NCBI RefSeq assembly: GCF_014170305.1
Contig: NZ_LZZT01000004.1
Location: forward strand, 1-64,000
DNA: 64,000 nt
Direction: 5' to 3'
Source: Achromobacter sp. UMC71
GTDB taxonomy: Bacteria; Pseudomonadota; Gammaproteobacteria; Burkholderiales; Burkholderiaceae_B
Shown: positions 1 through 64,000 of the stretch, in pieces
How positions within the stretch are numbered: the first letter of the stretch is position 1
Layout of the letters: the number at the start of each line of letters is the position of its first letter
Position numbers and translations under genes: made by a program
The notes under the pieces: generated by a model
The model's database searches: none
The model's input: the letters and a program-made list of their open reading frames with translations, nothing else
Told to the model about the DNA's origin: nothing

Positions 1-449
1 GGGCGCCCACGATTGCGGTCCGGCGCGCGGGCGCCGGACTTCCCCTTCGTCATCTTCGTCCAGGCCTTCGGCCTTCCCTTCAGATTCCCTCGGGCGCATC
101 GAGGTTGCCCGCCGCCACGAAGCCCTGCACGACGGGCTACGCGTGTCTCGGTTCGTTGCGCAGCTAGACCTGTGGTCAGGGCATGAAACCTGCAGGGCCA
201 GTCAGCACCACGAATGCCAAACGCGGCCGCCCGCGCGGCCGCGGCTTGGCGGCCCTGCAGGTTTCATGCCCTGACCACAGGTCTAGCTGCGCAACGAACC
301 GAGACACGCGTAGCCCGTCGTGCAGGGCTTCGTGGCGGCGGGCAACCTCGATGCGCCCGAGGGAATCTGAAGGGAAGGCCGAAGGCCTGGACGAAGATGA
401 CGAAGGGGAAGTCCGGCGCCCGCGCGCCGGACCGCAATCGTGGGCGCCC
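1..449. repeat. 199-bp perfect inverted repeat, 51-base spacer
   Basis: Arms 1..199 and 251..449 are reverse complements with no mismatch found by eye. The spacer 200..250 contains a further palindrome at 216..250. Each arm carries a copy of the structured element described at 313..476, so this is a head-to-head pair of that element. The left arm starts at base 1, so its outer end lies outside the window. The open frames across it are Arg/Pro/Ala-rich shadows and I support no protein here. Confidence 0.9.
216..250. repeat. 35-bp GC-rich palindromic module, also at 40791
   Basis: The segment begins GCCAAACGCGG and ends GCGGCTTGGC, and is nearly self-complementary. The same 35 bases recur at 40791..40825, again upstream of a copy of the structured repeat, so it appears to be an optional upstream part of that element. 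Confidence 0.75.
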
Positions 450-476
450 GCCGCCACGAAGCCCTGCACGACGGGC
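313..476 (+). repeat. structured intergenic repeat, copy A
   Basis: Outer arms 313..343 and 446..476 are 31-bp perfect reverse complements. Between them is a conserved core: block ATGCGCCCGAGGGAAT (351..366), a small hairpin (376..380 with 384..388, loop GAA), the segment GATGACGAAGGGG, a 9-bp hairpin (411..419 with 424..432), then CCGCAATCGT. The same core occurs near 40.9 kb and 62.8 kb and, decayed, near 51.9 kb, but with different arm sequences. A second copy in reverse orientation lies in 1..199. Function is unknown. Confidence 0.8.
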
Positions 477-571
477 GACCTACGAAGACCAGACCGACGC
501 ACGAAAATCAAACCAATGCAAAGAAACCAACTCACCCCCCGAAGCCCAATTCACCAAATCCAGCGAAACAA

Positions 572-1399
572 CTACCGCGAATAAGCCGAAAACTTGGACT
601 TGGAAATAGAAGTCGCCGCCACCTGCACATGTTGCGCCAATTCAGCCTCAACACGCGCCACCGTCCATCGCGTCGTCGGCACAGAAATATTGATCGCCGC
701 CACCGCCAACCCCCGATGGTCAATCACCGGCGCCGCCACCGAAATATCCCCCAGCACCGTTTCGTTCACGATGATGGCGTAACCCTTCTCTGCCACACGC
801 TGCGCGCGTTCCAGCAGCTTATCGGGGTTCACTTCCGTATAGGGCGTGATCGGGTCCAGGCGGGTTTGCGACAGGATTTCGCGGCGCTGGTCGTCCGACA
901 GGCGCGACAGGATTGCCGTGCCCGATGCCGTGAAATACGCCGGCAGGCGGCTGCCTACCGCGATGTCCACATTGACCAGGTGATGGCCCGGAAAGCGGGC
1001 CACGAACACAATCTCGTGGCCGTCCAGTTCTTGCAGATTCGTCGTTTCGCCCAGCGTGCGGCTGATGTCCAGCAGATACGGCGATGCCTTGTCGATCAGC
1101 TCGTTCGCGCGCACATAGTTGTACGAGAACTGCAGCACCTTCGGCGTCAGGCCGTAATTGCGCGTGTCCGGAATGCGGCGCAGATAGCCCAGCGTTTCCA
1201 GCGTATAGACCAGGCGTTGCGTCGCGCTGCGGTCCAAGCCCGAGGCGCGGGCAATGTCGGCCAGCGTCATGTGGCGCTTCGGGCCGTCGAAGGCATGCAG
1301 CACCTGGAAGGCTTTTTCGGTCGAGCCTACAAATAGCGAAGACCGGGTCTCGGTCGCCGCCTGCGTCTTGTCCGTATCGTCGGGCTTGCTTTTGGGCAC
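572..1399 (-). CDS. IclR-family transcriptional regulator
   Basis: This is a DNA-binding repressor or activator of the IclR type with an N-terminal winged helix (S-T-E-K-A-F-Q-V-L and the helix ALADIARASGLDRSATQRLV-like segment, cited only in part: ADIARASGLDRSATQR) followed by an effector-binding domain containing VGSRLPAYFTASGTAIL and IVNETVLGDISVAAPV, both typical of the family. About 275 residues from the GTG at 1399; a longer GTG start at 1486 is open but has no visible ribosome site. The neighbour on the same strand is a PhyH-family dioxygenase; a functional link is only inferred. The ligand is unknown. Confidence 0.85.
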   Translation of the reverse strand: MPKSKPDDTDKTQAATETRSSLFVGSTEKAFQVLHAFDGPKRHMTLADIARASGLDRSATQRLVYTLETLGYLRRIPDTRNYGLTPKVLQFSYNYVRANELIDKASPYLLDISRTLGETTNLQELDGHEIVFVARFPGHHLVNVDIAVGSRLPAYFTASGTAILSRLSDDQRREILSQTRLDPITPYTEVNPDKLLERAQRVAEKGYAIIVNETVLGDISVAAPVIDHRGLAVAAINISVPTTRWTVARVEAELAQHVQVAATSISKSKFSAYSR

Positions 1400-1490
1400 A
1401 GGAAACAGCCTATTGAATGAAGGAGCGTGCGCGCAGATTGGGGGCGCGGTGCCGTCTTGCCGGGGGCAATCGCGCGTATCGCACACTATT

Positions 1491-1507
1491 TAATTGTAAT
1501 TCAATTA
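1491..1507. promoter_or_regulatory. AT-rich dyad upstream of the IclR gene
   Basis: TAATTG (1491..1496) and CAATTA (1502..1507) form a perfect dyad with a 5-base centre in an AT-rich stretch between the IclR gene and the PhyH gene. It sits where an autoregulatory operator and promoter would be expected. This is inferred from position and symmetry only. Confidence 0.35.
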
Positions 1508-1647
1508 TTAATAGCAAATTCCAATTACCTGATCGTCCTGGCAGAGGCGCGCCTCCTCTTGATCCGACCCGCATGGCTGCCGCCCTGCAATCCCTCGCCC
1601 GTTGGCGGAGCCGAATTGCAAGCGCGCCGGCAGTACCCCCGTCTGTC

Positions 1648-2415
1648 CTACCCCGCCAACGGCACGCCCGGCTGACTCGCCGAGCGCGTGCCCGGCAGCG
1701 GATGGCACGACTGCGGATGGTAGGTATGCACCACCGAGAGCTTCACCCGATCGCTGCGGTTGCCTTGGGCCGCATGTAGCGTGCGACAGTGGAAGAACAC
1801 CACGTCGCCGGCTTGCAGTTCAGGACAGACCGCGCGCGCGATCCAGTCCTGGTTTTCAGGGGCGTCTTCGCGGAAGAATTTCCTGTCGTCGAATTGCTGC
1901 GGCTGGAACGCCGCGGCGTGCGAACCCGGGATGAAAGACAGGCCGCCGTTCTCGCGCATCTCGGGGCCCAGGGCCAGCCAACAGGACACCAGGTCCGTGT
2001 CGGAAAACGACCAGTAGCGGATGTCCTGATGCCAGCCCGTCAGGCTGCCGTAGGCCGGATGCTTCGTCATTACGCAGTTATGGTGCACCGTGGACAGCAC
2101 CGGGGCTTCGCCGAAATAACGCGCCAGCGACTGGCCGATGCGCGCATCGGTGGCCCATTGGGCGAACAGCGGATCGCGGGCATAGGCGTTGAGCAAGCGC
2201 CGCACCGTCAGGCCGCCTTCGGCCGCGCGGGACTCGGGGGCGCCCGGATAGCGCAGATCCGCTTCGTATTCGATGGGCGCGACATGGTCGTGCAAATGGC
2301 GTTCGGCCAAGGCGCGCAGCGCCTGGACCTGGCCGGCGTCCACCAACTGGCGCGCCACGACAAAGCCCTGCTGGCGCAGGACCGCTAACTCTTCATCTTG
2401 CAGTGACCCGGACAT
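1648..2415 (-). CDS. phytanoyl-CoA dioxygenase (PhyH) family protein
   Basis: Probable Fe(II)/2-oxoglutarate-dependent oxygenase of about 255 residues. The metal-binding facial triad is visible: HxD in GWHQDIRYW near residue 128 and the distal His in FFHCRTLHAAQGNRS, with the following Arg positioned to bind 2-oxoglutarate. LSFIPGSH before it is also typical. The start at 2415 (MSGSLQ) is preferred over 2448 because GAGG lies six bases upstream of it. It is read in the same direction as the IclR gene upstream of it, with about 250 bases between. The substrate cannot be read from sequence; PhyH relatives hydroxylate acyl-CoAs, ectoine and other small molecules. Confidence 0.8.
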   Translation of the reverse strand: MSGSLQDEELAVLRQQGFVVARQLVDAGQVQALRALAERHLHDHVAPIEYEADLRYPGAPESRAAEGGLTVRRLLNAYARDPLFAQWATDARIGQSLARYFGEAPVLSTVHHNCVMTKHPAYGSLTGWHQDIRYWSFSDTDLVSCWLALGPEMRENGGLSFIPGSHAAAFQPQQFDDRKFFREDAPENQDWIARAVCPELQAGDVVFFHCRTLHAAQGNRSDRVKLSVVHTYHPQSCHPLPGTRSASQPGVPLAG

Positions 2416-2655
2416 CTCGATCCTCACACCCCGCGGCGTAAGCTGCAAAGCGTCTGCGCACAGGGCAGGCGCGTGCCGGGCAAGGCGCCGGCGAGCGCGG
2501 GGAGAGCTAGATTACCAAATGTCCGGGCCGGACCGTTATCGGAAATCCGGCCGCAATCCTTGCGGGAATGCGGCCGGCGGCGCCTGGGCCTATCGACGGT
2601 CAAATGCGTCTTGCATCGGCGAGCCGATGCGCGGCCGAACGCACTCAGGTTGACG

Positions 2656-3765
2656 TCAGCCAGCCGGCGTCTTGTCCGGCAATTCGGCGGCTCGCAAGCG
2701 GGCCGTGTCGCGCTCGACTTCCTCGTGGTGCACCCACTCGCGCCATACCGCCACCAGCAGCGCCATCAGCACCGGACCCACGAACAGGCCCACGAGGCCC
2801 ATGGTCTTGACGCCGCCCACCAGGCCGAAGAACGTCGGCAGGAACGGCAGCTTGACCGGGCCGCCCACCAGGCGCGGACGCAATGTCTTGTCGACGATGA
2901 ACAGCTCGACGCTGCCCCACACCATCAGGGCGATGCCCGCCACGACATGGCCCGAGCCCACCAGGTACAGCGAGACCAGCGTGAACGACAGCGGCGCGCC
3001 GCCGGGGATCAGCGCCATGAAGCCGGTGACCACGCCCAGCAGCACCGGCGACGGCACGCCCGCCACCCAGTACGCGACGCCCAGCACCAGGCCCTCGCCC
3101 AGCGCGATCAGGCCCATACCGGTGACGGTGGAATTGATGGTCGCCGGCACCACGCGCGAAAAACGCTGCCAACGCGCGGGCAGGATGCGTTCGCCCAGCA
3201 CGTCCAATTGGGCCACCATGCGCACGCCGTCCTTGTAGACGAAGAACAGCGTGATCAGCATGAACAATACCGTCAGCAGCAACTGGAACACGTTGCCCGT
3301 GGCGGCCAGCACCATGCGGTAGATGTTGCCCAGGTGTTCGCCGCTGACGGCTTCGACCAGCGCGCCCAGCGCGTGGGGCTGGCCGATATAGGCTTCCCAG
3401 TACTCGCCCAGGCGGTCGCCCACCACGGGCATCGAGGTGATCCACGCGGGCACGGCCACGCCATGCCGGTTGGCCGCGATGGCCCAGGCGAAGAACGTGC
3501 TGGCTTCCTTGATGGCGTAGGACAAGGCCAGCGACAGCGGCACGATCAGCACCACGATGACGACCAGCAACGCCAGCGAGGCGGCCAGCATCGTACGGCC
3601 GCCGCAGCGATCGACCAGGCGGCGGTACAGGGGCCAGCTGGCCAGGCCGATGATCAGCGCGGCCAGGGCGGGCACCAGGAAACCACTCAGGAAATACACG
3701 CCCGCCAGCAGGACGAGCAGCAAAAGCCAACGGGCGATCAGGTAAGCGGGAAGTACAGGCTGCAT
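2656..3765 (-). CDS. AI-2E family transporter (YdiK/PerM-like membrane protein)
   Basis: A 369-residue integral membrane protein of the AI-2E transporter family (PF01594 type). Two hydrophobic helices lie near the N-terminus (RWLLLLVLLAGVYFLSGF region), a third at about 60-80, an amphipathic middle section, and a C-terminal cluster of helices including the family-typical GxxxFxxLIPGGAP segment (MALIPGGAP) and the loop DKTLRPRLVGG. The length is normal for the family. Members have been proposed to export autoinducer-2 or act as sodium/proton antiporters; the substrate here is unknown. It lies downstream of the LysR gene on the same strand, 178 bases away, with a hairpin between, so co-transcription is doubtful. 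Confidence 0.85.
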   Translation of the reverse strand: MQPVLPAYLIARWLLLLVLLAGVYFLSGFLVPALAALIIGLASWPLYRRLVDRCGGRTMLAASLALLVVIVVLIVPLSLALSYAIKEASTFFAWAIAANRHGVAVPAWITSMPVVGDRLGEYWEAYIGQPHALGALVEAVSGEHLGNIYRMVLAATGNVFQLLLTVLFMLITLFFVYKDGVRMVAQLDVLGERILPARWQRFSRVVPATINSTVTGMGLIALGEGLVLGVAYWVAGVPSPVLLGVVTGFMALIPGGAPLSFTLVSLYLVGSGHVVAGIALMVWGSVELFIVDKTLRPRLVGGPVKLPFLPTFFGLVGGVKTMGLVGLFVGPVLMALLVAVWREWVHHEEVERDTARLRAAELPDKTPAG

Positions 3766-3901
3766 AGAGATCGACAGTGAATGCGTTTAGGCTTTGACTG
3801 TCGGACTATACATACGTTTCGCCAAATACGAGGGACGCAATCCCTGTATTTACTACGGGGTTTCCCGCGTTTTCGAGGATTTTCCCAGCCACTTGCCGGC
3901 A

Positions 3902-3923
3902 CGGCGGGCCCAGGGGCCCGCCG
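3902..3923. terminator. hairpin downstream of the LysR gene
   Basis: A 9-bp perfect GC stem (3902..3910 with 3915..3923) and tetraloop CAGG lies just past the stop codon of the minus-strand LysR gene. No T-run follows, so it is a weak or Rho-assisted terminator candidate. Confidence 0.45.
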
Positions 3924-3943
3924 CAAGACCGGCGCCAGCGCCA

Positions 3944-5014
3944 TTACAGCGCGTACTCGGCAGCCTCTTCCCGGGCGCTGCGGCGCCGTTGCGGCATTTC
4001 GGGCGCATTGGCGGCCGCCACGCCGGCCACGGCCATCTGCTTGGCCTGGCTGAGGTTGCGCTGCTGGAACACGCCGCAGCTGACGGCGGCCGGATCGGTT
4101 TCGTCGCGGCCGCTGAGCAGCGGGCAACTGGCGAACAGCTCGGCCACCCAGTCGGCGAACGCGCGCACCTTGGGCGACAACTGGCGGCTTTGCGGATACA
4201 GCACCGAGATCGCGGTGGTGCTGGGCTTCCATTGGGGCAACACTTCGATCAGCTCGCCCGATTGCAGGTACGGCAGCGCCATGTAGCGCGGCGTCTGGAT
4301 CAGGCCAAAGCCCTTCAGGCCGCAATCCAGATAGGCGCCGGCTTCGTTCACCGCCACCGTGCCGCGCATGTCCACTTCCTGGTGCTTGCCGTCGATCTTG
4401 AAGTCCCAGGGGCAATTGCGGCCGCTGCGGCTGGAGAAATAGTGCACGGCGTGGTGGTCGCGCAGGTCCTCGATGGTTTGCGGCATGCCGTGGCGCGCCA
4501 CGTAGGTCGGCGACGCGCAGGTCACGGTCTGCAGGGTGCCGATGCGGCGCGCGACCAGGCTGGAGTCTTCCAGGTCGCCGGCGCGGATGACGCAGTCCAC
4601 CGCCTCTTGCACCATATCCACGGGGCGGTCGCCCAGCCCGAGCACCAACTCGACGTCCGGGTACTTGTCGTGAAAATCACACAATGACGGGATTAGAATC
4701 AGCCGGCCGATGCAGGTGGGCACGTCGATGCGCAGCCGCCCCTTCAGACGCAGGGCCGCTTCCTGGAAGCAGGCCTCGGTTTCTTCGACGTCGGCCAGGA
4801 TGCGCACGCAATGCTGGTAATAGCCCGCGCCGTCGGGCGTCAGGCCGATGCGGCGGGTGGTGCGATTGAGCAGACGCACGCCCAACAGGCGTTCGAGATT
4901 CTGGATGATGGTGGTGACGGTGGTGCGCGGAAGCGAGAGGCTGTCGGCCGCCCGGGTGAAGCTATTGGCATCCACGACGCGCACAAACACCTGCATAGCC
5001 TGAAAACGGTCCAT
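3944..5014 (-). CDS. LysR-family regulator, divergent from RND efflux operon
   Basis: LysR-type regulator: N-terminal winged HTH (MDRFQAMQVFVRVVDANSFTRA, cited in part as FVRVVDANSFTRAADSLSL) and a periplasmic-binding-like effector domain. The start at 5014 gives 356 residues; upstream in-frame starts would add a tail without homology. It is longer than the usual 300 because of a roughly 55-residue C-terminal extension rich in Ala, Gln and Arg. It is transcribed away from the efflux genes that start at 5403. In Pseudomonas and Burkholderia the related MexEF-OprN and BpeEF-OprC pumps are controlled by LysR proteins encoded next door (MexT, BpeT), so control of this pump is a reasonable inference. 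Confidence 0.85.
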   Translation of the reverse strand: MDRFQAMQVFVRVVDANSFTRAADSLSLPRTTVTTIIQNLERLLGVRLLNRTTRRIGLTPDGAGYYQHCVRILADVEETEACFQEAALRLKGRLRIDVPTCIGRLILIPSLCDFHDKYPDVELVLGLGDRPVDMVQEAVDCVIRAGDLEDSSLVARRIGTLQTVTCASPTYVARHGMPQTIEDLRDHHAVHYFSSRSGRNCPWDFKIDGKHQEVDMRGTVAVNEAGAYLDCGLKGFGLIQTPRYMALPYLQSGELIEVLPQWKPSTTAISVLYPQSRQLSPKVRAFADWVAELFASCPLLSGRDETDPAAVSCGVFQQRNLSQAKQMAVAGVAAANAPEMPQRRRSAREEAAEYAL

Positions 5015-5402
5015 GGCGACGGTGTCCTTTGGGGCAAGTAGTCGGGGTGTACGGAGCATAACCCGAATCCGCCCTGGATTAGACAAATCTGCCGAACAGT
5101 GTTGCCGAACAACACGTGTTTATCCGCGCCGGCAAAACACTCAGAATTCAACCATCTTGAAGTGCCCGTGCCGCCCGGCGCATCCAAGGGCCTGTCAATC
5201 CTCAGATTCCGATCACGCGAGAGCCCGTCCCCTGAAAGGACCTTCTCAGCCAGGGATACGTAACAGAGTTGCATGCTGCACCGCAGTATGACATCGGTGT
5301 TTCAGGACTGACAGACCCGCCGCGATGCTGCCCCCGCCGCCACCCGCCCCCTCGCGGTCCCGGCAAGCGCACTTCACCCCGACACCACCCTCAAGGAACA
5401 TC
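5015..5402. promoter_or_regulatory. 388-base divergent regulatory region, LysR / efflux operon
   Basis: No gene is supported here. It must hold the promoters of the LysR gene and of the efflux operon. A perfect palindrome AACACGTGTT lies at 5111..5120, inside a less GC-rich patch (5090..5160). AAGGA at 5393..5397 is the ribosome site of the first efflux gene. Confidence 0.5.
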
Positions 5403-6599
5403 ATGGTTTCGCGTAATCGTATTGCTGTGCTCGTCGTTTTCGCGGCCGTCATCGCGGCCGGCGGTAGCTACGCCCTGTTTCGCGCCCCTGCCGGCGCCAA
5501 CGCTGCCCAGGCGCAGGGCGCCCCGGCGGCTCCCCCCGTCGAAGTCGCCGAGGTGGTCAGCAAGACCATCGTCGACTGGCAGCGCTATTCCGGCCGCCTG
5601 GAAGCCATCGACCGCGTGGACATCCGTCCGCTGGTCTCCGGCACCCTGACCGCCGTGCACTTCCAGGACGGCAGCATCGTCAAGAAGGGCGACGTCCTGT
5701 TCACCATCGACCCGCGCCCCTACGCGGCCGAAGTGGACCGCGCCGCCGCCGCCCTGACGGCCGCCAAGGCCCGCGCCTCGTACACGGCCACCGAACTGGC
5801 CCGCGGCCAACGCCTGTTGACCGACAACGCCATCGCCCGCCGCGACTTCGAGGAAAAGCAGAACGCCGCCCGCGAAGCCGCCGCCAACCTGCAAGGCGCG
5901 CAAGCCGCGCTGGACTACGCCAAGCTGAACCTGGGCTACACCCGCATCGAAGCGCCGGTCGCCGGCCGCGTCTCGCGGGCCGAAGTCACGGTTGGCAACG
6001 TGGTCGCCGCCGGCGCCACCTCGGTGCCGCTGACGACCCTGGTGTCGGTGTCCAAGATGTACGCCTCGTTCGACGTCGACGAGCAGACCTTTCTGAAGTA
6101 CGTGAACCCCGCCCGCAATGGCCGTGCCGGCTCGGTGCCGGTCGAGCTGGGCCTGGCCAACGAGGAAGGTTATTCGCGCACCGGCTTCGTGCAATCGGTG
6201 GACAACCGCCTGGACGCCACGTCCGGCACCATCCGCGTGCGGGCCGAATTCGACAACGCCGACGGTTCGCTCCTGCCTGGCCTGTACGCCCGCATCCGCC
6301 TGGGCGGCAGCGACCCGCGCAGCGCCGTGCTGATCGACGAAAAGGCCATCGGCACCGACCAGGACAAGCGCTTTGTGCTGGTGCTGGACGACAAAAACCA
6401 CGCCAACTACCGCCAGGTCAAGCTGGGCGCCAACCAGGAAGGCCTGCGGGTCGTGGATTCCGGCCTGGCCCCTGGCGACCGCATCGTGGTCAACGGCTTG
6501 CAGCGCGTCCGCCCGGGCGACGCCGTGAGCCCGACCGTGGTGCCCATGGTCACGGCCCAGCGCAACCCGGTCAAGACCGCATCGGCTAACGCCAACTAA
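5403..6599 (+). CDS. RND efflux periplasmic adaptor subunit (MexE-like)
   Basis: Membrane-fusion protein that bridges the inner-membrane pump and the outer-membrane channel. 398 residues from the ATG at 5403, which follows AAGGA by six bases. An N-terminal hydrophobic segment (RIAVLVVFAAVIAAGG) serves as signal or anchor. Then come a lipoyl half-motif (VDIRPLVSGTLTAVHFQDG), a coiled-coil hairpin of about residues 100-170 rich in Ala, Arg and Glu, a second lipoyl half (LGYTRIEAPVAGRVSRAEV) and beta-barrel domains. The first gene of the operon: the RND gene follows after 36 bases. The closest recognisable relatives are MexE/BpeE. Confidence 0.9.
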   Translation: MVSRNRIAVLVVFAAVIAAGGSYALFRAPAGANAAQAQGAPAAPPVEVAEVVSKTIVDWQRYSGRLEAIDRVDIRPLVSGTLTAVHFQDGSIVKKGDVLFTIDPRPYAAEVDRAAAALTAAKARASYTATELARGQRLLTDNAIARRDFEEKQNAAREAAANLQGAQAALDYAKLNLGYTRIEAPVAGRVSRAEVTVGNVVAAGATSVPLTTLVSVSKMYASFDVDEQTFLKYVNPARNGRAGSVPVELGLANEEGYSRTGFVQSVDNRLDATSGTIRVRAEFDNADGSLLPGLYARIRLGGSDPRSAVLIDEKAIGTDQDKRFVLVLDDKNHANYRQVKLGANQEGLRVVDSGLAPGDRIVVNGLQRVRPGDAVSPTVVPMVTAQRNPVKTASANAN

Positions 6600-6635
6600 G
6601 CGGCCGGTGACAAGACAAGCAGAACGAGAACGTTC

Positions 6636-9600
6636 ATGAATATCTCGAAATTCTTCATTGACCGGCCGATCTTCGCCGGGGTGCTATCCATCCTGGTGTT
6701 GCTGGGCGGCCTGCTGGCCATGTTCCAGCTGCCCATCTCGGAATACCCGGAAGTGGTGCCGCCGTCGGTGGTGGTGCGCGCGCAGTATCCGGGCGCCAAC
6801 CCCAAGGTCATCGCCGAAACCGTCGCCTCGCCGCTGGAGGAATCCATCAACGGCGTGGAAAACATGCTGTACATGCAGTCGCAGGCCAACAGCGACGGCA
6901 ACCTGACGCTGACGGTCAACTTCAAGCTGGGCGTAGACCCGGACAAGGCGCAGCAGCTGGTGCAGAACCGCGTGTCGCAAGCGCTGCCGCGCCTGCCGCC
7001 GGACGTGCAGCGCCTGGGCGTGACCACGACCAAGAGCTCGCCCACCCTGACCCTGGTGGTGCACCTGATCTCGCCCAATGACCGCTACGACATCACCTAC
7101 CTGCGCAACTACGCGATCCTGAACGTCAAGGATCGTCTGGCCCGCATCACGGGCGTGGGCGAAGTGACGGTGTGGGGGTCGGGCAACTACTCCATGCGCG
7201 TGTGGCTCGACCCGCAAAAGGTCGCGCAGCGCGGCATGACGGCCAGCGAAGTGGTGGCCGCCATCCGCGAACAGAACGTGCAGGTCGCCGCCGGCGTGAT
7301 CGGCGCGTCTCCCACGCAGGGCGACGTGCCGCTGCAGCTGAACGTGAATGCGCGCGGCCGCCTGCAGACCGAGGAGGAATTCCGCGACATCATCCTGAAG
7401 ACCTCGCCCGACGGCGCTGTCACGCACCTGTCGGACGTGGCCCGCGTCGAACTGGACGCGCAGGAATATGGCCTGCGTTCGCTGCTGGACAACAAGCAGG
7501 CGGTGGGCATGGGCATCATGCAGTCGCCGGGCGCCAACGCGCTGGACGTCTCGTCGCAGGTGCGCGCCGCCATGGTCGAGCTGTCCAAGGACTTCCCGCC
7601 GGGCGTGGAATACCGCATCGAGTACGACCCGACCCAGTTCGTGCGCTCCAGTATCGAAGCCGTGGTGCACACGCTGCTGGAAGCCATCGCGCTGGTGGTG
7701 CTGGTGGTGATCCTGTTCCTGCAAACCTGGCGCGCGTCCATCATTCCGCTGCTGGCCGTGCCGGTATCCATCGTCGGCACCTTCGGGCTGCTGCTGATGT
7801 TTGGCTATTCGATCAACGCCCTGTCGCTGTTCGGGATGGTGCTGGCCATCGGGATCGTGGTGGACGATGCGATCGTGGTGGTGGAAAACGTCGAACGCAA
7901 CATCGCGGCGGGCTTGAGTCCACGGGATGCGACCTATCGCGCCATGCGTGAGGTCAGCGGCCCCATCATCGCCATCGCGCTGACGCTGTGCGCCGTATTC
8001 GTGCCGCTGGCGTTCATGACGGGCCTGACCGGCCAGTTCTACAAGCAGTTCGCCATGACCATCGCCATCTCGACGGTGATCTCGGCCTTCAACTCGCTGA
8101 CGCTGTCGCCGGCCCTGTCGGCCCTGCTGCTCAAGAGCCACCACGACAAGCCGGACTGGCTGACCCGGGGCATGAACCGCGTGTTCGGCCGCTTCTTCAA
8201 CTGGTTCAACAACATGTTCGGCCGCGCCTCCGAGAACTACGGCGTGGGCGTGGCGGGTGTGATCCGCCGCAAGGCCGGCGCCATGGGCGTGTATGTCGTG
8301 CTGGTGGCAGCCACGATCGGCGTGTCCTACCTGGTGCCCGGCGGTTTCGTGCCGGCGCAGGACAAGCAGTACCTGATCGGCTTTACGCAGCTGCCCAACG
8401 GCGCGTCGCTCGATCGCACCGAAGAGGTGATCCGCCAGATGAGCGCCATCGCCCTGAAGGAACCGGGCGTGCAGAGCGCCATCGCCTTCCCGGGCCTGTC
8501 GATCAACGGCTTTACCAACAGTTCCAGCGCGGGCATCGTGTTCGTGGCGCTCAAGCCGTTCGATGAACGCAAGGGCGCGGCGTTGTCCGGCAATGCCATC
8601 GCGGCGTCGCTGAACCAGAAGTTCAGCGGCATCCAGCAGGCCTTCATCGCCGTGTTCCCGCCCCCGCCGGTGCTGGGCCTGGGCACGCTGGGCGGCTTCA
8701 AGCTGCAACTGGAAGACCGCGCGGCGCTGGGCTATGCCGAGCTGGACAAGGCCAAGCAGGCCTTCCTGGCCAAGGCTCGCCAGACGCCTGAACTGGGCCC
8801 CGCGTTCTCCAGCTACGAAATCAACGTGCCGCAGCTGGACGTGGACCTGGACCGGGTCAAGGCCAAGCAATTGGGCGTGCCGGTGACCGAAGTGTTCGAC
8901 ACCATGCAGATCTACCTGGGCTCCATGTATGTCAACGACTTCAACCGCTTCGGCCGCGTGTTCCAGGTGCGGGCCCAGGCCGACGCGCCGTTCCGCGCCC
9001 ACGCCGATGACATCCTGCAGCTCAAGACCCGCAATGCCGCGGGCGACATGGTGCCGCTGTCGTCGCTGGTGACAGTCAAGCAGACGTTCGGTCCGGAAAT
9101 GGTGGTGCGCTACAACGGCTACACCGCCGCCGACATCAACGGCGGCCCGGCCCCCGGCTATTCGTCGGACCAGGCGCAAGCCGCGGCCGAGCGCGTGGCG
9201 GCGGAAACCCTGCCGCGCGGCGTGAAGTTCGAATGGACGGACCTGACGTACCAGCAGATCCTGGCGGGCAACGCCGGCCTGTGGGTGTTCCCGATCAGCG
9301 TGCTGCTCGTGTTCCTGGTGCTGGCCGCGCTGTATGAAAGCCTGACGCTGCCGCTGGCCGTGATCCTGATCGTGCCGATGAGCATCCTGGCGGCGCTGAC
9401 GGGTGTGTACCTGACGGGCAACGACAACAACATCTTCACGCAGATCGGCTTGATGGTGCTGGTGGGGTTGTCGGCGAAGAACGCGATCCTGATCGTGGAA
9501 TTCGCCCGCGAGCTGGAAATGAATGACGGGCGCTCGCCCCTGGAAGCCGCCATCGAGGCCAGCCGCCTGCGTCTGCGCCCGATCCTGATGACGTCGATCG

Positions 9601-9854
9601 CGTTCATCATGGGGGTGGTGCCGCTGGTGCTGTCGTCGGGCGCAGGCTCGGAAATGCGCCACGCAATGGGTGTCGCGGTGTTCTTCGGGATGCTGGGCGT
9701 GACGTTGTTCGGCCTGTTCCTGACGCCGGTGTTCTACGTGCTGCTGCGTTCGCTGGGCGGCAAGACGCTGCACTCGGCCGCGCAACATGAAGCGCCGGTG
9801 TGCGTACCGCATCTGGACCCGAACGCGCCGCCCGCCACGCAGCACAACGCCTGA
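6636..9854 (+). CDS. RND multidrug efflux transporter, inner-membrane subunit (MexF/BpeF-like)
   Basis: A proton-driven RND pump of the HAE1 family, 1072 residues, the family's full length. It opens with the classic FFIDRPIFAGVLSIL first helix and has the ISEYPEVVPPSVVVRAQYPGA porter segment. The proton-relay aspartates are in the fourth helix (GIVVDDAIVVVENVER, near residue 408), and a second duplicated half begins near residue 550. The sequence is nearest in feel to MexF and BpeF, which export chloramphenicol, fluoroquinolones and trimethoprim; the actual spectrum here is not known. It sits between the adaptor and outer-membrane channel genes. The last 30 residues are a variable His/Pro-rich tail. 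Confidence 0.93.
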   Translation: MNISKFFIDRPIFAGVLSILVLLGGLLAMFQLPISEYPEVVPPSVVVRAQYPGANPKVIAETVASPLEESINGVENMLYMQSQANSDGNLTLTVNFKLGVDPDKAQQLVQNRVSQALPRLPPDVQRLGVTTTKSSPTLTLVVHLISPNDRYDITYLRNYAILNVKDRLARITGVGEVTVWGSGNYSMRVWLDPQKVAQRGMTASEVVAAIREQNVQVAAGVIGASPTQGDVPLQLNVNARGRLQTEEEFRDIILKTSPDGAVTHLSDVARVELDAQEYGLRSLLDNKQAVGMGIMQSPGANALDVSSQVRAAMVELSKDFPPGVEYRIEYDPTQFVRSSIEAVVHTLLEAIALVVLVVILFLQTWRASIIPLLAVPVSIVGTFGLLLMFGYSINALSLFGMVLAIGIVVDDAIVVVENVERNIAAGLSPRDATYRAMREVSGPIIAIALTLCAVFVPLAFMTGLTGQFYKQFAMTIAISTVISAFNSLTLSPALSALLLKSHHDKPDWLTRGMNRVFGRFFNWFNNMFGRASENYGVGVAGVIRRKAGAMGVYVVLVAATIGVSYLVPGGFVPAQDKQYLIGFTQLPNGASLDRTEEVIRQMSAIALKEPGVQSAIAFPGLSINGFTNSSSAGIVFVALKPFDERKGAALSGNAIAASLNQKFSGIQQAFIAVFPPPPVLGLGTLGGFKLQLEDRAALGYAELDKAKQAFLAKARQTPELGPAFSSYEINVPQLDVDLDRVKAKQLGVPVTEVFDTMQIYLGSMYVNDFNRFGRVFQVRAQADAPFRAHADDILQLKTRNAAGDMVPLSSLVTVKQTFGPEMVVRYNGYTAADINGGPAPGYSSDQAQAAAERVAAETLPRGVKFEWTDLTYQQILAGNAGLWVFPISVLLVFLVLAALYESLTLPLAVILIVPMSILAALTGVYLTGNDNNIFTQIGLMVLVGLSAKNAILIVEFARELEMNDGRSPLEAAIEASRLRLRPILMTSIAFIMGVVPLVLSSGAGSEMRHAMGVAVFFGMLGVTLFGLFLTPVFYVLLRSLGGKTLHSAAQHEAPVCVPHLDPNAPPATQHNA

Positions 9855-9875
9855 GCCGGCCTAGAAAAATAGCCA

Positions 9876-9905
9876 GCGCGCCCCGTCCCGAACGGCGGGG
9901 CGCGC
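9876..9905. other. intra-operon hairpin between RND pump and channel genes
   Basis: A 10-bp perfect GC stem (9876..9885 with 9896..9905) with a 10-base loop lies in the 67-base gap between the pump and channel genes. No T-run follows. It could stabilise the upstream message or partly attenuate transcription into the channel gene. Confidence 0.6.
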
Positions 9906-9921
9906 GCCCAAGAGAATCGTC

Positions 9922-11409
9922 ATGAAGACCAAAAGACTGATCCGAGGTTCCGCCCTGCTTGCCGCCCTGCTCGTGCTGGCCGGCTGCGCGGTGGGCCCGA
10001 CCTACGAACGGCCTGCGGCCGCCGCGCCGGCGGCCTACAAGGAAGCCGCCCTGCCCGCATCGGAAGCGGGCACCTGGAAGCCCGCCGAGCCGTCGGAAGA
10101 CGCGCTGCGCGGCGCCTGGTGGAAGGTATTCGGCGACGAAGGCCTGAACCAGTTGCAGGAAGAGGCCCAGAAGGCCAACCAGAACCTGCAAGCCGCCGCG
10201 GCCCGCCTGACGCAGGCCCGCGCGCTGCAACGCGAAGCCCGCGCCGGCTTCTTCCCGAGCCTGGACGCGGCGTTCGGCCCCAGCCGCCAACGCCCGTCGG
10301 CGGTGTCGCAAGGCCTGCCCGACGGCACGCCGACGAGCCCGACAACGACCTGGCGCGCCCAGGGCACGGTATCGTACGAGGCCGACCTGTTCGGCCGCGT
10401 GGCCTCGACGGCTGACGCGGCCACGGCCGACGCGCAGCAAAGCGAGGCGCTGTACCGCTCGGTGCTGCTGGCACTGCAGGCCGACGTGGCCAGCACGTAT
10501 TTCCTGGTGCGCGAGCAGGACGCGGAATCGGCGCTGTACAACCAGACGGTGAAGCTGCGTACGGATACGCTGCAATTGATCCAGCGCCGCTACGATGCGG
10601 GTGATATCAGCGAGCTGGACCTGGCCCGCGCCAAGGCTGAACTCGCGTCGGCGCAATCCGAAGCGCTGGGCATCGACCGCCGCCGCGCCGCCGCCGAGCA
10701 CGCGCTGGCCGTACTGCTGGGCCGCGCGCCGTCGGAATTCACGATGCCGCCGCAGCCGATCCAGAAGGTGGCGCTGTCGATCCCGGCAGGCCTGCCGTCG
10801 ACGCTGCTGGAACGCCGCCCGGACATCGCCGCCGCCGAACGCGCGATGGCCGCCGCCAACGCCCGCGTGGGCGCGGCAAAATCGGCGTTCTTTCCCCGCC
10901 TGGACATCACGGGCGCGTTCGGCTACGAATCGTCGGACCTGGGCAACCTGTTCCAATGGTCGAGCCGCACGTTCCTCTTGGGCCCGCTGGTCGGCGCCGC
11001 GCTGTCGATGCCGATCTTCGACGGCGGCCGCCGCCAGGCCGGCCTGGACCGCGCCCGCGCGGTCTACGAAGAAGACGTGGCTGTGTACCGCCAAACGGTG
11101 CTGACCGCGTTCCGCGAAGTGGAAGACAATCTGGCGAACTTGCGGATCCTGGCAGACCAGACGCGGGCGCAGGATGCGGCGGTAGAAGCATCGGCGCGGG
11201 CGGCAAAGCTCTCGCATACGCAATACCGTGAAGGGTCGATCAGCTACCTGGACGTCATCGAGGCGGACCGCAGCGTGTTGCTGCAACAACGCGTGTCCGT
11301 GCAATTGAGCGGCGAGCAGGCCCGGTCGGCAGTGGATCTGATTCGCGCCATCGGTGGGGGCTGGGGCAATCCGGTGCCCAGCGCGGATAGCGTGGCCAGC
11401 AATCCCTGA
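9922..11409 (+). CDS. RND efflux outer-membrane channel lipoprotein (OprM/OprN-like)
   Basis: TolC-like outer-membrane factor of the NodT family, 495 residues. A lipoprotein signal is clear: positively charged start, hydrophobic core and lipobox LVLAGC, so Cys about residue 22 is the lipidated residue. Next come the typical VGPTYERP motif, Ala/Gln-rich coiled coils in two repeats, and SIPAGLPSTLLERRPDIAAAE, a hallmark of the family (quoted in part: LPSTLLERRPDIAAAE). It completes the tripartite pump with the two genes upstream. A strong terminator follows the stop codon. Confidence 0.92.
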   Translation: MKTKRLIRGSALLAALLVLAGCAVGPTYERPAAAAPAAYKEAALPASEAGTWKPAEPSEDALRGAWWKVFGDEGLNQLQEEAQKANQNLQAAAARLTQARALQREARAGFFPSLDAAFGPSRQRPSAVSQGLPDGTPTSPTTTWRAQGTVSYEADLFGRVASTADAATADAQQSEALYRSVLLALQADVASTYFLVREQDAESALYNQTVKLRTDTLQLIQRRYDAGDISELDLARAKAELASAQSEALGIDRRRAAAEHALAVLLGRAPSEFTMPPQPIQKVALSIPAGLPSTLLERRPDIAAAERAMAAANARVGAAKSAFFPRLDITGAFGYESSDLGNLFQWSSRTFLLGPLVGAALSMPIFDGGRRQAGLDRARAVYEEDVAVYRQTVLTAFREVEDNLANLRILADQTRAQDAAVEASARAAKLSHTQYREGSISYLDVIEADRSVLLQQRVSVQLSGEQARSAVDLIRAIGGGWGNPVPSADSVASNP

Positions 11410-11431
11410 GTCAGGTTATCGGCCGGAATCG

Positions 11432-11465
11432 AGCCCTGCGGGTGTCATACCCGCAGGGCTTTTTC
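11432..11465. terminator. bidirectional terminator between efflux operon and LysR gene
   Basis: Stem GAGCCCTGCGGG-type with 11 paired bases (AGCCCTGCGGG with CCCGCAGGGCT), loop TGTCATA, followed by TTTTT on the plus strand. The convergent LysR gene ends at 11464, inside the T-run, so the same hairpin can serve both directions. Confidence 0.85.
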
Positions 11466-12345
11466 ATGCGCGGCGGGTGGCATTGCGCACGGCCAGCGCC
11501 TGTTCGAAAAATGAGGACAGCAAGCGGCTTTCACGGCGCTCGGCCAGGCAATAAAGATAGGTCTCCGTGCGCACCGGGTCTCCCTGAATACGGATTGCGC
11601 GAAACCGGTGGTCCGGAATGAACTCCGCTTCCGACACCGTGCCCAGCCCCAGCCCCCGCGCCACCGCTTCGCGCAGCGCTTCGCGGCTGCCGATTTCCAT
11701 GACGGGCCGGGGTGTAACGCCGGCCTGCTGCAGCACGGCTTCCAGCGCCGCGCGCGTGGTCGAACCGGCTTCCCGTTGCAATAGCGGCGCATCGTGCAAG
11801 GCAGACAACGGCACGCTATCAAAGCGCGCCAGCGGGTGGGACACGGGCGCAAACAGAATGACGGCATGACTGGCGTAGTGCTCCGAACTCAGACCCGGTT
11901 CGTCGCGCCCACCCGCCAACACCGCGATGTCGGTGACGTAGCTCTCCAGATCGGCCAGCACCTCGGCGGAGTTGCCCACCCGTATCGACAGCTCAACGCC
12001 CGGAAACAGGCGGTGATAGGCGTCGACCATCTCAATCACATGGAATGGCCCGACCGCGCCGATACGCAACGTTCCCGTGTTCAATTTGCCGGCGTCATGC
12101 AACAGATTGAAGGCCTCCAGCTCCACCGCGCCCAATTGCTGGGCAACGGGCAATAACGCCAACCCGACCTGCGTGAGCAGCGCACCGCGGCCGCGGCGAT
12201 GGAACAGCTCGACATCGTGCTGTTTTTCAAGCGCCTGTATCTGCGTGGTCACGGTGGGTTGAGCCAGGCCCAGCGCGCGAGCGCCCGCGCTGAAACTACC
12301 GTGGCGCGCGACGGCCAGGAATGCGCGCAGGCGGGCAACCGACAT
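11464..12345 (-). CDS. LysR regulator, divergent from phosphonate genes (AEP-type LysR)
   Basis: A 293-residue LysR protein with the HTH VARLRAFLAVARHGSFSAGA in the first 25 residues and a substrate-binding domain. It resembles the class of LysR proteins that accompany 2-aminoethylphosphonate catabolism. The landmarks are TLRIGAVGPFHVIEMVDAYH and MEIGSREALREAVARGLGLG, both shared almost word for word with the second LysR at 17067..17951. It is transcribed away from phnD, the usual arrangement for a LysR activator and its target. A dyad with the T-N11-A spacing touches its start codon, suggesting autoregulation. Confidence 0.85.
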   Translation of the reverse strand: MSVARLRAFLAVARHGSFSAGARALGLAQPTVTTQIQALEKQHDVELFHRRGRGALLTQVGLALLPVAQQLGAVELEAFNLLHDAGKLNTGTLRIGAVGPFHVIEMVDAYHRLFPGVELSIRVGNSAEVLADLESYVTDIAVLAGGRDEPGLSSEHYASHAVILFAPVSHPLARFDSVPLSALHDAPLLQREAGSTTRAALEAVLQQAGVTPRPVMEIGSREALREAVARGLGLGTVSEAEFIPDHRFRAIRIQGDPVRTETYLYCLAERRESRLLSSFFEQALAVRNATRRA

Positions 12346-12360
12346 ATAGGTTTGATCTAT
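12346..12360. promoter_or_regulatory. LysR box (T-N11-A dyad) between LysR gene and phnD
   Basis: ATAG (12346..12349) and CTAT (12357..12360) form a perfect dyad around seven bases and include T-N11-A (12347 to 12359), the LysR consensus. It abuts the LysR start codon at 12343..12345. GATAAT at 12389..12394 is a plausible -10 box for phnD without a well-spaced -35, as expected of an activator-dependent promoter. Confidence 0.5.
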
Positions 12361-12459
12361 GGTTGACTGATGAAATGCATACTAAATCGATAATATGAAG
12401 GACATGTGACACCCCTAAGCTTCCTGGCATTCCTCCTCCACTACACCAGGAAGCCCGCC

Positions 12460-13350
12460 ATGAAGTCCGCCGTCCGCCGTTGCACCCGCCGTTCGTTCGT
12501 CGCCGCCGCCGCGGCCATCTCGTTTTCCGTGCTGGGCGCCTCCGCTGCCCAGGCGGCGCAAGACACGCTCACCATCGGCCTGATCCCGGCCGAGGATTCG
12601 CAGGCGATGATCGAATCCAGCAAACAGGTGATCGAGCAGTTGCAACAGCAGACCGGCATGAAAGTGAAGCCGTTCGTGGCCACTGACTACAACGGCATCA
12701 TCGAAGCGCTGCGCGCCAAGAAGCTGGACGTCGCGTATCTGGGACCCTTCTCGTACGTGCTGGCGACCTCGGTCGCGGACGTCGAGGCGTTCTCGGTCGC
12801 CGTGACCAAGAAGTCCGGCAAGAGCGCCTACAAGAGCCTGATCGTCGTACGCAAGGACAGCGGCATCGACAGCGTGCAAGCCCTGAAGGGCCGTACGTTT
12901 GCCTTCGTCGACCCCAGCTCGGCCTCGGGACACCTGTTCCCCAAGGCGGGCCTGGAACAAGCGGGCTACTCCCCCGACAAGCTGTTCTCCCGCGTCGTGT
13001 TCTCGGGTTCGCATGATGCCAGCCTGCTGGCCGTGGCCAACAAGAAAGTCGACGCCGCCGCCGTGGCCGACCGCATCTACGCCAGCGCCATTGCCAAGGG
13101 CCAGTTGCGCCCGGACGAACTGAGCGTCGTGTGGACGTCCAGCGACATCCCGGAATCACCGATGGTCTGGCGCAAGGATCTGGACCCCGCCGTCAAGGAC
13201 AAGGTTGCCCGCGCGCTGGCCAATATCAAAGACGTGCCGTGGGGCGACCAGGGCATGCTCAACGGCTTTCAGCCCACCACCGACGCGGCCTACGACGTGG
13301 TTCGCGACACGGCCAAGGTGCTCAAGCTGGACCTGCGGAGCATGAAATGA
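12460..13350 (+). CDS. phnD: phosphonate ABC transporter substrate-binding protein
   Basis: Periplasmic phosphonate-binding protein of 296 residues starting at 12460, about eight bases after CCAGGA. Signal peptide: Arg-rich start (RRCTRRSFVAAAAA, which also fits a twin-arginine signal) and a probable cleavage after AQA. The mature part starts TLTIGLIPAEDSQ and shows the PhnD hallmarks VAYLGPFSYVLA, FAFVDPSSASGHLFP and VFSGSHDASLLAV. It delivers phosphonates to PhnCE. Its stop codon overlaps the start of phnC (ATGA). Confidence 0.93.
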   Translation: MKSAVRRCTRRSFVAAAAAISFSVLGASAAQAAQDTLTIGLIPAEDSQAMIESSKQVIEQLQQQTGMKVKPFVATDYNGIIEALRAKKLDVAYLGPFSYVLATSVADVEAFSVAVTKKSGKSAYKSLIVVRKDSGIDSVQALKGRTFAFVDPSSASGHLFPKAGLEQAGYSPDKLFSRVVFSGSHDASLLAVANKKVDAAAVADRIYASAIAKGQLRPDELSVVWTSSDIPESPMVWRKDLDPAVKDKVARALANIKDVPWGDQGMLNGFQPTTDAAYDVVRDTAKVLKLDLRSMK

Positions 13351-14156
13351 TCCAGCTGCGCGGCCTGACCAAGCGCTACGGCGCCAATGAAGTGCTGCGC
13401 GGCGTGGATCTGCAGGCAGGCGCCGGTGAATTCCTGGTGATTCTTGGCCAGTCCGGCGCCGGCAAGTCCACGCTGTTGCGGTGCATGAACCGCCTGGTGC
13501 GCGCGGATTCCGGTGACATGACCGTGGCCGGCATCGACGCCATGGCCGATCACGACACCCGGTCGCTGCGGCGGCAGGTGGCCATGATCTTCCAGCACCA
13601 TGACGTGGTGCCCCGCCTATCCGTATTGCGCAACGTCCTGACCGGCCGGCTGGGCGCCGTACCGGTGCTGACCTCGGTGTTTCAGTTTTTCAGCCGGGCC
13701 GACGTCGCGCTGGCACAGGAATGCCTGGCGCGGGTCGACCTGGCCCATAAGGCCCAAGCGCGCACGGATTCGCTGTCGGGCGGCCAGCGTCAGCGCGTGG
13801 GCATCGCCCGCGCCCTGGCGCAACGGCCGCGCGTCATCCTGGCTGACGAGCCCGTCGCCAGCCTGGACCCCAAGACCGCCCGCCTGGTCATGCGTTATCT
13901 GCACTGTGCAACGCGTGAACTGGGCATCACGGTGGTCTGCAACCTGCATCAGGTCGACTACGCGCGGGAGTTTGCCGATCGCATCGTGGGCCTGGCCCAC
14001 GGCCGAGTGGTGTACGACGGCTTGCCAGACACCATGCAGGAAGCGGATCTGGCCCGGATCTATCCGGCTGCGGACCCGGCCACCGACGCTGCCGGGATGG
14101 CGGGCGATGCGCTTTTCCGCACCGAGCCGCTGCAAGCCGCGCACAAAGGAGCCTGA
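13347..14156 (+). CDS. phnC: phosphonate ABC transporter ATPase
   Basis: A 269-residue ATPase that energises phosphonate import. The start ATG overlaps the phnD stop. Walker A is GQSGAGKST near residue 37, the signature is LSGGQRQRVGIARAL, Walker B is VILADEPVASLD, and the H-loop is VVCNLHQVDYA. The spacing to phnE is one base, so translational coupling is likely. Confidence 0.93.
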   Translation: MIQLRGLTKRYGANEVLRGVDLQAGAGEFLVILGQSGAGKSTLLRCMNRLVRADSGDMTVAGIDAMADHDTRSLRRQVAMIFQHHDVVPRLSVLRNVLTGRLGAVPVLTSVFQFFSRADVALAQECLARVDLAHKAQARTDSLSGGQRQRVGIARALAQRPRVILADEPVASLDPKTARLVMRYLHCATRELGITVVCNLHQVDYAREFADRIVGLAHGRVVYDGLPDTMQEADLARIYPAADPATDAAGMAGDALFRTEPLQAAHKGA

Positions 14157-14157
14157 G

Positions 14158-14976
14158 ATGGATGACAAGAAATACCTTTGGGTCGCGCCCTTGCCGACCA
14201 GCCTGAAGGGCTGGGCCTGGGTCGCAGCCGCATTGGCCGCCACCATGGCGGCGCTGCAATGGAGCGCGCAAGGCGCGCAACTGAGCGCGTCCGAACTCGC
14301 CGCCGGCATCCCCCAAATTGCCGACTTCCTCAGCCGGACGTTCCCCCCGGACTGGCGCATTCTGCATTCGCTGGTGGCGCCGGCCATCGAAACGGTGCAG
14401 ATCGCGGTGTGGGGCACGCTGCTGGGCGTGCTGGGCGCGCTTCCCGTGTCGTTCCTGGCGGCGCGCAACCTGCACGTCAACCGCTGGCTGTACCGCGCCA
14501 CGCGCCAGATGCTCAATGTGATCCGCAGCATCAACGAACTGATCCTGGCACTTGTCTTCGTTGCGGCCGTGGGTCTGGGGCCCTTCCCCGGCGTGCTGGC
14601 GCTCGCCGTGCATGGCGTAGGCATGTTGGGCAAGTTCTTCGCCGAGAGTATCGAGGAAATCGACGAAGGCCCCTTGGAAGCGCTACGCGCCACCGGCGCC
14701 CGGCCGCTGCAGGTCATCGTGTTTGGCGTGCTGCCACAAGTCATCACGTCCTGGATCGCGGTGATCCTGTATCGCTTCGAGGTAAATCTGCGCTCGGCCA
14801 CGGTGCTGGGCATGGTAGGGGCAGGCGGGCTCGGCTTTGAGCTGGTCAGCAGCCTGAAGCTGTTCAAGTACCAGGAAACGGCTACCTGCATCGTCGTCAT
14901 CACCTTCATGGTGATCGTGGCGGATCTGATTTCCAACCGCCTGCGGGTCGCCATCCGGGAAAACGGACGCGGCTGA
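14158..14976 (+). CDS. phnE: phosphonate ABC transporter permease
   Basis: A 272-residue permease with about six membrane helices and the cytoplasmic coupling motif EALRATGARPLQVIVFGVLPQ (EAA-loop, quoted in part: EALRATGARPLQ). N-terminal segment MDDKKYLWVAPLPTSLKGW precedes the first helix. A single full-length permease follows phnD and phnC, the standard three-gene importer. Confidence 0.92.
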   Translation: MDDKKYLWVAPLPTSLKGWAWVAAALAATMAALQWSAQGAQLSASELAAGIPQIADFLSRTFPPDWRILHSLVAPAIETVQIAVWGTLLGVLGALPVSFLAARNLHVNRWLYRATRQMLNVIRSINELILALVFVAAVGLGPFPGVLALAVHGVGMLGKFFAESIEEIDEGPLEALRATGARPLQVIVFGVLPQVITSWIAVILYRFEVNLRSATVLGMVGAGGLGFELVSSLKLFKYQETATCIVVITFMVIVADLISNRLRVAIRENGRG

Positions 14977-15002
14977 ACTTCTTGATTCTTTCAGAGACTG
15001 AC

Positions 15003-16094
15003 ATGTGGCATTTTCATAACCCCGTCGCCATCGAGGCGGGCGAAGGCGCGCTCGACCGCTTGCCGGCGCGCCTGGGCAACCGGCGCGCTATCCTGATTGC
15101 CTTTCCCGAGGCGCGGCCGCTGGGCTTGTGCGGCCGGATCCAGGCGATGCTGGGCGAGCAGTTGGTGGCAATAGAAACGGACGTCCAGCCGAATCCTGAC
15201 GTGGCCTGGCTGGCGCCGATGTACGAACGCCTTTGGCGTGAGCACCCCGACGTCGAGTGCATCATCGCGCTGGGCGGCGGCAGCGTCATAGACTGCGCCA
15301 AAGCCATGCTGACCCGCACGCCATCGGGCACTTTCGATGCGCTGCTGGCCTGCTTGTCGGGCGACACGGCGATGACCAGTCCGCCAGACCGTGTCCGCGC
15401 CCTGATCGCCTTGCCGACCACCGCGGGGACCGGCAGCGAAGTGACCCCTTGGGCGACCCTGTGGGACCAGCGGCAAGGCCGCAAATACTCGCTGCACCTG
15501 CCCTGGACCTGGCCCGAGACGGCCCTGATAGACCCCATGCTGATGCTCAGTCTGCCGCATGGCGCCACGCTCGCCAGCGGTCTGGATGCGCTGTCCCATG
15601 CCCTGGAGTCGCTCTGGAACATCCATCGCAATCCCGTCTCGGCCAGCCTTGCCGTATCGGCCGCACGCGAAGTGCTGGCGGCGCTGCCGCTGCTGATGCG
15701 GGATCCGTCCAGCAAGATGCTGCGTTCGCGCGTTTCCGTGGCGGCCGCATTGGCCGGCATGGCGTTTTCCAACACCAAGACCGCCTTGGCGCATTCGCTG
15801 TCGTACGGGCTGACGCTGGAACACGGCATCGCGCATGGCATTGCGTGTTCCTTCAGCCTGCCGCGCGTCATGCGGATGGCGTTTGGCGCCGATGCGGCGC
15901 TGGACGCGCTATTGTTGTCCGTGTTTGACGCGCAGGACATCGAGCAGGCCGTGGCGACGTTGACCGCCTTTCTCGAAGACCTGGACGTGAGCACCGATCC
16001 GGCGTCCTACGGCGTAACCGCGGATCAATGGGAGCAGCGCGTGGCCGACGCATTGCTCGGTCCGCGCGGCCGCAATTTCGTTGGCGCGCAGTGA
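15003..16094 (+). CDS. iron-containing alcohol dehydrogenase, likely phosphonoacetaldehyde reductase
   Basis: Group III Fe-dependent alcohol dehydrogenase of 363 residues. The nucleotide-binding loop GGGSVIDCAKA is near residue 95. The metal ligands are in GLDALSHALESLW and in EHGIAHGIACS. The ATG at 15003 (MWHFHNPV) is preferred to a TTG at 14982. Its place between phnE and phnX points to the family of phosphonoacetaldehyde reductases, which reduce phosphonoacetaldehyde to 2-hydroxyethylphosphonate or run the reverse. The substrate is inferred from context. Confidence 0.78.
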   Translation: MWHFHNPVAIEAGEGALDRLPARLGNRRAILIAFPEARPLGLCGRIQAMLGEQLVAIETDVQPNPDVAWLAPMYERLWREHPDVECIIALGGGSVIDCAKAMLTRTPSGTFDALLACLSGDTAMTSPPDRVRALIALPTTAGTGSEVTPWATLWDQRQGRKYSLHLPWTWPETALIDPMLMLSLPHGATLASGLDALSHALESLWNIHRNPVSASLAVSAAREVLAALPLLMRDPSSKMLRSRVSVAAALAGMAFSNTKTALAHSLSYGLTLEHGIAHGIACSFSLPRVMRMAFGADAALDALLLSVFDAQDIEQAVATLTAFLEDLDVSTDPASYGVTADQWEQRVADALLGPRGRNFVGAQ

Positions 16095-16153
16095 TACGCG
16101 CCGTTGCAGGCTTCGCCAATTCCGGCAAACCATCAACTCTCAGGCTGTTTAAC

Positions 16154-16993
16154 ATGCACCAAGCAAATCGCGCTTCAGACAAATCATGGCCCCATATCGA
16201 AGCGGTGATCTTCGACTGGGCCGGCACGCTGGTGGACTTCGGCTCCCTGGCGCCCACGCAGATCTTCGTGGACGCGTTCGCCACCTTTGGCCTGCACATC
16301 ACGTTGGCGCAGGCGCGCGGCCCCATGGGTCTTTCCAAGCGTGATCACATCCGCACGCTGCTCGCGGACCCCGCAATCCAGGCCCAATGGATTCAGGCCT
16401 TTGGCAGGACCTCGGCGGATGCGGACATCGATGCGATCTATCAGCGCTTCATGCCGATGCAGATCGAGAAGGTCGCGGCGTATTCGCAACCGATCCCGGG
16501 CGCGGTGCAGATCCTGCAAACCCTGCGCGAGCAGGGCATCAAGATCGGCTCTTGCTCGGGGTATCCGCGCCAGGTGCTGGATGTGCTGCTGCCGCATGCC
16601 GCGGCCGACGGCATTGCGCCCGACTGCGTCGTCGCCGGCGATGAGCTGCCGGCGGGGGGCCGGCCAGGCCCCTATATGGCCCTGGCCAATGTACTGGCCT
16701 TGGGTGCAGGCGATGTCCGCCGGTGCATCAAGGTCGACGACACCACGCCCGGCATTGAAGAAGGGCGCAACGCCGGCATGTGGAGCGTAGGCCTGACGCT
16801 ATCCGGTAACGAAGTGGGCTATTCGCCCGCCGAACTGGCCGCCGCCGCCCCGGCCGAGGTGCAGGCCCGTGTCGCGCGGGCAGCCCAGCGCTTGACGCAG
16901 GCGGGCGCGCACTACGTGATCGACAGCGTGGCCGATCTGCCGGCGGTCATTCAGCAGATCCAGCAACGCCTGGCCCGCGGCGAAGCGCCCTGA
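16154..16993 (+). CDS. phnX: phosphonoacetaldehyde hydrolase (phosphonatase)
   Basis: HAD-superfamily enzyme that splits phosphonoacetaldehyde into acetaldehyde and phosphate. 279 residues from the ATG at 16154. The nucleophile motif is VIFDWAGTLVDFG, with DWAGT typical of phosphonatases rather than DxDGT. The cap-domain lysine that forms the Schiff base fits MGLSKRDHIR near residue 57. The acidic loop is KVDDTTPGIEEG. An upstream in-frame start at 16028 would overlap the reductase gene and is less likely. It is the last gene of the operon. Confidence 0.92.
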   Translation: MHQANRASDKSWPHIEAVIFDWAGTLVDFGSLAPTQIFVDAFATFGLHITLAQARGPMGLSKRDHIRTLLADPAIQAQWIQAFGRTSADADIDAIYQRFMPMQIEKVAAYSQPIPGAVQILQTLREQGIKIGSCSGYPRQVLDVLLPHAAADGIAPDCVVAGDELPAGGRPGPYMALANVLALGAGDVRRCIKVDDTTPGIEEGRNAGMWSVGLTLSGNEVGYSPAELAAAAPAEVQARVARAAQRLTQAGAHYVIDSVADLPAVIQQIQQRLARGEAP

Positions 16994-17066
16994 TCCACGG
17001 CCCTGATGCAGGGTCCCGGCGCGCCCGGTTGCACGCCAGGACCTGTTTTCTGTGCAGCGCGCCGCC

Positions 17067-17951
17067 TCAAGCCGCGCCTGAGCGCGCGCCACCGCAGTGC
17101 TCGATTGCGTCAAAGAACGACGCAATCAAAGGACTATCCCGACGCTCGCGCAAACAGCACACGTGGATATGCGTCGACACTACATCGCCTTCTATACGCA
17201 CGGGCCGCAGGCGCGGATCCGGCACATATTCGGATTCGGATACCGTTCCCACCCCCAAGCCCCGCACCACGGCCTCGCGCAGCGCTTCACGGCTGCCGAT
17301 TTCCATAGCGACCTGCACCGTCACGTCGTGCTCGCGCAGGGCATCTTCAAGCGCCTTGCGCGTGGTGGAGCCCGGTTCGCGCATCAGCAAGGGCTGATTC
17401 GATAGTTCCTGCAGGGCAATCGACCCTCGCCCCGCAAAGGGATGGTCCACCCGCACAAAGGCAATCACCGGATAACGCGCATAGGGTTGCATGTAATAGC
17501 GTTCTTCCGGATCCCGGCTGGCCACGACGCCCACGTCGCAGACGTACTTTTCCAGGTCTTCCAATACCACTTCGGAATTACCCAGGCTGATCGACAGCGA
17601 AATCCGTGGATAGACGGCGTGATAAGCCTCGATCATCTCCGTGACGTGATAGGGGCCGACCGCGCCCACCCGCAACGCCCCGCGGCGCAGCTTGCCACTG
17701 TCGTCGAGCATCAGACGCATGTCCCCTTCCAGCGACACCATGCGACGGGCGAGCGGCAGCATTTCCATCCCCAGCGCGGACAGTTCCACCCGCCTGCCGC
17801 GGCGGTGGAACAGCTCGGCGCCGTATTCCCGTTCGATCATCTGGATCTGGGAATTGAGCGTGGTGTGGCTCATGCCCAGCACACGGGCGGCCGCAGTAAA
17901 GCCCCCGTGTTGGGCCACCATGATGAAGGCGCGTATCTGGTTAAGCGTCAC
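17067..17951 (-). CDS. second AEP-type LysR regulator, convergent to phnX
   Basis: A 294-residue LysR protein. It is a paralogue of the regulator at 11464..12345: ALRVGAVGPYHVTEMIEAYH, FHRRGRR and AMEIGSREALREAVVRGLGV match almost residue for residue. It is convergent with phnX, the genes ending 73 bases apart, so two related regulators enclose the phosphonate operon. It resembles the LysR class associated with aminoethylphosphonate catabolism. Whether it controls the same operon or another one cannot be read from sequence. Confidence 0.83.
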   Translation of the reverse strand: MTLNQIRAFIMVAQHGGFTAAARVLGMSHTTLNSQIQMIEREYGAELFHRRGRRVELSALGMEMLPLARRMVSLEGDMRLMLDDSGKLRRGALRVGAVGPYHVTEMIEAYHAVYPRISLSISLGNSEVVLEDLEKYVCDVGVVASRDPEERYYMQPYARYPVIAFVRVDHPFAGRGSIALQELSNQPLLMREPGSTTRKALEDALREHDVTVQVAMEIGSREALREAVVRGLGVGTVSESEYVPDPRLRPVRIEGDVVSTHIHVCCLRERRDSPLIASFFDAIEHCGGARSGAA

Positions 17952-18014
17952 GGCAGGTCTCGGCTGGCCATTGTGAAAGACAACGGCTGCAATGATGCCG
18001 CACGCACATGACGC

Positions 18015-20159
18015 TTACACGACCCCCATGGCCGGGTCACTGGTGCTGTCCTGGCCCGTCTCCATCCGGCCCGCAAACCGGCGTGCAAAGTCGCTGCCCT
18101 GGGTCACGGTGAAGTCATACCAGTGGTTTGACGCCTGAACCGACCAACGCGGCTCGACCTGCATGCCCGGATCGACGGTATAGGTCCAAGGACCGTCCGT
18201 ACGGTAGGCGTTGGCCGTCACGACCACCGTCGCGGGGGCCGACCCCATATTCATAATGGTCAGCGAGACCGCCTTGCCGCGCTCGTCATAGCAGACACGC
18301 ACCTCGGGATTCGGCCCGCTGCCCAGCGTACTGATGTCGCCCTTGAAATGCCGGTGGTAACCGTTGGGACCCAGCACCCACAGGCTGTACCGTCCGGCGT
18401 TGTCGGCGGTGGCTTGCCAGGCATCCGAGATCATCTTGCGGCCCTCGACGGTGTAACGCCGGGGATAGCGCGACAGATTCAGCTCGTCGTAGACGTGGAA
18501 CACCGTGCCTTGCGTGCCGGTATTGCTGAACGTCAGCCAGACCTGGCCACTGCGCGTGTCCACGTTGGCGCTGGTATGCAGGTGGTAGGGCAATGCACGG
18601 GAGGGTCGCACCAGCCGCGCCTGCGTAGGCAGCGGCACCGTGCCCACATCCGGCACCGGCACGCTGCCCGAACCGACTTGCTGGGCCAGCGTCGCATCGG
18701 CCTCGGCGCGGGTCGGCGCTGGAATCAGCAGGGGTTTGGCGGTATTGGGATCCTTGAAGTTGAAGCACGACATCAGGTCGCCAAAGACCGCGCGCCGCCA
18801 GGGACTGATATTCGGCTCGGCCACGCCAAAGCGCTGTTCCAGGAAGCGCAGCACGGACGTGTGATCGAACTGCTGCGAATTGACCCAGCCGCCAACGCTC
18901 CATGGCGAAATCACCAGGGTCGGCAGACGCGGGCCGGCCCCGAACGACTTGCCGTCCGGGGTGACCTTGCTGGTGTCCCCCGGCGGCGCCGGCATGGTGT
19001 AGTACTCATTGGTGATATCCACCGTCGACTTTCCCGACTGCGTGCCGTCGGGCGCGCGCCAGGGCGGCGCGGGCGGCGGCATGTGGTCAAAGAAGCAATC
19101 GTTCTCGTCGTAGTTCAGGATCAGAACGGTCTTGCTCCAGACCTCGGGATTGGCGGTCAACATGTCCAGCAGCTTCTGCACATACCAGGCGCCCTGCCCC
19201 GGCACCGACATGCTGGGATGTTCGCTGTAGGGGCCGGGCGCCACGATCCAGCTGACCTGCGGCAACGTCCCCATGGCGATGTCGTCCGCAATCGCCTGCA
19301 AGTAGCCGCCGTCTGGCATCGTGTTGCCAAAGCCCTTGTACAGGGGCGACAGGGCCTCCATGGCGGGCGTGTACGGCGCGGACGGAGAACCGAGCGCAGC
19401 CAGCTGTTCATTGACCGCGCGGTAGGCGGCAAACGCCACCAGCTGATTGTTGTTGCTGTTGTTGCCCGGGGTGTTGTAGACCTTCCAGCTGACGCCGGCG
19501 GCTTGCAGGCGTTCCGGGTAGGTCGTCCAATCCAGGCCATCCTGCGATGGCCCCAGGCCGCCCCAGTTGGCGTTGGTCACGCAGGCGTGGCCGCGCACGT
19601 TGGCGCCGTTCGAGCCGCTCCACAGGAACATGCGGTTCGTGAAGGTACCGGTATTGATGGCCGTGTGATAGGCATCGCAGATCGTGAACGCATTGGCCAG
19701 CGACCAATGAAATGACAGGTCGGATTGCTGCAAATAGCCCATGGCGACCTTGGTGTTCTTCGCCCGGGGCCAAGCTGCCATCCGGCCGCCATCCCAGGCC
19801 GCCTGCTGGTCAGCCCAGTTATGGGCGCCGCCGACACGCAAGGCATTGCCCTTGGTCGCATCCAGATAATAGGGTTGCACCGTTCCCGAGGCGCCCTGCT
19901 GGATCCAGACGGGCTGGCCCGATGCCATGGGGATGGTGAACCGGTCGCTGAACCCGCGGACCCCGGGCATGGTGCCGTAATAGTGATCGAACGACCGGTT
20001 TTCCTGCATCAGGATGATGACGTGCTCGACGTCGTTGATCGTGCCGGTGGCGTTGTTGGCCGGAATGGCCAGCGCGCGCTGGATCGCAGGCGGAAAGGGA
20101 CCGAGTGCGGCCGTCGCCGCGGCGGCGCGCAGAAAATTGCGGCGATTCATGAGGGTCAT
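18015..20159 (-). CDS. phosphocholine-type phospholipase C, Tat-exported
   Basis: Secreted phosphoesterase of the bacterial non-haemolytic/haemolytic phospholipase C family, about 714 residues, a normal length. A twin-arginine signal, NRRNFLRAAAATAALG, is at the N-terminus. The catalytic domain begins VEHVIILMQENRSFDHYYG, the family's metal-binding motif, and contains LILNYDENDCFFDHMPPP and GAGPRLPTLVISPWS. Two beta-sandwich C-terminal repeats follow (around ALPYHLHTSANVD and CYDERGKAVSLTIMN). It is the last gene of a three-gene minus-strand operon with two lipoproteins. Start at 20159; ATG at 20150 is also possible. Confidence 0.9.
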   Translation of the reverse strand: MTLMNRRNFLRAAAATAALGPFPPAIQRALAIPANNATGTINDVEHVIILMQENRSFDHYYGTMPGVRGFSDRFTIPMASGQPVWIQQGASGTVQPYYLDATKGNALRVGGAHNWADQQAAWDGGRMAAWPRAKNTKVAMGYLQQSDLSFHWSLANAFTICDAYHTAINTGTFTNRMFLWSGSNGANVRGHACVTNANWGGLGPSQDGLDWTTYPERLQAAGVSWKVYNTPGNNSNNNQLVAFAAYRAVNEQLAALGSPSAPYTPAMEALSPLYKGFGNTMPDGGYLQAIADDIAMGTLPQVSWIVAPGPYSEHPSMSVPGQGAWYVQKLLDMLTANPEVWSKTVLILNYDENDCFFDHMPPPAPPWRAPDGTQSGKSTVDITNEYYTMPAPPGDTSKVTPDGKSFGAGPRLPTLVISPWSVGGWVNSQQFDHTSVLRFLEQRFGVAEPNISPWRRAVFGDLMSCFNFKDPNTAKPLLIPAPTRAEADATLAQQVGSGSVPVPDVGTVPLPTQARLVRPSRALPYHLHTSANVDTRSGQVWLTFSNTGTQGTVFHVYDELNLSRYPRRYTVEGRKMISDAWQATADNAGRYSLWVLGPNGYHRHFKGDISTLGSGPNPEVRVCYDERGKAVSLTIMNMGSAPATVVVTANAYRTDGPWTYTVDPGMQVEPRWSVQASNHWYDFTVTQGSDFARRFAGRMETGQDSTSDPAMGVV

Positions 20160-20198
20160 GGTGATCGGGTGTCCGTGGATCGTCGAAAGGAGTAGGTA

Positions 20199-20216
20199 GC
20201 GGCGCGCAAGCGCCGC
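20199..20216. other. intra-operon hairpin upstream of phospholipase C gene
   Basis: A 7-bp perfect stem (GCGGCGC with GCGCCGC) and loop GCAA lies between the small lipoprotein gene and the phospholipase gene. No T-run follows. Confidence 0.5.
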
Positions 20217-20226
20217 CACCGTGCGT

Positions 20227-20478
20227 TCAGGGCGCGCAGTCCAGCGTGGAATTCAAGGGCGGGGGCTGCGTCGCATCGGTTCCGCCGTCCGGGCAGGAGC
20301 CGCCCGAGGGCGGCGCCACGATGGGCACCTGCGCCGCGGCTTCGCCATCGCCGGCTTGCGCCGCGTCCGCCCCGTCATCACCACCGCAGCCCGCGATCAG
20401 GGCACACGCCACGGTGGCAGCAAGCGCGCGCTTTAGCCCAGGCACGCGGAACCAGGCCTTCAGGGAAAAGGGAGTCAT
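20227..20478 (-). CDS. small lipoprotein of unknown function
   Basis: An 83-residue protein with a clear lipoprotein signal: KRALAATVACALIAGCGG, lipidated Cys at about residue 31. The remainder is low-complexity, rich in Asp, Gly, Ala and Pro, with two further Cys (SCPDG and LDCAP) that could form a disulfide. It begins 12 bases after the end of the phosphodiesterase-like gene and precedes the phospholipase gene, so it is probably co-expressed. I do not recognise a family. Confidence 0.65.
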   Translation of the reverse strand: MTPFSLKAWFRVPGLKRALAATVACALIAGCGGDDGADAAQAGDGEAAAQVPIVAPPSGGSCPDGGTDATQPPPLNSTLDCAP

Positions 20479-20489
20479 CGCGTTTTCCT

Positions 20490-22682
20490 TCAGTTCGGCG
20501 GCAGCGTCGACAAGGGCTTGTTCGACAGGAAAATGGACTGAAGCTCGCTGTCAGTCAGCACGCGGTTCCACATCGCCAGGTCCCCGAACATGTGCTGATA
20601 GGGCGGCGCGGTGGTGCATTGCCCGACCGTGTAGGGTGGCGTGGCGCCGCATTTGTTCATCAGATAGGTACCGGTGCCGTCCTCGCCGATGCCCCATTGG
20701 GGAAAAGGCGACAGTTTTGACATATCCACGGCGCCGGTCGATTTGCCGGTTGCTACCCGGTTCGTCGCGCCGGTCACGGAATCAAACACCACCATGTTCA
20801 TGGTTTTGGCGACCCCGTCGACGGAGAACGCGATATAAATCCAGCGGCCGACAGTGACCTGCGTGTAGGGACTGGTCGGGCCGTCCGCGCGCACGCCGGC
20901 CCCCGAGCCGATGTTGAAGGCGATGCCGCACTGGTTCCCTGAACTGGAGAACATGCCGATCGCCACGCCCGCGTTACCGCCACTGACGTAGTTCTTGTTC
21001 GCCAGAATCGTGACATTGCTGCGCGGCACGCATTCCGGCGCCTTGAACCAGAAGCCGATAGTGAACTGCGGCGCGGCCCCTTTGGACACATCGAATCCAT
21101 TGGCGGGCGTCAGCCGATAGCCCTCCAAGCCACTGGTCGCGACGAAGTTGGTATCGACCAGCAAGCCATGGGTACCGGCAAACGGGCCGGGCACCACCAG
21201 GCCCGCCGAGGCAGGCAAATCGGGAGAAGCCGGACCCATCGTGCTGTTGCCCTGCGCGTCCACGGGAGGCAGCGTCGCGCTGAAGGGGTAGTAGGACACC
21301 AGGCCATTGCGCAGGGTCGCCGCCAAGGGCACCGGCGGCACATACGACACTGGCGGACTGATGATGGCGCGCGATGCCGCGGCGTCGCCTTGGCCAGCCT
21401 GGACGGTGTACGAGAACTGATAGGTGCCTTTCGCGGTCAGGTCCGCCGTCAGCTGATTGTCGGTGTAGGACGCGGTACCGGCCGGCAGCCGGGATGCGAT
21501 GACGCGGCCATCCCGCAACACGTCGACGGTACGGTCGGGCAGCGGCGTCCACGTCAGCACTACACTGACCGACGACGAATTGTTATCGGCCACCGCAGCC
21601 GCCAGCCGGGACACCGGCTGTGGCCCCAGCAGCCTGCCGCCATCCAGCGCGTACTGGGCGGTATGGGGCAACGCATCCAGATACCCCAACACCGTCGGTG
21701 CAATGTCCGCAATGCTGGCGTATCCATACAGATCGGCCAACGTCGCGGGCACGGGCGCGCCGATGCCTTGTGCGCCGCTATTGCTGGCCTGGTTCAATCC
21801 GATGAAGGTGGCGGACTCGGGAACCAGCGGCAGCCCGTCGTCCTGGCTATTGGCGCTCAAGCCATGGTTGCCGGTCACGACAATCAGCCATTGGCTGTTC
21901 GCGGCCTTGGCCGTCTCATCCAGCATGGCTCCCACCGCCCGGTCCAGCTTGGACAGCGTCGCCGCGTAGTTCGGCGAACCCACGCCGTAGTCCACCGCGG
22001 CGTCCTTGGCGGAACGGAACTGCGCGACCACCGTGCGGTACCCACCGCCGATCATCTGCACCGCGTGGCCGGACACACAGTCCAGGGTGGAGGCATTGAG
22101 CGAACAGTCGGCCATCGTGTCCAGATAACCCGCGTCGTGATCCGCCACCAGCAATTGCGCCAGCTCGGCCGAAGCCACCGCCGCGCCGTTCTGGCCCGCG
22201 TTCCTGGCTTTCGACAGCTGGAACAGCGTGGCGCCGCGCAGCACTTGCACGGGGGCATTGGAGATCACGCCATGCCGGTTTGCCCAGGTACCAGTCAGCA
22301 GCGTCGCCCAGCCCGGCATGTCCAGAGTAGGCTGTTGGCCGGGCGTGCCCGCGACCCCGCCGCTGTACGCCAGCTGCACCTGCAGCCTGGCCAGATTCGG
22401 CAGCGTGCCCGCGGCCATGCCGCTCTGCACGGCGCCGTAGAGCGCGCTATCCATATCGATGATCAGCGCATGACGGCTCGCGGGCCCGGAAGGCGTGCCG
22501 GGTGCGCCGGCGCCAGGCGTGTCGCCGTCCGAGTCGTCGCTGCCGCCGCAAGCGGACAAGGCGAGCGACAGCATGGCCACGGCGGCCATCCGCCCCCAGG
22601 GAGCGACACGGCAGCTCCTGCGTCGCCCCAGATCCGTTGATGTGCGGGCCAGGACTGGCGTGGCGGGATGATCGGCTCTCAT
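20490..22682 (-). CDS. lipoprotein: type I phosphodiesterase-like plus LamG-like domain
   Basis: A 730-residue putative lipoprotein. The signal ends in the lipobox LSLALSACGG, so it is probably anchored in the outer membrane. Residues about 70-360 look like the alkaline-phosphatase superfamily: HALIIDMDS (first metal Asp), LDMPGWATLLTGTWANRHGV (nucleophile region, quoted in part) and IVVTGNHGLSA. In most relatives the last motif reads SDHG, so Asn replaces a metal Asp. A fibronectin-like linker comes next, then a concanavalin/LamG-like domain from about 480 to the end (FTIGFWFKAPE, GDLAMWNRVLTDSEL). First gene of the operon; GGAGAC lies eight bases before the ATG. Confidence 0.68.
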   Translation of the reverse strand: MRADHPATPVLARTSTDLGRRRSCRVAPWGRMAAVAMLSLALSACGGSDDSDGDTPGAGAPGTPSGPASRHALIIDMDSALYGAVQSGMAAGTLPNLARLQVQLAYSGGVAGTPGQQPTLDMPGWATLLTGTWANRHGVISNAPVQVLRGATLFQLSKARNAGQNGAAVASAELAQLLVADHDAGYLDTMADCSLNASTLDCVSGHAVQMIGGGYRTVVAQFRSAKDAAVDYGVGSPNYAATLSKLDRAVGAMLDETAKAANSQWLIVVTGNHGLSANSQDDGLPLVPESATFIGLNQASNSGAQGIGAPVPATLADLYGYASIADIAPTVLGYLDALPHTAQYALDGGRLLGPQPVSRLAAAVADNNSSSVSVVLTWTPLPDRTVDVLRDGRVIASRLPAGTASYTDNQLTADLTAKGTYQFSYTVQAGQGDAAASRAIISPPVSYVPPVPLAATLRNGLVSYYPFSATLPPVDAQGNSTMGPASPDLPASAGLVVPGPFAGTHGLLVDTNFVATSGLEGYRLTPANGFDVSKGAAPQFTIGFWFKAPECVPRSNVTILANKNYVSGGNAGVAIGMFSSSGNQCGIAFNIGSGAGVRADGPTSPYTQVTVGRWIYIAFSVDGVAKTMNMVVFDSVTGATNRVATGKSTGAVDMSKLSPFPQWGIGEDGTGTYLMNKCGATPPYTVGQCTTAPPYQHMFGDLAMWNRVLTDSELQSIFLSNKPLSTLPPN

Positions 22683-22808
22683 TTTCGACTGTCTCCGTTC
22701 AGGAAGGAATAGTCGAATTGGAGCCGAGCGGAGTTACCTGGCAGCGACGATTTCCTAGGAATCGATCGTCTTTGCTGCCGAATTTTTCGGCAGAACTACA
22801 ATCCCCCC

Positions 22809-23339
22809 ATGCCGACCATCCGCCTCTTCTACGCCCTCTGGCCAGACGCCCCGTTGGCGACCCACCTCGCCACCTGGGCCGATCAGGCCCGCACACACGC
22901 CCACGGCCGCGTCATGCGCACGGAAACCCTCCACATGACCCTGGCCTTCCTGGGTTCCGTGGAGCAAGAGATCGCCGACGAACTGATCGACGCCACGCCG
23001 TTTCACCGCCTGATCCCGGGCGCGGTCACATTGGATCGATATGGCGTCTTCGCCCGTCAACGCATCCTGTGGGCCGGCCCCAGCCAGGTGCCCGACCTGC
23101 TGCAGGCCACCCATGACGGGCTGTGGCTCTGGCTGTCCGCATTTGGCGTGATGCCGCCCGCCCAGCCATTCCGGCCGCACGTGACGCTGCTGCGCAACAT
23201 CGAACGCAACGATCCGCCGGCGGCCGACCCGCCCCCGCTGACCTGGCGCTATGACCGCATGGTATTGGTGGCGTCGGAATCTTCTACCGGCGGCAGCCGC
23301 TATCGGGTCGTGGCGCAATCGCGGCCGCAGCCGGTCTAG
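22809..23339 (+). CDS. thpR: RNA 2',3'-cyclic phosphodiesterase
   Basis: A 176-residue 2H-phosphoesterase (LigT/ThpR). The two catalytic HxT motifs are HMTLAFLG near residue 46 and HVTLLR near residue 121. The start LFYALWPD is typical. It hydrolyses 2',3'-cyclic phosphate RNA ends in vitro in related bacteria. It is transcribed divergently from the phosphodiesterase lipoprotein, and 78 bases precede the next gene on the same strand. Confidence 0.9.
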   Translation: MPTIRLFYALWPDAPLATHLATWADQARTHAHGRVMRTETLHMTLAFLGSVEQEIADELIDATPFHRLIPGAVTLDRYGVFARQRILWAGPSQVPDLLQATHDGLWLWLSAFGVMPPAQPFRPHVTLLRNIERNDPPAADPPPLTWRYDRMVLVASESSTGGSRYRVVAQSRPQPV

Positions 23340-23417
23340 GGCCGCGAGCCAGCCCGGACTGAGGGTTCTTTCGCCGCTCTGGCACAATCGAGCGCGTCGC
23401 AATGACTTAGGACTTCC

Positions 23418-23978
23418 ATGATCATCCTGCTCGACCAAGACGGCGTGCTGGCCGACTTCGAACACGCCTTCATCGATGCCTGGCGGGCGCGCCACCCGGA
23501 TATCGCGCCGGTGGCGTTTGAAGATCGCAAGTCGTTCTACATCCGCGAAGACTACGCGCCCGAACTGCGCGGCATGGCCGAGGCGATCTATACCGCGCCG
23601 GGCTTCATCCGCAACCTGCCGCCGGTGCCGGGTGCGCTGGATGCGGTGAAGGAACTGCTGGCGCTGGGCATGGACGTGCGCATCTGCACCTCGCCGCTGT
23701 CGCAGTTCGAGAACTGCGTGGCCGAGAAGTATCTGTGGGTGGAAAAACACCTGGGACGCGAGGCAACCAACCGGCTGGTGCTGACCAAGGACAAGACGCT
23801 GGTGTACGGCAATCTGTTGATAGACGACAAGCCGTTGATACAAGGCGCGGTCAAGCCGCGCTGGAAGCACATCCTGTTTGATGCCCCCTACAACCGCGGG
23901 GTAAGCGACCGGCCACGCATCACCTGGGGCAACTGGCGCAACGTACTGGCCGGGGAGCTCTATACGGCGGATGAGTGA
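23418..23978 (+). CDS. 5'-nucleotidase / 5'(3')-deoxyribonucleotidase-like HAD protein
   Basis: A 186-residue HAD-fold phosphatase similar to NT5C-type deoxyribonucleotidases. The catalytic loop DQDGVLADFEHAF is at residues 6-18, the second motif is ICTSPLSQFENC, the Lys motif is LTKDKTLV, and the acidic motif is LLIDDKP. The family dephosphorylates (deoxy)nucleoside monophosphates. It probably shares a transcript with thpR. Confidence 0.85.
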   Translation: MIILLDQDGVLADFEHAFIDAWRARHPDIAPVAFEDRKSFYIREDYAPELRGMAEAIYTAPGFIRNLPPVPGALDAVKELLALGMDVRICTSPLSQFENCVAEKYLWVEKHLGREATNRLVLTKDKTLVYGNLLIDDKPLIQGAVKPRWKHILFDAPYNRGVSDRPRITWGNWRNVLAGELYTADE

Positions 23979-24107
23979 CGCCCGGATGACGAGCCGGCGA
24001 TCCCTTCGGATGAGGCCCGTCGGCGCCGTTGCCCTGCCCTGTTCAGGCGGCGTGTTTTAGGACTATCCTGTGGTGCTGTATCCCCATTTCCTGGAGGAGC
24101 CTGCACC

Positions 24108-25445
24108 ATGAATCTGCACCGTCTGCTCAAGCAGCGAGAAGCCGACCACAAGCCCTTGCGCGTTGCGCTGTTGGGCGCCGGAAAGTTCGGCGCGATGTTC
24201 ATGAGCCAGGCTCCGCGCACGCCGGGCATGCGCCTGGTGGCGGTGGCCGATCTGATGCCCGACCGGGCCCGCGCGGCGCTGACACGGGTGGGGTGGCCGG
24301 CGGCGGCGCTCAATGCCGCCAGCGTCAATGATGCGCTCAAGAACGGCAAGGTCTATTTCAGCGACGACCCGTACGCAGTCATCGCCAGTCCCGATGTCGA
24401 TATCGTCATCGACGCCACCGGCCAGGCGGCCGCGGGCATCGGCCACGTGCTGGCCTGCTGCGAATACGGTAAGCACATCATCATGGTCAACGTCGAAGCC
24501 GACGCGCTGGCCGGGCCCTTGCTGGCGCGCCGGGCGCGCGAGGCGGGCATTGTCTATTCGCTGGCCTACGGCGACCAGCCCGCGCTGATCTGCGAAATGG
24601 TGGATTGGGCGCGCGCCTGCGGTTTCGAGGTCATGGCGGCGGGCAAGGGCACCAAGTACCTGCCCGAATTCCATACCTCCACGCCGGACACGGTCTGGCC
24701 ATATTACGGTTTCACCGCCGAAATGGTGGCGGCCGGCGACTTCAACGCGCAGATGTTCAACAGCTTCCTGGATGGCACCAAGAGCGCCATCGAGATGGCG
24801 GCGGTGTCCAATGCCACGGGGCTGCTGCCCTCGCCGTCCGGACTGCATTTCCCGCCTTGCGGGGTGGACGATCTGGCACGGGTGCTGCGCCCGCGCGACG
24901 ACGGCGGCATTCTGCATCACCGCGGGCAGGTCGAGGTGATTTCCTCGCTGGAGCGCGACGGGCGGCCGGTGTTCCGCGACTTGCGTTGGGGCGTGTATGT
25001 GACGCTGGCGGCCGATAGCGATTACGTGCGCCGCTGCTTCAAGGAATACGGCCTGGTCACGGACCCGGGCGGCAACTACACGGCCATGTACAAGCCTTAT
25101 CACCTGATCGGGCTGGAACTGGGCATCAGCGTGGCCAGCGTGGGTTTGCGGCGCGAGCCCACCGGCGCGCCGGCCGGCTGGCACGGCGACGTGGTGGCCA
25201 CGGCCAAGCGCGACTTGCAGGCCGGCCAGCTGCTGGATGGCGAAGGCGGCTATACGGTGTATGGCCGCCTGATGCCGGCGCGCGACTCGGTGGAAGAAGG
25301 CTACTTGCCGCTGGGGCTGTCGCACCAGGTCAAGCTCAAGCACGCCGTGCGGCAATCGCAGGCGATCCGCTGGAGCGACGTTGAATACGACGACCGATCG
25401 CAAGCGGTGCAGTTCCGCCGCGAAATGGAACAGACGTTCGCTTGA
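24108..25445 (+). CDS. NAD(P)-dependent oxidoreductase with C-terminal SAF domain
   Basis: A 445-residue dehydrogenase-like protein. A Rossmann fold opens at residue 19 (RVALLGAGKFGAMFM), with IVIDATGQAAAGIGHV and IIMVNVEADALAGP resembling homoserine-dehydrogenase and GFO/IDH-like enzymes. The C-terminal 110 residues (KRDLQAGQLLDGEGGYTVYG) form an SAF-type domain as in sugar-acid dehydratases and FlgA. RBS CTGGAGGAG precedes the ATG. A GntR gene faces it four bases downstream, and the catabolic cluster lies beyond. It may belong to the same sugar- or polyol-like pathway; the substrate is unknown. Confidence 0.72.
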   Translation: MNLHRLLKQREADHKPLRVALLGAGKFGAMFMSQAPRTPGMRLVAVADLMPDRARAALTRVGWPAAALNAASVNDALKNGKVYFSDDPYAVIASPDVDIVIDATGQAAAGIGHVLACCEYGKHIIMVNVEADALAGPLLARRAREAGIVYSLAYGDQPALICEMVDWARACGFEVMAAGKGTKYLPEFHTSTPDTVWPYYGFTAEMVAAGDFNAQMFNSFLDGTKSAIEMAAVSNATGLLPSPSGLHFPPCGVDDLARVLRPRDDGGILHHRGQVEVISSLERDGRPVFRDLRWGVYVTLAADSDYVRRCFKEYGLVTDPGGNYTAMYKPYHLIGLELGISVASVGLRREPTGAPAGWHGDVVATAKRDLQAGQLLDGEGGYTVYGRLMPARDSVEEGYLPLGLSHQVKLKHAVRQSQAIRWSDVEYDDRSQAVQFRREMEQTFA

Positions 25446-25449
25446 ATAT

Positions 25450-26220
25450 CTACACCGGCGCTGGCCGTTCCGCCTGGAACAGCCGCAGCCGGTCGGCGGC
25501 GTTGCGCAGGTGCTGCTCGGCCGCCCGGCCGGCGGCATCGGGGTCGCCGCCTTCGATGGCGGCGAAGATCGCCTGGTGTTCGCTCTGCACGGCCGCCATG
25601 CGCTCGGCATACCTGCGCGCCGTGTTATTGCGCGCGCTGCGGATGACGCGGCGCACATTGGCTTCCAGGTAGTCGTTCAGCGCCACCAGGTGCGGGTTGT
25701 GGGTCGCCTGCACGATGGACTGGTGGAACTGGTAGTCCTCTTCGTCGCCCAGCTTGTCGTTGATCAGCGCATATTCCATGCCGACCAGCGCCTGGCGCAT
25801 TTTCTTCAAATCGGCATCGCTGCGGCGCTGCGCGGCATAGCGCGCGGCGGTGACCTCGATGGACAGCATCAGCTCCAGGATGTGTTCCAGGTCCTGGCTG
25901 TCGCCCGGGGTGGGCGCGGCGATGCGAAAGGCGTTGCGCTGGAAGTTGGGATCGACGAACACGCCGCTGCCCTGCTGCGACGTGATCAGGCCTTCGGATT
26001 TCAAGCGCGCCAGCGCTTCGCGCACGACGGCGCGGCTGACGGCGTAGATCTCGGTCAGCTGCTTTTCGGTGGGCAGGCGGTCGCCCGGCGCCAGCGCGCC
26101 TTGGCGGATCTGCTCGGCCAACGCGTCGGCCACGCCGGCGGACAGCGAATGCTTGGGTGCGGCGCGTTGCGGGTCGGAATCCCGCTTGTCCTGTTCGGAA
26201 ATGGGCTGCATGGGAATCAT
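25450..26220 (-). CDS. FadR/FCD-type GntR transcriptional regulator
   Basis: A 256-residue regulator with an N-terminal winged helix (LAPGDRLPTEKQLTEIYAVS, then SRAVVREALARLKSEGLI) and an alpha-helical FCD ligand domain whose metal-binding residues fit EVTAARYAAQ, YQFHQSIVQATHNPHL and EHQAIFAAIEGGD. It is downstream of the SDR gene on the same strand. It is the only GntR gene near the FadR-type dyads at 27201..27230, so it is the likely regulator of the divergent SDR and AroE-like/ABC operons. The ATG at 26211 is an equally good start. Confidence 0.88.
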   Translation of the reverse strand: MIPMQPISEQDKRDSDPQRAAPKHSLSAGVADALAEQIRQGALAPGDRLPTEKQLTEIYAVSRAVVREALARLKSEGLITSQQGSGVFVDPNFQRNAFRIAAPTPGDSQDLEHILELMLSIEVTAARYAAQRRSDADLKKMRQALVGMEYALINDKLGDEEDYQFHQSIVQATHNPHLVALNDYLEANVRRVIRSARNNTARRYAERMAAVQSEHQAIFAAIEGGDPDAAGRAAEQHLRNAADRLRLFQAERPAPV

Positions 26221-26282
26221 TAAAACGTAAGGCGGCTCGCGGGGCGGCGACCTTGGGTTATAGGAGTTTTCGACGTTTCACC

Positions 26283-26336
26283 ACGGCCACGCCCTTGAAG
26301 ATTTTAGGATTTTGCCGGATTCAAGGGCACGGCCGT
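26283..26336. terminator. long hairpin downstream of the minus-strand SDR gene
   Basis: Segments 26283..26299 and 26320..26336 pair over 17 positions with about one mismatch, around a 20-base loop. It follows the SDR stop codon at 26345 and precedes the GntR gene. No T-run follows, so its role as a terminator is tentative. Confidence 0.45.
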
Positions 26337-26344
26337 TCCAGACT

Positions 26345-27082
26345 TTACGCGATATAGATGCCGCCGTTGACCTGCATGACTTCGCCGGTGACAAAGCCTG
26401 CCAACGGCGAGCACAGGAAGGCGATGGCGCCGGCGATTTCGTCGGCGGTGCCAAAGCGCCGCAGCGGGGTGCTTTCCAGCAGTTGCGCGCCCTTCTGGCC
26501 GATCAGGTCGTGGGTCATGGACGTGGCGATGATGCCAGGCGCCACCGCGTTCACGCGGATCAGCGGCGCCAGTTCCAGCGCCAGGCTGCGGGTGAAGCTC
26601 TGCACCGCGCCTTTGGACGCCGAATAGGCGGCGTGGGCGTAGCTGCCGCGCTGCGCGGCCAGCGAGGTCAGCAGCACGATCGAGCCGTTCTGGCGCAGGT
26701 GGCGCTGGGCGGCGCGGCACACGTAGAAGGTGCCATCCAGATTCACGCCCATCAACTTCTTCCAGGCCTCGTCGCTGGTGTCCTTGACCAGTTGCTCGGG
26801 GTAGATGCCGGCGCAATGCACCAGGTGATCCAGCCCGCCGAAATGCTGGGCGGCGCGTTCCAGCACCCGGTCGCAATCGGCCGAGGCGGCCACGTCCAGC
26901 GCATGGGTGTAGACCCGCTGGCCGCTGGCGTCCAGTTCGGCCGCCACCTCGTCCAGGCGCGCCTTGTCGATATCGGTCAGCACCAGCCGGGCGCCATGGG
27001 CGGACATCAGCCGCGCGGTCGCCAGACCGATGCCATTGCCGGCGCCGGTGATGGCCACTACCTGTCCTTCGAACGAAATCAT
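26345..27082 (-). CDS. short-chain dehydrogenase/reductase, divergent from AroE-like operon
   Basis: Classical SDR of 245 residues. The start at 27082 (MISFEGQVVAITG) is supported by GGAGACAGG just upstream. Cofactor motif TGAGNGIG, structural CAG (VHCAGIYPEQ), catalytic Ser in LLTSLAAQ, YxxxK in AYSASKGAV, and C-terminal GEVMQVNGGIYI. D in VLTDID after beta-2 suggests NAD preference. It shares a dyad-containing promoter region with the AroE-like gene, suggesting co-regulation with the catabolic operon. Confidence 0.88.
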   Translation of the reverse strand: MISFEGQVVAITGAGNGIGLATARLMSAHGARLVLTDIDKARLDEVAAELDASGQRVYTHALDVAASADCDRVLERAAQHFGGLDHLVHCAGIYPEQLVKDTSDEAWKKLMGVNLDGTFYVCRAAQRHLRQNGSIVLLTSLAAQRGSYAHAAYSASKGAVQSFTRSLALELAPLIRVNAVAPGIIATSMTHDLIGQKGAQLLESTPLRRFGTADEIAGAIAFLCSPLAGFVTGEVMQVNGGIYIA

Positions 27083-27200
27083 CCTGTCTCCAAAACTGTA
27101 TCCAAGCGATCCGCGCCCGCTTCCGGGCGCTGCCGTGGATTCGATTGAACCGCCAAATCCGTTGCTTGACACGGGAAAAACGCTTGACCTATTATTTATC

Positions 27201-27230
27201 TGACAACTTAATAAAGTTGACTGACAACTT
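27201..27230. promoter_or_regulatory. overlapping FadR-type GntR operator dyads
   Basis: TGACAACTT occurs at 27201 and again at 27222, with AAGTTG (27214..27219) between. This gives two overlapping dyads: CAACTT-4-AAGTTG (27204..27219) and AAGTTG-5-CAACTT (27214..27230). The second contains GTTGACTGACAAC, close to the FadR-subfamily pattern TNGTNNNACNA. TTGACC (27184..27189) and TTAATA nearby can serve as a promoter for the plus-strand operon, so the sites would block it. The likely ligand protein is the GntR at 25450..26220 (inference). Confidence 0.6.
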
Positions 27231-27321
27231 GTATTGAAAGCGTAAATCAACTGGCGCTTTCAGGCAAGGGCGTCAGCAAAAAGCACGGCCACGGGCCGCA
27301 GGACAGGCAGGGGACAACCAG

Positions 27322-28128
27322 GTGGACATCACCGGCAGCACTACCGTATTCGCGATTGCGGCGGACCCGATCGCTCACGTCAGGACGCCCCAGCGGCTCA
27401 ACGCCCTGCTGCGCGAGCGCGCCGTGGACGGCGTGATGGTCCCCTTCCACGTGGCCGCCGCCGGCCTGCCCGGGCTGTTCGCGGGCCTGCGCGGCCTGGC
27501 GAACCTGGGCGGCATCGTCGTCACCGTGCCCCACAAGGAAAGCGCCGCCGCCCTGTGCGACGCGCTCACCCCGGCCGCGCAGCTGATCGGCGCGGTCAAT
27601 GCCGTGCGCCTGCAAGACGGCTGCCTGACCGGCGGCAACTTCGACGGCCTGGGCTTCGTGGCCGGCCTGCGCAGCCAGGGCCACGATCCGGCCGGCCGCG
27701 ATGTCTACCTGGCGGGCCTGGGCGGCGCGGGCAAGGCCATCGCCTGTGCCATCGCCGACGCTGGCCCGGCCAGCCTGTCGCTCTACAATCGTTCTGCGGC
27801 CAAGGCCGAGGCCTTTGCCGAACGCCTGGCGCGGCATTACCCCGCGCTGGCCATCCATATCGCCGGCTCCCGCCCCGACTCCTGTGACATCGCGATCAAT
27901 GCGACCTCGCTGGGCCTGGCCGACACCGATCCCCTGCCCTTCCAGCTGGACGCCCTGGCGCCCGGCGCCGTGGTGGCCGACGCCGTGATGAGCCGCGTCG
28001 ACACGCCGCTGCTGCGCGCCGCCGCCGCACACGGCTGCCGCATCCATCCCGGCCTGTACATGCTGGAAGGCCAGATCACCGAAATTGCCCGCTTCCTGGG
28101 CATACAAGAGCCGCATCAAGCAGCTTGA
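27322..28128 (+). CDS. AroE-like shikimate/quinate dehydrogenase family protein, atypical active site
   Basis: A 268-residue protein with the shikimate dehydrogenase fold: substrate domain then a Rossmann domain (LAGLGGAGKAIA). The catalytic Lys is kept in VTVPHKES and the Asp in GNFDGLGF. The canonical SxS that binds the shikimate carboxylate (AHSKSP in E. coli AroE) reads AHVRTP here, and NTDG reads NFDG. Together with its place at the head of a transporter/dehydrogenase operon, this suggests a catabolic dehydrogenase for another hydroxy acid rather than the biosynthetic AroE. The start codon is GTG at 27322 after a purine-rich stretch. Confidence 0.78.
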   Translation: MDITGSTTVFAIAADPIAHVRTPQRLNALLRERAVDGVMVPFHVAAAGLPGLFAGLRGLANLGGIVVTVPHKESAAALCDALTPAAQLIGAVNAVRLQDGCLTGGNFDGLGFVAGLRSQGHDPAGRDVYLAGLGGAGKAIACAIADAGPASLSLYNRSAAKAEAFAERLARHYPALAIHIAGSRPDSCDIAINATSLGLADTDPLPFQLDALAPGAVVADAVMSRVDTPLLRAAAAHGCRIHPGLYMLEGQITEIARFLGIQEPHQAA

Positions 28129-28172
28129 TCGATTCACGGACCCCACACTCCCGTCCCACGGAGGAGACACGC

Positions 28173-29408
28173 ATGAAATTGGCTTTCACCACCGGCCTGC
28201 TATGCCTGGCCGGCATTGCCGCATCGGCGCAGGCCGCGCCCGTCAAGATAGGCCTGATCGAAACGCTGTCGGGCCCGCAGGCCTCGACCGGCCTGATGTT
28301 CCGCGCCGCGGTCAAGTACGAACTGGACCGCATCAACGCGGCCGGCGGCTGGAATGGCCAACCGCTGGAACTGGTCGAATTCGACAACCAGGGCGGCCCG
28401 GTGGGCGCGTCCGACCGCTTCCGCGCCGCGGCCGCCGAAGGCGTGCAGATCCTGGTGCAAGGGTCGTCGTCGGCGATCTCCGGCCAGCTCACCGAAGACG
28501 TGCGCAAGCACAACCTGCGCAACCCGGGCAAGGAAGTCGTGTTCCTGAACGTGGGCGGCGAAGCCCTGGAACTGACCGGCCAGAAGTGCCACTTCTATCA
28601 TTTCCGCTTCACCACCAACGCCGACCTGCGCGTGAAGGCGCTGGCCTCGGTCATGTCGGCCGACGGCACGCTGGGCAAGCGCGTGTACGCCATCAACCAG
28701 AACTACTCCTGGGGCCAGGACATGGAAGGCGCCACCGAGCGCTTCGCCAGGCAGTACGGCTATGACGTGGTGGGCAAGACGCTGCACGAGGTCAACAAGA
28801 TCCAGGACTTCGCGCCCTACGTGGCCCGAATCCGCGCGACCAACCCCGACACCGTCATCACCGGCAACTGGTCCAACGACCTGCTGTTGCTGATGAAGGC
28901 CACGCAATCGGCCGGCCTGAAGGTGCGCTTTGCCACGGTGTTCCTGGACCAGGTGGGCAACCTGGCCAACGCCGGCGAGGTGGCGCTGGGCCACTACATC
29001 GCGCACCCGTACAACATCGAGGCCGCGGGTGAAGACGGCGCCAAGTTCGCCGAGGACTACAAGGCCAAGACCGGCCACTACCCCAGCTACACCGAGCCGC
29101 AGACCGTCATCGGCATCACCTTCCTGGGCGAAGCGCTCAAGCAGGTCCCGCCCAAGGACGGCAAGCTGTCAGTGCCGGACCTGGCCCGCGCGCTGGAAAA
29201 GGTGACCTACACCTCGCCGCTGGGCACCTACACGATGCGTGCCGAAGACCACCAGGTGCAGCTGCCGATGGTGGTGTCCAAAGTCAGCAAGAGCGCCAAG
29301 TACAAGGCCGACGGCACCGACATGGGCTTCGAGCCGGTCAAGGTGCTGACGGCCGCGGACGTGTCCGCGCCGGTACAGGCCACTTGCAAGATGGTTCGCC
29401 CGGACTGA
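28173..29408 (+). CDS. branched-chain-type ABC transporter substrate-binding protein
   Basis: A periplasmic binding protein of the LivK/HAAT class, about 411 residues from the ATG at 28173 (RBS GGAGGAG). Signal peptide KLAFTTGLLCLAGIAASAQA with cleavage before APVKIG. Mature N-terminus VKIGLIETLSGPQASTG, and a ligand-lobe segment AINQNYSWGQDM that is typical. It is first in the transporter set. The substrate is not predictable from sequence; relatives bind amino acids, aromatic acids, urea or small organic acids. Confidence 0.9.
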   Translation: MKLAFTTGLLCLAGIAASAQAAPVKIGLIETLSGPQASTGLMFRAAVKYELDRINAAGGWNGQPLELVEFDNQGGPVGASDRFRAAAAEGVQILVQGSSSAISGQLTEDVRKHNLRNPGKEVVFLNVGGEALELTGQKCHFYHFRFTTNADLRVKALASVMSADGTLGKRVYAINQNYSWGQDMEGATERFARQYGYDVVGKTLHEVNKIQDFAPYVARIRATNPDTVITGNWSNDLLLLMKATQSAGLKVRFATVFLDQVGNLANAGEVALGHYIAHPYNIEAAGEDGAKFAEDYKAKTGHYPSYTEPQTVIGITFLGEALKQVPPKDGKLSVPDLARALEKVTYTSPLGTYTMRAEDHQVQLPMVVSKVSKSAKYKADGTDMGFEPVKVLTAADVSAPVQATCKMVRPD

Positions 29409-29414
29409 TGGACC

Positions 29415-29442
29415 CCGCCGCGGGCCTTGCTGCCCGCGGCGG
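29415..29442. other. hairpin between binding-protein and permease genes
   Basis: An 11-bp perfect GC stem (29415..29425 with 29432..29442) with loop CTTGCT lies just after the binding-protein stop codon. Such hairpins often stabilise the binding-protein message relative to the permease genes. Confidence 0.65.
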
Positions 29443-29538
29443 CATCACAACAGCGCTCGCCGGCGCGGGGCCGGAAAAAACAGAGCGTGATGGATCGCCA
29501 GGCGCCCGGCGCCTGCGCGCAAGGATTTTGGAGCGGAC

Positions 29539-30480
29539 ATGGAATACTTTACGGTCTCGCTGTTGAACGGCGTGATCTACGGCCTGCTACTTTTCATGGT
29601 GTCGGCGGGCCTGACGCTGATCTTCGGCATGATGGGCGTGCTCAACTTCGCGCACGCCTCGTTCTACATGATAGGCGCGTACGCCGCCTACACCCTGGCG
29701 CCCGTGACCGGGTTCTGGACTGCGTTGGCGCTGGCCACGGTCATCTCCGGCGTGCTGGGCATGGGGGTGGAACGTTACTTCCTGCGCCGCGTGCACAAGT
29801 TCGGCCACGCGCAGGAACTGCTAGTGACCTTCGGCCTGGCGTTCATCGTCGCCGAGCTCATCAAATTGTTCTACGGCGACTTCCCGGTCGACTACCGCGT
29901 GCCGCCGTTCCTGAACTTCGCCGCGTTCCGCGTGTTTGACGCCGACTACCCCTTCTATCGTTTGTTGATGGGCGGCGTATCCCTGGCGATGTTCGCGGTG
30001 ATCTACCTGCTGCTGTCCCGTACCCGCGTGGGCATCGTAGTGCGCTCGGCGATCTACCGGCCGCGCATGGCCGAAGCCCTGGGCCACAACGTGCCGCTGG
30101 TATTCATGAGCGTGTTCGGCGTGGGCGCGGCCATGGCCGGGCTGGCCGGCGCGGTGGCCGGCGCGTTCTACACCACCAATCCGAACATGGCGCTGGAACT
30201 GGGCGTGCTGGTGTTCGTGGTGGTCGTGGTGGGCGGCCTGGGGTCGCTGGGCGGCGCCATGATCGCGTCGCTGCTGATCGGCCTGATCAGCTCGTTCTCG
30301 GTCGGCATCGACGCCAGCCTGGCGACGTTGTTCGGCCTGTTCGGCGCCGGCGAGTGGGCCGAAAGCGTGGGCGGCCTGATGACGGTGAAGATTTCCAGCC
30401 TGGCCGCCACGCTGCCCTTCCTGCTGATGCTGGTGGTGCTGCTGGTCAAGCCGTCGGGCCTGAAGGGAGAGCAAGCATGA
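29539..30480 (+). CDS. branched-chain-type ABC transporter permease (LivH-like)
   Basis: A 313-residue inner-membrane permease with about eight helices. Family landmarks: NGVIYGLLLFMVSAGLTLIF at the start, MGVLNFAHASFYMIGAY and VVVVGGLGSLGGAMIASLLIG (quoted in part: GGLGSLGGAMIASLL). It ends in an ATGA overlap with the second permease gene, so translation is coupled. Confidence 0.92.
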   Translation: MEYFTVSLLNGVIYGLLLFMVSAGLTLIFGMMGVLNFAHASFYMIGAYAAYTLAPVTGFWTALALATVISGVLGMGVERYFLRRVHKFGHAQELLVTFGLAFIVAELIKLFYGDFPVDYRVPPFLNFAAFRVFDADYPFYRLLMGGVSLAMFAVIYLLLSRTRVGIVVRSAIYRPRMAEALGHNVPLVFMSVFGVGAAMAGLAGAVAGAFYTTNPNMALELGVLVFVVVVVGGLGSLGGAMIASLLIGLISSFSVGIDASLATLFGLFGAGEWAESVGGLMTVKISSLAATLPFLLMLVVLLVKPSGLKGEQA

Positions 30481-31757
30481 ACCGCCCCGTAAACGCTACC
30501 GGCCGCGTCTCGGCCGCGCTGCTGCTCGTGGCCTGCGTGGCCGCGCTGTGCGCCCTGCCCTGGCTGCTGCCGGCCGGACAACTGGTCGCGGCGGTGCAGA
30601 TGCTGATCGCGGCCCTGTTCGCCTGCGCCTTCAATCTGCTGGCGGGCCAGGGCGGCATGCTGTCCTTTGGCCATGCCGCGTATTTTGGCGTGGGCACCTT
30701 CGCCACCATCCATGCCATGAACGCGCTGGGCGGCGCGGGCCTGTTGCCCACGCCGCTGATGCCGCTGGCAGGCGGCGTGGCCGGCCTGCTGTTCGGGCTG
30801 GTCGCGGGCTGGTTCGCCACCATGCGGTCTGGCGTGTATTTTTCGATGATCACGCTGGCGCTGGCCGAGCTGCTGCACGCGCTGGCGCCGCACCTGAAGG
30901 GCGTGTTCGGCGGCGAGGCCGGCGTGTCGGCGATGCGCATGCCCGCCTGGGGTTTTTCCTTCGGTTCGGACATCGAGGTGTACTTCCTTGTACTGGCCTG
31001 GGTACTGGTGTCGCTGGCGGCGCTGTACGGCCTGACCCGCACGCCGCTGGGCCGGCTGACGCTGGGCCTGCGCGAAAACGCCAACCGTCTGCGCTATCTG
31101 GGCTACCGGCCGCACACGCTCAAGACCATGGTGTTCGCGCTGTCGGCCATGTTCGCCGGCATCGCCGGCGGCCTGCAGGCCCTGAACATCGAAGCCGGCA
31201 ACTACGTGCTGTTCGAGGTCAAGCTGTCCACCGATGCCGTGCTGTTCGCCTACATCGGCGGCGTCAACGCCTTCCTGGGACCGGTGCTGGGTGCGTCCAT
31301 CCTGACCTTCCTGTCGCAGACGCTGGCCGACATCACCCGTTCGTGGCTGCTGTACCAGGGCATTCTGTTCGTGCTGGTGATGCTGTTCGTGCCGGACGGC
31401 CTGGTGGGACTGGTGCAACGCGCGGCCAAGTCGCTGCGCGAACGCGGGCTGGCCGACTGGCTGCCGCGCGCTGCGGTGACGGTGGCCAGCGGCCTGCTGT
31501 TGACGGGCGGCACGGTCTTCGCCGTGGAACTGCTGCAACGCATGTTCGCCCGCGACTACCGCGCGCTGCTGGCGATGAACCCCGATGCCGGCTGGCCCGC
31601 CATCGCGCTGTTCGGCCGCGACTGGGCGCCGCTGGCGCTGTCCACCTGGCTGGTGCCGCTGGCGTTGTTCGCCGCGGGTCTGGCCGCCTGCCGCTGGGCC
31701 CTGGCCTTGTGGCGCAGCGGCGCCGATGCGGCGCCCTTGCTGGAGGCCGCGAAATGA
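30477..31757 (+). CDS. branched-chain-type ABC transporter permease (LivM-like), C-terminal membrane extension
   Basis: A 426-residue permease. Core features of LivM are present: NLLAGQGGMLSFGHAAYFGVG, RLTLGLRENANRLRYLGY and IGGVNAFLGPVLGASIL. The core would end near residue 330. The remaining 90 residues add two or three hydrophobic segments (TVASGLLLTGGTVFAV; LSTWLVPLALFAAGLAA), longer than the usual LivM. Its start overlaps livH-like and its stop overlaps the ATPase gene (ATGA at both ends). Confidence 0.9.
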   Translation: MNRPVNATGRVSAALLLVACVAALCALPWLLPAGQLVAAVQMLIAALFACAFNLLAGQGGMLSFGHAAYFGVGTFATIHAMNALGGAGLLPTPLMPLAGGVAGLLFGLVAGWFATMRSGVYFSMITLALAELLHALAPHLKGVFGGEAGVSAMRMPAWGFSFGSDIEVYFLVLAWVLVSLAALYGLTRTPLGRLTLGLRENANRLRYLGYRPHTLKTMVFALSAMFAGIAGGLQALNIEAGNYVLFEVKLSTDAVLFAYIGGVNAFLGPVLGASILTFLSQTLADITRSWLLYQGILFVLVMLFVPDGLVGLVQRAAKSLRERGLADWLPRAAVTVASGLLLTGGTVFAVELLQRMFARDYRALLAMNPDAGWPAIALFGRDWAPLALSTWLVPLALFAAGLAACRWALALWRSGADAAPLLEAAK

Positions 31758-32506
31758 GCCACGAGATCCTGACCCTTTCCGATGTGCGCAAATCGTTCGG
31801 CGACGCGCAGATCATCCGCGGCGTGAACCTGCAGGTCGAAGCCGGCGAACGCCACGCCGTCATCGGCCCCAACGGCGCGGGCAAGTCCACGCTGTTCCAC
31901 CTGATGTCGGGCTCGTTCGCGCCGACCTCGGGCGACATCAGCCTGCGTTCGCGCGCCATCGGCGGCCTGCCGCCGGAGCAGATCAACCGCCTGGGCCTGG
32001 CGCGTTCGTTCCAGATCACCAACGTGTTCCCGCGCCTGTCGGTGCGCGAAAACCTGCGCCTGGCGGTGCTGCGCATGCACGGCCTGGTCTACAACTTCTG
32101 GCGCCCCATCGCCCGCCACCGCGCGGTCAACGAGAACGTCGACCAGCTGCTGGAAAAGGTGCGCCTGACGTCCAAGCAGCACACCGCGGCGGGCGACCTG
32201 AACTACTCCGAGCAGCGCTCACTGGAAATCGGCATGACGCTGGCCTCGCGTCCCAAGGTCATCCTGCTGGACGAACCCATGGCCGGCATGTCGCAGCACG
32301 AGGTCGACTACACGGTCGAACTCATCAAGGACGTGACGCGCGACTGCACGCTGCTGATCGTCGAACACGACATGCAGGTCGTATTTTCGCTGGCCGACCG
32401 CATCAGCGTGCTGGTCTATGGCGAAATCCTGGCCACCGGCACGCCGGCCGAGATCCGCGGCGACGCCCGCGTGCGCGAAGCCTACCTGGGAGAGGAAACG
32501 GTATGA
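31754..32506 (+). CDS. branched-chain-type ABC transporter ATPase (LivG-like), altered signature
   Basis: A 250-residue ATPase. Walker A GPNGAGKST is intact at residues 38-46, Walker B is VILLDEPMAGMS and the H-loop is LLIVEHDM. The ABC signature reads LNYSEQR (residues 149-155), where LivG proteins usually have L-S/A-Y-G-E/Q-Q-R, so Ser152 (codon 32207..32209) replaces the conserved Gly. See the finding on the paired change in the partner ATPase. It overlaps its neighbours on both sides by ATGA. Confidence 0.9.
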   Translation: MSHEILTLSDVRKSFGDAQIIRGVNLQVEAGERHAVIGPNGAGKSTLFHLMSGSFAPTSGDISLRSRAIGGLPPEQINRLGLARSFQITNVFPRLSVRENLRLAVLRMHGLVYNFWRPIARHRAVNENVDQLLEKVRLTSKQHTAAGDLNYSEQRSLEIGMTLASRPKVILLDEPMAGMSQHEVDYTVELIKDVTRDCTLLIVEHDMQVVFSLADRISVLVYGEILATGTPAEIRGDARVREAYLGEETV

Positions 32507-33222
32507 GCATGCAATCCCCCCTCTTGGCCCTGCAAGGCGTGCATGCCCACTACGGCAAGAGCCACATCCTGCACGGCATCGACCTGACGGTGAATCGCGG
32601 CGAAGTGGTCAGCCTGCTGGGCCGCAACGGCGCCGGCCGGTCCACCACCATGAAAAGCATTATGGGCCTGGTGGACGTGACGGCGGGCCGCATCGCCGTC
32701 GAGGGCCGCGACATCACCAACAAGCGGCCCTTCGAGATCGCCCGCGCCGGCCTGGGCTTCGTGCCGGAAGAGCGCGAGGTCTTCGCCAACCTGACGGTGG
32801 ACGAGAACCTGCGCATGGGCGAGCAGCCGCCCCGCGCCGACGCGCCCGCCTGGACGATCGAGCAGATGTTCACCTACTTCCCGCGGCTGCAGGAACGGCG
32901 CAACACCCGCGCCGGCAACCTGTCCGGCGGCGAACAGCAGATGCTGACCATGTGCCGCTCGCTGCTGGGCAACCCCAAGGTCATGCTGATCGACGAACCC
33001 ACCGAAGGCCTCGCACCCAAGATCGTGGAAGTGATCGCCGACGTGATTCGCGACATCCACCAGCGCGGCGTATCGGTGGTGCTTGTCGAGCAGAAGCTGA
33101 CCATCGCGCTGAAGGTCTCGACCCGCGTCAGCGTGATGGGCCACGGCCGCATCGTATTTGAAGGGCCGCCCGCGCAATTGCACGAGCGCCAGGACGTCGT
33201 ACAGGAATGGCTGGCGGTCTGA
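32503..33222 (+). CDS. branched-chain-type ABC transporter ATPase (LivF-like), Walker A Lys to Arg
   Basis: A 239-residue ATPase. Walker A reads GRNGAGRSTT: residue 46 (codon CGG at 32638..32640) is Arg where nearly all ABC ATPases have the phosphate-binding Lys. The signature LSGGEQQML, Walker B VMLIDEPTEGLAP and H-loop VVLVEQKL (Gln rather than His, common in LivF) look normal. It is the last transporter gene; an SDR follows within 60 bases. Confidence 0.9.
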   Translation: MSMQSPLLALQGVHAHYGKSHILHGIDLTVNRGEVVSLLGRNGAGRSTTMKSIMGLVDVTAGRIAVEGRDITNKRPFEIARAGLGFVPEEREVFANLTVDENLRMGEQPPRADAPAWTIEQMFTYFPRLQERRNTRAGNLSGGEQQMLTMCRSLLGNPKVMLIDEPTEGLAPKIVEVIADVIRDIHQRGVSVVLVEQKLTIALKVSTRVSVMGHGRIVFEGPPAQLHERQDVVQEWLAV

Positions 33223-33239
33223 CAGACGCCCGCCACCCC

Positions 33240-34076
33240 ATGCATCCATCACGCACCGTTAAAGGCAAGCATTTGGACAATCCCTCTCAAGCCCCCCACG
33301 CCGACGTCATCCATGCCGATCTGCGCGGCAAGACCGTGGTGATCACCGGCGGCGCCAAAGGCATCGGCTACGCCACGGCCCAGGCCTTCGTCCGTCAGGG
33401 CGCGCGCGTTGCGCTGCTGGACATGGACCCTGCCGCGCTGGCCGAGGCCGTCGCCGGCCTGCAAGCCGCCGGCGGTGAATCCCTGGCCGCGCAAGCTTCG
33501 GTCACCGACGCCGACGCGGTTGAACGCGCCTTCGCCCAGGTCGAAAAGGCCTGGGGCGGCATCGACGTGCTGGTCAACAACGCCGGCATCTCGGCCAACA
33601 AGCCCACCCTGGACGTCACCGTGGACGAGTGGCGCCGCGCGGTCGACATCAATCTGACCGGCGTGTTCCTGTGCGCCCAGGCCGCCGGGCGCCGCATGGT
33701 GCCCAAGGGTGAAGGCTGCATCATCAATCTCGCGTCCATGTACGGCGTGGTGGCGGCGCCCGACCGCGCAGCCTATTGCGCCACCAAGGGTGCGGTGGTG
33801 CTGCTGACCGAAACCTTGGCCGTCGAATGGGGCCCGCAGGGCGTGCGCGTCAACGCGCTGGCGCCGGGCTACGTGGAAACGGACCTGGTGCGCGATCTGG
33901 CCGCGCGCGGCCGCCTGGACCCCGAACGCCTCAAGCAGCGCACGCCCTTGCGGCGCATGGCGCAACCGGCCGAAATGGCCGACCTGGCGGTCTTCCTGGC
34001 ATCGCGCCAGGCCGCCTACATCACCGGACACACCCTCGTGGCCGATGGCGGCTGGAGCCGCTACAGCTACCTCTAA
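33240..34076 (+). CDS. short-chain dehydrogenase/reductase (FabG-like) in catabolic operon
   Basis: Classical SDR of about 270 residues. Motifs TGGAKGIG, NNAGIS, catalytic Ser in NLASMYG, YxxxK in AYCATKGAV, and C-terminal TLVADGGWS. Asp after beta-2 (LLDMDP) predicts NAD use. The start is uncertain: ATG at 33240 has no ribosome site, while a TTG at 33273 follows AAAGGCA. It lies between the transporter and the dehydrogenase-complex genes, so it probably oxidises the imported compound or an intermediate. Confidence 0.87.
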   Translation: MHPSRTVKGKHLDNPSQAPHADVIHADLRGKTVVITGGAKGIGYATAQAFVRQGARVALLDMDPAALAEAVAGLQAAGGESLAAQASVTDADAVERAFAQVEKAWGGIDVLVNNAGISANKPTLDVTVDEWRRAVDINLTGVFLCAQAAGRRMVPKGEGCIINLASMYGVVAAPDRAAYCATKGAVVLLTETLAVEWGPQGVRVNALAPGYVETDLVRDLAARGRLDPERLKQRTPLRRMAQPAEMADLAVFLASRQAAYITGHTLVADGGWSRYSYL

Positions 34077-34114
34077 CCGCATCGACGCACCCCTAATTTT
34101 CTGGAGATTCACTC

Positions 34115-36298
34115 ATGGCCACCTACCAACCGCTCGGCTCGCAAGCGCCCTGGCGGCAACTGACGGTCGAGGCCGGCGACTGGCAGCAGGCAGACCCCGC
34201 GCTGCTGGCCACCATGCTGACCCAGCTGCACTGGATCCGCGCCTTTGAAGAGGCGGTGCTGGACCTGGCCGCCGCCGGCCTGGTGCACGGCCCGGCGCAT
34301 TCGTCGGTGGGCCAGGAAGGCGGCGCCGTCGGCTCGGTGCTGGCGCTGGGCGCCGGCGACCAGATCAACGGCTCGCATCGCGGCCACCACCAGTTCCTGG
34401 CCAAGGCACTGCAACACGTCGCGCCGCTGGGCCTGGACCCGCGCAACCCGCTGACGCCCGCCATCGACGAAGTGCTGCACAAGACGCTGGCCGAGATCAT
34501 GGGCCTGGCACAGGGCTATTGCCGCGGCCGCGGCGGCAGCATGCACCTGCGCTGGCTGGAAGCCGGCGCGCTGGGCACCAATGCCATCGTCGGCGGCGGC
34601 GTGCCGCTGGCGGCCGGGGCCGCCTGGGCGCACCGCCACGCCGGCACCGACCGCGTGGCCGTGACGTACTTCGGTGACGGCGCGGTGAACATCGGCTCGG
34701 TGCTGGAAACGATGAACCTGACCGCCGCGTGGAAGACGCCGCTGTGCTTTTTCATCGAGAACAACCGCTACGCCGTGTCGACCACGGTGGAAGAATCCAC
34801 CGCCGAGCCGCGCCTGTCGGCCCGCGGCCAGGCCTTCAACATCCCCGCCTGGCAAGTGGACGGCATGGACCCGCTGGCCGTGCACCTGGCCATGTCCGAA
34901 GCCGTGGCCCACATGCGCGCCGGCAACGGCCCGACCATCATCGAAGTGGACGTGTACCGCTTCTTCCACCAGAACGGCCCCTTCCCCGGCAGCGCTTTCG
35001 GCTATCGCAGCAAGGACGAAGAAGCGCAATGGCGCCGCCGCGATCCGCTGGACAAGATCGCCGCGGAAATGATCGGCCGCCAGCTGATCACGCAGACAGA
35101 GGTCGATGCGCTGCGCCAGCAATGCAAGGACGTGATGAAGGACGTGACGGGCCGCCTGACCGAAGCCGCCGACGGCGGCAAGCGCCGCGTGCGCGCCGAC
35201 CTGTGGCCGCGCCCGGACTTCCGCGACGTGGGCCTGCGCAGCGACGGCTCGGAGCTGGCCGGCCTGCGCTACCAGGATACCGACGACCATGCCGGCGCCC
35301 GCGTCGAACGTAAGTTCGTGGATGCCGTGGCCGACGTGCTGGACCGCCGCATGGAAACCGATCCGGGCGTGGTGGTGCTGGGGGAAGACGTGCACCGCCT
35401 GAAGGGCGGCACCAACGGCGCCACCCGCGGCCTGAAGGACAAATACCCCGACCGCGTGCTGGGCACGCCGATTTCCGAAAACGCCTTCGCCGGCCTGGGC
35501 GGCGGCCTGGCCATGGACGGCCGCTACAAGCCGGTGGTGGAATTCATGTACCCCGACTTCATGTGGGTCGCGGCCGACCAGATCTTCAACCAGATCGGCA
35601 AGGCCCGCCACATGTTCGGCGGCGACATCGACGTGCCGTTCGTGCTGCGCACCAAGGTTGCAATGGGCACGGGCTACGGCTCGCAGCACTCGATGGATCC
35701 GGCCGGCGTGTTTGCCACCGCGCCGGGCTGGCGCATCGTCGCCCCGTCCACACCCTACGAATACATCGGCCTGATGAACACCGCGCTGGCCTCCAAGGAC
35801 CCGGTGCTGGTGATCGAGCATGTGGATCTGTACGCCTCGTCGGGCGACGTGCCCGAGGGTGACCTGGATTACGCCATTCCCTTCGGCCGCGCGCGCGTGC
35901 GCCGCAGCGGCAGCAAGGTCACGGTGCTGACCTACCTGTCGATGGTCAGCCGCGCCCTGAAAGCGGCCGAAGAGGCCGGCGTGGATGCCGAAGTCATCGA
36001 CCTGCGCACGCTGGACCGCGCCAGCCTGGACTGGGACACCATCGGCGCCAGCATCCAGAAGACCAACAACGTGCTGATCGTGGAGCAAGGCGCGCGGGGC
36101 ACGTCCTACGGCGCCATGCTGGCCGACGAGATCCAGCGCCGCTATTTCGACTGGCTGGACCAGCCGGTCAAGCGCGTGACGGGCGGCGAAGCCTCGCCCA
36201 GCATCTCTAAGGTGCTGGAACGCGCGGCCTTTGCCGATACCGAGGAAGTGATCGCCGGCCTGGCCGATGTGATGGCCGATCTGGGAGAACGGGCATGA
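34115..36298 (+). CDS. fused E1 alpha-beta subunit of a 2-oxoacid dehydrogenase complex
   Basis: A 727-residue thiamine-diphosphate enzyme that joins the alpha and beta chains of a branched-chain/acetoin-type E1 in one frame. Residues about 30-340 are the alpha part, with the ThDP motif YFGDGAVNIGSVLETMNLTA (quoted in part: GDGAVNIGSVLETMN) and downstream ENN. Residues about 385-727 are the beta part (VVVLGEDVHRLKGGTNGAT; TPISENAFAGLGGGLAMDG). It decarboxylates a 2-oxo acid or acetoin-like ketone and passes the acyl group to E2. GGAG precedes the ATG; the stop overlaps the VOC gene (ATGA). Confidence 0.9.
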   Translation: MATYQPLGSQAPWRQLTVEAGDWQQADPALLATMLTQLHWIRAFEEAVLDLAAAGLVHGPAHSSVGQEGGAVGSVLALGAGDQINGSHRGHHQFLAKALQHVAPLGLDPRNPLTPAIDEVLHKTLAEIMGLAQGYCRGRGGSMHLRWLEAGALGTNAIVGGGVPLAAGAAWAHRHAGTDRVAVTYFGDGAVNIGSVLETMNLTAAWKTPLCFFIENNRYAVSTTVEESTAEPRLSARGQAFNIPAWQVDGMDPLAVHLAMSEAVAHMRAGNGPTIIEVDVYRFFHQNGPFPGSAFGYRSKDEEAQWRRRDPLDKIAAEMIGRQLITQTEVDALRQQCKDVMKDVTGRLTEAADGGKRRVRADLWPRPDFRDVGLRSDGSELAGLRYQDTDDHAGARVERKFVDAVADVLDRRMETDPGVVVLGEDVHRLKGGTNGATRGLKDKYPDRVLGTPISENAFAGLGGGLAMDGRYKPVVEFMYPDFMWVAADQIFNQIGKARHMFGGDIDVPFVLRTKVAMGTGYGSQHSMDPAGVFATAPGWRIVAPSTPYEYIGLMNTALASKDPVLVIEHVDLYASSGDVPEGDLDYAIPFGRARVRRSGSKVTVLTYLSMVSRALKAAEEAGVDAEVIDLRTLDRASLDWDTIGASIQKTNNVLIVEQGARGTSYGAMLADEIQRRYFDWLDQPVKRVTGGEASPSISKVLERAAFADTEEVIAGLADVMADLGERA

Positions 36299-36786
36299 GC
36301 GCCACCCTGAAGATGACCGTGCCGATGGAAGTCGGCCTGTGCTGCGCCGACCTGGACGCGATGCTGGCGTTCTACACCGAGGTGGTCGGCCTGGCGCTGG
36401 TGAACCGCGTCAGCGTGCCGGCCGACAAGGCCCAGGCCACCGGCCTGACGCGCCACGGCTACGCTGTGGCGCGTCTGCAGACCAGCTACGGCGAACGCAT
36501 CAAGCTGCTGCAACCCGCCACGGCGCCAGAAGCAGCCGTGCGCGGCGCCGCCATCCTGGACCGCCAGGGCACGACCTACCTGACCTTCATCGTGAAGGAC
36601 CTGGCCGGCACCGTCGCCCGCCTGCAATCGCGCGGCGTGGTCTTCGACAGCGCACCCGCGCCGATGCAGGTGCGCCCCGGCACCTGGCTGGCGTTCTTCC
36701 GCGACCCCGAAGGCAATGTGCTGGAACTGGTCGAATACGACGACCCGGCGGCCTACCGGCCCGACCTGGCCGTGCACGCTGAATAG
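36295..36786 (+). CDS. VOC-superfamily (glyoxalase/dioxygenase fold) protein
   Basis: A 163-residue protein of the vicinal oxygen chelate superfamily: two beta-alpha-beta-beta-beta units, the first VGLCCADLDAMLAFYTEVVG and the second TYLTFIVKDLAGTVARLQ (in part), ending FFRDPEGNVLELVEYD. The final Glu-containing strand is a usual metal ligand. It lies between E1 and E2 and overlaps the E1 gene by four bases, an unusual place that suggests an isomerase, epimerase or lyase role on the pathway intermediate. Exact reaction unknown. Confidence 0.85.
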   Translation: MSATLKMTVPMEVGLCCADLDAMLAFYTEVVGLALVNRVSVPADKAQATGLTRHGYAVARLQTSYGERIKLLQPATAPEAAVRGAAILDRQGTTYLTFIVKDLAGTVARLQSRGVVFDSAPAPMQVRPGTWLAFFRDPEGNVLELVEYDDPAAYRPDLAVHAE

Positions 36787-36796
36787 GACGAACAAC

Positions 36797-38107
36797 GTGG
36801 CAACCCTTATCAAACTCCCCTCCGTCGCGGCCGACACCGACGGCGGCACGCTGCATCAGTGGCTCAAGCAGGAAGGCGATACCGTCGCCGTCGGCGACGC
36901 CCTGGCGGAAATCGAAACCGAGAAAGCCATCGTCGAGATCAATGCCGAGCAGGCTGGCGTGCTGGGCCGCATCGTGGTGCCGGCCGGCGCCGCGTCGGTA
37001 CCGATCAACACGGTGATCGGCGTGCTGCTGGCGCCGGGCGAAGGCGCGGCCGAGATCGAGCAGGCCCTGGCACAGGGCGGCGTGGCAGCAAAGCCGGTGG
37101 CAAGCGGCGCGGGTGCGGCAGCGCCGGCGGACAATGCCGCCGCGCCGGCGCAAGCAGGCAGTGCGGGCGCGTCGACCGGCGCCGCCACGGCACCGGCCGC
37201 CGCGGCAACGGCCGCCGCAACAATCGCTGCAACGGCTGCGCCCGCCACGGCCGGCGGCCGCCTGTTCGCCAGCCCGCTCGCCCGCCGCCTGGCCGCGCAA
37301 TGGCATGTGAACCTGCTGGACGTGCAAGGCACCGGCCCGCGCGGCCGCATCGTGCGCCGCGACGTCGAAGCCGCGCGCGGCCGCGCCCCGGCCCCCGCTG
37401 TCGCTACCACCCAGGCCGCCCGCGCCGCGGCTCGCCGCGTACCGCACACCGGCATGCGCCGCGCCATCGCCCGCCGCCTGACCGAAAGCAAGCAGCACGT
37501 GCCGCACTTCTACCTGACGCTCGATTGCCGCATGGACGCCCTGCTGGCCCTGCGCGCGCAAGCCAACCACGGCGGCGCGGTCAAGCTGTCGGTCAACGAC
37601 TTCATCGTGCGCGCCGCCGCCCTGGCGCTGCGCGAAGTGCCTGAGGTGAACGTCAGCTGGCATGACGATGCCATCGAATTCCATGCGGGCGCCAACGTCA
37701 GCGTGGCCGTGGCCACCGACGGCGGCCTGGTCACGCCCATCGTGCGCGACGCCGATGTCAAATCGCTGTCCGCCATTGCGGCGGAAATCGTGGAGCTGGC
37801 CGGACGCGCCAAGATCAACCGCTTGAAGCCCGAGGAATTCACCGGCGGTTCGCTCACGGTCAGCAACCTGGGCATGTATGGCATCAAGCAGTTCGCCGCC
37901 ATCATCAACCCGCCCCAGGCCGCGATTCTGGCGGTAGGCGCGGCCGAACGCCGCCCCGTGGTCGGCGAGAACGGCGACCTGATCGCCGCCACCGTCATGA
38001 CTGTCACGCTGTCGGCCGATCATCGCGCGGTGGACGGCGCCGTCGGCGCGCGCTGGCTGGCCGCCTTCAAGGCGCTGATCGAGAACCCCGTGCGTATTCT
38101 GCTGTGA
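36797..38107 (+). CDS. dihydrolipoamide acyltransferase (E2) of 2-oxoacid dehydrogenase complex
   Basis: A 436-residue E2. A GTG start at 36797 follows AGGACG. Lipoyl domain at residues 1-75 with the modified Lys in EIETEKAIVEI. A flexible Ala/Pro-rich linker of about 60 residues follows, then the peripheral-subunit-binding domain (SPLARRLAAQWHVNLLDVQG, in part) and the catalytic domain with the active-site motif DHRAVDGAVGARW near the end. It takes the acyl group from the fused E1 and gives it to CoA. The E3 gene follows after eight bases. Confidence 0.93.
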   Translation: MATLIKLPSVAADTDGGTLHQWLKQEGDTVAVGDALAEIETEKAIVEINAEQAGVLGRIVVPAGAASVPINTVIGVLLAPGEGAAEIEQALAQGGVAAKPVASGAGAAAPADNAAAPAQAGSAGASTGAATAPAAAATAAATIAATAAPATAGGRLFASPLARRLAAQWHVNLLDVQGTGPRGRIVRRDVEAARGRAPAPAVATTQAARAAARRVPHTGMRRAIARRLTESKQHVPHFYLTLDCRMDALLALRAQANHGGAVKLSVNDFIVRAAALALREVPEVNVSWHDDAIEFHAGANVSVAVATDGGLVTPIVRDADVKSLSAIAAEIVELAGRAKINRLKPEEFTGGSLTVSNLGMYGIKQFAAIINPPQAAILAVGAAERRPVVGENGDLIAATVMTVTLSADHRAVDGAVGARWLAAFKALIENPVRILL

Positions 38108-38115
38108 GCCCCGCC

Positions 38116-39513
<1,398 letters not shown>

Positions 39514-39542
39514 AGCGAGGCATGCACGAAGTGCGCGGTGTT

Positions 39543-39578
39543 CAGTGCCAGGCGCAACCGCGCCTGGCACTGCCGTTT
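39543..39578. terminator. terminator between E3 gene and convergent LysR gene
   Basis: A 13-bp perfect stem (39543..39555 with 39560..39572), loop AACC, followed by a short T-run (TTT). It lies between two convergent genes and overlaps the LysR stop, so it can serve both strands. Confidence 0.8.
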
Positions 39579-40459
39579 CAAAGCCGGCTGGCGAAGAAAT
39601 CCAGAAAACACGCAATCCGCCGCGACAGCTGCGTATTGCGGTAGTACACCGCATGCATCGGCTGCAGATAGTCGGTGTGGATGTCTTCCATGACCCTGAC
39701 CAACCGTCCCGCATCCAGGTCTTCCTGGGAAACAAAGTCGGACAGGCACGCAATCCCCACCCCCCGCAACGCCAGCTGCCGCTGGGTTTCCCCGCTGGAG
39801 GTCGCGAGCGTAGGCGTCGCGAGATAACTCGAGCCGCCCGCATGACGCAACGGCCAGACGTTCAGGCTTTCGGGCTGCGTAAACCCAAGCAGCTCATGCC
39901 CGTCCAGATCTTCGACGGTCCGCGGAACACCACGCCGCGCAAGATATTCGGGACTCGCCATCAACCACCGCGGCCGAGGCCGCAATGGCCGCGCGTGCAA
40001 GGTCGAATCGTTCAACGGCCCCATGCGCAGCGCCACATCCGTGCGATGTTCGATCAGATCGACGATCCGGTCATTGCTGGTCAGCTCCAACGAAATCGCC
40101 GGATACTCCCGCCGAAAGTCCGCCACATGCGGCACTACGCAATGCAACATGACCGGCACCGACGCATCCACCCGCAACCGCCCCGCCGGCTGCTGATTCA
40201 CGATGCGCATGCACTCTTCGGCCTCTTCCAACGACTGCACAATCTGCCGCGCCTTCTGCAGAAAATGCGCCCCCTCGGCCGTCAGCTCCATCCGCCGCGT
40301 CGTCCGCGTCAACAGCGCGACCCCCAAATCCTCTTCCAACCGCGACAACCCCCGACTCACCCCCGAAGCCGTCTGCCCCAGCATTTCAGCGGCAGCACTC
40401 ATCGAACCCGCATCGACGACACCCAGAAAAAGGCGTAAAGCTTCAGAATTGAGGGCCAT
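39578..40459 (-). CDS. LysR-family transcriptional regulator
   Basis: A 293-residue LysR protein. HTH: LRLFLGVVDAGSMSAAAEML and SGVSRGLSRLEEDLG. Effector domain with GRLRVDASVPVMLHCVVP. It belongs to the AaeR/DmlR-like subgroup (LTRTTRRMELTAEG). It is convergent with the E3 gene and has no divergent partner within 690 bases, so no target is suggested by context. Confidence 0.87.
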   Translation of the reverse strand: MALNSEALRLFLGVVDAGSMSAAAEMLGQTASGVSRGLSRLEEDLGVALLTRTTRRMELTAEGAHFLQKARQIVQSLEEAEECMRIVNQQPAGRLRVDASVPVMLHCVVPHVADFRREYPAISLELTSNDRIVDLIEHRTDVALRMGPLNDSTLHARPLRPRPRWLMASPEYLARRGVPRTVEDLDGHELLGFTQPESLNVWPLRHAGGSSYLATPTLATSSGETQRQLALRGVGIACLSDFVSQEDLDAGRLVRVMEDIHTDYLQPMHAVYYRNTQLSRRIACFLDFFASRL

Positions 40460-40790
40460 TTTTGATTCCCGATCACAAGTCCCCAGATTCTATAGCGACC
40501 GCACGACTTAATCCGGCCCCCGAAGCGCCCGCACCGCAAAGGGCCAACACCTGGAACATCGCAGGCCCACGATCAGCACGTAAGCCATCGCCAAAGCTCG
40601 AGCGGCGCGAATACCGCGATGTTCCACGCTACCGCGCAGCGCCGGATGGGCGGCGCGCGAGACGGTCAGCCTGCGCAAACCGATACCTGTCGCGCCGCCC
40701 ATCACCGCCCCTCCCCCCTGACTGCGAACCACTAGAAAACCGCTCCCCACCCGCGCGAAGCGCACCCCCACCACAGTCAACAACCCAAAT
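40460..40790. other. 330-base gene-free stretch
   Basis: Between the LysR gene and structured repeat copy B. The LysR promoter should lie at the left end, where the sequence is less GC-rich (40460..40520). I see no gene with normal codon use and no further regulatory motif. Confidence 0.4.
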
Positions 40791-41062
40791 GCCAAACGCG
40801 GCCGCCCGCGCGGCCGCGGCTTGGCGACCCTGTAGATCCCATTCCCCGAACACGGGTCTGGCAACGCGACGAGTCTCAAAGGACGTAGCCCGTCTGGGCG
40901 GCGGCTTGCGCAGTGGGCAACCTCGATGCGCCCGAGGGAATCTGAAGGCCGTCGCCAAAGGCGACAACGAAGATGACGAGGGGGAAGTCCGGAGCGAACG
41001 CTCCGGACCGCAATCGTGGGCGCCCACTGCGCAAGCCGCCGCCCAGACGGGCGACCTACGAA
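40791..41062 (+). repeat. structured intergenic repeat, copy B
   Basis: Begins with the 35-bp palindrome shared with 216..250 (40791..40825). Outer arms 40888..40918 and 41022..41052 are 31-bp perfect complements whose sequence differs from copy A over most of the length. Core: ATGCGCCCGAGGGAA (40926..40940), hairpin 40951..40956 with 40960..40965, hairpin 40987..40995 with 41000..41008, then CCGCAATCGTGGGCGCCC. Stem bases differ from copy A in a compensated way. It ends GACCTACGAAG as in copy A. It lies downstream of the ilvD terminator. Confidence 0.85.
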
Positions 41063-41100
41063 GCACCCAGTCCCCACAACAAAGCAAATTCCCAACCCAC

Positions 41101-41132
41101 AATAAAAAACGGCGCCCTAAAAAAGGCGCCGT
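41101..41132 (-). terminator. ilvD terminator
   Basis: On the minus strand: 8-bp stem ACGGCGCC with GGCGCCGT (41125..41132 and 41109..41116), an 8-base loop, then a T-rich run TTTTTATT. Placed 22 bases after the ilvD stop codon. Confidence 0.85.
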
Positions 41133-41153
41133 CTTCCAAGCATCAAAACAGGT

Positions 41154-43016
41154 TCAACGCTTCTGCTTCAACTGCGACAAATCCCGCACCGCCCCCCGAT
41201 CCGCAGAAGTCGCCAACGCCGCATAAGCCTGCAACGCCAACGACACCACCCGCTCCCGATCCACAGGCTCCCAGGCATTCTCCCGGGCATTCATCGCCGC
41301 CCGACGCCGAGCCAGTTCGTCATCCGACACCGCCAAATGCATCTTCCGGTTCGGAATATCGATCTCGATCGTATCGCCATCTTCCACCAGCCCGATCGTG
41401 CCGCCTTCCGCCGCCTCCGGCGACGCATGCCCGATCACCAGCCCCGACGAGCCGCCCGAGAAACGTCCGTCCGTAAACAGCGCGCACGTCTTGCCCAGGC
41501 CCTTGGACTTCAGATAGGACGTCGGGTACAGCATCTCTTGCATCCCCGGACCGCCCTTCGGGCCTTCGTAGCGGATCACCACCACGTCGCCCGCCACGAT
41601 CTTGTCGCCCAGAATGCCTTCCACCGCGTCGTCCTGGCTCTCGAACACCCGCGCGCGGCCCGTGAAGACCCACTGCGACTCGTCCACGCCCGCCGTCTTC
41701 ACAATGCAGCCCTTCTCGGCCAGGTTGCCGTACAGCACTGCCAGGCCGCCGTCCTTCGAGTAGGCGTTTTCCTTGCTGCGGATGCAGCCCGTCTTGCGGT
41801 CCGTATCCAGCGTCAGGAACGTCGCGTCCTGGCTGAACGCCACCGTCGTCGGGATGCCGCCCGGCGCCGCGCGGTAGAACTTCTGCGCCGCTTCGCCGGC
41901 GCCGCCCGCCACGTCCCACTGCTGGATCGCATTGCCCAGCGTGCCGCTGTGCACGTTGCCGCAGGACAGGTCCAGCAGATCCGCGCGCGCCAATTCACCC
42001 AGGATGCCCAGGATGCCGCCGGCGCGGTGCACGTCTTCGATGTGGTACTTGTCCGTGGCCGGCGCCGCCTTGCACAGGCACGGCACCTTGCGCGAAATGC
42101 GGTCGATGTCGGCCATCGTGAAATCCACGCCCGCTTCCTGCGCCGCGGCCAGCAAATGCAGCACCGTATTGGTCGAACCGCCCATCGCCACGTCCAGCGC
42201 CATCGCGTTTTGGAACGCGGCCTTGGTCGCGATATTGCGCGGCAGCACCGATTCGTCTTCTTCCACGTAGTAGCGGCGGCACAGGTCCACCACCAGGCGG
42301 CCGGCTTGCTCGAACAGGCCCTTGCGCCAGGCGTGCGTGGCCACGATCGTGCCGTTGCCCGGCAGCGCCAGGCCGATGGCCTCGGTCAGACAGTTCATCG
42401 AATTGGCCGTGAACATGCCGGAACAGGAGCCGCAGGTCGGGCAGGCGCTGCGTTCGACTTCCGCCACTTCCGCGTCCGACACCTTCGGGTCGGCGGCCTT
42501 GATCATCGCGTCGATCAGGTCGATCTTGGCGATCACCTTGCCGTCCGTCGGCGACTTGACCTTGCCGGCCTCCATCGGGCCGCCGGACACGAACACCACC
42601 GGGATGTTCAGGCGCATCGCGGCCATCAGCATCCCCGGGGTGATCTTGTCGCAGTTCGAGATGCAGACCATGGCGTCGGCGCAGTGCGCGTTGACCATGT
42701 ATTCCACCGAGTCGGCGATCAGCTCGCGCGACGGCAGCGAATACAGCATGCCACCGTGGCCCATGGCGATACCGTCATCGACGGCGATGGTGTTGAATTC
42801 CTTGGCAACGCCGCCGGCGGCTTCGATTTCCTTGGCGACCAGCGCGCCCAGGTCGCGCAGGTGCACGTGGCCCGGCACGAACTGCGTGAACGAGTTGACC
42901 ACCGCGATGATCGGCTTGCCGAAGTCGCCGTCCTTCATGCCGGTGGCGCGCCACAGGGCGCGGGCGCCGGCCATATTGCGGCCGTGGGTCGAAGTGCGGG
43001 AACGGTAGTGCGGCAT
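41154..43016 (-). CDS. ilvD: dihydroxy-acid dehydratase
   Basis: A 620-residue iron-sulfur dehydratase of valine, isoleucine and pantothenate synthesis (2,3-dihydroxy acid to 2-oxo acid). Starts [20 protein letters not shown]. Cluster cysteines lie in [11 protein letters not shown] (around 120) and [17 protein letters not shown] (around 195). The motif [20 protein letters not shown] near residue 500 is diagnostic. The length fits the long, E. coli-like class. Expressed on its own with a clear terminator. Confidence 0.95.
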
Positions 43017-43117
43017 GATCTTGTCTCAGGCGGTTAGCGTGGGCGGCAAAACGGTAAATAATACGCTGGTTCCGGCCGGCGGCGCCCGTAGACCGCCCCG
43101 GGGCCGTTACATGGCCA

Positions 43118-43960
43118 TCAGGCGGACGCCGCGCCGCGGGCCGCGAACGCGCTGGGCGGCTCGCCCAGGGCCTTGCGAAACATGGCCGCGAATGCGCTCG
43201 GGCTCTCGTAGCCCAGGTCCAGCGCCACATCCAGCACCCGGTCGCCGCGCGCCAATCGTTCCATCGCCGCCAGCAGCCGCGCCTGCTGGCGCCAGCGGCC
43301 AAACGTCATGCCCGTGTGCCGCAGGAACAGCCGATGCACCGTCTTGGGGTCCACCCCCAACTCCCGTGCCCAGTCGGCCGCGCCCGCCTGGCGCTCGGGA
43401 TGGCGCACGATGGCGCGGCAGATGCGCGCCAGGCGCGGCTCGGACGGCTGCGGCAAATGCAGCGGCAGCACCGGTTCTTGCTTCAGTTCATCCAGCAGCA
43501 GCATCATCAGGCGGCCGTCGCGCGTGCCTGGCTTCCAGTCCAGCGGCACTTCGGCCGCCGCCACCATCAGCTCGCGCAACAGCGGGGAAATCGACAGCAC
43601 GCAGCACTCGGCCGGCAGATGCGCCACCGCCCCCGGCTCGACGAAGACCGTGCGCATGCGCGGCTCGCCGCTCATGCGGATGGCGTGCGGCATCCACGCC
43701 GGCACCCAGACGCCGCGGGTCGGCGGCACCACCCAGATGCCGGCGTCGGTATCCACCACCATCACGCCCGAGATCGCATACAGCAGCTGCGACCGGCGAT
43801 GCCGGTGGCGCCGCACGCGGTAGCCGTCCTCGTAGTCCACCGCCAGCCCGGCCACCGGGCGCAGCGAGGATTCGTAAGGGAACAGGTCCAGATCGGCCGG
43901 TTTGCGTGCCTTGGCAAGCGGCGACGGGGAAGCGGATTTGTCCATTTTGCGATGGTTCAT
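43118..43960 (-). CDS. AraC-family transcriptional regulator with cupin sensor domain
   Basis: A 280-residue regulator. Residues about 40-130 form a cupin-like domain ([37 protein letters not shown]). The C-terminal 100 residues hold two HTH units ([20 protein letters not shown] and [20 protein letters not shown], each in part), then [10 protein letters not shown]. It is divergent from the leuA-like gene. The inducer is unknown. An internal ATG (residue 6) is an alternative start. Confidence 0.88.
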
Positions 43961-44301
43961 GCCTGGATAACGTTAGACGGTCTGATCGAGTGTACCTAGC
44001 ATCCTGGCTTGCTCACCTGATTTCCCTGTTGGTCACCGCACATCATGTCCGCCCGCCCGTCCGCCGCCAGCCTCCGTCCCGCGATATGCGGGGCGGGCGC
44101 CCGTTGCCTGGACAAGTCCGCCGCGACATGCCCGTCGGCGTGCCTGCCGCTACGACTAGCGCGCGGTTGCCGGGCCTTGCGCCCCGTGGCCGCCCGGCAG
44201 CCCCGGGCCCTCTGACGGGCCCGTTCGCCACCTCCCCTGCCCGACCGCCGCCGCCAGCCGGCGGCCCACAGACGCCGCGCCCTCGCGCGGCCGGAGGTTT
44301 C
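43961..44301. promoter_or_regulatory. 340-base divergent region, AraC gene / leuA-like gene
   Basis: No gene is supported. The left end (43970..44045) is less GC-rich and should contain the promoters. GGAGG at 44293..44297 is the ribosome site for the leuA-like gene. I see no clear leader peptide with a Leu run or attenuator hairpin, as might be expected for a leucine biosynthetic gene. Confidence 0.4.
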
Positions 44302-45339
44302 ATGCTGAACCAACCCCAACACAAGTACCGCCCCGTCCAACCCTTTTCGCGCGACTACGCCCAGCGCACCTGGCCCACCCGCCGCCTGACCGCGCCGCCC
44401 ATATGGATGAGCACCGACATGCGCGACGGCAACCAGGCGCTGATCGAACCCATGGATGCGGCGCGCAAGCTGCGCTTCTTTGAACAACTGGTGGCGGTGG
44501 GACTCAAGGAGATCGAGGTGGCCTTTCCATCCGCCTCGGACACCGACTTCAATTTCGTGCGCAAGCTGATCGAGGAAAACCGCATCCCCGCGGACGTCAC
44601 CATCGAGGTGCTGACCCAGTCCCGCCCCGACCTGATCGCGCGTACGTTTGAAGCGCTGCTCGGCGCGCCCCGGGCCATCGTGCACCTGTACAACCCGATA
44701 GCGCCGCAGTGGCGCCGCATCGTGTTCGGCATGAGCCGCGCCGAGATCAAGGAGATCGCCCTGGCCGGCACCCGCCAGATCCGCGCGCTGGCCGATGCGC
44801 ATCCGGAAACGGAGTGGATCTATGAATACTCACCCGAGACCTTCAGCCTGGCCGAGCTGGATTTCGCGCTGGAGGTCTGCGATGCGGTCAGCGCCATCTG
44901 GGGGCCCACGCCCGAACGCAAGATGATCATCAACCTGCCGTCCACGGTGGAGTGCAGCACGGCCAACGTGTACGCGGACCAGATCGAATGGATGCACCGC
45001 CATCTGGCGCGGCGCGACAGCATCGTGCTGAGCGTGCATCCGCACAACGATCGCGGCACGGCGGTGGCCTCGGCCGAGCTGGCGGTGATGGCGGGCGCCG
45101 ACCGCGTGGAAGGCTGCCTGTTCGGCAACGGCGAGCGCACCGGCAACGTCGACCTGGTGACGCTGGCCATGAACCTGGATACGCAAGGTATCGCGAGCGG
45201 CCTGGACTTTTCGGACATGGCCGCGGTGCGCGATTGCGTCCAGGCCTGCAACCAGCTGCCGGTGGATGTGTTCCACCCTTACGCGTTCACCCCCGCAACG
45301 CCAGCAACGCTTCCTGCAGGTGACGCAGGCCGCGGCTGA
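44302..45339 (+). pseudogene. leuA: 3'-truncated 2-isopropylmalate synthase (type 2 leuA-like)
   Basis: The first about 328 residues read as a type-2 (actinobacterial/fungal-like) 2-isopropylmalate synthase: [20 protein letters not shown] (in part), catalytic DMRDGNQAL, metal-binding [12 protein letters not shown] and [17 protein letters not shown]. Full enzymes have about 560 residues. Homology stops after [12 protein letters not shown], where relatives continue GGDLVFTAFSGSHQDAI, and the last 18 codons are out-of-family sequence that overlaps the end of the opposing LysR gene. The last barrel elements and the regulatory domain are missing, so it is probably inactive. A separate function for the fragment cannot be excluded. 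Confidence 0.8.
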
Positions 45340-46177
45340 GCGGCTTGTCGCGGCGCACGACGATGGCCAGCGTGCGCGACAGGCGCGGCGTCAGCGGCCG
45401 CAGCGCCAACGCGCTGCGCTGACCCGCGCCGGACACGGCTAGCTTGGGCAGCACCGCGCAACCCAGGCCGGCGGCCACGATTTCCTTCATGGCCTCGGTG
45501 CTGCCCAGTTCCATGATGGGCTTGGCCGCGATACCGGCCGCCTCGAACCAGTCGTCCACCAGCCGGCGCGTGCGCGCGCCCGGCTCGAACAGCACCAGCG
45601 GCAGCGCCGCCAGCGCCTGGGGCGTGGCCGTGTCCGGAATGGCAAAAGGGCCGCGCGCCGGGAAGATCGCCACGAACTCGTCTTCCAGCACCGGCGTGGC
45701 CTCGATCATGCGGCCGGGCGCGGGCAGCGTCACCAGCCCCATGTCCAGCGTGTTGTTCTCCAGCCCGCGCAGCATGTCCGAGGTATTGCCCGTGCTGGCC
45801 ACCACGTCCAGCGCCGGAAAGCGCCGCCGCAGGTCGGCCAGCAGCGGCGGCAGCAGATAGGTGCAGGCGGTGGCGCCCGTGCCCAGGCGCACGCGGCCCG
45901 TCACTTGCGAGGCATGCGCCGTCATCGCCTGTTCGGCCTGCACCAGCGCCGCATCGATCGCGCGGATATGGGTCAGCAGTTCCAGGCCCGCGGCCGTGGG
46001 CCCGGCGCGGCGGCCGACGCGTTCGACCAGCTTCAGGCCGAAGCGGCGTTCCAGTTGGCGCACCTGCAGGCTGACCGCGGGCTGCGTGATGCCGCCGCGT
46101 TCCGCCGCGGCCGAAAAACTGCCCAGTTCGATCACCTGCGCAAAGGTGCGCAAGGCGTCCAGATTCAATCCGCGCAT
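45287..46177 (-). CDS. LysR-family transcriptional regulator
   Basis: A 296-residue LysR protein of the CysB/CbbR-like kind. [23 protein letters not shown] and [19 protein letters not shown]. Effector domain with [20 protein letters not shown]. It looks complete at both ends. Its stop codon (45287..45289) lies at the exact point where homology of the leuA-like gene is lost. It is divergent from a GNAT-MFS pair and shares a palindrome-rich promoter region with it. Confidence 0.87.
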
Positions 46178-46198
46178 GGCCCAATACCAAAGTTTTAC

Positions 46199-46213
46199 TT
46201 ATGAAAATCATAA
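46199..46213. promoter_or_regulatory. palindrome in LysR / GNAT-MFS divergent promoter
   Basis: TTATGA (46199..46204) and TCATAA (46208..46213) form a perfect dyad around AAA. A second partial dyad, ATAAA...TTTAT, follows at 46213..46231. Both lie in an AT-rich stretch 22-55 bases upstream of the LysR start, fitting tandem LysR sites. The protein that binds is inferred from position. Confidence 0.45.
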
Positions 46214-46331
46214 TAAACCAAAGCTTTATTTATGCGTGGCATTGGGCCACACTGACGGCTGGTTTTTCGCCTGCACGGCGTCCTTCCTGGTCTGTCACTT
46301 CCTGCCCGCTACCCATTTCGCGCCCCACCCC

Positions 46332-46877
46332 ATGTCGCAACCTGCCACCACCGTTCTCATCCGCGATAGCGCGGAAGCCGACCTGCCCGCCATCAAGGCC
46401 ATCTATGCGCACCACGTGCAGCACGGCACCGCGTCGTTTGAACTGGAACCACCGTCCATCGCCGAAATGCGCCAGCGCCGCGCCGGCATCCTGGAAAAAG
46501 AGATGCCCTACCTGGTGGCCGAGATCAACGGCGAGGTGGTGGGCTATGCCTACGTCACCGCCTACCGTCCGCGGCCGGCCTACCGCCACACGGTCGAGGA
46601 CTCCGTCTACGTCAAGGCCGGCCGCGCCGGCTTGGGCATCGGCGGCAAGCTGCTGGCCGCGCTGATCGAACGCTGCACCGCAGCCGGCTGGCGCCAGATG
46701 CTGGCGGTGGTGGGCGACAGCCGCAACGCCGCATCGCTCGCGGTGCATGCGCGCCAGGGCTTTCATCCCGTCGGCACCTTGCGGTCGGTGGGCCACAAGC
46801 ATGGCGAATGGCGCGACACGGTGCTGATGCAGCGCGCGCTGGGCGAGGGCGACACGACGCCGCCGCAGCGCCCGTGA
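46332..46877 (+). CDS. GNAT N-acetyltransferase (PAT/MnaT-like)
   Basis: A 181-residue acetyltransferase close to the phosphinothricin/methionine-sulfoximine acetyltransferase group: IRDSAEADLPAIKAIYAHHV, GTASFELEPPS, GYAYVTAYRPRPAYRHTVEDSVYV (in part) and the acetyl-CoA loop RAGLGIGGKLLAALIERC. It acetylates amino groups of small toxic amino-acid analogues in relatives; the substrate here is unknown. Its stop overlaps the start of the MFS gene (GTGA), so the two are translationally coupled. Confidence 0.88.
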   Translation: MSQPATTVLIRDSAEADLPAIKAIYAHHVQHGTASFELEPPSIAEMRQRRAGILEKEMPYLVAEINGEVVGYAYVTAYRPRPAYRHTVEDSVYVKAGRAGLGIGGKLLAALIERCTAAGWRQMLAVVGDSRNAASLAVHARQGFHPVGTLRSVGHKHGEWRDTVLMQRALGEGDTTPPQRP

Positions 46878-48064
46878 TCGCCCCCCGCGCCATCGTCTGC
46901 CTGGGCCTGACCCAGCTGGTCGGATGGGGCGTCACCTTCTACCTGATCGGCGCGCTGGGGCCGGACATGGCCGTGGACCTGGGCTGGAGCGCGGCCACCG
47001 TGTACGGCGGCTTCTCGGCCGCCATCGTGGTCATGGCGCTGGTGTCGCCGCTGGCCGGCCGGGCGGTCGACCAATGGGGCGGCCACCGCGTCATGCCCGC
47101 CGGCGCCGTACTGGCCGCGGCCGGCTGCGCTGCCTTGGCCGCCACGCAGGGCGTCGTGGCCTACTTCGCCGCCTGGATGCTGCTGGGCGTGGGCATGCGG
47201 CTGTGCCTGTACGACGCCGCGTTCGCGTCGCTGGCGCGCGCCGCCGGCCCCGCCGCGCGGCGGCCGATGTCGCAGATCACGCTGTTCGGCGGACTGGCGT
47301 CCACCGTGATGTGGCCCGTGGGCCATGCGCTGTCCGGCTGGCTGGGCTGGCGCGGCGCGGTGCTGGCCTATGGCGCGCTGGCGCTGGCAACGTTACCGCT
47401 ATACCTGGCGCTGCCGCGCGCCCGCTACGCCGCGCCGGCCAAGGACGCGGGCCAGACCAGCACGGGCCTGGCCCGCAGCAAGGCCGACCACCGTCTGGCC
47501 GGCCTGCTCTACGCTGCGATCGCCATGCTGACCAACTTCCTGGCGGCCGGCAATGCCGCCCATCTGATTCCGCTGCTGTCCGGGCTGGGCCTGACCGCCG
47601 CGTTGGCTGTCAATATCGCGGCGCTATGGGGCGTGGGGCAATTCGCCTCGCGGCTGGCCGACGTGGCGCTGGGGTCGCGCCTGCATCCGCTGACGCTGAC
47701 CCTGGCGGTGGCAGCCCTCTTGCCGCTGTGCTTTGCGCTGGCGCTGTTTTCTGGCGGCAGCCTGGCTGCCCTGGCGGCCTATGCGCTGCTGTATGGCGCC
47801 TGCAACGGCCTGATGACGATCACCCGCGGCACCCTGCCGCTGGCGTTGTTCGACTTTCGCAGCTACGGCGCGCTGGTCGGCGCCCTGCTGATCCCCAGCT
47901 TCCTGCTCACCGCCGCGGCGCCGGTAGCCTACGCCTACGTGGTGGAACGGCACGGCGCGCGCGCCGCGATGGGCCTGTCCGCCGGGCTGGCCACGGCCAT
48001 ATTGGCCGCGGCGCTGGCGCTGCGGTGGCGCTTCATCGCGCGCGTGCACAAAGGCCCGGGCTGA
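46874..48064 (+). CDS. MFS transporter
   Basis: A 396-residue major facilitator with about 12 helices, starting at GTG 46874 overlapping the GNAT stop. Starts IAPRAIVCLGLTQLVGWGVT; the loop 2-3 motif is LAGRAVDQWGGHRVMPAG; the second half begins near residue 200 after a charged central loop. With the acetyltransferase it may form a modify-and-export pair for a toxic compound (inference). Confidence 0.87.
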   Translation: MIAPRAIVCLGLTQLVGWGVTFYLIGALGPDMAVDLGWSAATVYGGFSAAIVVMALVSPLAGRAVDQWGGHRVMPAGAVLAAAGCAALAATQGVVAYFAAWMLLGVGMRLCLYDAAFASLARAAGPAARRPMSQITLFGGLASTVMWPVGHALSGWLGWRGAVLAYGALALATLPLYLALPRARYAAPAKDAGQTSTGLARSKADHRLAGLLYAAIAMLTNFLAAGNAAHLIPLLSGLGLTAALAVNIAALWGVGQFASRLADVALGSRLHPLTLTLAVAALLPLCFALALFSGGSLAALAAYALLYGACNGLMTITRGTLPLALFDFRSYGALVGALLIPSFLLTAAAPVAYAYVVERHGARAAMGLSAGLATAILAAALALRWRFIARVHKGPG

Positions 48065-48129
48065 AAACCTGGGCCGTGACGGCCAAAGCAAAAAACCCGG
48101 CAGTCCCGCCCTCCCTCGCCTGGGGCCGC

Positions 48130-48843
48130 TCAGCCCGCCTTGGGCGCCGTCCACTTCTCCCACCCTGCCAGCCGCAGTTTGCAGGCCGGGCACGTACCGC
48201 AGCCGTAGCCCCAGGCATGGCGCGCGCCGCGTTCGCCCAGATAGCAGGTATGGCTTTCCTCGACGATGGTCTCGACCAGCGCATCGCCGCCCAGGGCATG
48301 CGCCAGCGCCCAGGTTTCGGATTTGTCGATCCACATCAGCGGCGTCTCGATCGTGACCCGGCTGCCCAAGCCCAGGCCCAGCGCGACCTGCTGCGCCTTG
48401 ATGGTGTCGTCGCGGCAATCGGGGTAGCCCGAAAAATCGGTTTCGCACATGCCGCCCACCAGCACATCCAATTGGCGGCGGTAGCCCAGCGCGGCGGCCA
48501 GCGTCAGGAACAGCAGATTGCGGCCCGGCACGAACGTATTGGGCAAGCCGTTGGCCTGCATCTCGATGGCGCGGTCGCTGGTCATGGCGGTGTCGCCCAC
48601 CTGGCCCAGCACCTTCAGGTCCAGCAGATGGTCTTCGCCCAGGCGCTGCGCCCACTCGGGAAAGCGCGCGCGGATGTCGCGCAGCACGTTCAGGCGGGCA
48701 TCCAGCTCGATGCGGTGACGTTGGCCGTAATCGAAGGCCACGGTTTCCACATGGGCATAGCGGTCCAGCGCCCAGGCCAGGCAGGTGGTGGAATCCTGGC
48801 CGCCCGAGAACAGCACGAGCGCGCGACGTTGGTGATTTTGCAT
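48130..48843 (-). CDS. queC: 7-cyano-7-deazaguanine synthase
   Basis: A 237-residue enzyme of queuosine synthesis that converts 7-carboxy-7-deazaguanine to preQ0 with ATP and ammonia. PP-loop [18 protein letters not shown] near residue 10. Zinc-binding Cys residues lie in HTCYLGERG and [12 protein letters not shown] at the C-terminus. Other landmarks are VPGRNLLFL and [13 protein letters not shown]. The gene stands alone on the minus strand and is divergent from ppc. Confidence 0.95.
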
Positions 48844-49013
48844 GAAAGGGGGTTTCTGGAAAGACGAAGGGATAGCCCAGACTTTACCGCAGCCGCCCTC
48901 CTTTCCCGTAAGGAAGCCTGCGTAAAATCGATCCGTTTTTCATCACGGTTCACCCAGTAGCGCGCACGACCTCACCCTTCCCATTCCCAGCAGCCCGACG
49001 GATCTCCCGCCCG

Positions 49014-51863
49014 ATGAATGCCAGCCGCCCGCAGTCCGATTCAGCAGAACCCTTGCGTCACGACATCCGGCTGTTAGGCCGGTTACTGGGCGAAGTCATC
49101 GCCGAATGTGAAGGCAAACGCGTGTTCGACACCATCGAAACGCTGCGCCGCACCGCCGTCAAATTCCGCCGCGAGGGCAACGCCGCCGATGGCAAGCTGC
49201 TGGAACAGCGCGTCAAACGCCTGGAAGGCAGCGACCCCAACTCGGTCGCGCGCGCCTTCAGCTATTTCCTGCACCTGTCCAATATCGCCGAAGACCGCGA
49301 CCAGAACCGCCGCCAGCGCGCCCACGCGCTGGCCAGCGACGCCCCCGCGCGCGGCAGCCTGCGCGACGCCGTGCAGACGCTGGGCCGCCAAGGCGTTTCG
49401 GCCGCGCGCGTGCGCCGCCTGCTGGCCGATGCCTGCGTCATGCCCGTGCTGACCGCCCATCCCACCGAAGTGCAGCGCAAGAGCACGCTGGACGTGCACC
49501 GCGAGATCGCCACGGCGCTGGCCCAGCGCGACACCCCGCTGACCCCCGAGGAACTGGCCGAGCTGGACGCCGCGCTGCTCGGCCGCGTCGCCACCCTGTG
49601 GCAGACCCGCATGCTGCGCTACACCCGCCTGACGGTGGCCGACGAAATCGAAAACGCGCTGTCGTACTACCGCAGCACTTTCCTGCCGGTCATTCCGCGG
49701 GTGTACGCCGACCTGTCCAAGCTGCTGAGCCGCGACGGCGCCAAGCCCTTCAGCGCGCCGCCCACGCCGCTGGAGCCCTTCCTGCGCATGGGCAGCTGGA
49801 TCGGCGGCGACCGCGATGGCAACCCCAATGTCGACGCCGGCACGCTGGAACGCGCGCTGCTGCGCCAGGCCACCGTGCTGTTCGAGCACTACCTGCAGGA
49901 AGTCCATGCGCTGGGCGCCGAGCTGTCCATCACCACCCTGCTCATCGCCGCCGACCCCGCGCTGCAAGCCTTGGCCGACCGCAGCGGCGACGATTCGCCC
50001 CACCGCAGCGACGAGCCTTACCGCCGCGCGCTGGTCGGCGTCTATGCCCGCATGGCCGCCACCGCCCTGCGCCTGACCGGCCAGAATCTGGCCCGCCGCA
50101 GCACCGTCGCCGCCGCGCCTTACGAGGCGCCCGCGGAACTGTCCGCCGACCTGGCCATCATCGCCGCGTCGCTGGCCGCCCACCACGGCGCGCCCATCGC
50201 CAAGCTGCGCCTGGCCGGACTGCAACAGGCCGTTGAGGTCTTCGGCTTTCACCTGGCCACCGTGGACCTGCGCCAAAGCTCCGACGTGCACGAGCGCGCG
50301 CTGGCCGAACTGTTCACCCGCGCGGGCAGCACCCACGACGGCCGGCCGCTGGACTACCTGGCCCTGGACGAAGCCGCCCGCGTCGCCCTGCTGCGCGCCG
50401 AACTGGCCCAGGCCCGGCCGCTGGCCTCGCCCTGGATCGCCTACAGCGAAGACACCACCCGCGAACTGGCCGTGCTGCGCGCCGCCGCGGCCGGCCGCCA
50501 GCGCTACGGCAAGCAGGCCGTGCGCCAGACCATCGTGTCGCACACCGAGACCCTCAGCGACCTGCTGGAAGTGATGGTGCTGCAAAAAGAGGCCGGCCTG
50601 ATCGCGCCCGCCGGCCAGGACATCCCGCCCGAAGACGGCCTGATGGTCGTGCCGCTGTTCGAGACCATTCCCGACCTGGAGCGCGGCGCCGACATCATGG
50701 CCGCCTGGCTCGACCTGCCCGAAATTCGCCAGCGCGTGAAACAGGCCCAGAATGGCGCCCAGGAAGTCATGCTGGGCTATTCCGACAGCAACAAGGACGG
50801 CGGCTTCCTGACGTCCAACTGGTCGCTCTACCAGGCCGAACGCGCCCTGGTCGACGTCTTCTCGGCCCGTCACGTGCGCCTGCGCCTGTTCCACGGCCGC
50901 GGCGGTTCCGTGGGCCGCGGGGGCGGTTCCAGCTTCGACGCCATCCTGGCCCAGCCGCCCGGCACCGTCGCCGGCCAGATCCGCCTGACCGAGCAGGGTG
51001 AAGTCATCCAGAGCAAATACAAGGACGCCGAAGTCGGCCGCTGGCACCTCGAACTGCTGGTCGCCGCCACCCTGGAATCCAGCCTGGCCCCGCGCGCCGA
51101 AGCCACCAGCGCCGAAGACGCCCACATGGCCCACCACGGCCCTGCCATGAGCTTCATGTCGGAAACCGCCCAGCGCAGCTACCGCGGCCTGGTCTACGAC
51201 ACCCCGCGCTTCGCCGAATACTTCTTCGCCGCCACCCCTATCGCCGAAATCGCCGGCCTGAACATCGGCTCGCGCCCCGCATCGCGCAAGAAAGGCCAGC
51301 GCATCGAAGACCTGCGCGCCATCCCCTGGGGCTTCTCCTGGGCCCAATGCCGCCTGATGCTCACCGGCTGGTACGGCATGGGTTCCGCCATCGAGGCCTA
51401 CCTGGAAACCGGCGCCCCCGGCGCGCCCCGCTCGCAACGCGGCCGCCTCGCCCAGCTGCGCGAAATGGCCCAGGACTGGCCCGCCTTCCGCACGCTGCTG
51501 TCCAACATGGAAATGGTGCTGGCCAAATCCGACCTCGCCATCGCTGCCCGCTACGCGCAACTGGTGCCCCAGCGCGGCCTGCGCGAAAAGATCTTCGGCC
51601 AAATCAGCGCCGAACACGCCCGCACCCTGGCCATGCTCAAGCTGCTGACCCGCCGCGAGCTTCTGGCCGACAACCCCACCCTGCAAGACTCGCTGCGCGA
51701 GCGCTTCGCCTACATCGACCCCCTGAACTACCTGCAGATCGACCTGATCCGCCGCCACCGCGCCGCGCTGAAACACCCCAACCCCGACGCCGACGAACGC
51801 GTGCAACGCGCGATCCACCTGACCATCAACGGCATCGCGGCGGGGCTGCGCAATTCGGGCTAG
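49014..51863 (+). CDS. ppc: phosphoenolpyruvate carboxylase
   Basis: A 949-residue anaplerotic enzyme (PEP plus bicarbonate to oxaloacetate). Catalytic His in [13 protein letters not shown] (around 155); substrate loop [10 protein letters not shown]; Lys/Arg region [18 protein letters not shown]; glycine-rich [13 protein letters not shown] around 628; and QGEVIQSKY. The C-terminus, [13 protein letters not shown], matches the family's conserved end. The length is slightly above the usual 880-930 because of an N-terminal extension. Single-gene unit. Confidence 0.95.
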
Positions 51864-51904
51864 AAAGGACAGCGCGGCAACGCCTGACCGCGAGGCGCTT
51901 CGAG

Positions 51905-51996
51905 CCTGGGGGGCGGGGGGCGCGCGGGGCGTGTAGGTGCGCCCCGACGGAATCGGAAGGGAAAGCCGACGGCCTGGGCGACGATGAGGACGGGGG
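51905..51996 (+). repeat. structured intergenic repeat, copy C (degenerate)
   Basis: Contains GGGGCGTGTAGGTGCGCC-like (51927..51944), CGGAATCGGAAGG (51948..51960), a remnant first hairpin (AGCCGACGGCCT) and GACGATGAGGACGGGG. This matches the core of copy D closely. The second hairpin is decayed and there is no downstream arm complementary to the G-rich upstream arm, so it appears to be a broken copy. It lies 40 bases after ppc. Confidence 0.6.
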
Positions 51997-52102
51997 ACCG
52001 CCGAGTCAACCGTCCACCAGCCGAACACCAAAAATCCCCAATTTGTCCACCCCCAACAACTTTTAGTACTATCTCCTTCAGAAATTCTATATACGCACAA
52101 AA

Positions 52103-52117
52103 GTTCGCATATAGAAC
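52103..52117. promoter_or_regulatory. 15-bp IclR-type palindrome upstream of hydroxyacyl-CoA dehydrogenase operon
   Basis: GTTCGCATATAGAAC is a near-perfect dyad of the form GTTC-N7-GAAC. It matches the two palindromes at 56422..56436 and 56441..56455 upstream of the IclR and pcaI genes in half-site and spacing. The 370-base region 51864..52235 otherwise holds repeat copy C and an AT-rich promoter stretch (52065..52130). Confidence 0.6.
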
Positions 52118-52235
52118 AAACAGATTTTCCCGGCCCAAGCGCACAGGAAGACACCGACGGAAGAGACAGCAGCAAGTCCCTGGTTCCCGCCCGTGCCCCC
52201 GCAGCGCCAGCCCGGTAAGGCCCAAGCGAACCCTC

Positions 52236-53171
52236 ATGGATACTCCCCTCAAGCATCTCGCCGTCATCGGCGCCGGCGCCATGGGCAGCGGCATCGCCGC
52301 CCTCTTCGCCTCGAAGGGACTGCACATCGTCCTGATCGACCCGATGCAAGGCGCCCTGGAACGCGCCCGCCAGACCATCGAGCGCCAACTCAACGTCTAC
52401 GCCCCCGGCCAGGTCCAAGAGACCCTGCAGCGCATCCGCATGCAAGCCGACCTGCAAGCGGCCGCCGCCAGCGACCTGATCATCGAAGCCGTACCCGAAA
52501 ACCTGGAGCTCAAGCGCGGCCTGTTCGCCAAGCTCGACGCCTTGTGCCCGCCCCAGGCCATCTTCGCCACCAACACCTCCGGCCTGTCGATCAACGCCAT
52601 CGCCAGCGCCGTCGCCCGCCGCGACCGCTTCGTCGGCACCCACTTCTTCACACCCGCCGATGTCATTCCGCTGGTCGAAGTCGTGCGCAATGACGACACC
52701 TCCGAAGACACCGTCGCCCGCGTCATGGCCACCTTGCGCTTCGGCGGCAAGCGGCCCGTGCTAGTGCGCCAGGACATCCCCGGCTTCATCGCCAACCGCA
52801 TCCAGCACGCCCTGGCCCGCGAAGCCATCTCGCTGCTGGAAAAAGGCGTGGCCAGCGCCGAAGACATCGACGAGGTCGTCAAATGGAGCCTGGGCATCCG
52901 CCTGGCCCTGTCCGGCCCGCTCGAACAGCGCGACATGAACGGCATCGACGTCCACTACGCCATCGCCAGCTATCTCTACCAGGACCTGGAAAACCGCACT
53001 GAACCGTCCGACCTGCTCAAGCGCAAAGTCGAACAAGGCCAGCTCGGCGCCAAGAGCGGCCAAGGTTTCTACACCTGGAGCCCGGAACGCCGCGAACAGG
53101 TGCTGCGCGAGAAAAGCGCCGCCCTGGGCGAACTGGCGGCTTGGCTGGGCAAGAAGGCGGACGGCTCCTGA
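52236..53171 (+). CDS. 3-hydroxyacyl-CoA dehydrogenase family protein
   Basis: A 311-residue NAD-dependent dehydrogenase. NAD motif LAVIGAGAMGSGIAALFA at residue 8, IEAVPENLELKRGLFAKLD, catalytic His in GTHFFTPADVIPLVEVV, then the helical dimerisation domain (DIPGFIANRIQHALAREA). The length fits the short monofunctional class (PaaH/FadB2/HbdH-like). It oxidises a 3-hydroxyacyl-CoA to the 3-oxo form. First gene of an operon with a short-chain-acid transporter and an SDR. Confidence 0.9.
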   Translation: MDTPLKHLAVIGAGAMGSGIAALFASKGLHIVLIDPMQGALERARQTIERQLNVYAPGQVQETLQRIRMQADLQAAAASDLIIEAVPENLELKRGLFAKLDALCPPQAIFATNTSGLSINAIASAVARRDRFVGTHFFTPADVIPLVEVVRNDDTSEDTVARVMATLRFGGKRPVLVRQDIPGFIANRIQHALAREAISLLEKGVASAEDIDEVVKWSLGIRLALSGPLEQRDMNGIDVHYAIASYLYQDLENRTEPSDLLKRKVEQGQLGAKSGQGFYTWSPERREQVLREKSAALGELAAWLGKKADGS

Positions 53172-53359
53172 CAAGCGCCACAACGCATTACCGAACACCC
53201 ATTACATAAGGCGCGCGGCAACCCGCCAGACGCGCCATCGGGCCACGAGCCCACCCACACAAAGAAACCGATCGTCCCACCCGCCGCGCGCCACCACCTG
53301 GCGCGCAGCGGCGCAAGACACCAGAGCAATACGCCTTACCGGAGTTCGTTGGAGGCTTC

Positions 53360-54700
53360 ATGAATAAATTGGCATCTTTTTTTACTGAGCTGATGCGCAA
53401 GTATCTGCCCGATCCTTTCGTTTTCGCGATCGCGCTGACCTTGCTCACCGTGCTGCTGGCCATGGGCATCGAAGGCCAGGGCATCGGCGACATCACCCGC
53501 GCCTGGGGCAAGGGCTTCTGGAGCCTGCTGGCGTTCACCACCCAGATGGCCGTGATCCTGGCCATGGGCTACGTGCTGGCCACCGCGCCGCTGACCGACC
53601 GCCTGCTCGACCGCATCGTCAGCCACGTGCACAAGCCGCACACCGCCATCATCGTCGCCACCCTGGTCGGCGGCGTCGGCAGCTACCTGAACTGGGGCTT
53701 TGGCCTGGTCATCGGCGGCATCGTCGCCAAGAAGCTGGCGCTCAAGGTCAAGGGCGTGCACTACCCGCTGATCATCGCCTCGGCCTACAGCGGCTTCACC
53801 ATGTACGGCCTGGGCCTGTCCGCCAGCATCCCGGTGCTGGTCGCCACCCCCGGCCACCCCACCGCCAAGCAAATGGGCATCATCCCGCTGACGGAAACCA
53901 TCTTCTCCGTGCCCATGCTGCTCACCAGCCTGGTCATTATCGTGACGCTGCCGCTGCTCAACGCGTGGCTGCATCCCAAGAAGGGCGAGAAGATCGTTGA
54001 AGTCGACCCGGCCATCGACCGCGACGCCAATGCGTCCAACGCGGCCGAAGACATGCTGGAAAAAGGCACCATCGCCTCCAAGCTCAACAACAGCCGCATC
54101 CTCAGCCTGCTGATCGGCGCGCTGGGCGTGGCCTATGTGGCGTTCCACTTCGTCGACGGCGGTTCGCTCGACCTGAACCTGATCAATTTCATCATCCTGT
54201 TCCTGGGCATCATCCTGCTGGGCACGCCGGCCGCCTACGTGGCCAAGCTGACCGAAGGCATCAAGACGATCTCGGGCATCATCCTGCAATACCCGTTCTA
54301 CGCCGGCATCATGGCCATCATGGCCGCTTCGGGCCTGGTCACCACCATCTCCAAGGTCTTCGTCGACGTCGCCACGCCGGCCACGCTGCCGTTCTGGGGC
54401 CTGATCAGCTCGTTCGTCATCAACTTCTTCGCGCCGTCCGCCGGCGGCCACTGGGTCATCCAGGGTCCGTTCATGATCGACGCCGCCCGCGAAATCGGCA
54501 GCGCGCTGAACCAGACCACCATGGCCGTGATGCTGGGCAATGCCTGGAACGACCTGGTGCAGCCCTTCTGGATCCTGCCGGCCCTGGCGCTGTCCAAGCT
54601 GAAGCTGCGCGACGTGATGGGCTATACGGTCATCATGATGCTGTGGGTGGGTGTGATCCACATCACCGCCGTGCTGGCCTGGGGCTATCTGACCCATTGA
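53360..54700 (+). CDS. short-chain fatty acid transporter, AtoE family
   Basis: A 446-residue membrane protein with about 11 helices. Opens FFTELMRKYLPDPFVFAIAL, the AtoE signature. Also LVGGVGSYLNWGFGLVIGGI and FFAPSAGGHWVIQGPFMIDAA, both strongly conserved in the family. E. coli AtoE imports short-chain acids such as acetoacetate; here it would bring in the acid used by the flanking acyl-CoA enzymes (inference). The 188-base gap upstream contains no gene. Confidence 0.9.
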   Translation: MNKLASFFTELMRKYLPDPFVFAIALTLLTVLLAMGIEGQGIGDITRAWGKGFWSLLAFTTQMAVILAMGYVLATAPLTDRLLDRIVSHVHKPHTAIIVATLVGGVGSYLNWGFGLVIGGIVAKKLALKVKGVHYPLIIASAYSGFTMYGLGLSASIPVLVATPGHPTAKQMGIIPLTETIFSVPMLLTSLVIIVTLPLLNAWLHPKKGEKIVEVDPAIDRDANASNAAEDMLEKGTIASKLNNSRILSLLIGALGVAYVAFHFVDGGSLDLNLINFIILFLGIILLGTPAAYVAKLTEGIKTISGIILQYPFYAGIMAIMAASGLVTTISKVFVDVATPATLPFWGLISSFVINFFAPSAGGHWVIQGPFMIDAAREIGSALNQTTMAVMLGNAWNDLVQPFWILPALALSKLKLRDVMGYTVIMMLWVGVIHITAVLAWGYLTH

Positions 54701-54704
54701 TAGA

Positions 54705-54728
54705 CGCGGCGCCCCGCAGGGCGCCGCG
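54705..54728. other. intra-operon hairpin between AtoE-type and SDR genes
   Basis: A 10-bp perfect stem (54705..54714 with 54719..54728) and tetraloop CGCA, in the 55-base gap between the genes. No T-run follows. Confidence 0.6.
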
Positions 54729-54755
54729 CACCAAAGACTGTAACGGGAAACCGAT

Positions 54756-55484
54756 ATGAGCAAACCTACCGCATATCTCGTGACCGGCGGCAGCGCCGGG
54801 ATCGGCGCCGCTATCATCCGCATGCTGCTGGACGCGGGACATCAGGTGGTCAATATCGACTACAAGCTGCCCGAGCATCCGCCGGCCGGGCTGGTGTCGT
54901 ACCAGGCCGACCTGACCGACGAAGCGCGCACCAAGGCGGTCGCCGCCGAAGTGACCGCGGCCTACAACATCGTCGGGCTGGTGAACAACGCCGGCGCGAC
55001 GCGCCCGGGCACCGCCGACACGGCCACGCTGGCTGACCTGGACTATGTGGTGAACCTGCATCTGCGCACCGCGCTGATCCTGGTGCAGGCCGCGCTGCCC
55101 GCCATGCGCGAAGCCGGCTTCGGCCGCATCGTCAACATGTCCTCGCGCGCCGCGCTGGGCAAGCCGGACCGCGTGGTCTATTCGGCCACCAAGGCCGGCC
55201 TGGTCGGATTGACGCGCACGCTGGCCATGGAACTGGGCGGCGACGGCATTACCGTCAACGCCATCGGCCCCGGCCCCATCGCCACCGACCTGTTCACCCA
55301 GAGCAACCCGGCCGGCGCGCCCCAGACCGAACGCATCATCAACAGCATCGTGGTCAAGCGCCTGGGCACGCCCGAAGACGTGGCGCGCGCCGCGATGTTC
55401 TTCCTGTCGCCCGACAACGGCTTCGTCACCGGCCAGATGCTGTATGTCTGCGGCGGCACGACGCTGGGCGTCGCGCCTATCTGA
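54756..55484 (+). CDS. short-chain dehydrogenase/reductase
   Basis: A 242-residue SDR. Cofactor motif VTGGSAGIG, NNAGATRPG, catalytic Ser in NMSSRAALG, YxxxK in VYSATKAGL, C-terminal FVTGQMLYVCGGTTLG. It lies at the end of the hydroxyacyl-CoA dehydrogenase/AtoE operon and is convergent with the IclR gene. It may handle a 3-hydroxy/3-oxo acid. The exact reaction is unknown. Confidence 0.88.
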   Translation: MSKPTAYLVTGGSAGIGAAIIRMLLDAGHQVVNIDYKLPEHPPAGLVSYQADLTDEARTKAVAAEVTAAYNIVGLVNNAGATRPGTADTATLADLDYVVNLHLRTALILVQAALPAMREAGFGRIVNMSSRAALGKPDRVVYSATKAGLVGLTRTLAMELGGDGITVNAIGPGPIATDLFTQSNPAGAPQTERIINSIVVKRLGTPEDVARAAMFFLSPDNGFVTGQMLYVCGGTTLGVAPI

Positions 55485-55535
55485 GGCCCCGCCGCCATGC
55501 GCGTCCGCTGCCCCGTCACCCCGCGTTCGCGCCGC

Positions 55536-56318
55536 CTAGCGGCGCAGCAGCGCGTGGTTGATCTGGTCCGCGGCGCGGCGCAGCGGCGGCAGGAAGGCGG
55601 CCAGCATTTCCTCGCGCGAAAAGCGATTGGCGTGGCCGCTGACGTTCATCGCCGCGATCACGCGGCCGCTGCGGTCCACGATAGGCACGGCCACCGATTG
55701 CAGGCCGGGTTCCAGTTCCTGTGCCACGCAGGCGTAGCCGTCGGCGCGCACGCCGGCCAGCAGGCGCTTGAGTTCGGCGATGCCGGTCACGGTGTGCGGG
55801 GTATAGGCCTGGATCTGGCTGCTGGCCAGCACCCGGTCCAGCTCGGCTTCGGGCAGCCCGGCCAGCAGCACCCGGCCCATCGACGTGACCCACGCCGGCA
55901 GCCGGCTGCCCACCGCCAGGTTGATGGTCATGACCTTGTGCGTCGACAGCCGCAGGATGTAGACGATGTCCGCGCCTTCCAGCACCGACACGGAACACGA
56001 CTCGCGCGTCAGTTCGGCCACTTCTTCCATGTAGGGCAGCGCCAGGTTCCACAGCGGCGTGCCCGACAGGTAGGCGTAGCCCAGCTCCAGGATGCGCGGC
56101 GTCAGCGCGAACTTGCGGTCTTCGACCGTGACGTAGCCCAGGTGCTCGAGCGTCAGCAGGATGCGGCGCGCGCCCGCACGGGTCAACCCGGTCACCGCGG
56201 CGACCTCGGACAAGGTCATCTGCGAACGCTGCGGGCCGAATGCCCGGATCACGGACAGCCCCCGCGCAAAGGATTGAACGTAGCTGTCGCTGGGTTGCTG
56301 GGTTTCTTGCTCGGCCAT
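55536..56318 (-). CDS. IclR-family regulator (PcaR/PcaU-like)
   Basis: A 260-residue IclR protein. HTH: TLSEVAAVTGLTRAGARRIL; effector domain with CSVSVLEGADIVYI, LAVGSRLPAWVTSMGRVLLA and VAVPIVDRSGRVIAAMNVS. It matches the PcaR/PcaU/CatR group that controls beta-ketoadipate genes, and it is divergent from pcaI. Two adjacent 15-bp palindromes lie in its promoter region, and a third lies in front of the other operon, so it probably regulates itself and both operons. Confidence 0.9.
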   Translation of the reverse strand: MAEQETQQPSDSYVQSFARGLSVIRAFGPQRSQMTLSEVAAVTGLTRAGARRILLTLEHLGYVTVEDRKFALTPRILELGYAYLSGTPLWNLALPYMEEVAELTRESCSVSVLEGADIVYILRLSTHKVMTINLAVGSRLPAWVTSMGRVLLAGLPEAELDRVLASSQIQAYTPHTVTGIAELKRLLAGVRADGYACVAQELEPGLQSVAVPIVDRSGRVIAAMNVSGHANRFSREEMLAAFLPPLRRAADQINHALLRR

Positions 56319-56421
56319 CCGTCTACCGCAAAAAGAAGCGTTGCCGTTGCCGGCAACCCTGAACCGGGGAGATTGCGCCGCGCCAGCTTGCCTTGACGGT
56401 CGACACTCCCCATGAAACGAT

Positions 56422-56455
56422 GTTCTTCAGAAGAACGAAAGTTCTAATTAAGAAC
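56422..56455. promoter_or_regulatory. tandem IclR operators, IclR / pcaI divergent promoter
   Basis: GTTCTTCAGAAGAAC (56422..56436) is a perfect 15-bp palindrome. GTTCTAATTAAGAAC (56441..56455) is another, four bases away (centre-to-centre 19). The half-site GTTCT with 5-base centre recurs at 52103..52117. They lie 34-67 bases before pcaI and about 104 bases upstream of the IclR start. Confidence 0.75.
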
Positions 56456-56488
56456 AAATTATGACACGCCACCCTATGAGCGAACACC

Positions 56489-57178
56489 ATGATTTCTAAG
56501 CTTGTTGCAAGCGCGGCGGCCGCCCTCGCCGACGTCCCCGACGGCGCCACCGTCATGATCGGCGGCTTCGGCACCGCCGGCCAGCCCATGGAACTGATCG
56601 ACGCCCTGCTCGAACAAGGCGCGAAGGACCTGGTCATCATCAACAACAACGCCGGCAACGGCACCACCGGCCTGGCCGCCCTCCTGGGCGCCAACCGCGT
56701 GCGCAAGATCATCTGCTCGTTCCCGCGCCAAGTGGACTCGCAGATCTTCGACGGCCTGTACCGCAGCGGCAAGATCGAGCTTGAACTGGTGCCCCAAGGC
56801 AACCTGGCCGAGCGCATCCGCGCCGCCGGCGCCGGCATCGGCGCGTTCTTCTCGCCCACCGGCTACGGCACCCCGCTGGCCGACGGCAAGGAAACCCGCG
56901 AAATCAACGGCCGCCAGTACGTGCTGGAATATCCGCTGCATGCCGACTATGCGCTCATCAAGGCCGAGCGCGGCGACCGCTGGGGCAACCTGGTGTACCG
57001 CAAGACGGCCCGCAACTTCGGCCCCATCATGGCCAGCGCCGCGCGCGTGGCCGTGGCCCAAGTGCGTGAAGTCGTCGAACTGGGCACGCTGGACCCGGAA
57101 ACCGTCGTCACCCCCGGCATCTTCGTGCAGCGCGTCGTGCAGATCGACGCCACCCCGGCCGCCAAGGAGCAGCAATGA
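56489..57178 (+). CDS. pcaI: 3-oxoadipate CoA-transferase subunit A (or related 3-oxoacid CoA-transferase)
   Basis: A 229-residue family-I CoA-transferase alpha subunit. Starts with DGATVMIGGFGTAGQPMELI, then IINNNAGNGTTGLAALL and VLEYPLHADYALIKAERGDR (in part). With PcaJ it transfers CoA from succinyl-CoA to 3-oxoadipate. The neighbouring catC and pcaD genes favour that role over acetoacetate activation. It overlaps pcaJ by ATGA. Confidence 0.88.
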   Translation: MISKLVASAAAALADVPDGATVMIGGFGTAGQPMELIDALLEQGAKDLVIINNNAGNGTTGLAALLGANRVRKIICSFPRQVDSQIFDGLYRSGKIELELVPQGNLAERIRAAGAGIGAFFSPTGYGTPLADGKETREINGRQYVLEYPLHADYALIKAERGDRWGNLVYRKTARNFGPIMASAARVAVAQVREVVELGTLDPETVVTPGIFVQRVVQIDATPAAKEQQ

Positions 57179-57819
57179 GCACCAAACTGACCCGCGACCA
57201 GATCGCCGCCCGCGTCGCCCAGGACATCCCTGAAGGCGCCTACGTCAACCTCGGCATCGGCCTGCCCACCCTGGTGGCCAATCATCTGCCGGCCGACCGC
57301 GAAGTCATCCTGCACACCGAGAACGGCATGCTGGGCATGGGCCCGGCCCCGGCCAAGGGCGAAGAAGACTACGACCTGATCAACGCCGGCAAGCAGCCCG
57401 TCACCGAACTGCCCGGCTGCTCGTTCTTCCATCACGCCGATTCGTTCGCCATGATGCGCGGCGGCCACCTGGACATCTGCGTGCTGGGCGCCTTCCAGGT
57501 GTCGCAGCACGGCGACCTGGCCAACTGGCACACCGGCGCGCCCGACGCCATCCCCGCCGTGGGCGGCGCGATGGACCTGGCCATCGGCGCCAAGGACGTG
57601 TTCGTCATGATGGAACTGACGACCCGCGAAGGCCAGAGCAAACTGGTCGAGGCCTGCACCTATCCGCTGACCGGCGTACGCTGCGTGTCGCGCGTGTACA
57701 CCGACGTGGCCGTGTTCGACATCCGCGCCGACGGCGTGACCGTCATCGACATGTTCGGCGACATCACTGCCGACGAGCTGCTGCGCCTGACCGGCCTGCC
57801 GCTGAAGTTTTCACAATAA
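57175..57819 (+). CDS. pcaJ: 3-oxoadipate CoA-transferase subunit B
   Basis: A 214-residue beta subunit. It carries the catalytic Glu in LHTENGMLGMGP, preceded by VNLGIGLPTLVANHL, and the conserved AFQVSQHGDLANW and GGAMDLAIGAKDVFVMM. It pairs with PcaI as an (alpha-beta) enzyme. The catC gene follows after 13 bases with GGAG in between. Confidence 0.9.
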   Translation: MSTKLTRDQIAARVAQDIPEGAYVNLGIGLPTLVANHLPADREVILHTENGMLGMGPAPAKGEEDYDLINAGKQPVTELPGCSFFHHADSFAMMRGGHLDICVLGAFQVSQHGDLANWHTGAPDAIPAVGGAMDLAIGAKDVFVMMELTTREGQSKLVEACTYPLTGVRCVSRVYTDVAVFDIRADGVTVIDMFGDITADELLRLTGLPLKFSQ

Positions 57820-57832
57820 CTGGAGATAAGCA

Positions 57833-58108
57833 ATGCTGTTCATGGTTCAAATGCAAGTCAACCTGCCCGTCGACATGCCCGCCGAGCGCGCCGACAAACT
57901 CAAGGCCGACGAAAAGGCCCTGGCCCAGCAACTGCAACGCGACGGCAAATGGAAGAGCCTGTGGCGCGTGGTCGGCCGCTACGCCAACGTCAGCATCTTC
58001 GACGTCGAAAGCAATGACGAACTGCACACGCTGCTGTCGTCGCTGCCGCTGTTCCCGTACATGGACATCAACGTCACGGCGCTGGCGCGCCACCCTTCCG
58101 CGATCTGA
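57833..58108 (+). CDS. catC: muconolactone delta-isomerase
   Basis: A 91-residue isomerase of the catechol branch of the beta-ketoadipate pathway (muconolactone to 3-oxoadipate enol-lactone). Starts MLFMVQMQVNLPVDMP, has the Glu/Lys helix RADKLKADEKALAQQLQ and LWRVVGRYANVSIFDVES, and ends FPYMDINVTALARHPSA. Full length. No catA or catB is present in the window. Confidence 0.93.
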   Translation: MLFMVQMQVNLPVDMPAERADKLKADEKALAQQLQRDGKWKSLWRVVGRYANVSIFDVESNDELHTLLSSLPLFPYMDINVTALARHPSAI

Positions 58109-58120
58109 TCGGAGCAGGCC

Positions 58121-58417
58121 ATGCCCTACATCATCGAAACCTTCGACAAGCCCGGCCACCAGGCCGTGCGCCAGCAGCACCGCGCCGCGCACCTGCAATA
58201 CCTGGACGCCAACAAGCACCTGCTGCTGGCCTGCGGCGCCAAGCTGCAGGACGACGGCACGGATGCGGGCGGCGGCCTGTACATCGTCGACCTGGACACG
58301 CGCGAGGCCGCGCAGCAGTTCATCGACGCCGACCCGTTCGCCCACGCCCAGCTGTTCGACCGCGTGACCATCACCCGCTGGCGCAAAGCCTACGTCGACG
58401 GCACCTGCCATCTGTAA
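58121..58417 (+). CDS. YciI-like protein
   Basis: A 98-residue protein of the YciI family (ferredoxin-like fold). Catalytic-looking His/Asp motif RQQHRAAHLQYLDAN, then GGGLYIVDLDTREAAQQFIDADPFAHA. YciI relatives include small dehydrochlorinase- or isomerase-like enzymes. Between catC and pcaD it may act as an accessory isomerase or lactone-handling enzyme; there is no direct evidence. Confidence 0.8.
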   Translation: MPYIIETFDKPGHQAVRQQHRAAHLQYLDANKHLLLACGAKLQDDGTDAGGGLYIVDLDTREAAQQFIDADPFAHAQLFDRVTITRWRKAYVDGTCHL

Positions 58418-58424
58418 TCGCGAC

Positions 58425-58446
58425 GCGGCCGCCTCCGGGCGGCCGC
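58425..58446. other. intra-operon hairpin before pcaD
   Basis: A 9-bp perfect stem GCGGCCGCC with GGCGGCCGC (58425..58433, 58438..58446), loop TCCG, in the 52-base gap upstream of pcaD. Confidence 0.6.
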
Positions 58447-58469
58447 AGCTACACCCCGAGGATTTCCCC

Positions 58470-59249
58470 ATGTCTTACGCCGATCTCAGCCAGGCACGGC
58501 TGTTCTACGTCATCGATGGTCCTGCCGACGCCCCGGTGCTGGTGCTATCCAACTCGCTCGGCACCTGCGCCGACATGTGGGCGCGCCAGATTCCCGAGCT
58601 GACCCGGCACTTCCGCGTGCTGCGCTACGACACTCGCGGCCATGGCAAATCCTCGGTGCCCGACGGCGAATACACCTTCGCGCAGCTGGGCAACGACGTC
58701 GCCGAACTGCTGGCGCACCTGAACATCAAGCAAGCACACTTCTGCGGCCTGTCGATGGGCGGCCCCACCGGCCTGTGGCTGGCGCTGAACCGCCCCGAAC
58801 TGATCAACAAGCTGATCCTGTGCAATACCGCCGCGCGCATCGGCTCGGCCGAAGGCTGGAGCACCCGCATCGCTGCCGTGGCCGAACAGACGCTGGAAAA
58901 AATGGCGCCCACGCTGGTCCAGCGCTGGCTGACCGACGACTACCGCGGCGCCGAGCCGGGCCTGACGCAAGTGTTGATCGACATGCTGCGGCGCACGCCC
59001 GACGCCGGCTATTCGGGCAACTGCGCCGCGCTGCGCGACGCCGACTTCCGTGAACAGGTGGCCGCCATCACCACGCCCACCCTGGTCATCAGCAGCACCC
59101 ACGACCTGGCCGCCACGCCCGCCCAGGGCCGCGAACTGGCCGGCGCCATCGCCGGCGCGCAATACCTGGAATTGAATACCTCCCACATCTCGAACTGGGA
59201 GCAACCGGAAGCCTTCACCCGCGCGGTCGTCGACTTCCTGACGGAGTAA
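58470..59249 (+). CDS. pcaD: 3-oxoadipate enol-lactonase
   Basis: A 259-residue alpha/beta hydrolase that opens the enol-lactone to 3-oxoadipate. Nucleophile Ser in HFCGLSMGGPTG, acid Asp in ISSTHDLAATPA, His in TSHISNWEQPEAF. Oxyanion region LVLSNSLGTCADMW and RYDTRGHGKSS are typical of PcaD. It connects the catC product to PcaIJ, so the operon order mirrors the pathway. Confidence 0.93.
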   Translation: MSYADLSQARLFYVIDGPADAPVLVLSNSLGTCADMWARQIPELTRHFRVLRYDTRGHGKSSVPDGEYTFAQLGNDVAELLAHLNIKQAHFCGLSMGGPTGLWLALNRPELINKLILCNTAARIGSAEGWSTRIAAVAEQTLEKMAPTLVQRWLTDDYRGAEPGLTQVLIDMLRRTPDAGYSGNCAALRDADFREQVAAITTPTLVISSTHDLAATPAQGRELAGAIAGAQYLELNTSHISNWEQPEAFTRAVVDFLTE

Positions 59250-59254
59250 ACCGC

Positions 59255-60295
59255 ATGCAGCGCTGGACCCACCGGCCCGAGGGCTCCAATTGGGGCGACT
59301 TCGGACCCGACGACCAACTCGGCCGCCTGAACCTCATCACCGAAGAGCAAGTCTTGAAAGGCGCGCGTGAAATCCGCGCCGGCAAGACCTTCTGCCTGTC
59401 CCTGCCCCTGGACCTGCCCGGCGGCAACGTGCTGAACCCGCGCCGCCATCCGCCGCGCTTGAGCCCGACGACGCTGCAGGACACGCCGTACCTGAACTTT
59501 CCCCTGCGCAACGTCAACCCGGATGCGGTGGACGTGCTCAGCGACGACCAGGTGCTGCTGTCCATGCAGTACTCGACCCAGTGGGACGCGCTGGCGCATG
59601 TGGGCGCCCTGTTCGACGCGGACGGCGACGGCAAGCCCGAGCTACGCTACTACAACGGCTTCCAGGCCGGCCTGGACGTGCTGGGTCCGGCCGACGGCGA
59701 CCACACCGGCTGCGGCTGCAACAGCGGCGGCCCCTCGGCCGCGCTGAAGCTGGGCGTCGAAAACCTGGCGCAGAAAGGCATGCAGGGCCGCGGCGTGCTG
59801 GTGGACCTGTTCCGCCACTACGGCCCGGGCCGCACCCTGATCGGCCACGCCGAACTGATGCACGTGCTGGCCACGGACCACATCGAGGTCGAACCCGGCG
59901 ACATGCTGGTGCTACGCACCGGCTACGCCGAAGCGGTTGTGGCCATGAACGGCACGCCCGACGCCCAGGTGCTGCACACCTACGGCGCCGCGCTCGATGG
60001 CACCGACGCCGCGCTGCTGCAGTGGATCACCGACAGCGGCATCGCCGCCATCTGCGCCGACAACTATGCGGTCGAGGCCTATCCTGCCCGCGAAAAGACC
60101 GGCCCGCGCGCCATGCTGCCGCTGCATCACCACTGCCTGTTCAAACTGGGCCTGCCCCTGGCCGAGCTGTGGTACCTGAAAGACCTGGCCGACTGGCTGC
60201 ACGCCAACGGCCGCCATCGCTTCATGCTGACCGCGCCGCCGCTGCGCCTGCCGCACGCCATCGGCTCGCCGGTCACGCCGATCGCCACGGTCTGA
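59255..60295 (+). CDS. cyclase-family metal-dependent hydrolase
   Basis: A 346-residue protein of the cyclase/kynurenine-formamidase-like superfamily (PF04199 type), in the long subgroup. The metal-site region reads STQWDALAHVG where short members have HxGTHxDxPxH. Also VLRTGYAEAVV and a C-terminal LFKLGLPLAELWYLKDLADW (in part). Relatives hydrolyse amide or lactone rings of aromatic metabolites. Only five bases separate it from pcaD, so it may feed an aromatic or heterocyclic intermediate into the route (inference). Confidence 0.85.
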   Translation: MQRWTHRPEGSNWGDFGPDDQLGRLNLITEEQVLKGAREIRAGKTFCLSLPLDLPGGNVLNPRRHPPRLSPTTLQDTPYLNFPLRNVNPDAVDVLSDDQVLLSMQYSTQWDALAHVGALFDADGDGKPELRYYNGFQAGLDVLGPADGDHTGCGCNSGGPSAALKLGVENLAQKGMQGRGVLVDLFRHYGPGRTLIGHAELMHVLATDHIEVEPGDMLVLRTGYAEAVVAMNGTPDAQVLHTYGAALDGTDAALLQWITDSGIAAICADNYAVEAYPAREKTGPRAMLPLHHHCLFKLGLPLAELWYLKDLADWLHANGRHRFMLTAPPLRLPHAIGSPVTPIATV

Positions 60296-60305
60296 CGGAA
60301 CAAAG

Positions 60306-60341
60306 AAAAAGCGCCGGTCCGTTCAACGGCCGGCGCTTTTT
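60306..60341. terminator. bidirectional terminator after pca operon
   Basis: A 12-bp stem AAAAAGCGCCGG with CCGGCGCTTTTT (60306..60317, 60330..60341) and 12-base loop, with T-runs on both strands. It separates the pca operon from convergent psiF. Confidence 0.92.
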
Positions 60342-60355
60342 GCATGAAGCGGCGT

Positions 60356-60715
60356 TCAGCCCTTCAGGCAAGTGCTCATGAAAGTCTTGCGCTTGTCGCC
60401 GGTCAGCTTCTGTTCGCCGGCCTTGGCGTTGCAGTCCTTCATCTTCTGCTGCTGCGGCGTCAGCTGCTTGGCCGGCGCGGGCGCTTCGCCCTTCAGGCAC
60501 GAGCTCATGTACGTCTTGCGGTCATCGCCCTTCTTGCCTTCCGCCGACTTGTTGCAATCGGCCATGCGCTGCTGCTGCGCCGTGGGCGTCTTGGCGGGCG
60601 CTGGCGTCGCGGCGGGAGCGGGCGGGGTGGCAGCGGGCGTCTGCGCATAGGCGGCGCCCAGGAAGCTGGCGGACAACACAATGGCCGAAGCCAACTGGCT
60701 AGTACGGGAAAGCAT
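60356..60715 (-). CDS. psiF: PsiF-repeat periplasmic protein
   Basis: A 119-residue secreted protein. Signal peptide MLSRTSQLASAIVLSASFLG with cleavage after AYA. An Ala/Pro linker is followed by two tandem PsiF repeats of about 35 residues, each with QQQ.M.(D)CN and a terminal M(S)SCLKG motif holding two Cys. E. coli psiF is phosphate-starvation-inducible; the function is unknown. The ATG at 60715 follows AAGGGAGG. Confidence 0.9.
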   Translation of the reverse strand: MLSRTSQLASAIVLSASFLGAAYAQTPAATPPAPAATPAPAKTPTAQQQRMADCNKSAEGKKGDDRKTYMSSCLKGEAPAPAKQLTPQQQKMKDCNAKAGEQKLTGDKRKTFMSTCLKG

Positions 60716-61203
60716 GAGTTCCTCCCTTGAGCGCCCGCCTACGCCATGCACGCGCACAGCCGGGCCGCACGTTCCGCCGGCCAAGGTGCCGGCCCGGTCA
60801 TCATCGGACAAACCGGACCGCTCCGCAAGCGCCCAAAGGACAACAAATGCTAACGCCGCCGCCATCATTCAGCTTGCGGAAAGGCACTGGGATCACGCCC
60901 CCGAACCCGCCCGGATCCGTCCGAAAAACGCAACATGACAGGCCAGGAAAGCGGCGCCGATTTCATCGAAAAGTCCCCGAAAATGCGGCCAACAATCCCC
61001 AATTTGGAGACATTCCGATGCACTTGTGGCATCCGCAGATGAATCTGCGGCGATCCCGCGCAACCTGTTACCCATTCATCCTTTCGGCCCGTTGTGCCGG
61101 GCTGCCGAAAGGTGTGAGATAGGCGCATATCCGCGGCAACACCCGTAAAAGACCGCTGCCCAGGCAGCCCGGCCCCGCCGCGCCGGCCTCACAGGAGACC
61201 GCC
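60716..61203. other. 488-base gene-poor stretch between psiF and FxLYD gene
   Basis: It should contain the divergent promoters. A small hairpin (CCGCAGA-TGAA-TCTGCGG, about 61036..61053) is visible. A 34-codon frame begins at ATG 61018 after TTTGGAGAC but has no recognisable features. No Pho box was identified by eye in front of psiF. Confidence 0.4.
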
Positions 61204-61542
61204 ATGAAAACCGCCCTAGCCTTCGCCGCCCTGCTTGCCGGCCTGTCCGGCGCCGCCAGCGCCCAGAGCCTGTCCTACGGCGTCACCCTGGGCAACATCC
61301 AGGCCATCCGCGACACCAACGAGAACATCTCCACCATCACCGGTTCGCTCGCCAACCAATCCACCCGCGCCGTCAGCAACGTCATGCTCACCTTCGTCCT
61401 GTACGACGACCAAGGCCGCGAAGTCGGCCGCGTCCGCGACGACGACATCGGCCCCCTGGCCCCCGGCCAGATCAAAATGATCCGCGCCATCACCCCCCTG
61501 CAATTCACCAAGGTCACCGCCCTGGACATCCGTGCAAGGTGA
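61204..61542 (+). CDS. FxLYD domain-containing exported protein
   Basis: A 112-residue protein with a signal peptide (KTALAFAALLAGLSGAASAQ) and one immunoglobulin-like FxLYD domain: ITGSLANQSTRAVSNVMLTF and FVLYDDQGREVG, the motif that names the family. Likely periplasmic. The function is unknown. AGGAGACC precedes the ATG. Confidence 0.85.
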   Translation: MKTALAFAALLAGLSGAASAQSLSYGVTLGNIQAIRDTNENISTITGSLANQSTRAVSNVMLTFVLYDDQGREVGRVRDDDIGPLAPGQIKMIRAITPLQFTKVTALDIRAR

Positions 61543-61568
61543 TGAGGGCCACCAGCTGCGCGCTTGCC

Positions 61569-61604
61569 GCCCCCAAAGGGGGCGCCCCGGCCTTCGGGCG
61601 GCCG
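61569..61604. terminator. tandem small hairpins after FxLYD gene
   Basis: GCCCCC-AAA-GGGGGC (61569..61583) and CGGCC-TTCGGGC-GGCCG (61588..61604) lie just after the stop codon. GC-rich hairpin pairs of this type are common between genes in Burkholderiales. Confidence 0.5.
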
Positions 61605-61710
61605 AGAGGGGGGCTATTCCTGCAAGCAATTAAAAACCCTGGCGGCAATGGGGTTTAGTCAGGCAAGTGTGGGTTCAAGTATGGGAAAATTCGTCATGCC
61701 GACTCGATAG

Positions 61711-61735
61711 AAGGGGCTTCCACACGAAGCCCCTT
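61711..61735. terminator. hairpin upstream of carbonic anhydrase gene
   Basis: A 9-bp perfect stem AAGGGGCTT with AAGCCCCTT and a 7-base loop, 55 bases before the carbonic anhydrase start. It could end upstream transcription or structure the 5' leader. Confidence 0.55.
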
Positions 61736-61790
61736 GTTGCGTCTGCGGCGCGCCAGCACGCCTGGCATCGTTACCAAGGAAGTGAAGATC

Positions 61791-62441
61791 ATGTTTCCCA
61801 AAAGACTCACCGAAGGCTATCAATCGTTTCTCGAAGGCCGTTTCCATTCCGAACGCAGCCGCTACGAAAAACTGGCCGAAACTGGGCAAAGCCCGGAAAT
61901 CCTGATCATCGGCTGCTGCGACTCGCGCGTTTCGCCCGAAGCCATCTTCGACGCCGGCCCCGGCGAGATGTTCGTCGTGCGCAACGTCGCCAACCTCGTC
62001 CCGCCCTGTGACCCGGACTCCGAATCCTCGTACCACGGCACCAGCGCCGCCATCGAATTCGCGGTCAACGGCCTAAACGTCAAACACATCGTCGTCCTCG
62101 GCCACGCCTCCTGCGGCGGCATCCGCGCCTTCTTCGATGACGCCAAGCCCCTCACCAAGGGCGACTTCATCGGCAAATGGATGTCCCAGATCGCCCCCGT
62201 CGCCGACGCCATCGGCCCCGGCACCGACGACCGCGCCGCCAACCTCAAGCGCCTGGAACTCGCCGTCATCGGCCACAGCCTGAACAACCTGATGACCTTC
62301 CCCTCCATCCGCCGCCGCGTGGAAAAGGGCGAACTCGAACTGCACGGCACCTACTTCGGCGTCGCCACCGGCATTCTCTTCCTGCGCGACCCCGCCACCG
62401 GCGATTTCCACCCCTGCCTGGAAACCGGCCTGCCCGCGTAA
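61791..62441 (+). CDS. beta-class carbonic anhydrase
   Basis: A 216-residue zinc enzyme (CO2/bicarbonate interconversion). Zinc ligands: Cys in IGCCDSRVSPE (with the Asp-Arg pair), then His and Cys in VLGHASCGGIRAF. Other landmarks are FVVRNVANLVPP and GTSAAIEFAVNGL. The length is standard. The ATG at 61791 is favoured over an upstream in-frame start at 61734, which would run through the leader hairpin. Confidence 0.93.
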   Translation: MFPKRLTEGYQSFLEGRFHSERSRYEKLAETGQSPEILIIGCCDSRVSPEAIFDAGPGEMFVVRNVANLVPPCDPDSESSYHGTSAAIEFAVNGLNVKHIVVLGHASCGGIRAFFDDAKPLTKGDFIGKWMSQIAPVADAIGPGTDDRAANLKRLELAVIGHSLNNLMTFPSIRRRVEKGELELHGTYFGVATGILFLRDPATGDFHPCLETGLPA

Positions 62442-62499
62442 CACCAGCGCCACCGCAGCAACACGGCGGCCCAGCCGCCCGCCACCGCAAGCGAATGCT

Positions 62500-62526
62500 G
62501 GCGCGCACGCCCCAAGCGTGCGCGCC
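62500..62526. terminator. hairpin downstream of carbonic anhydrase
   Basis: An 11-bp perfect GC stem (62500..62510 with 62516..62526) with loop CCCAA, 60 bases after the stop. No T-run. The surrounding 62442..62780 has no supportable gene. Confidence 0.5.
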
Positions 62527-62783
62527 CACCGCCACAAGCCATCAACGCACGTCGCCCAAGCAGCCCGCAAATTCACCGAGCCGCCCGCGACGCAATGCGC
62601 AACCCCCGCAAGCGCGCAGCGTCATCCCATGACGCAAGACACCGCGTAAGCCGAGCAAGGCCGCCCGCGCGGCCGGCACGAGGCGGGCCCCGCAAACTCC
62701 TCCAAACCCAAACCGACCTTGGCCAAAACGCCAAGCACACCGCTCGCCCCAGAGGCCGCCAGTAAGGCACATCAGGAGCGCGC

Positions 62784-62936
62784 GACGGGGCAGGCGGGTG
62801 AGGGCGGGGCGTGTAGATGCGCCCGAGGGAATCGGAAGGCAGGCGCCGAAGGCGACAACGACGATGACGAAGGGGCAGTCCGGAGCGAAGGCTCCGGACC
62901 GCAATCGTAGCCCCGCCCTCACCCGCCTGCCCCGTC
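62784..62936 (+). repeat. structured intergenic repeat, copy D
   Basis: Arms 62784..62810 and 62910..62936 are 27-bp perfect complements, unrelated in sequence to the arms of copies A and B. Core: ATGCGCCCGAGGGAAT (62817..62832), a first hairpin (62844..62847 with 62851..62854, loop GAA), GATGACGAAGGGG, second hairpin 62878..62886 with 62891..62899, then CCGCAATCGT. No 35-bp palindromic module precedes it. It lies between the carbonic anhydrase and GntR genes. Confidence 0.85.
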
Positions 62937-62986
62937 ACGCGCGGCTCAAGAACCCACAACCGCCGCAAAAAAAAGCCAAGACGCCC

Positions 62987-63664
62987 CTACACCCGATAGG
63001 CCTGCGCCAACCTCTCATAATTATTCTTAAGAATGATCCCGGCATAATAAACATGCTCCCGCATAAGATCCTCAGCCCGAGCCCCATCTCCCGCGATGAT
63101 GGCGCTAACGATCCGATGATGATCATCGTGCGACCGCAGGATGATCCCGTGATCCTCCCACAGGATGATCCGATCCGAGGCATAGGGAATCGCCTGCGCC
63201 TGCGTCGCAAACCGCTTCACCCAGGGGTTCCCCGCCGCCTCCAGAATCCCGTTATGCAAGGTAATGTTGACCTGCTGATAAGGCAGATGGTCCTCAGCCA
63301 GCAGCACCCCCTTGCCCAGGATCCGATCTCCTTCATCCAGGCAATTCTTGAGCACCGCCACCGCATCGTTCGACAGCCCGCGTAACGCCGCCTGCCGACA
63401 GGCCAGCCCCTCCAGCGCCGCGCGTACCTCGTAAGCCGCCACGATCTCGGCGATGTCATAGGCCCGCACCGTATAGCCGCGCTTGGGCAAGTGTTCCAGC
63501 AACCCCTCATTGCCCAGCGTCGCCAGGGCCGCCCGCACCGGCGTGCGCGACACCCCCAGCTTCTCGGCCAGCGGGATTTCCTCCAGGCGGGCGCCGGGGC
63601 TGAACTTGCCATGCAGCACCCAGTCCCGCAGCGTATCGGTAACGTGTTGAGAGAGCGTATCCAT
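62987..63664 (-). CDS. FCD-type GntR transcriptional regulator
   Basis: A 225-residue regulator. HTH: KFSPGARLEEIPLAEKLGVS and SRTPVRAALATLGNEGLL. FCD domain with ALEGLACRQAA, HNGILEAAGNPWV and DHHRIVSAIIAGDGARAEDLM (in part), whose His residues would bind a metal. It is divergent from an SDR gene; matching palindromes stand at both ends of the intergenic region. Confidence 0.9.
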   Translation of the reverse strand: MDTLSQHVTDTLRDWVLHGKFSPGARLEEIPLAEKLGVSRTPVRAALATLGNEGLLEHLPKRGYTVRAYDIAEIVAAYEVRAALEGLACRQAALRGLSNDAVAVLKNCLDEGDRILGKGVLLAEDHLPYQQVNITLHNGILEAAGNPWVKRFATQAQAIPYASDRIILWEDHGIILRSHDDHHRIVSAIIAGDGARAEDLMREHVYYAGIILKNNYERLAQAYRV

Positions 63665-63670
63665 GCCCGC

Positions 63671-63803
63671 ATTGTATACATGAAGAATACATACGACAGG
63701 GCCAGCACCCTGCCCGCTAGGGATCTCCCCTATGATCGACCTCTAGCGAACAGCTTATCTAGGGAAACCCCCTATACCTGGGCAACCTTCATGTATACAT
63801 AAT
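63671..63803. promoter_or_regulatory. pair of TGTATACA operators in GntR / SDR divergent region
   Basis: ATTGTATACATGAA (63671..63684) and TTCATGTATACATAAT (63788..63803) are reverse-complement versions of one palindromic site centred on TGTATACA. The first is seven bases from the GntR start codon, the second about 70 bases before the SDR start. Two matched sites 120 bases apart suggest cooperative or looping control by the GntR protein (inference). Confidence 0.65.
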
Positions 63804-63869
63804 CGCAAAAAATTCAGACAGGCAGGCGCACTCCCCAAGGCGAGGCGAACCTGCTCAACAGGAGACAGC

Positions 63870-64000
63870 ATGTCCAATGTATCCACGCCGGCCGCGGGCC
63901 CGGCCCCGCGTCTTGCGCTCGTCACCGGCGGCGGCGGAGGTATCGGCGCCACCATCTGCCAGGAACTGGCGCGCGCCGGCTACCGGGTCATCGTGTCCGA
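63870..64000 (+). CDS. short-chain dehydrogenase/reductase, 5' part only
   Basis: The first 43 codons of an SDR. After a 14-residue lead comes LALVTGGGGGIGATICQEL, the NAD(P)-binding motif, then the start of the second strand (YRVIVSD-like). GGAGA precedes the ATG. It continues past the window edge. It is divergent from the FCD-type GntR gene, which probably controls it. Confidence 0.85.
   Translation, partial: MSNVSTPAAGPAPRLALVTGGGGGIGATICQELARAGYRVIVS

Follow-up and report, generated by a model that had tools for sequence, protein, structure and literature searches.

REPs are palindromes of 20–40 bp that carry GTAG or CGTC tags and are in part associated with RAYT genes (PMC3733652), and REPs, BIMEs and REPINs are intergenic, lie mostly downstream of genes, and occur in outward or inward pairs and in up to many copies (PMC3733652, PMC3116915). 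The MITE-like repeats ERIC, NEMIS and bcr1 are dispersed, structured, gene-adjacent and noncoding (PMC3110155, PMC3733652), and the copies of a MITE have terminal inverted repeats in common. BRE is GC-rich and intergenic, measures ~90 bp, is often tandem, occurs in related hosts and also in Comamonadaceae, and is transcribed at one B. pertussis locus (PMC3110155). Bor-1 and Bor-2 of Bordetella bronchiseptica are intergenic and structured, Bor-2 being represented by a 167-bp model with 17 sequences, 6 of them complete (PMC2267715), and the Burkholderiales-1 motif is tabulated without an Rfam number (PMC2864571). In the template-switch model, multi-base compensatory changes in a hairpin arise when DNA is copied from the other arm, a case that rests mainly on rRNA and microRNA histories (PMC8794818). 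Two-sided change in a stem is the usual proof of RNA structure, and template switching can produce such change without selection.

A dispersed element of Achromobacter sp. UMC71, found in a 64,000-nucleotide window (the whole stretch of DNA that was analysed), resembles REP, BIME and REPIN sequences in location, pairing and copy number, and the MITE-like repeats in being dispersed, structured, gene-adjacent and noncoding. Its unit of ~270–310 nt is, however, far from the size of a REP; only in class 1 do many copies have GTAG at the 5′ foot, the feet of classes 2 and 3 being different; and its arms differ from copy to copy, unlike the shared termini of MITEs. Because size, tag, RAYT association and shared-repeat features all fail, we do not file it as a REP or a MITE; the REP/BIME-like affinity suggested in the initial annotation holds for location and outward-facing pairs, but not for size, tag or RAYT association. 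Set beside BRE by description, the element is similar in its related hosts, intergenic position and GC-rich sequence and dissimilar in length, arrangement and occurrence in Comamonadaceae; by description it is also like Bor-1 and Bor-2 in being intergenic and structured. In Rfam 15, no family reached its gathering score in the 64-kb window, six further loci searched by E-value gave chance-level matches only, and no earlier description of the element was found in the open-access papers searched. The initial remark that no named element fits holds for Rfam 15 and those papers, and a relation to BRE, Bor-1, Bor-2 or Burkholderiales-1 is possible. A retron-type RNA was also considered and rejected, as an RT-3 match in one locus (L005) had an E of 1.6 and five further loci gave none at E up to 10.

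Three intact copies and one decayed copy lie on the + strand of the window, with A, B and D at the positions first assigned to them. In copy A, 31-bp arms at 313..343 and 446..476 enclose a core at 350..441 (match to covariance model R1 at 338–451, 125.1 bits), and the apical part of an upstream hairpin (hairpin 2), with stems on both sides, lies at 225..240. The corresponding features of copy B are the hairpin 2 apical part at 40800..40815, 31-bp arms at 40888..40918 and 41022..41052, and a core at 40925..41017 (R1 match 40913–41027, 127.2 bits). Copy D has its hairpin 2 apical part at 62659..62674, a linker motif, GCCAAGCA, at 62730..62737, 33-bp arms at 62778..62810 and 62910..62942, and a core at 62816..62908 (R1 match 62804–62918, 114.6 bits). 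Arms were placed by sequence reading and folding, and the linker motif by reading, with family evidence for hairpin 2 of copy A and motif counts for the linker. The arms, first described as perfect, are so in A and B, and those of D contain one mismatch. Copy C (51924..52021) is without paired arms; its match to R1 (47.3 bits, E 2.5e-8) and its reading bear out the earlier view that it is a decayed copy. The piece originally described is real, but it is only the 3′ part of the unit. On the − strand, a reverse-complement partner of copy A occupies 1..199 (R1 match 1–110, 112.8 bits), and positions 1–199 are the exact reverse complement of 251–449 around a 51-nt centre. Since base 1 of the window is the contig end, this 199-bp palindrome may be either a real pair or an assembly fold-back. 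Copy A faces an IclR-type gene; copy B faces an IlvD/Edd-type gene, behind which stands a LysR-type gene; and copy D sits between converging carbonic anhydrase and GntR-type genes.

BLAST with the core gave 39 matches in the UMC71 genome. R1 was built from the 47 cores of alignment A1, two of the 49 cores originally selected (L001 and that of L008 at 2279) having been left out because their arms are broken. The covariance-model search that the initial annotation had proposed yielded 45 matches in this genome at E 0.01 or better, of which 34 are full-length (≥92 bits), well beyond the loci first noted; the other 11 comprise pieces at contig ends, decayed copies (C among them) and three weak matches that overlie better ones on the opposite strand. 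By R1 coordinates, eight outward-facing pairs stand less than 0.7 kb apart; both members reach at least 92 bits in seven of them, one pair is cut by a contig end, and no inward or tandem pair within the same distance was found among matches of at least 92 bits. The pairs at C34:31642 and C60:77804 (L032 and L033) are near-identical, with a common left flank and different right flanks, a likeness that may reflect duplication, recombination or assembly error. Copies or pieces also stand within ~0.6 kb of ten contig ends of the draft assembly G000 (C4, C7, C14, C16, C17, C43, C47, C54, C55 and C59), so that the repeat probably breaks the assembly.

Across 43 Achromobacter genomes, R1 detected 3–78 matches in each of 42, G045 being the single negative. 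It also matched 17 of the 121 genomes in a sample of the family, in 9 of its 43 genera, and the copies in other genera are diverged. When 399 genomes of the order were searched with model R2, the three that matched all belonged to this family; the lack of matches outside the family in this low-sensitivity search is weak evidence of absence, because scoring covered only nine candidates in each genome. In named genomes a pattern scan returned at least 116 stretches, and among the 80 matches listed all 80 are from Achromobacter. The flank of site B has its nearest named-genome counterpart at 97.7% identity, plasmids gave no match to copy B, and viral contigs gave no exact match to one core pattern.

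The full unit consists of hairpin 2, a linker, and a long stem with arms of 31–34 bp that closes a branched core of ~90–110 nt. A text pattern gave 156 matches, 32 from own-genome loci, with L013 at 1477 representing a false second start; because the pattern fixes some core columns, only varying core columns were counted as evidence. Four of the 156 lack flank, and in 83 of the 152 measurable copies the arms match fully over 28 columns. Among distinct arm pairs that match in 22 or more of the 28 columns (nine rows below 22, including L013 at 1477, being dropped), 65 of 125 are perfect and 136 mismatches occur in 3500 cells, so the complementarity claimed for the arms holds in most columns without always being perfect. 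The median agreement between the left arms of two copies is 46%, in keeping with the observation that arm sequence differs between loci, and comparing a left arm with the right arm of another copy gives the same median. The arms are therefore not shared ancestral sequence, an origin that the initial annotation had recognized as damaging to its interpretation. Among distinct pairs in the five largest offset classes, the typical arm length is 31 bp (41 of 53), 33–34 bp (28 of 31), 34 bp (7 of 14), 32 bp (8 of 8) and 34 bp (6 of 8), respectively.

Hairpin 2 is present in 135 of the 149 copies whose upstream sequence is long enough; its apex is near-constant, its stems are free, and it takes 100 distinct forms. 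Its apex pattern occurs in 7 of 18 copies examined from other genera; on reading, nine of the remaining eleven have a hairpin of different apex in the same position, and no hairpin was read there in G015 and G002. In 31 other-genus copies from seven genomes, GCAAGATCTT with up to two mismatches occurs in 25 (1.0 expected), always at 110–114 before the core, and GCCAAGCA at one mismatch in 20 (4.9 expected), at 72–75 in 18 cases. Within Achromobacter, GCCAAGCA is present in 45 of 54 class 2, 6 of 20 class 3 and 12 of 70 class 1 copies (9.1, 3.5 and 11.5 expected), and GCAAGATCTT in 18, 6 and 2 of these, respectively. Class 1 linkers carry a motif near GGTCTAGCAGCGC in 57 of 70 copies (3.0 expected), and a fourth linker motif, GCCCCAGCG, is little above chance. 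Linear motifs at fixed spacing characterize class 2 and most other-genus copies. In G047 (L168, 4098–4431), hairpin 2 forms part of a 167-nt sequence repeated in tandem within the spacer of one pair, where an IS with its own inverted repeats is also inserted.

Covariation supports the core fold. For 30 cores of several genera, a 15-pair fold has 99.3% of cells paired and 71 two-sided cells, as opposed to 1–12 with slid partners, and for 47 Achromobacter cores a 34-pair fold has 98.1% of cells paired and 122 two-sided cells, as opposed to 2–21, the structures in both cases being derived from the tested alignments themselves, which favours them. The number of pair types across genera shows no excess over shuffles, and G.U is nearly absent from the Achromobacter core. 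One pair, formed by columns 25–67 and added after inspection of the alignment, sits by itself in an internal loop and is G-C in 39, C-G in 7 and other in 1 of the 47 Achromobacter cores. An isolated pair of this kind could not easily be made by palindrome copying.

Arm evolution was followed in 248 pairs of orthologous copies identified by similarity of the 3′ flank. The arms are identical in 10 pairs, 70–99% identical in 51, below 70% in 122, and of a different inner class in 65, and arm identity declines as flank identity declines. Two-sided arm changes in the 51 pairs, which are not independent of one another, comprise 175 transversions and 73 transitions; the transversion share of 71% is a raw figure, uncorrected for composition, from GC-rich arms. 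The transition fraction in the flanks of the same pairs is 0.48. Single-sided differences amount to 25 G.U on the + strand, 4 G.U on the − strand, 39 others and 12 mismatched in both. Once gaps are allowed, the arms are at least 75% alike in 44 pairs, and nine of these have an internal indel, present in both arms in 9 of 9; two of the nine rows, both for L130 at a single site, reflect artefacts at the arm ends, and the other seven represent five sites. An RNA stem that evolved by stepwise compensation through G.U intermediates, with no copying, could account for the core covariation and for residual mismatches that are biased toward G.U, but the predominance of transversions and the occurrence of indels in both arms make such a history highly unlikely.

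If the arms changed by replacement of whole units from paralogues, donors should be available. The L009 arm variant occurs in one element of the UMC71 genome and in G147 (two matches on separate contigs, which may belong to a single split element), and no donor was found elsewhere in the 43 genomes with one mismatch allowed. The L115 variant occurs in one element in G131 only, with no donor elsewhere in an exact search of the 43 genomes. On these two variants, replacement by paralogues was rejected as the sole cause of arm change. Rapid change at orthologous sites is seen in cores and linkers as well (for L059/L130 the flank is 97.7% and the core 85% identical), so exchange between copies does occur, and this may contribute to the arms too. 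From these comparisons we infer arm-to-arm copying by template switching, with selection on pairing and length. The explanation is that of template-switch hairpin maintenance, in which change in both arms follows from copying one; unlike the cases on which that account mainly rests (PMC8794818), the present stems measure 31–34 bp and exist in dozens of copies with orthologs.

Mismatches in Achromobacter arms are G.U on the + strand rather than on the reverse strand by 74 to 7, or 70 to 4 when six inner columns are excluded. Thinning gave 45 to 2 and 18 to 0 (the latter on thinning to 65%), and the UMC71 genome alone gave 4 to 1. In other genera the count is 13 to 11, a single invariant internal-loop position supplying seven of the eleven, and hairpin 2 leans in the opposite direction (5 versus 27) with few independent events. 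The + strand excess in Achromobacter arms suggests an RNA, although it is possible that strand-specific C-to-T mutation could yield an equal bias. The counts for hairpin 2, for other genera and for UMC71 alone, like the near absence of G.U from the core, weigh against an RNA.

Neighbouring genes were called over 150 copies with a home-made gene caller, in which GC3 weighting countered the long open frames that extend directly from the element. Of 138 genes on the 3′ side, 102 were called convergent and 36 point away; the stop codon of the convergent gene lies 54–149 bp past the core in 80 of 102 cases. On the 5′ side, 94 of 120 genes were called co-directional. The flank gene of site B is present in all 43 genomes, and among 30 loci read at this site, 14 have an intact unit beside the gene, 4 have remnants, 10 show none on reading and 2 are at a contig edge. 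The unit at the L093 site is intact in A. deleyi and reduced to hairpin 2 and the 3′ foot in the UMC71 genome. Element sites are therefore polymorphic, and relics exist.

Such occupied and empty sites would be expected of a non-autonomous mobile DNA of MITE- or REP-like type, in which the + strand hairpin serves as a single-stranded transposition substrate and is selected as DNA. The abundance of the element in 42 of 43 genomes, its outward pairs and a core almost without G.U fit the same description, but comparison of occupied and empty sites at site B and the L093 site gave no clean insertion junction from which a target-site duplication could be read, and no partner protein emerged. PF01797 (RAYT/Y1) is present in 10 of 43 genomes and is missing from many high-copy genomes, among them G132, G134 and G152 (44, 49 and 46 R1 matches), so that a RAYT/Y1 transposase is not supported as the mobilizer. 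An autonomous element inside the wide G047 pairs was rejected, as the gene found there belongs to an IS with its own inverted repeats (IS type judged by reading). Mobility of this kind appears improbable.

The initial annotation had left a choice between selected structure and a copying mechanism that creates palindromes. Both gain support, and the interpretation is borne out in part: copying is supported by the transversion-rich two-sided changes, the both-arm indels and the missing donors of two variants, and selection by the isolated covarying core pair, the class-typical arm lengths and the G.U bias of Achromobacter arms. Copying could in principle suffice, with palindromes that correct themselves during replication in inert units on which nothing is selected; two-sided changes and indels require no selection, and relics without a core are tolerated. 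This we consider unlikely in view of pair 25–67, the linker motifs at fixed spacing across genera, the arm lengths and the strand bias.

We judge the chances to be about even that the elements are a family of non-coding intergenic units in Achromobacter and related genera whose stems are copied arm-to-arm, are under selection and act as RNA. On this combined model of copying and selection, palindrome-templated replication (template switching or quasi-palindrome correction) would transfer a mutation or indel from one arm to its partner, so that pairing would survive without sequence conservation. Selection, acting on the + strand of the long stem, would remove units with broken pairing or length, and the selected form would most likely be RNA. 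Because the element is usually co-directional with the 5′ gene and points at the stop codon of the 3′ gene, the RNA would most likely act near the ends of genes and could there terminate or process read-through and antisense RNA, a function proposed from position and strand alone and at odds with the 36 genes on the 3′ side that point away. Somewhat more tentatively, the units may constitute a new, large structured ncRNA family, with up to dozens of copies in a genome, whose long stems are continuously rewritten arm-to-arm under a length constraint; if so, linker motifs and the junction fold persist across genera in which stem sequences differ. Since each genome offers dozens of long stems, in 42 of the 43 species genomes and with orthologous sites, the rates of copying and selection could be separated. 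The family places a structured sequence near many gene 3′ ends and is a warning for covariation-based RNA discovery.

Two further intergenic sequences were noted beside these loci. In one species, a run of CAG-type triplet repeats in the 3′ flank separates the L194 element from the gene terminator. L204 and L206, upstream of the IlvD-type gene, contain a short palindrome, GGTGTCAGACACC or near forms of it, which is intergenic and occurs in several species.
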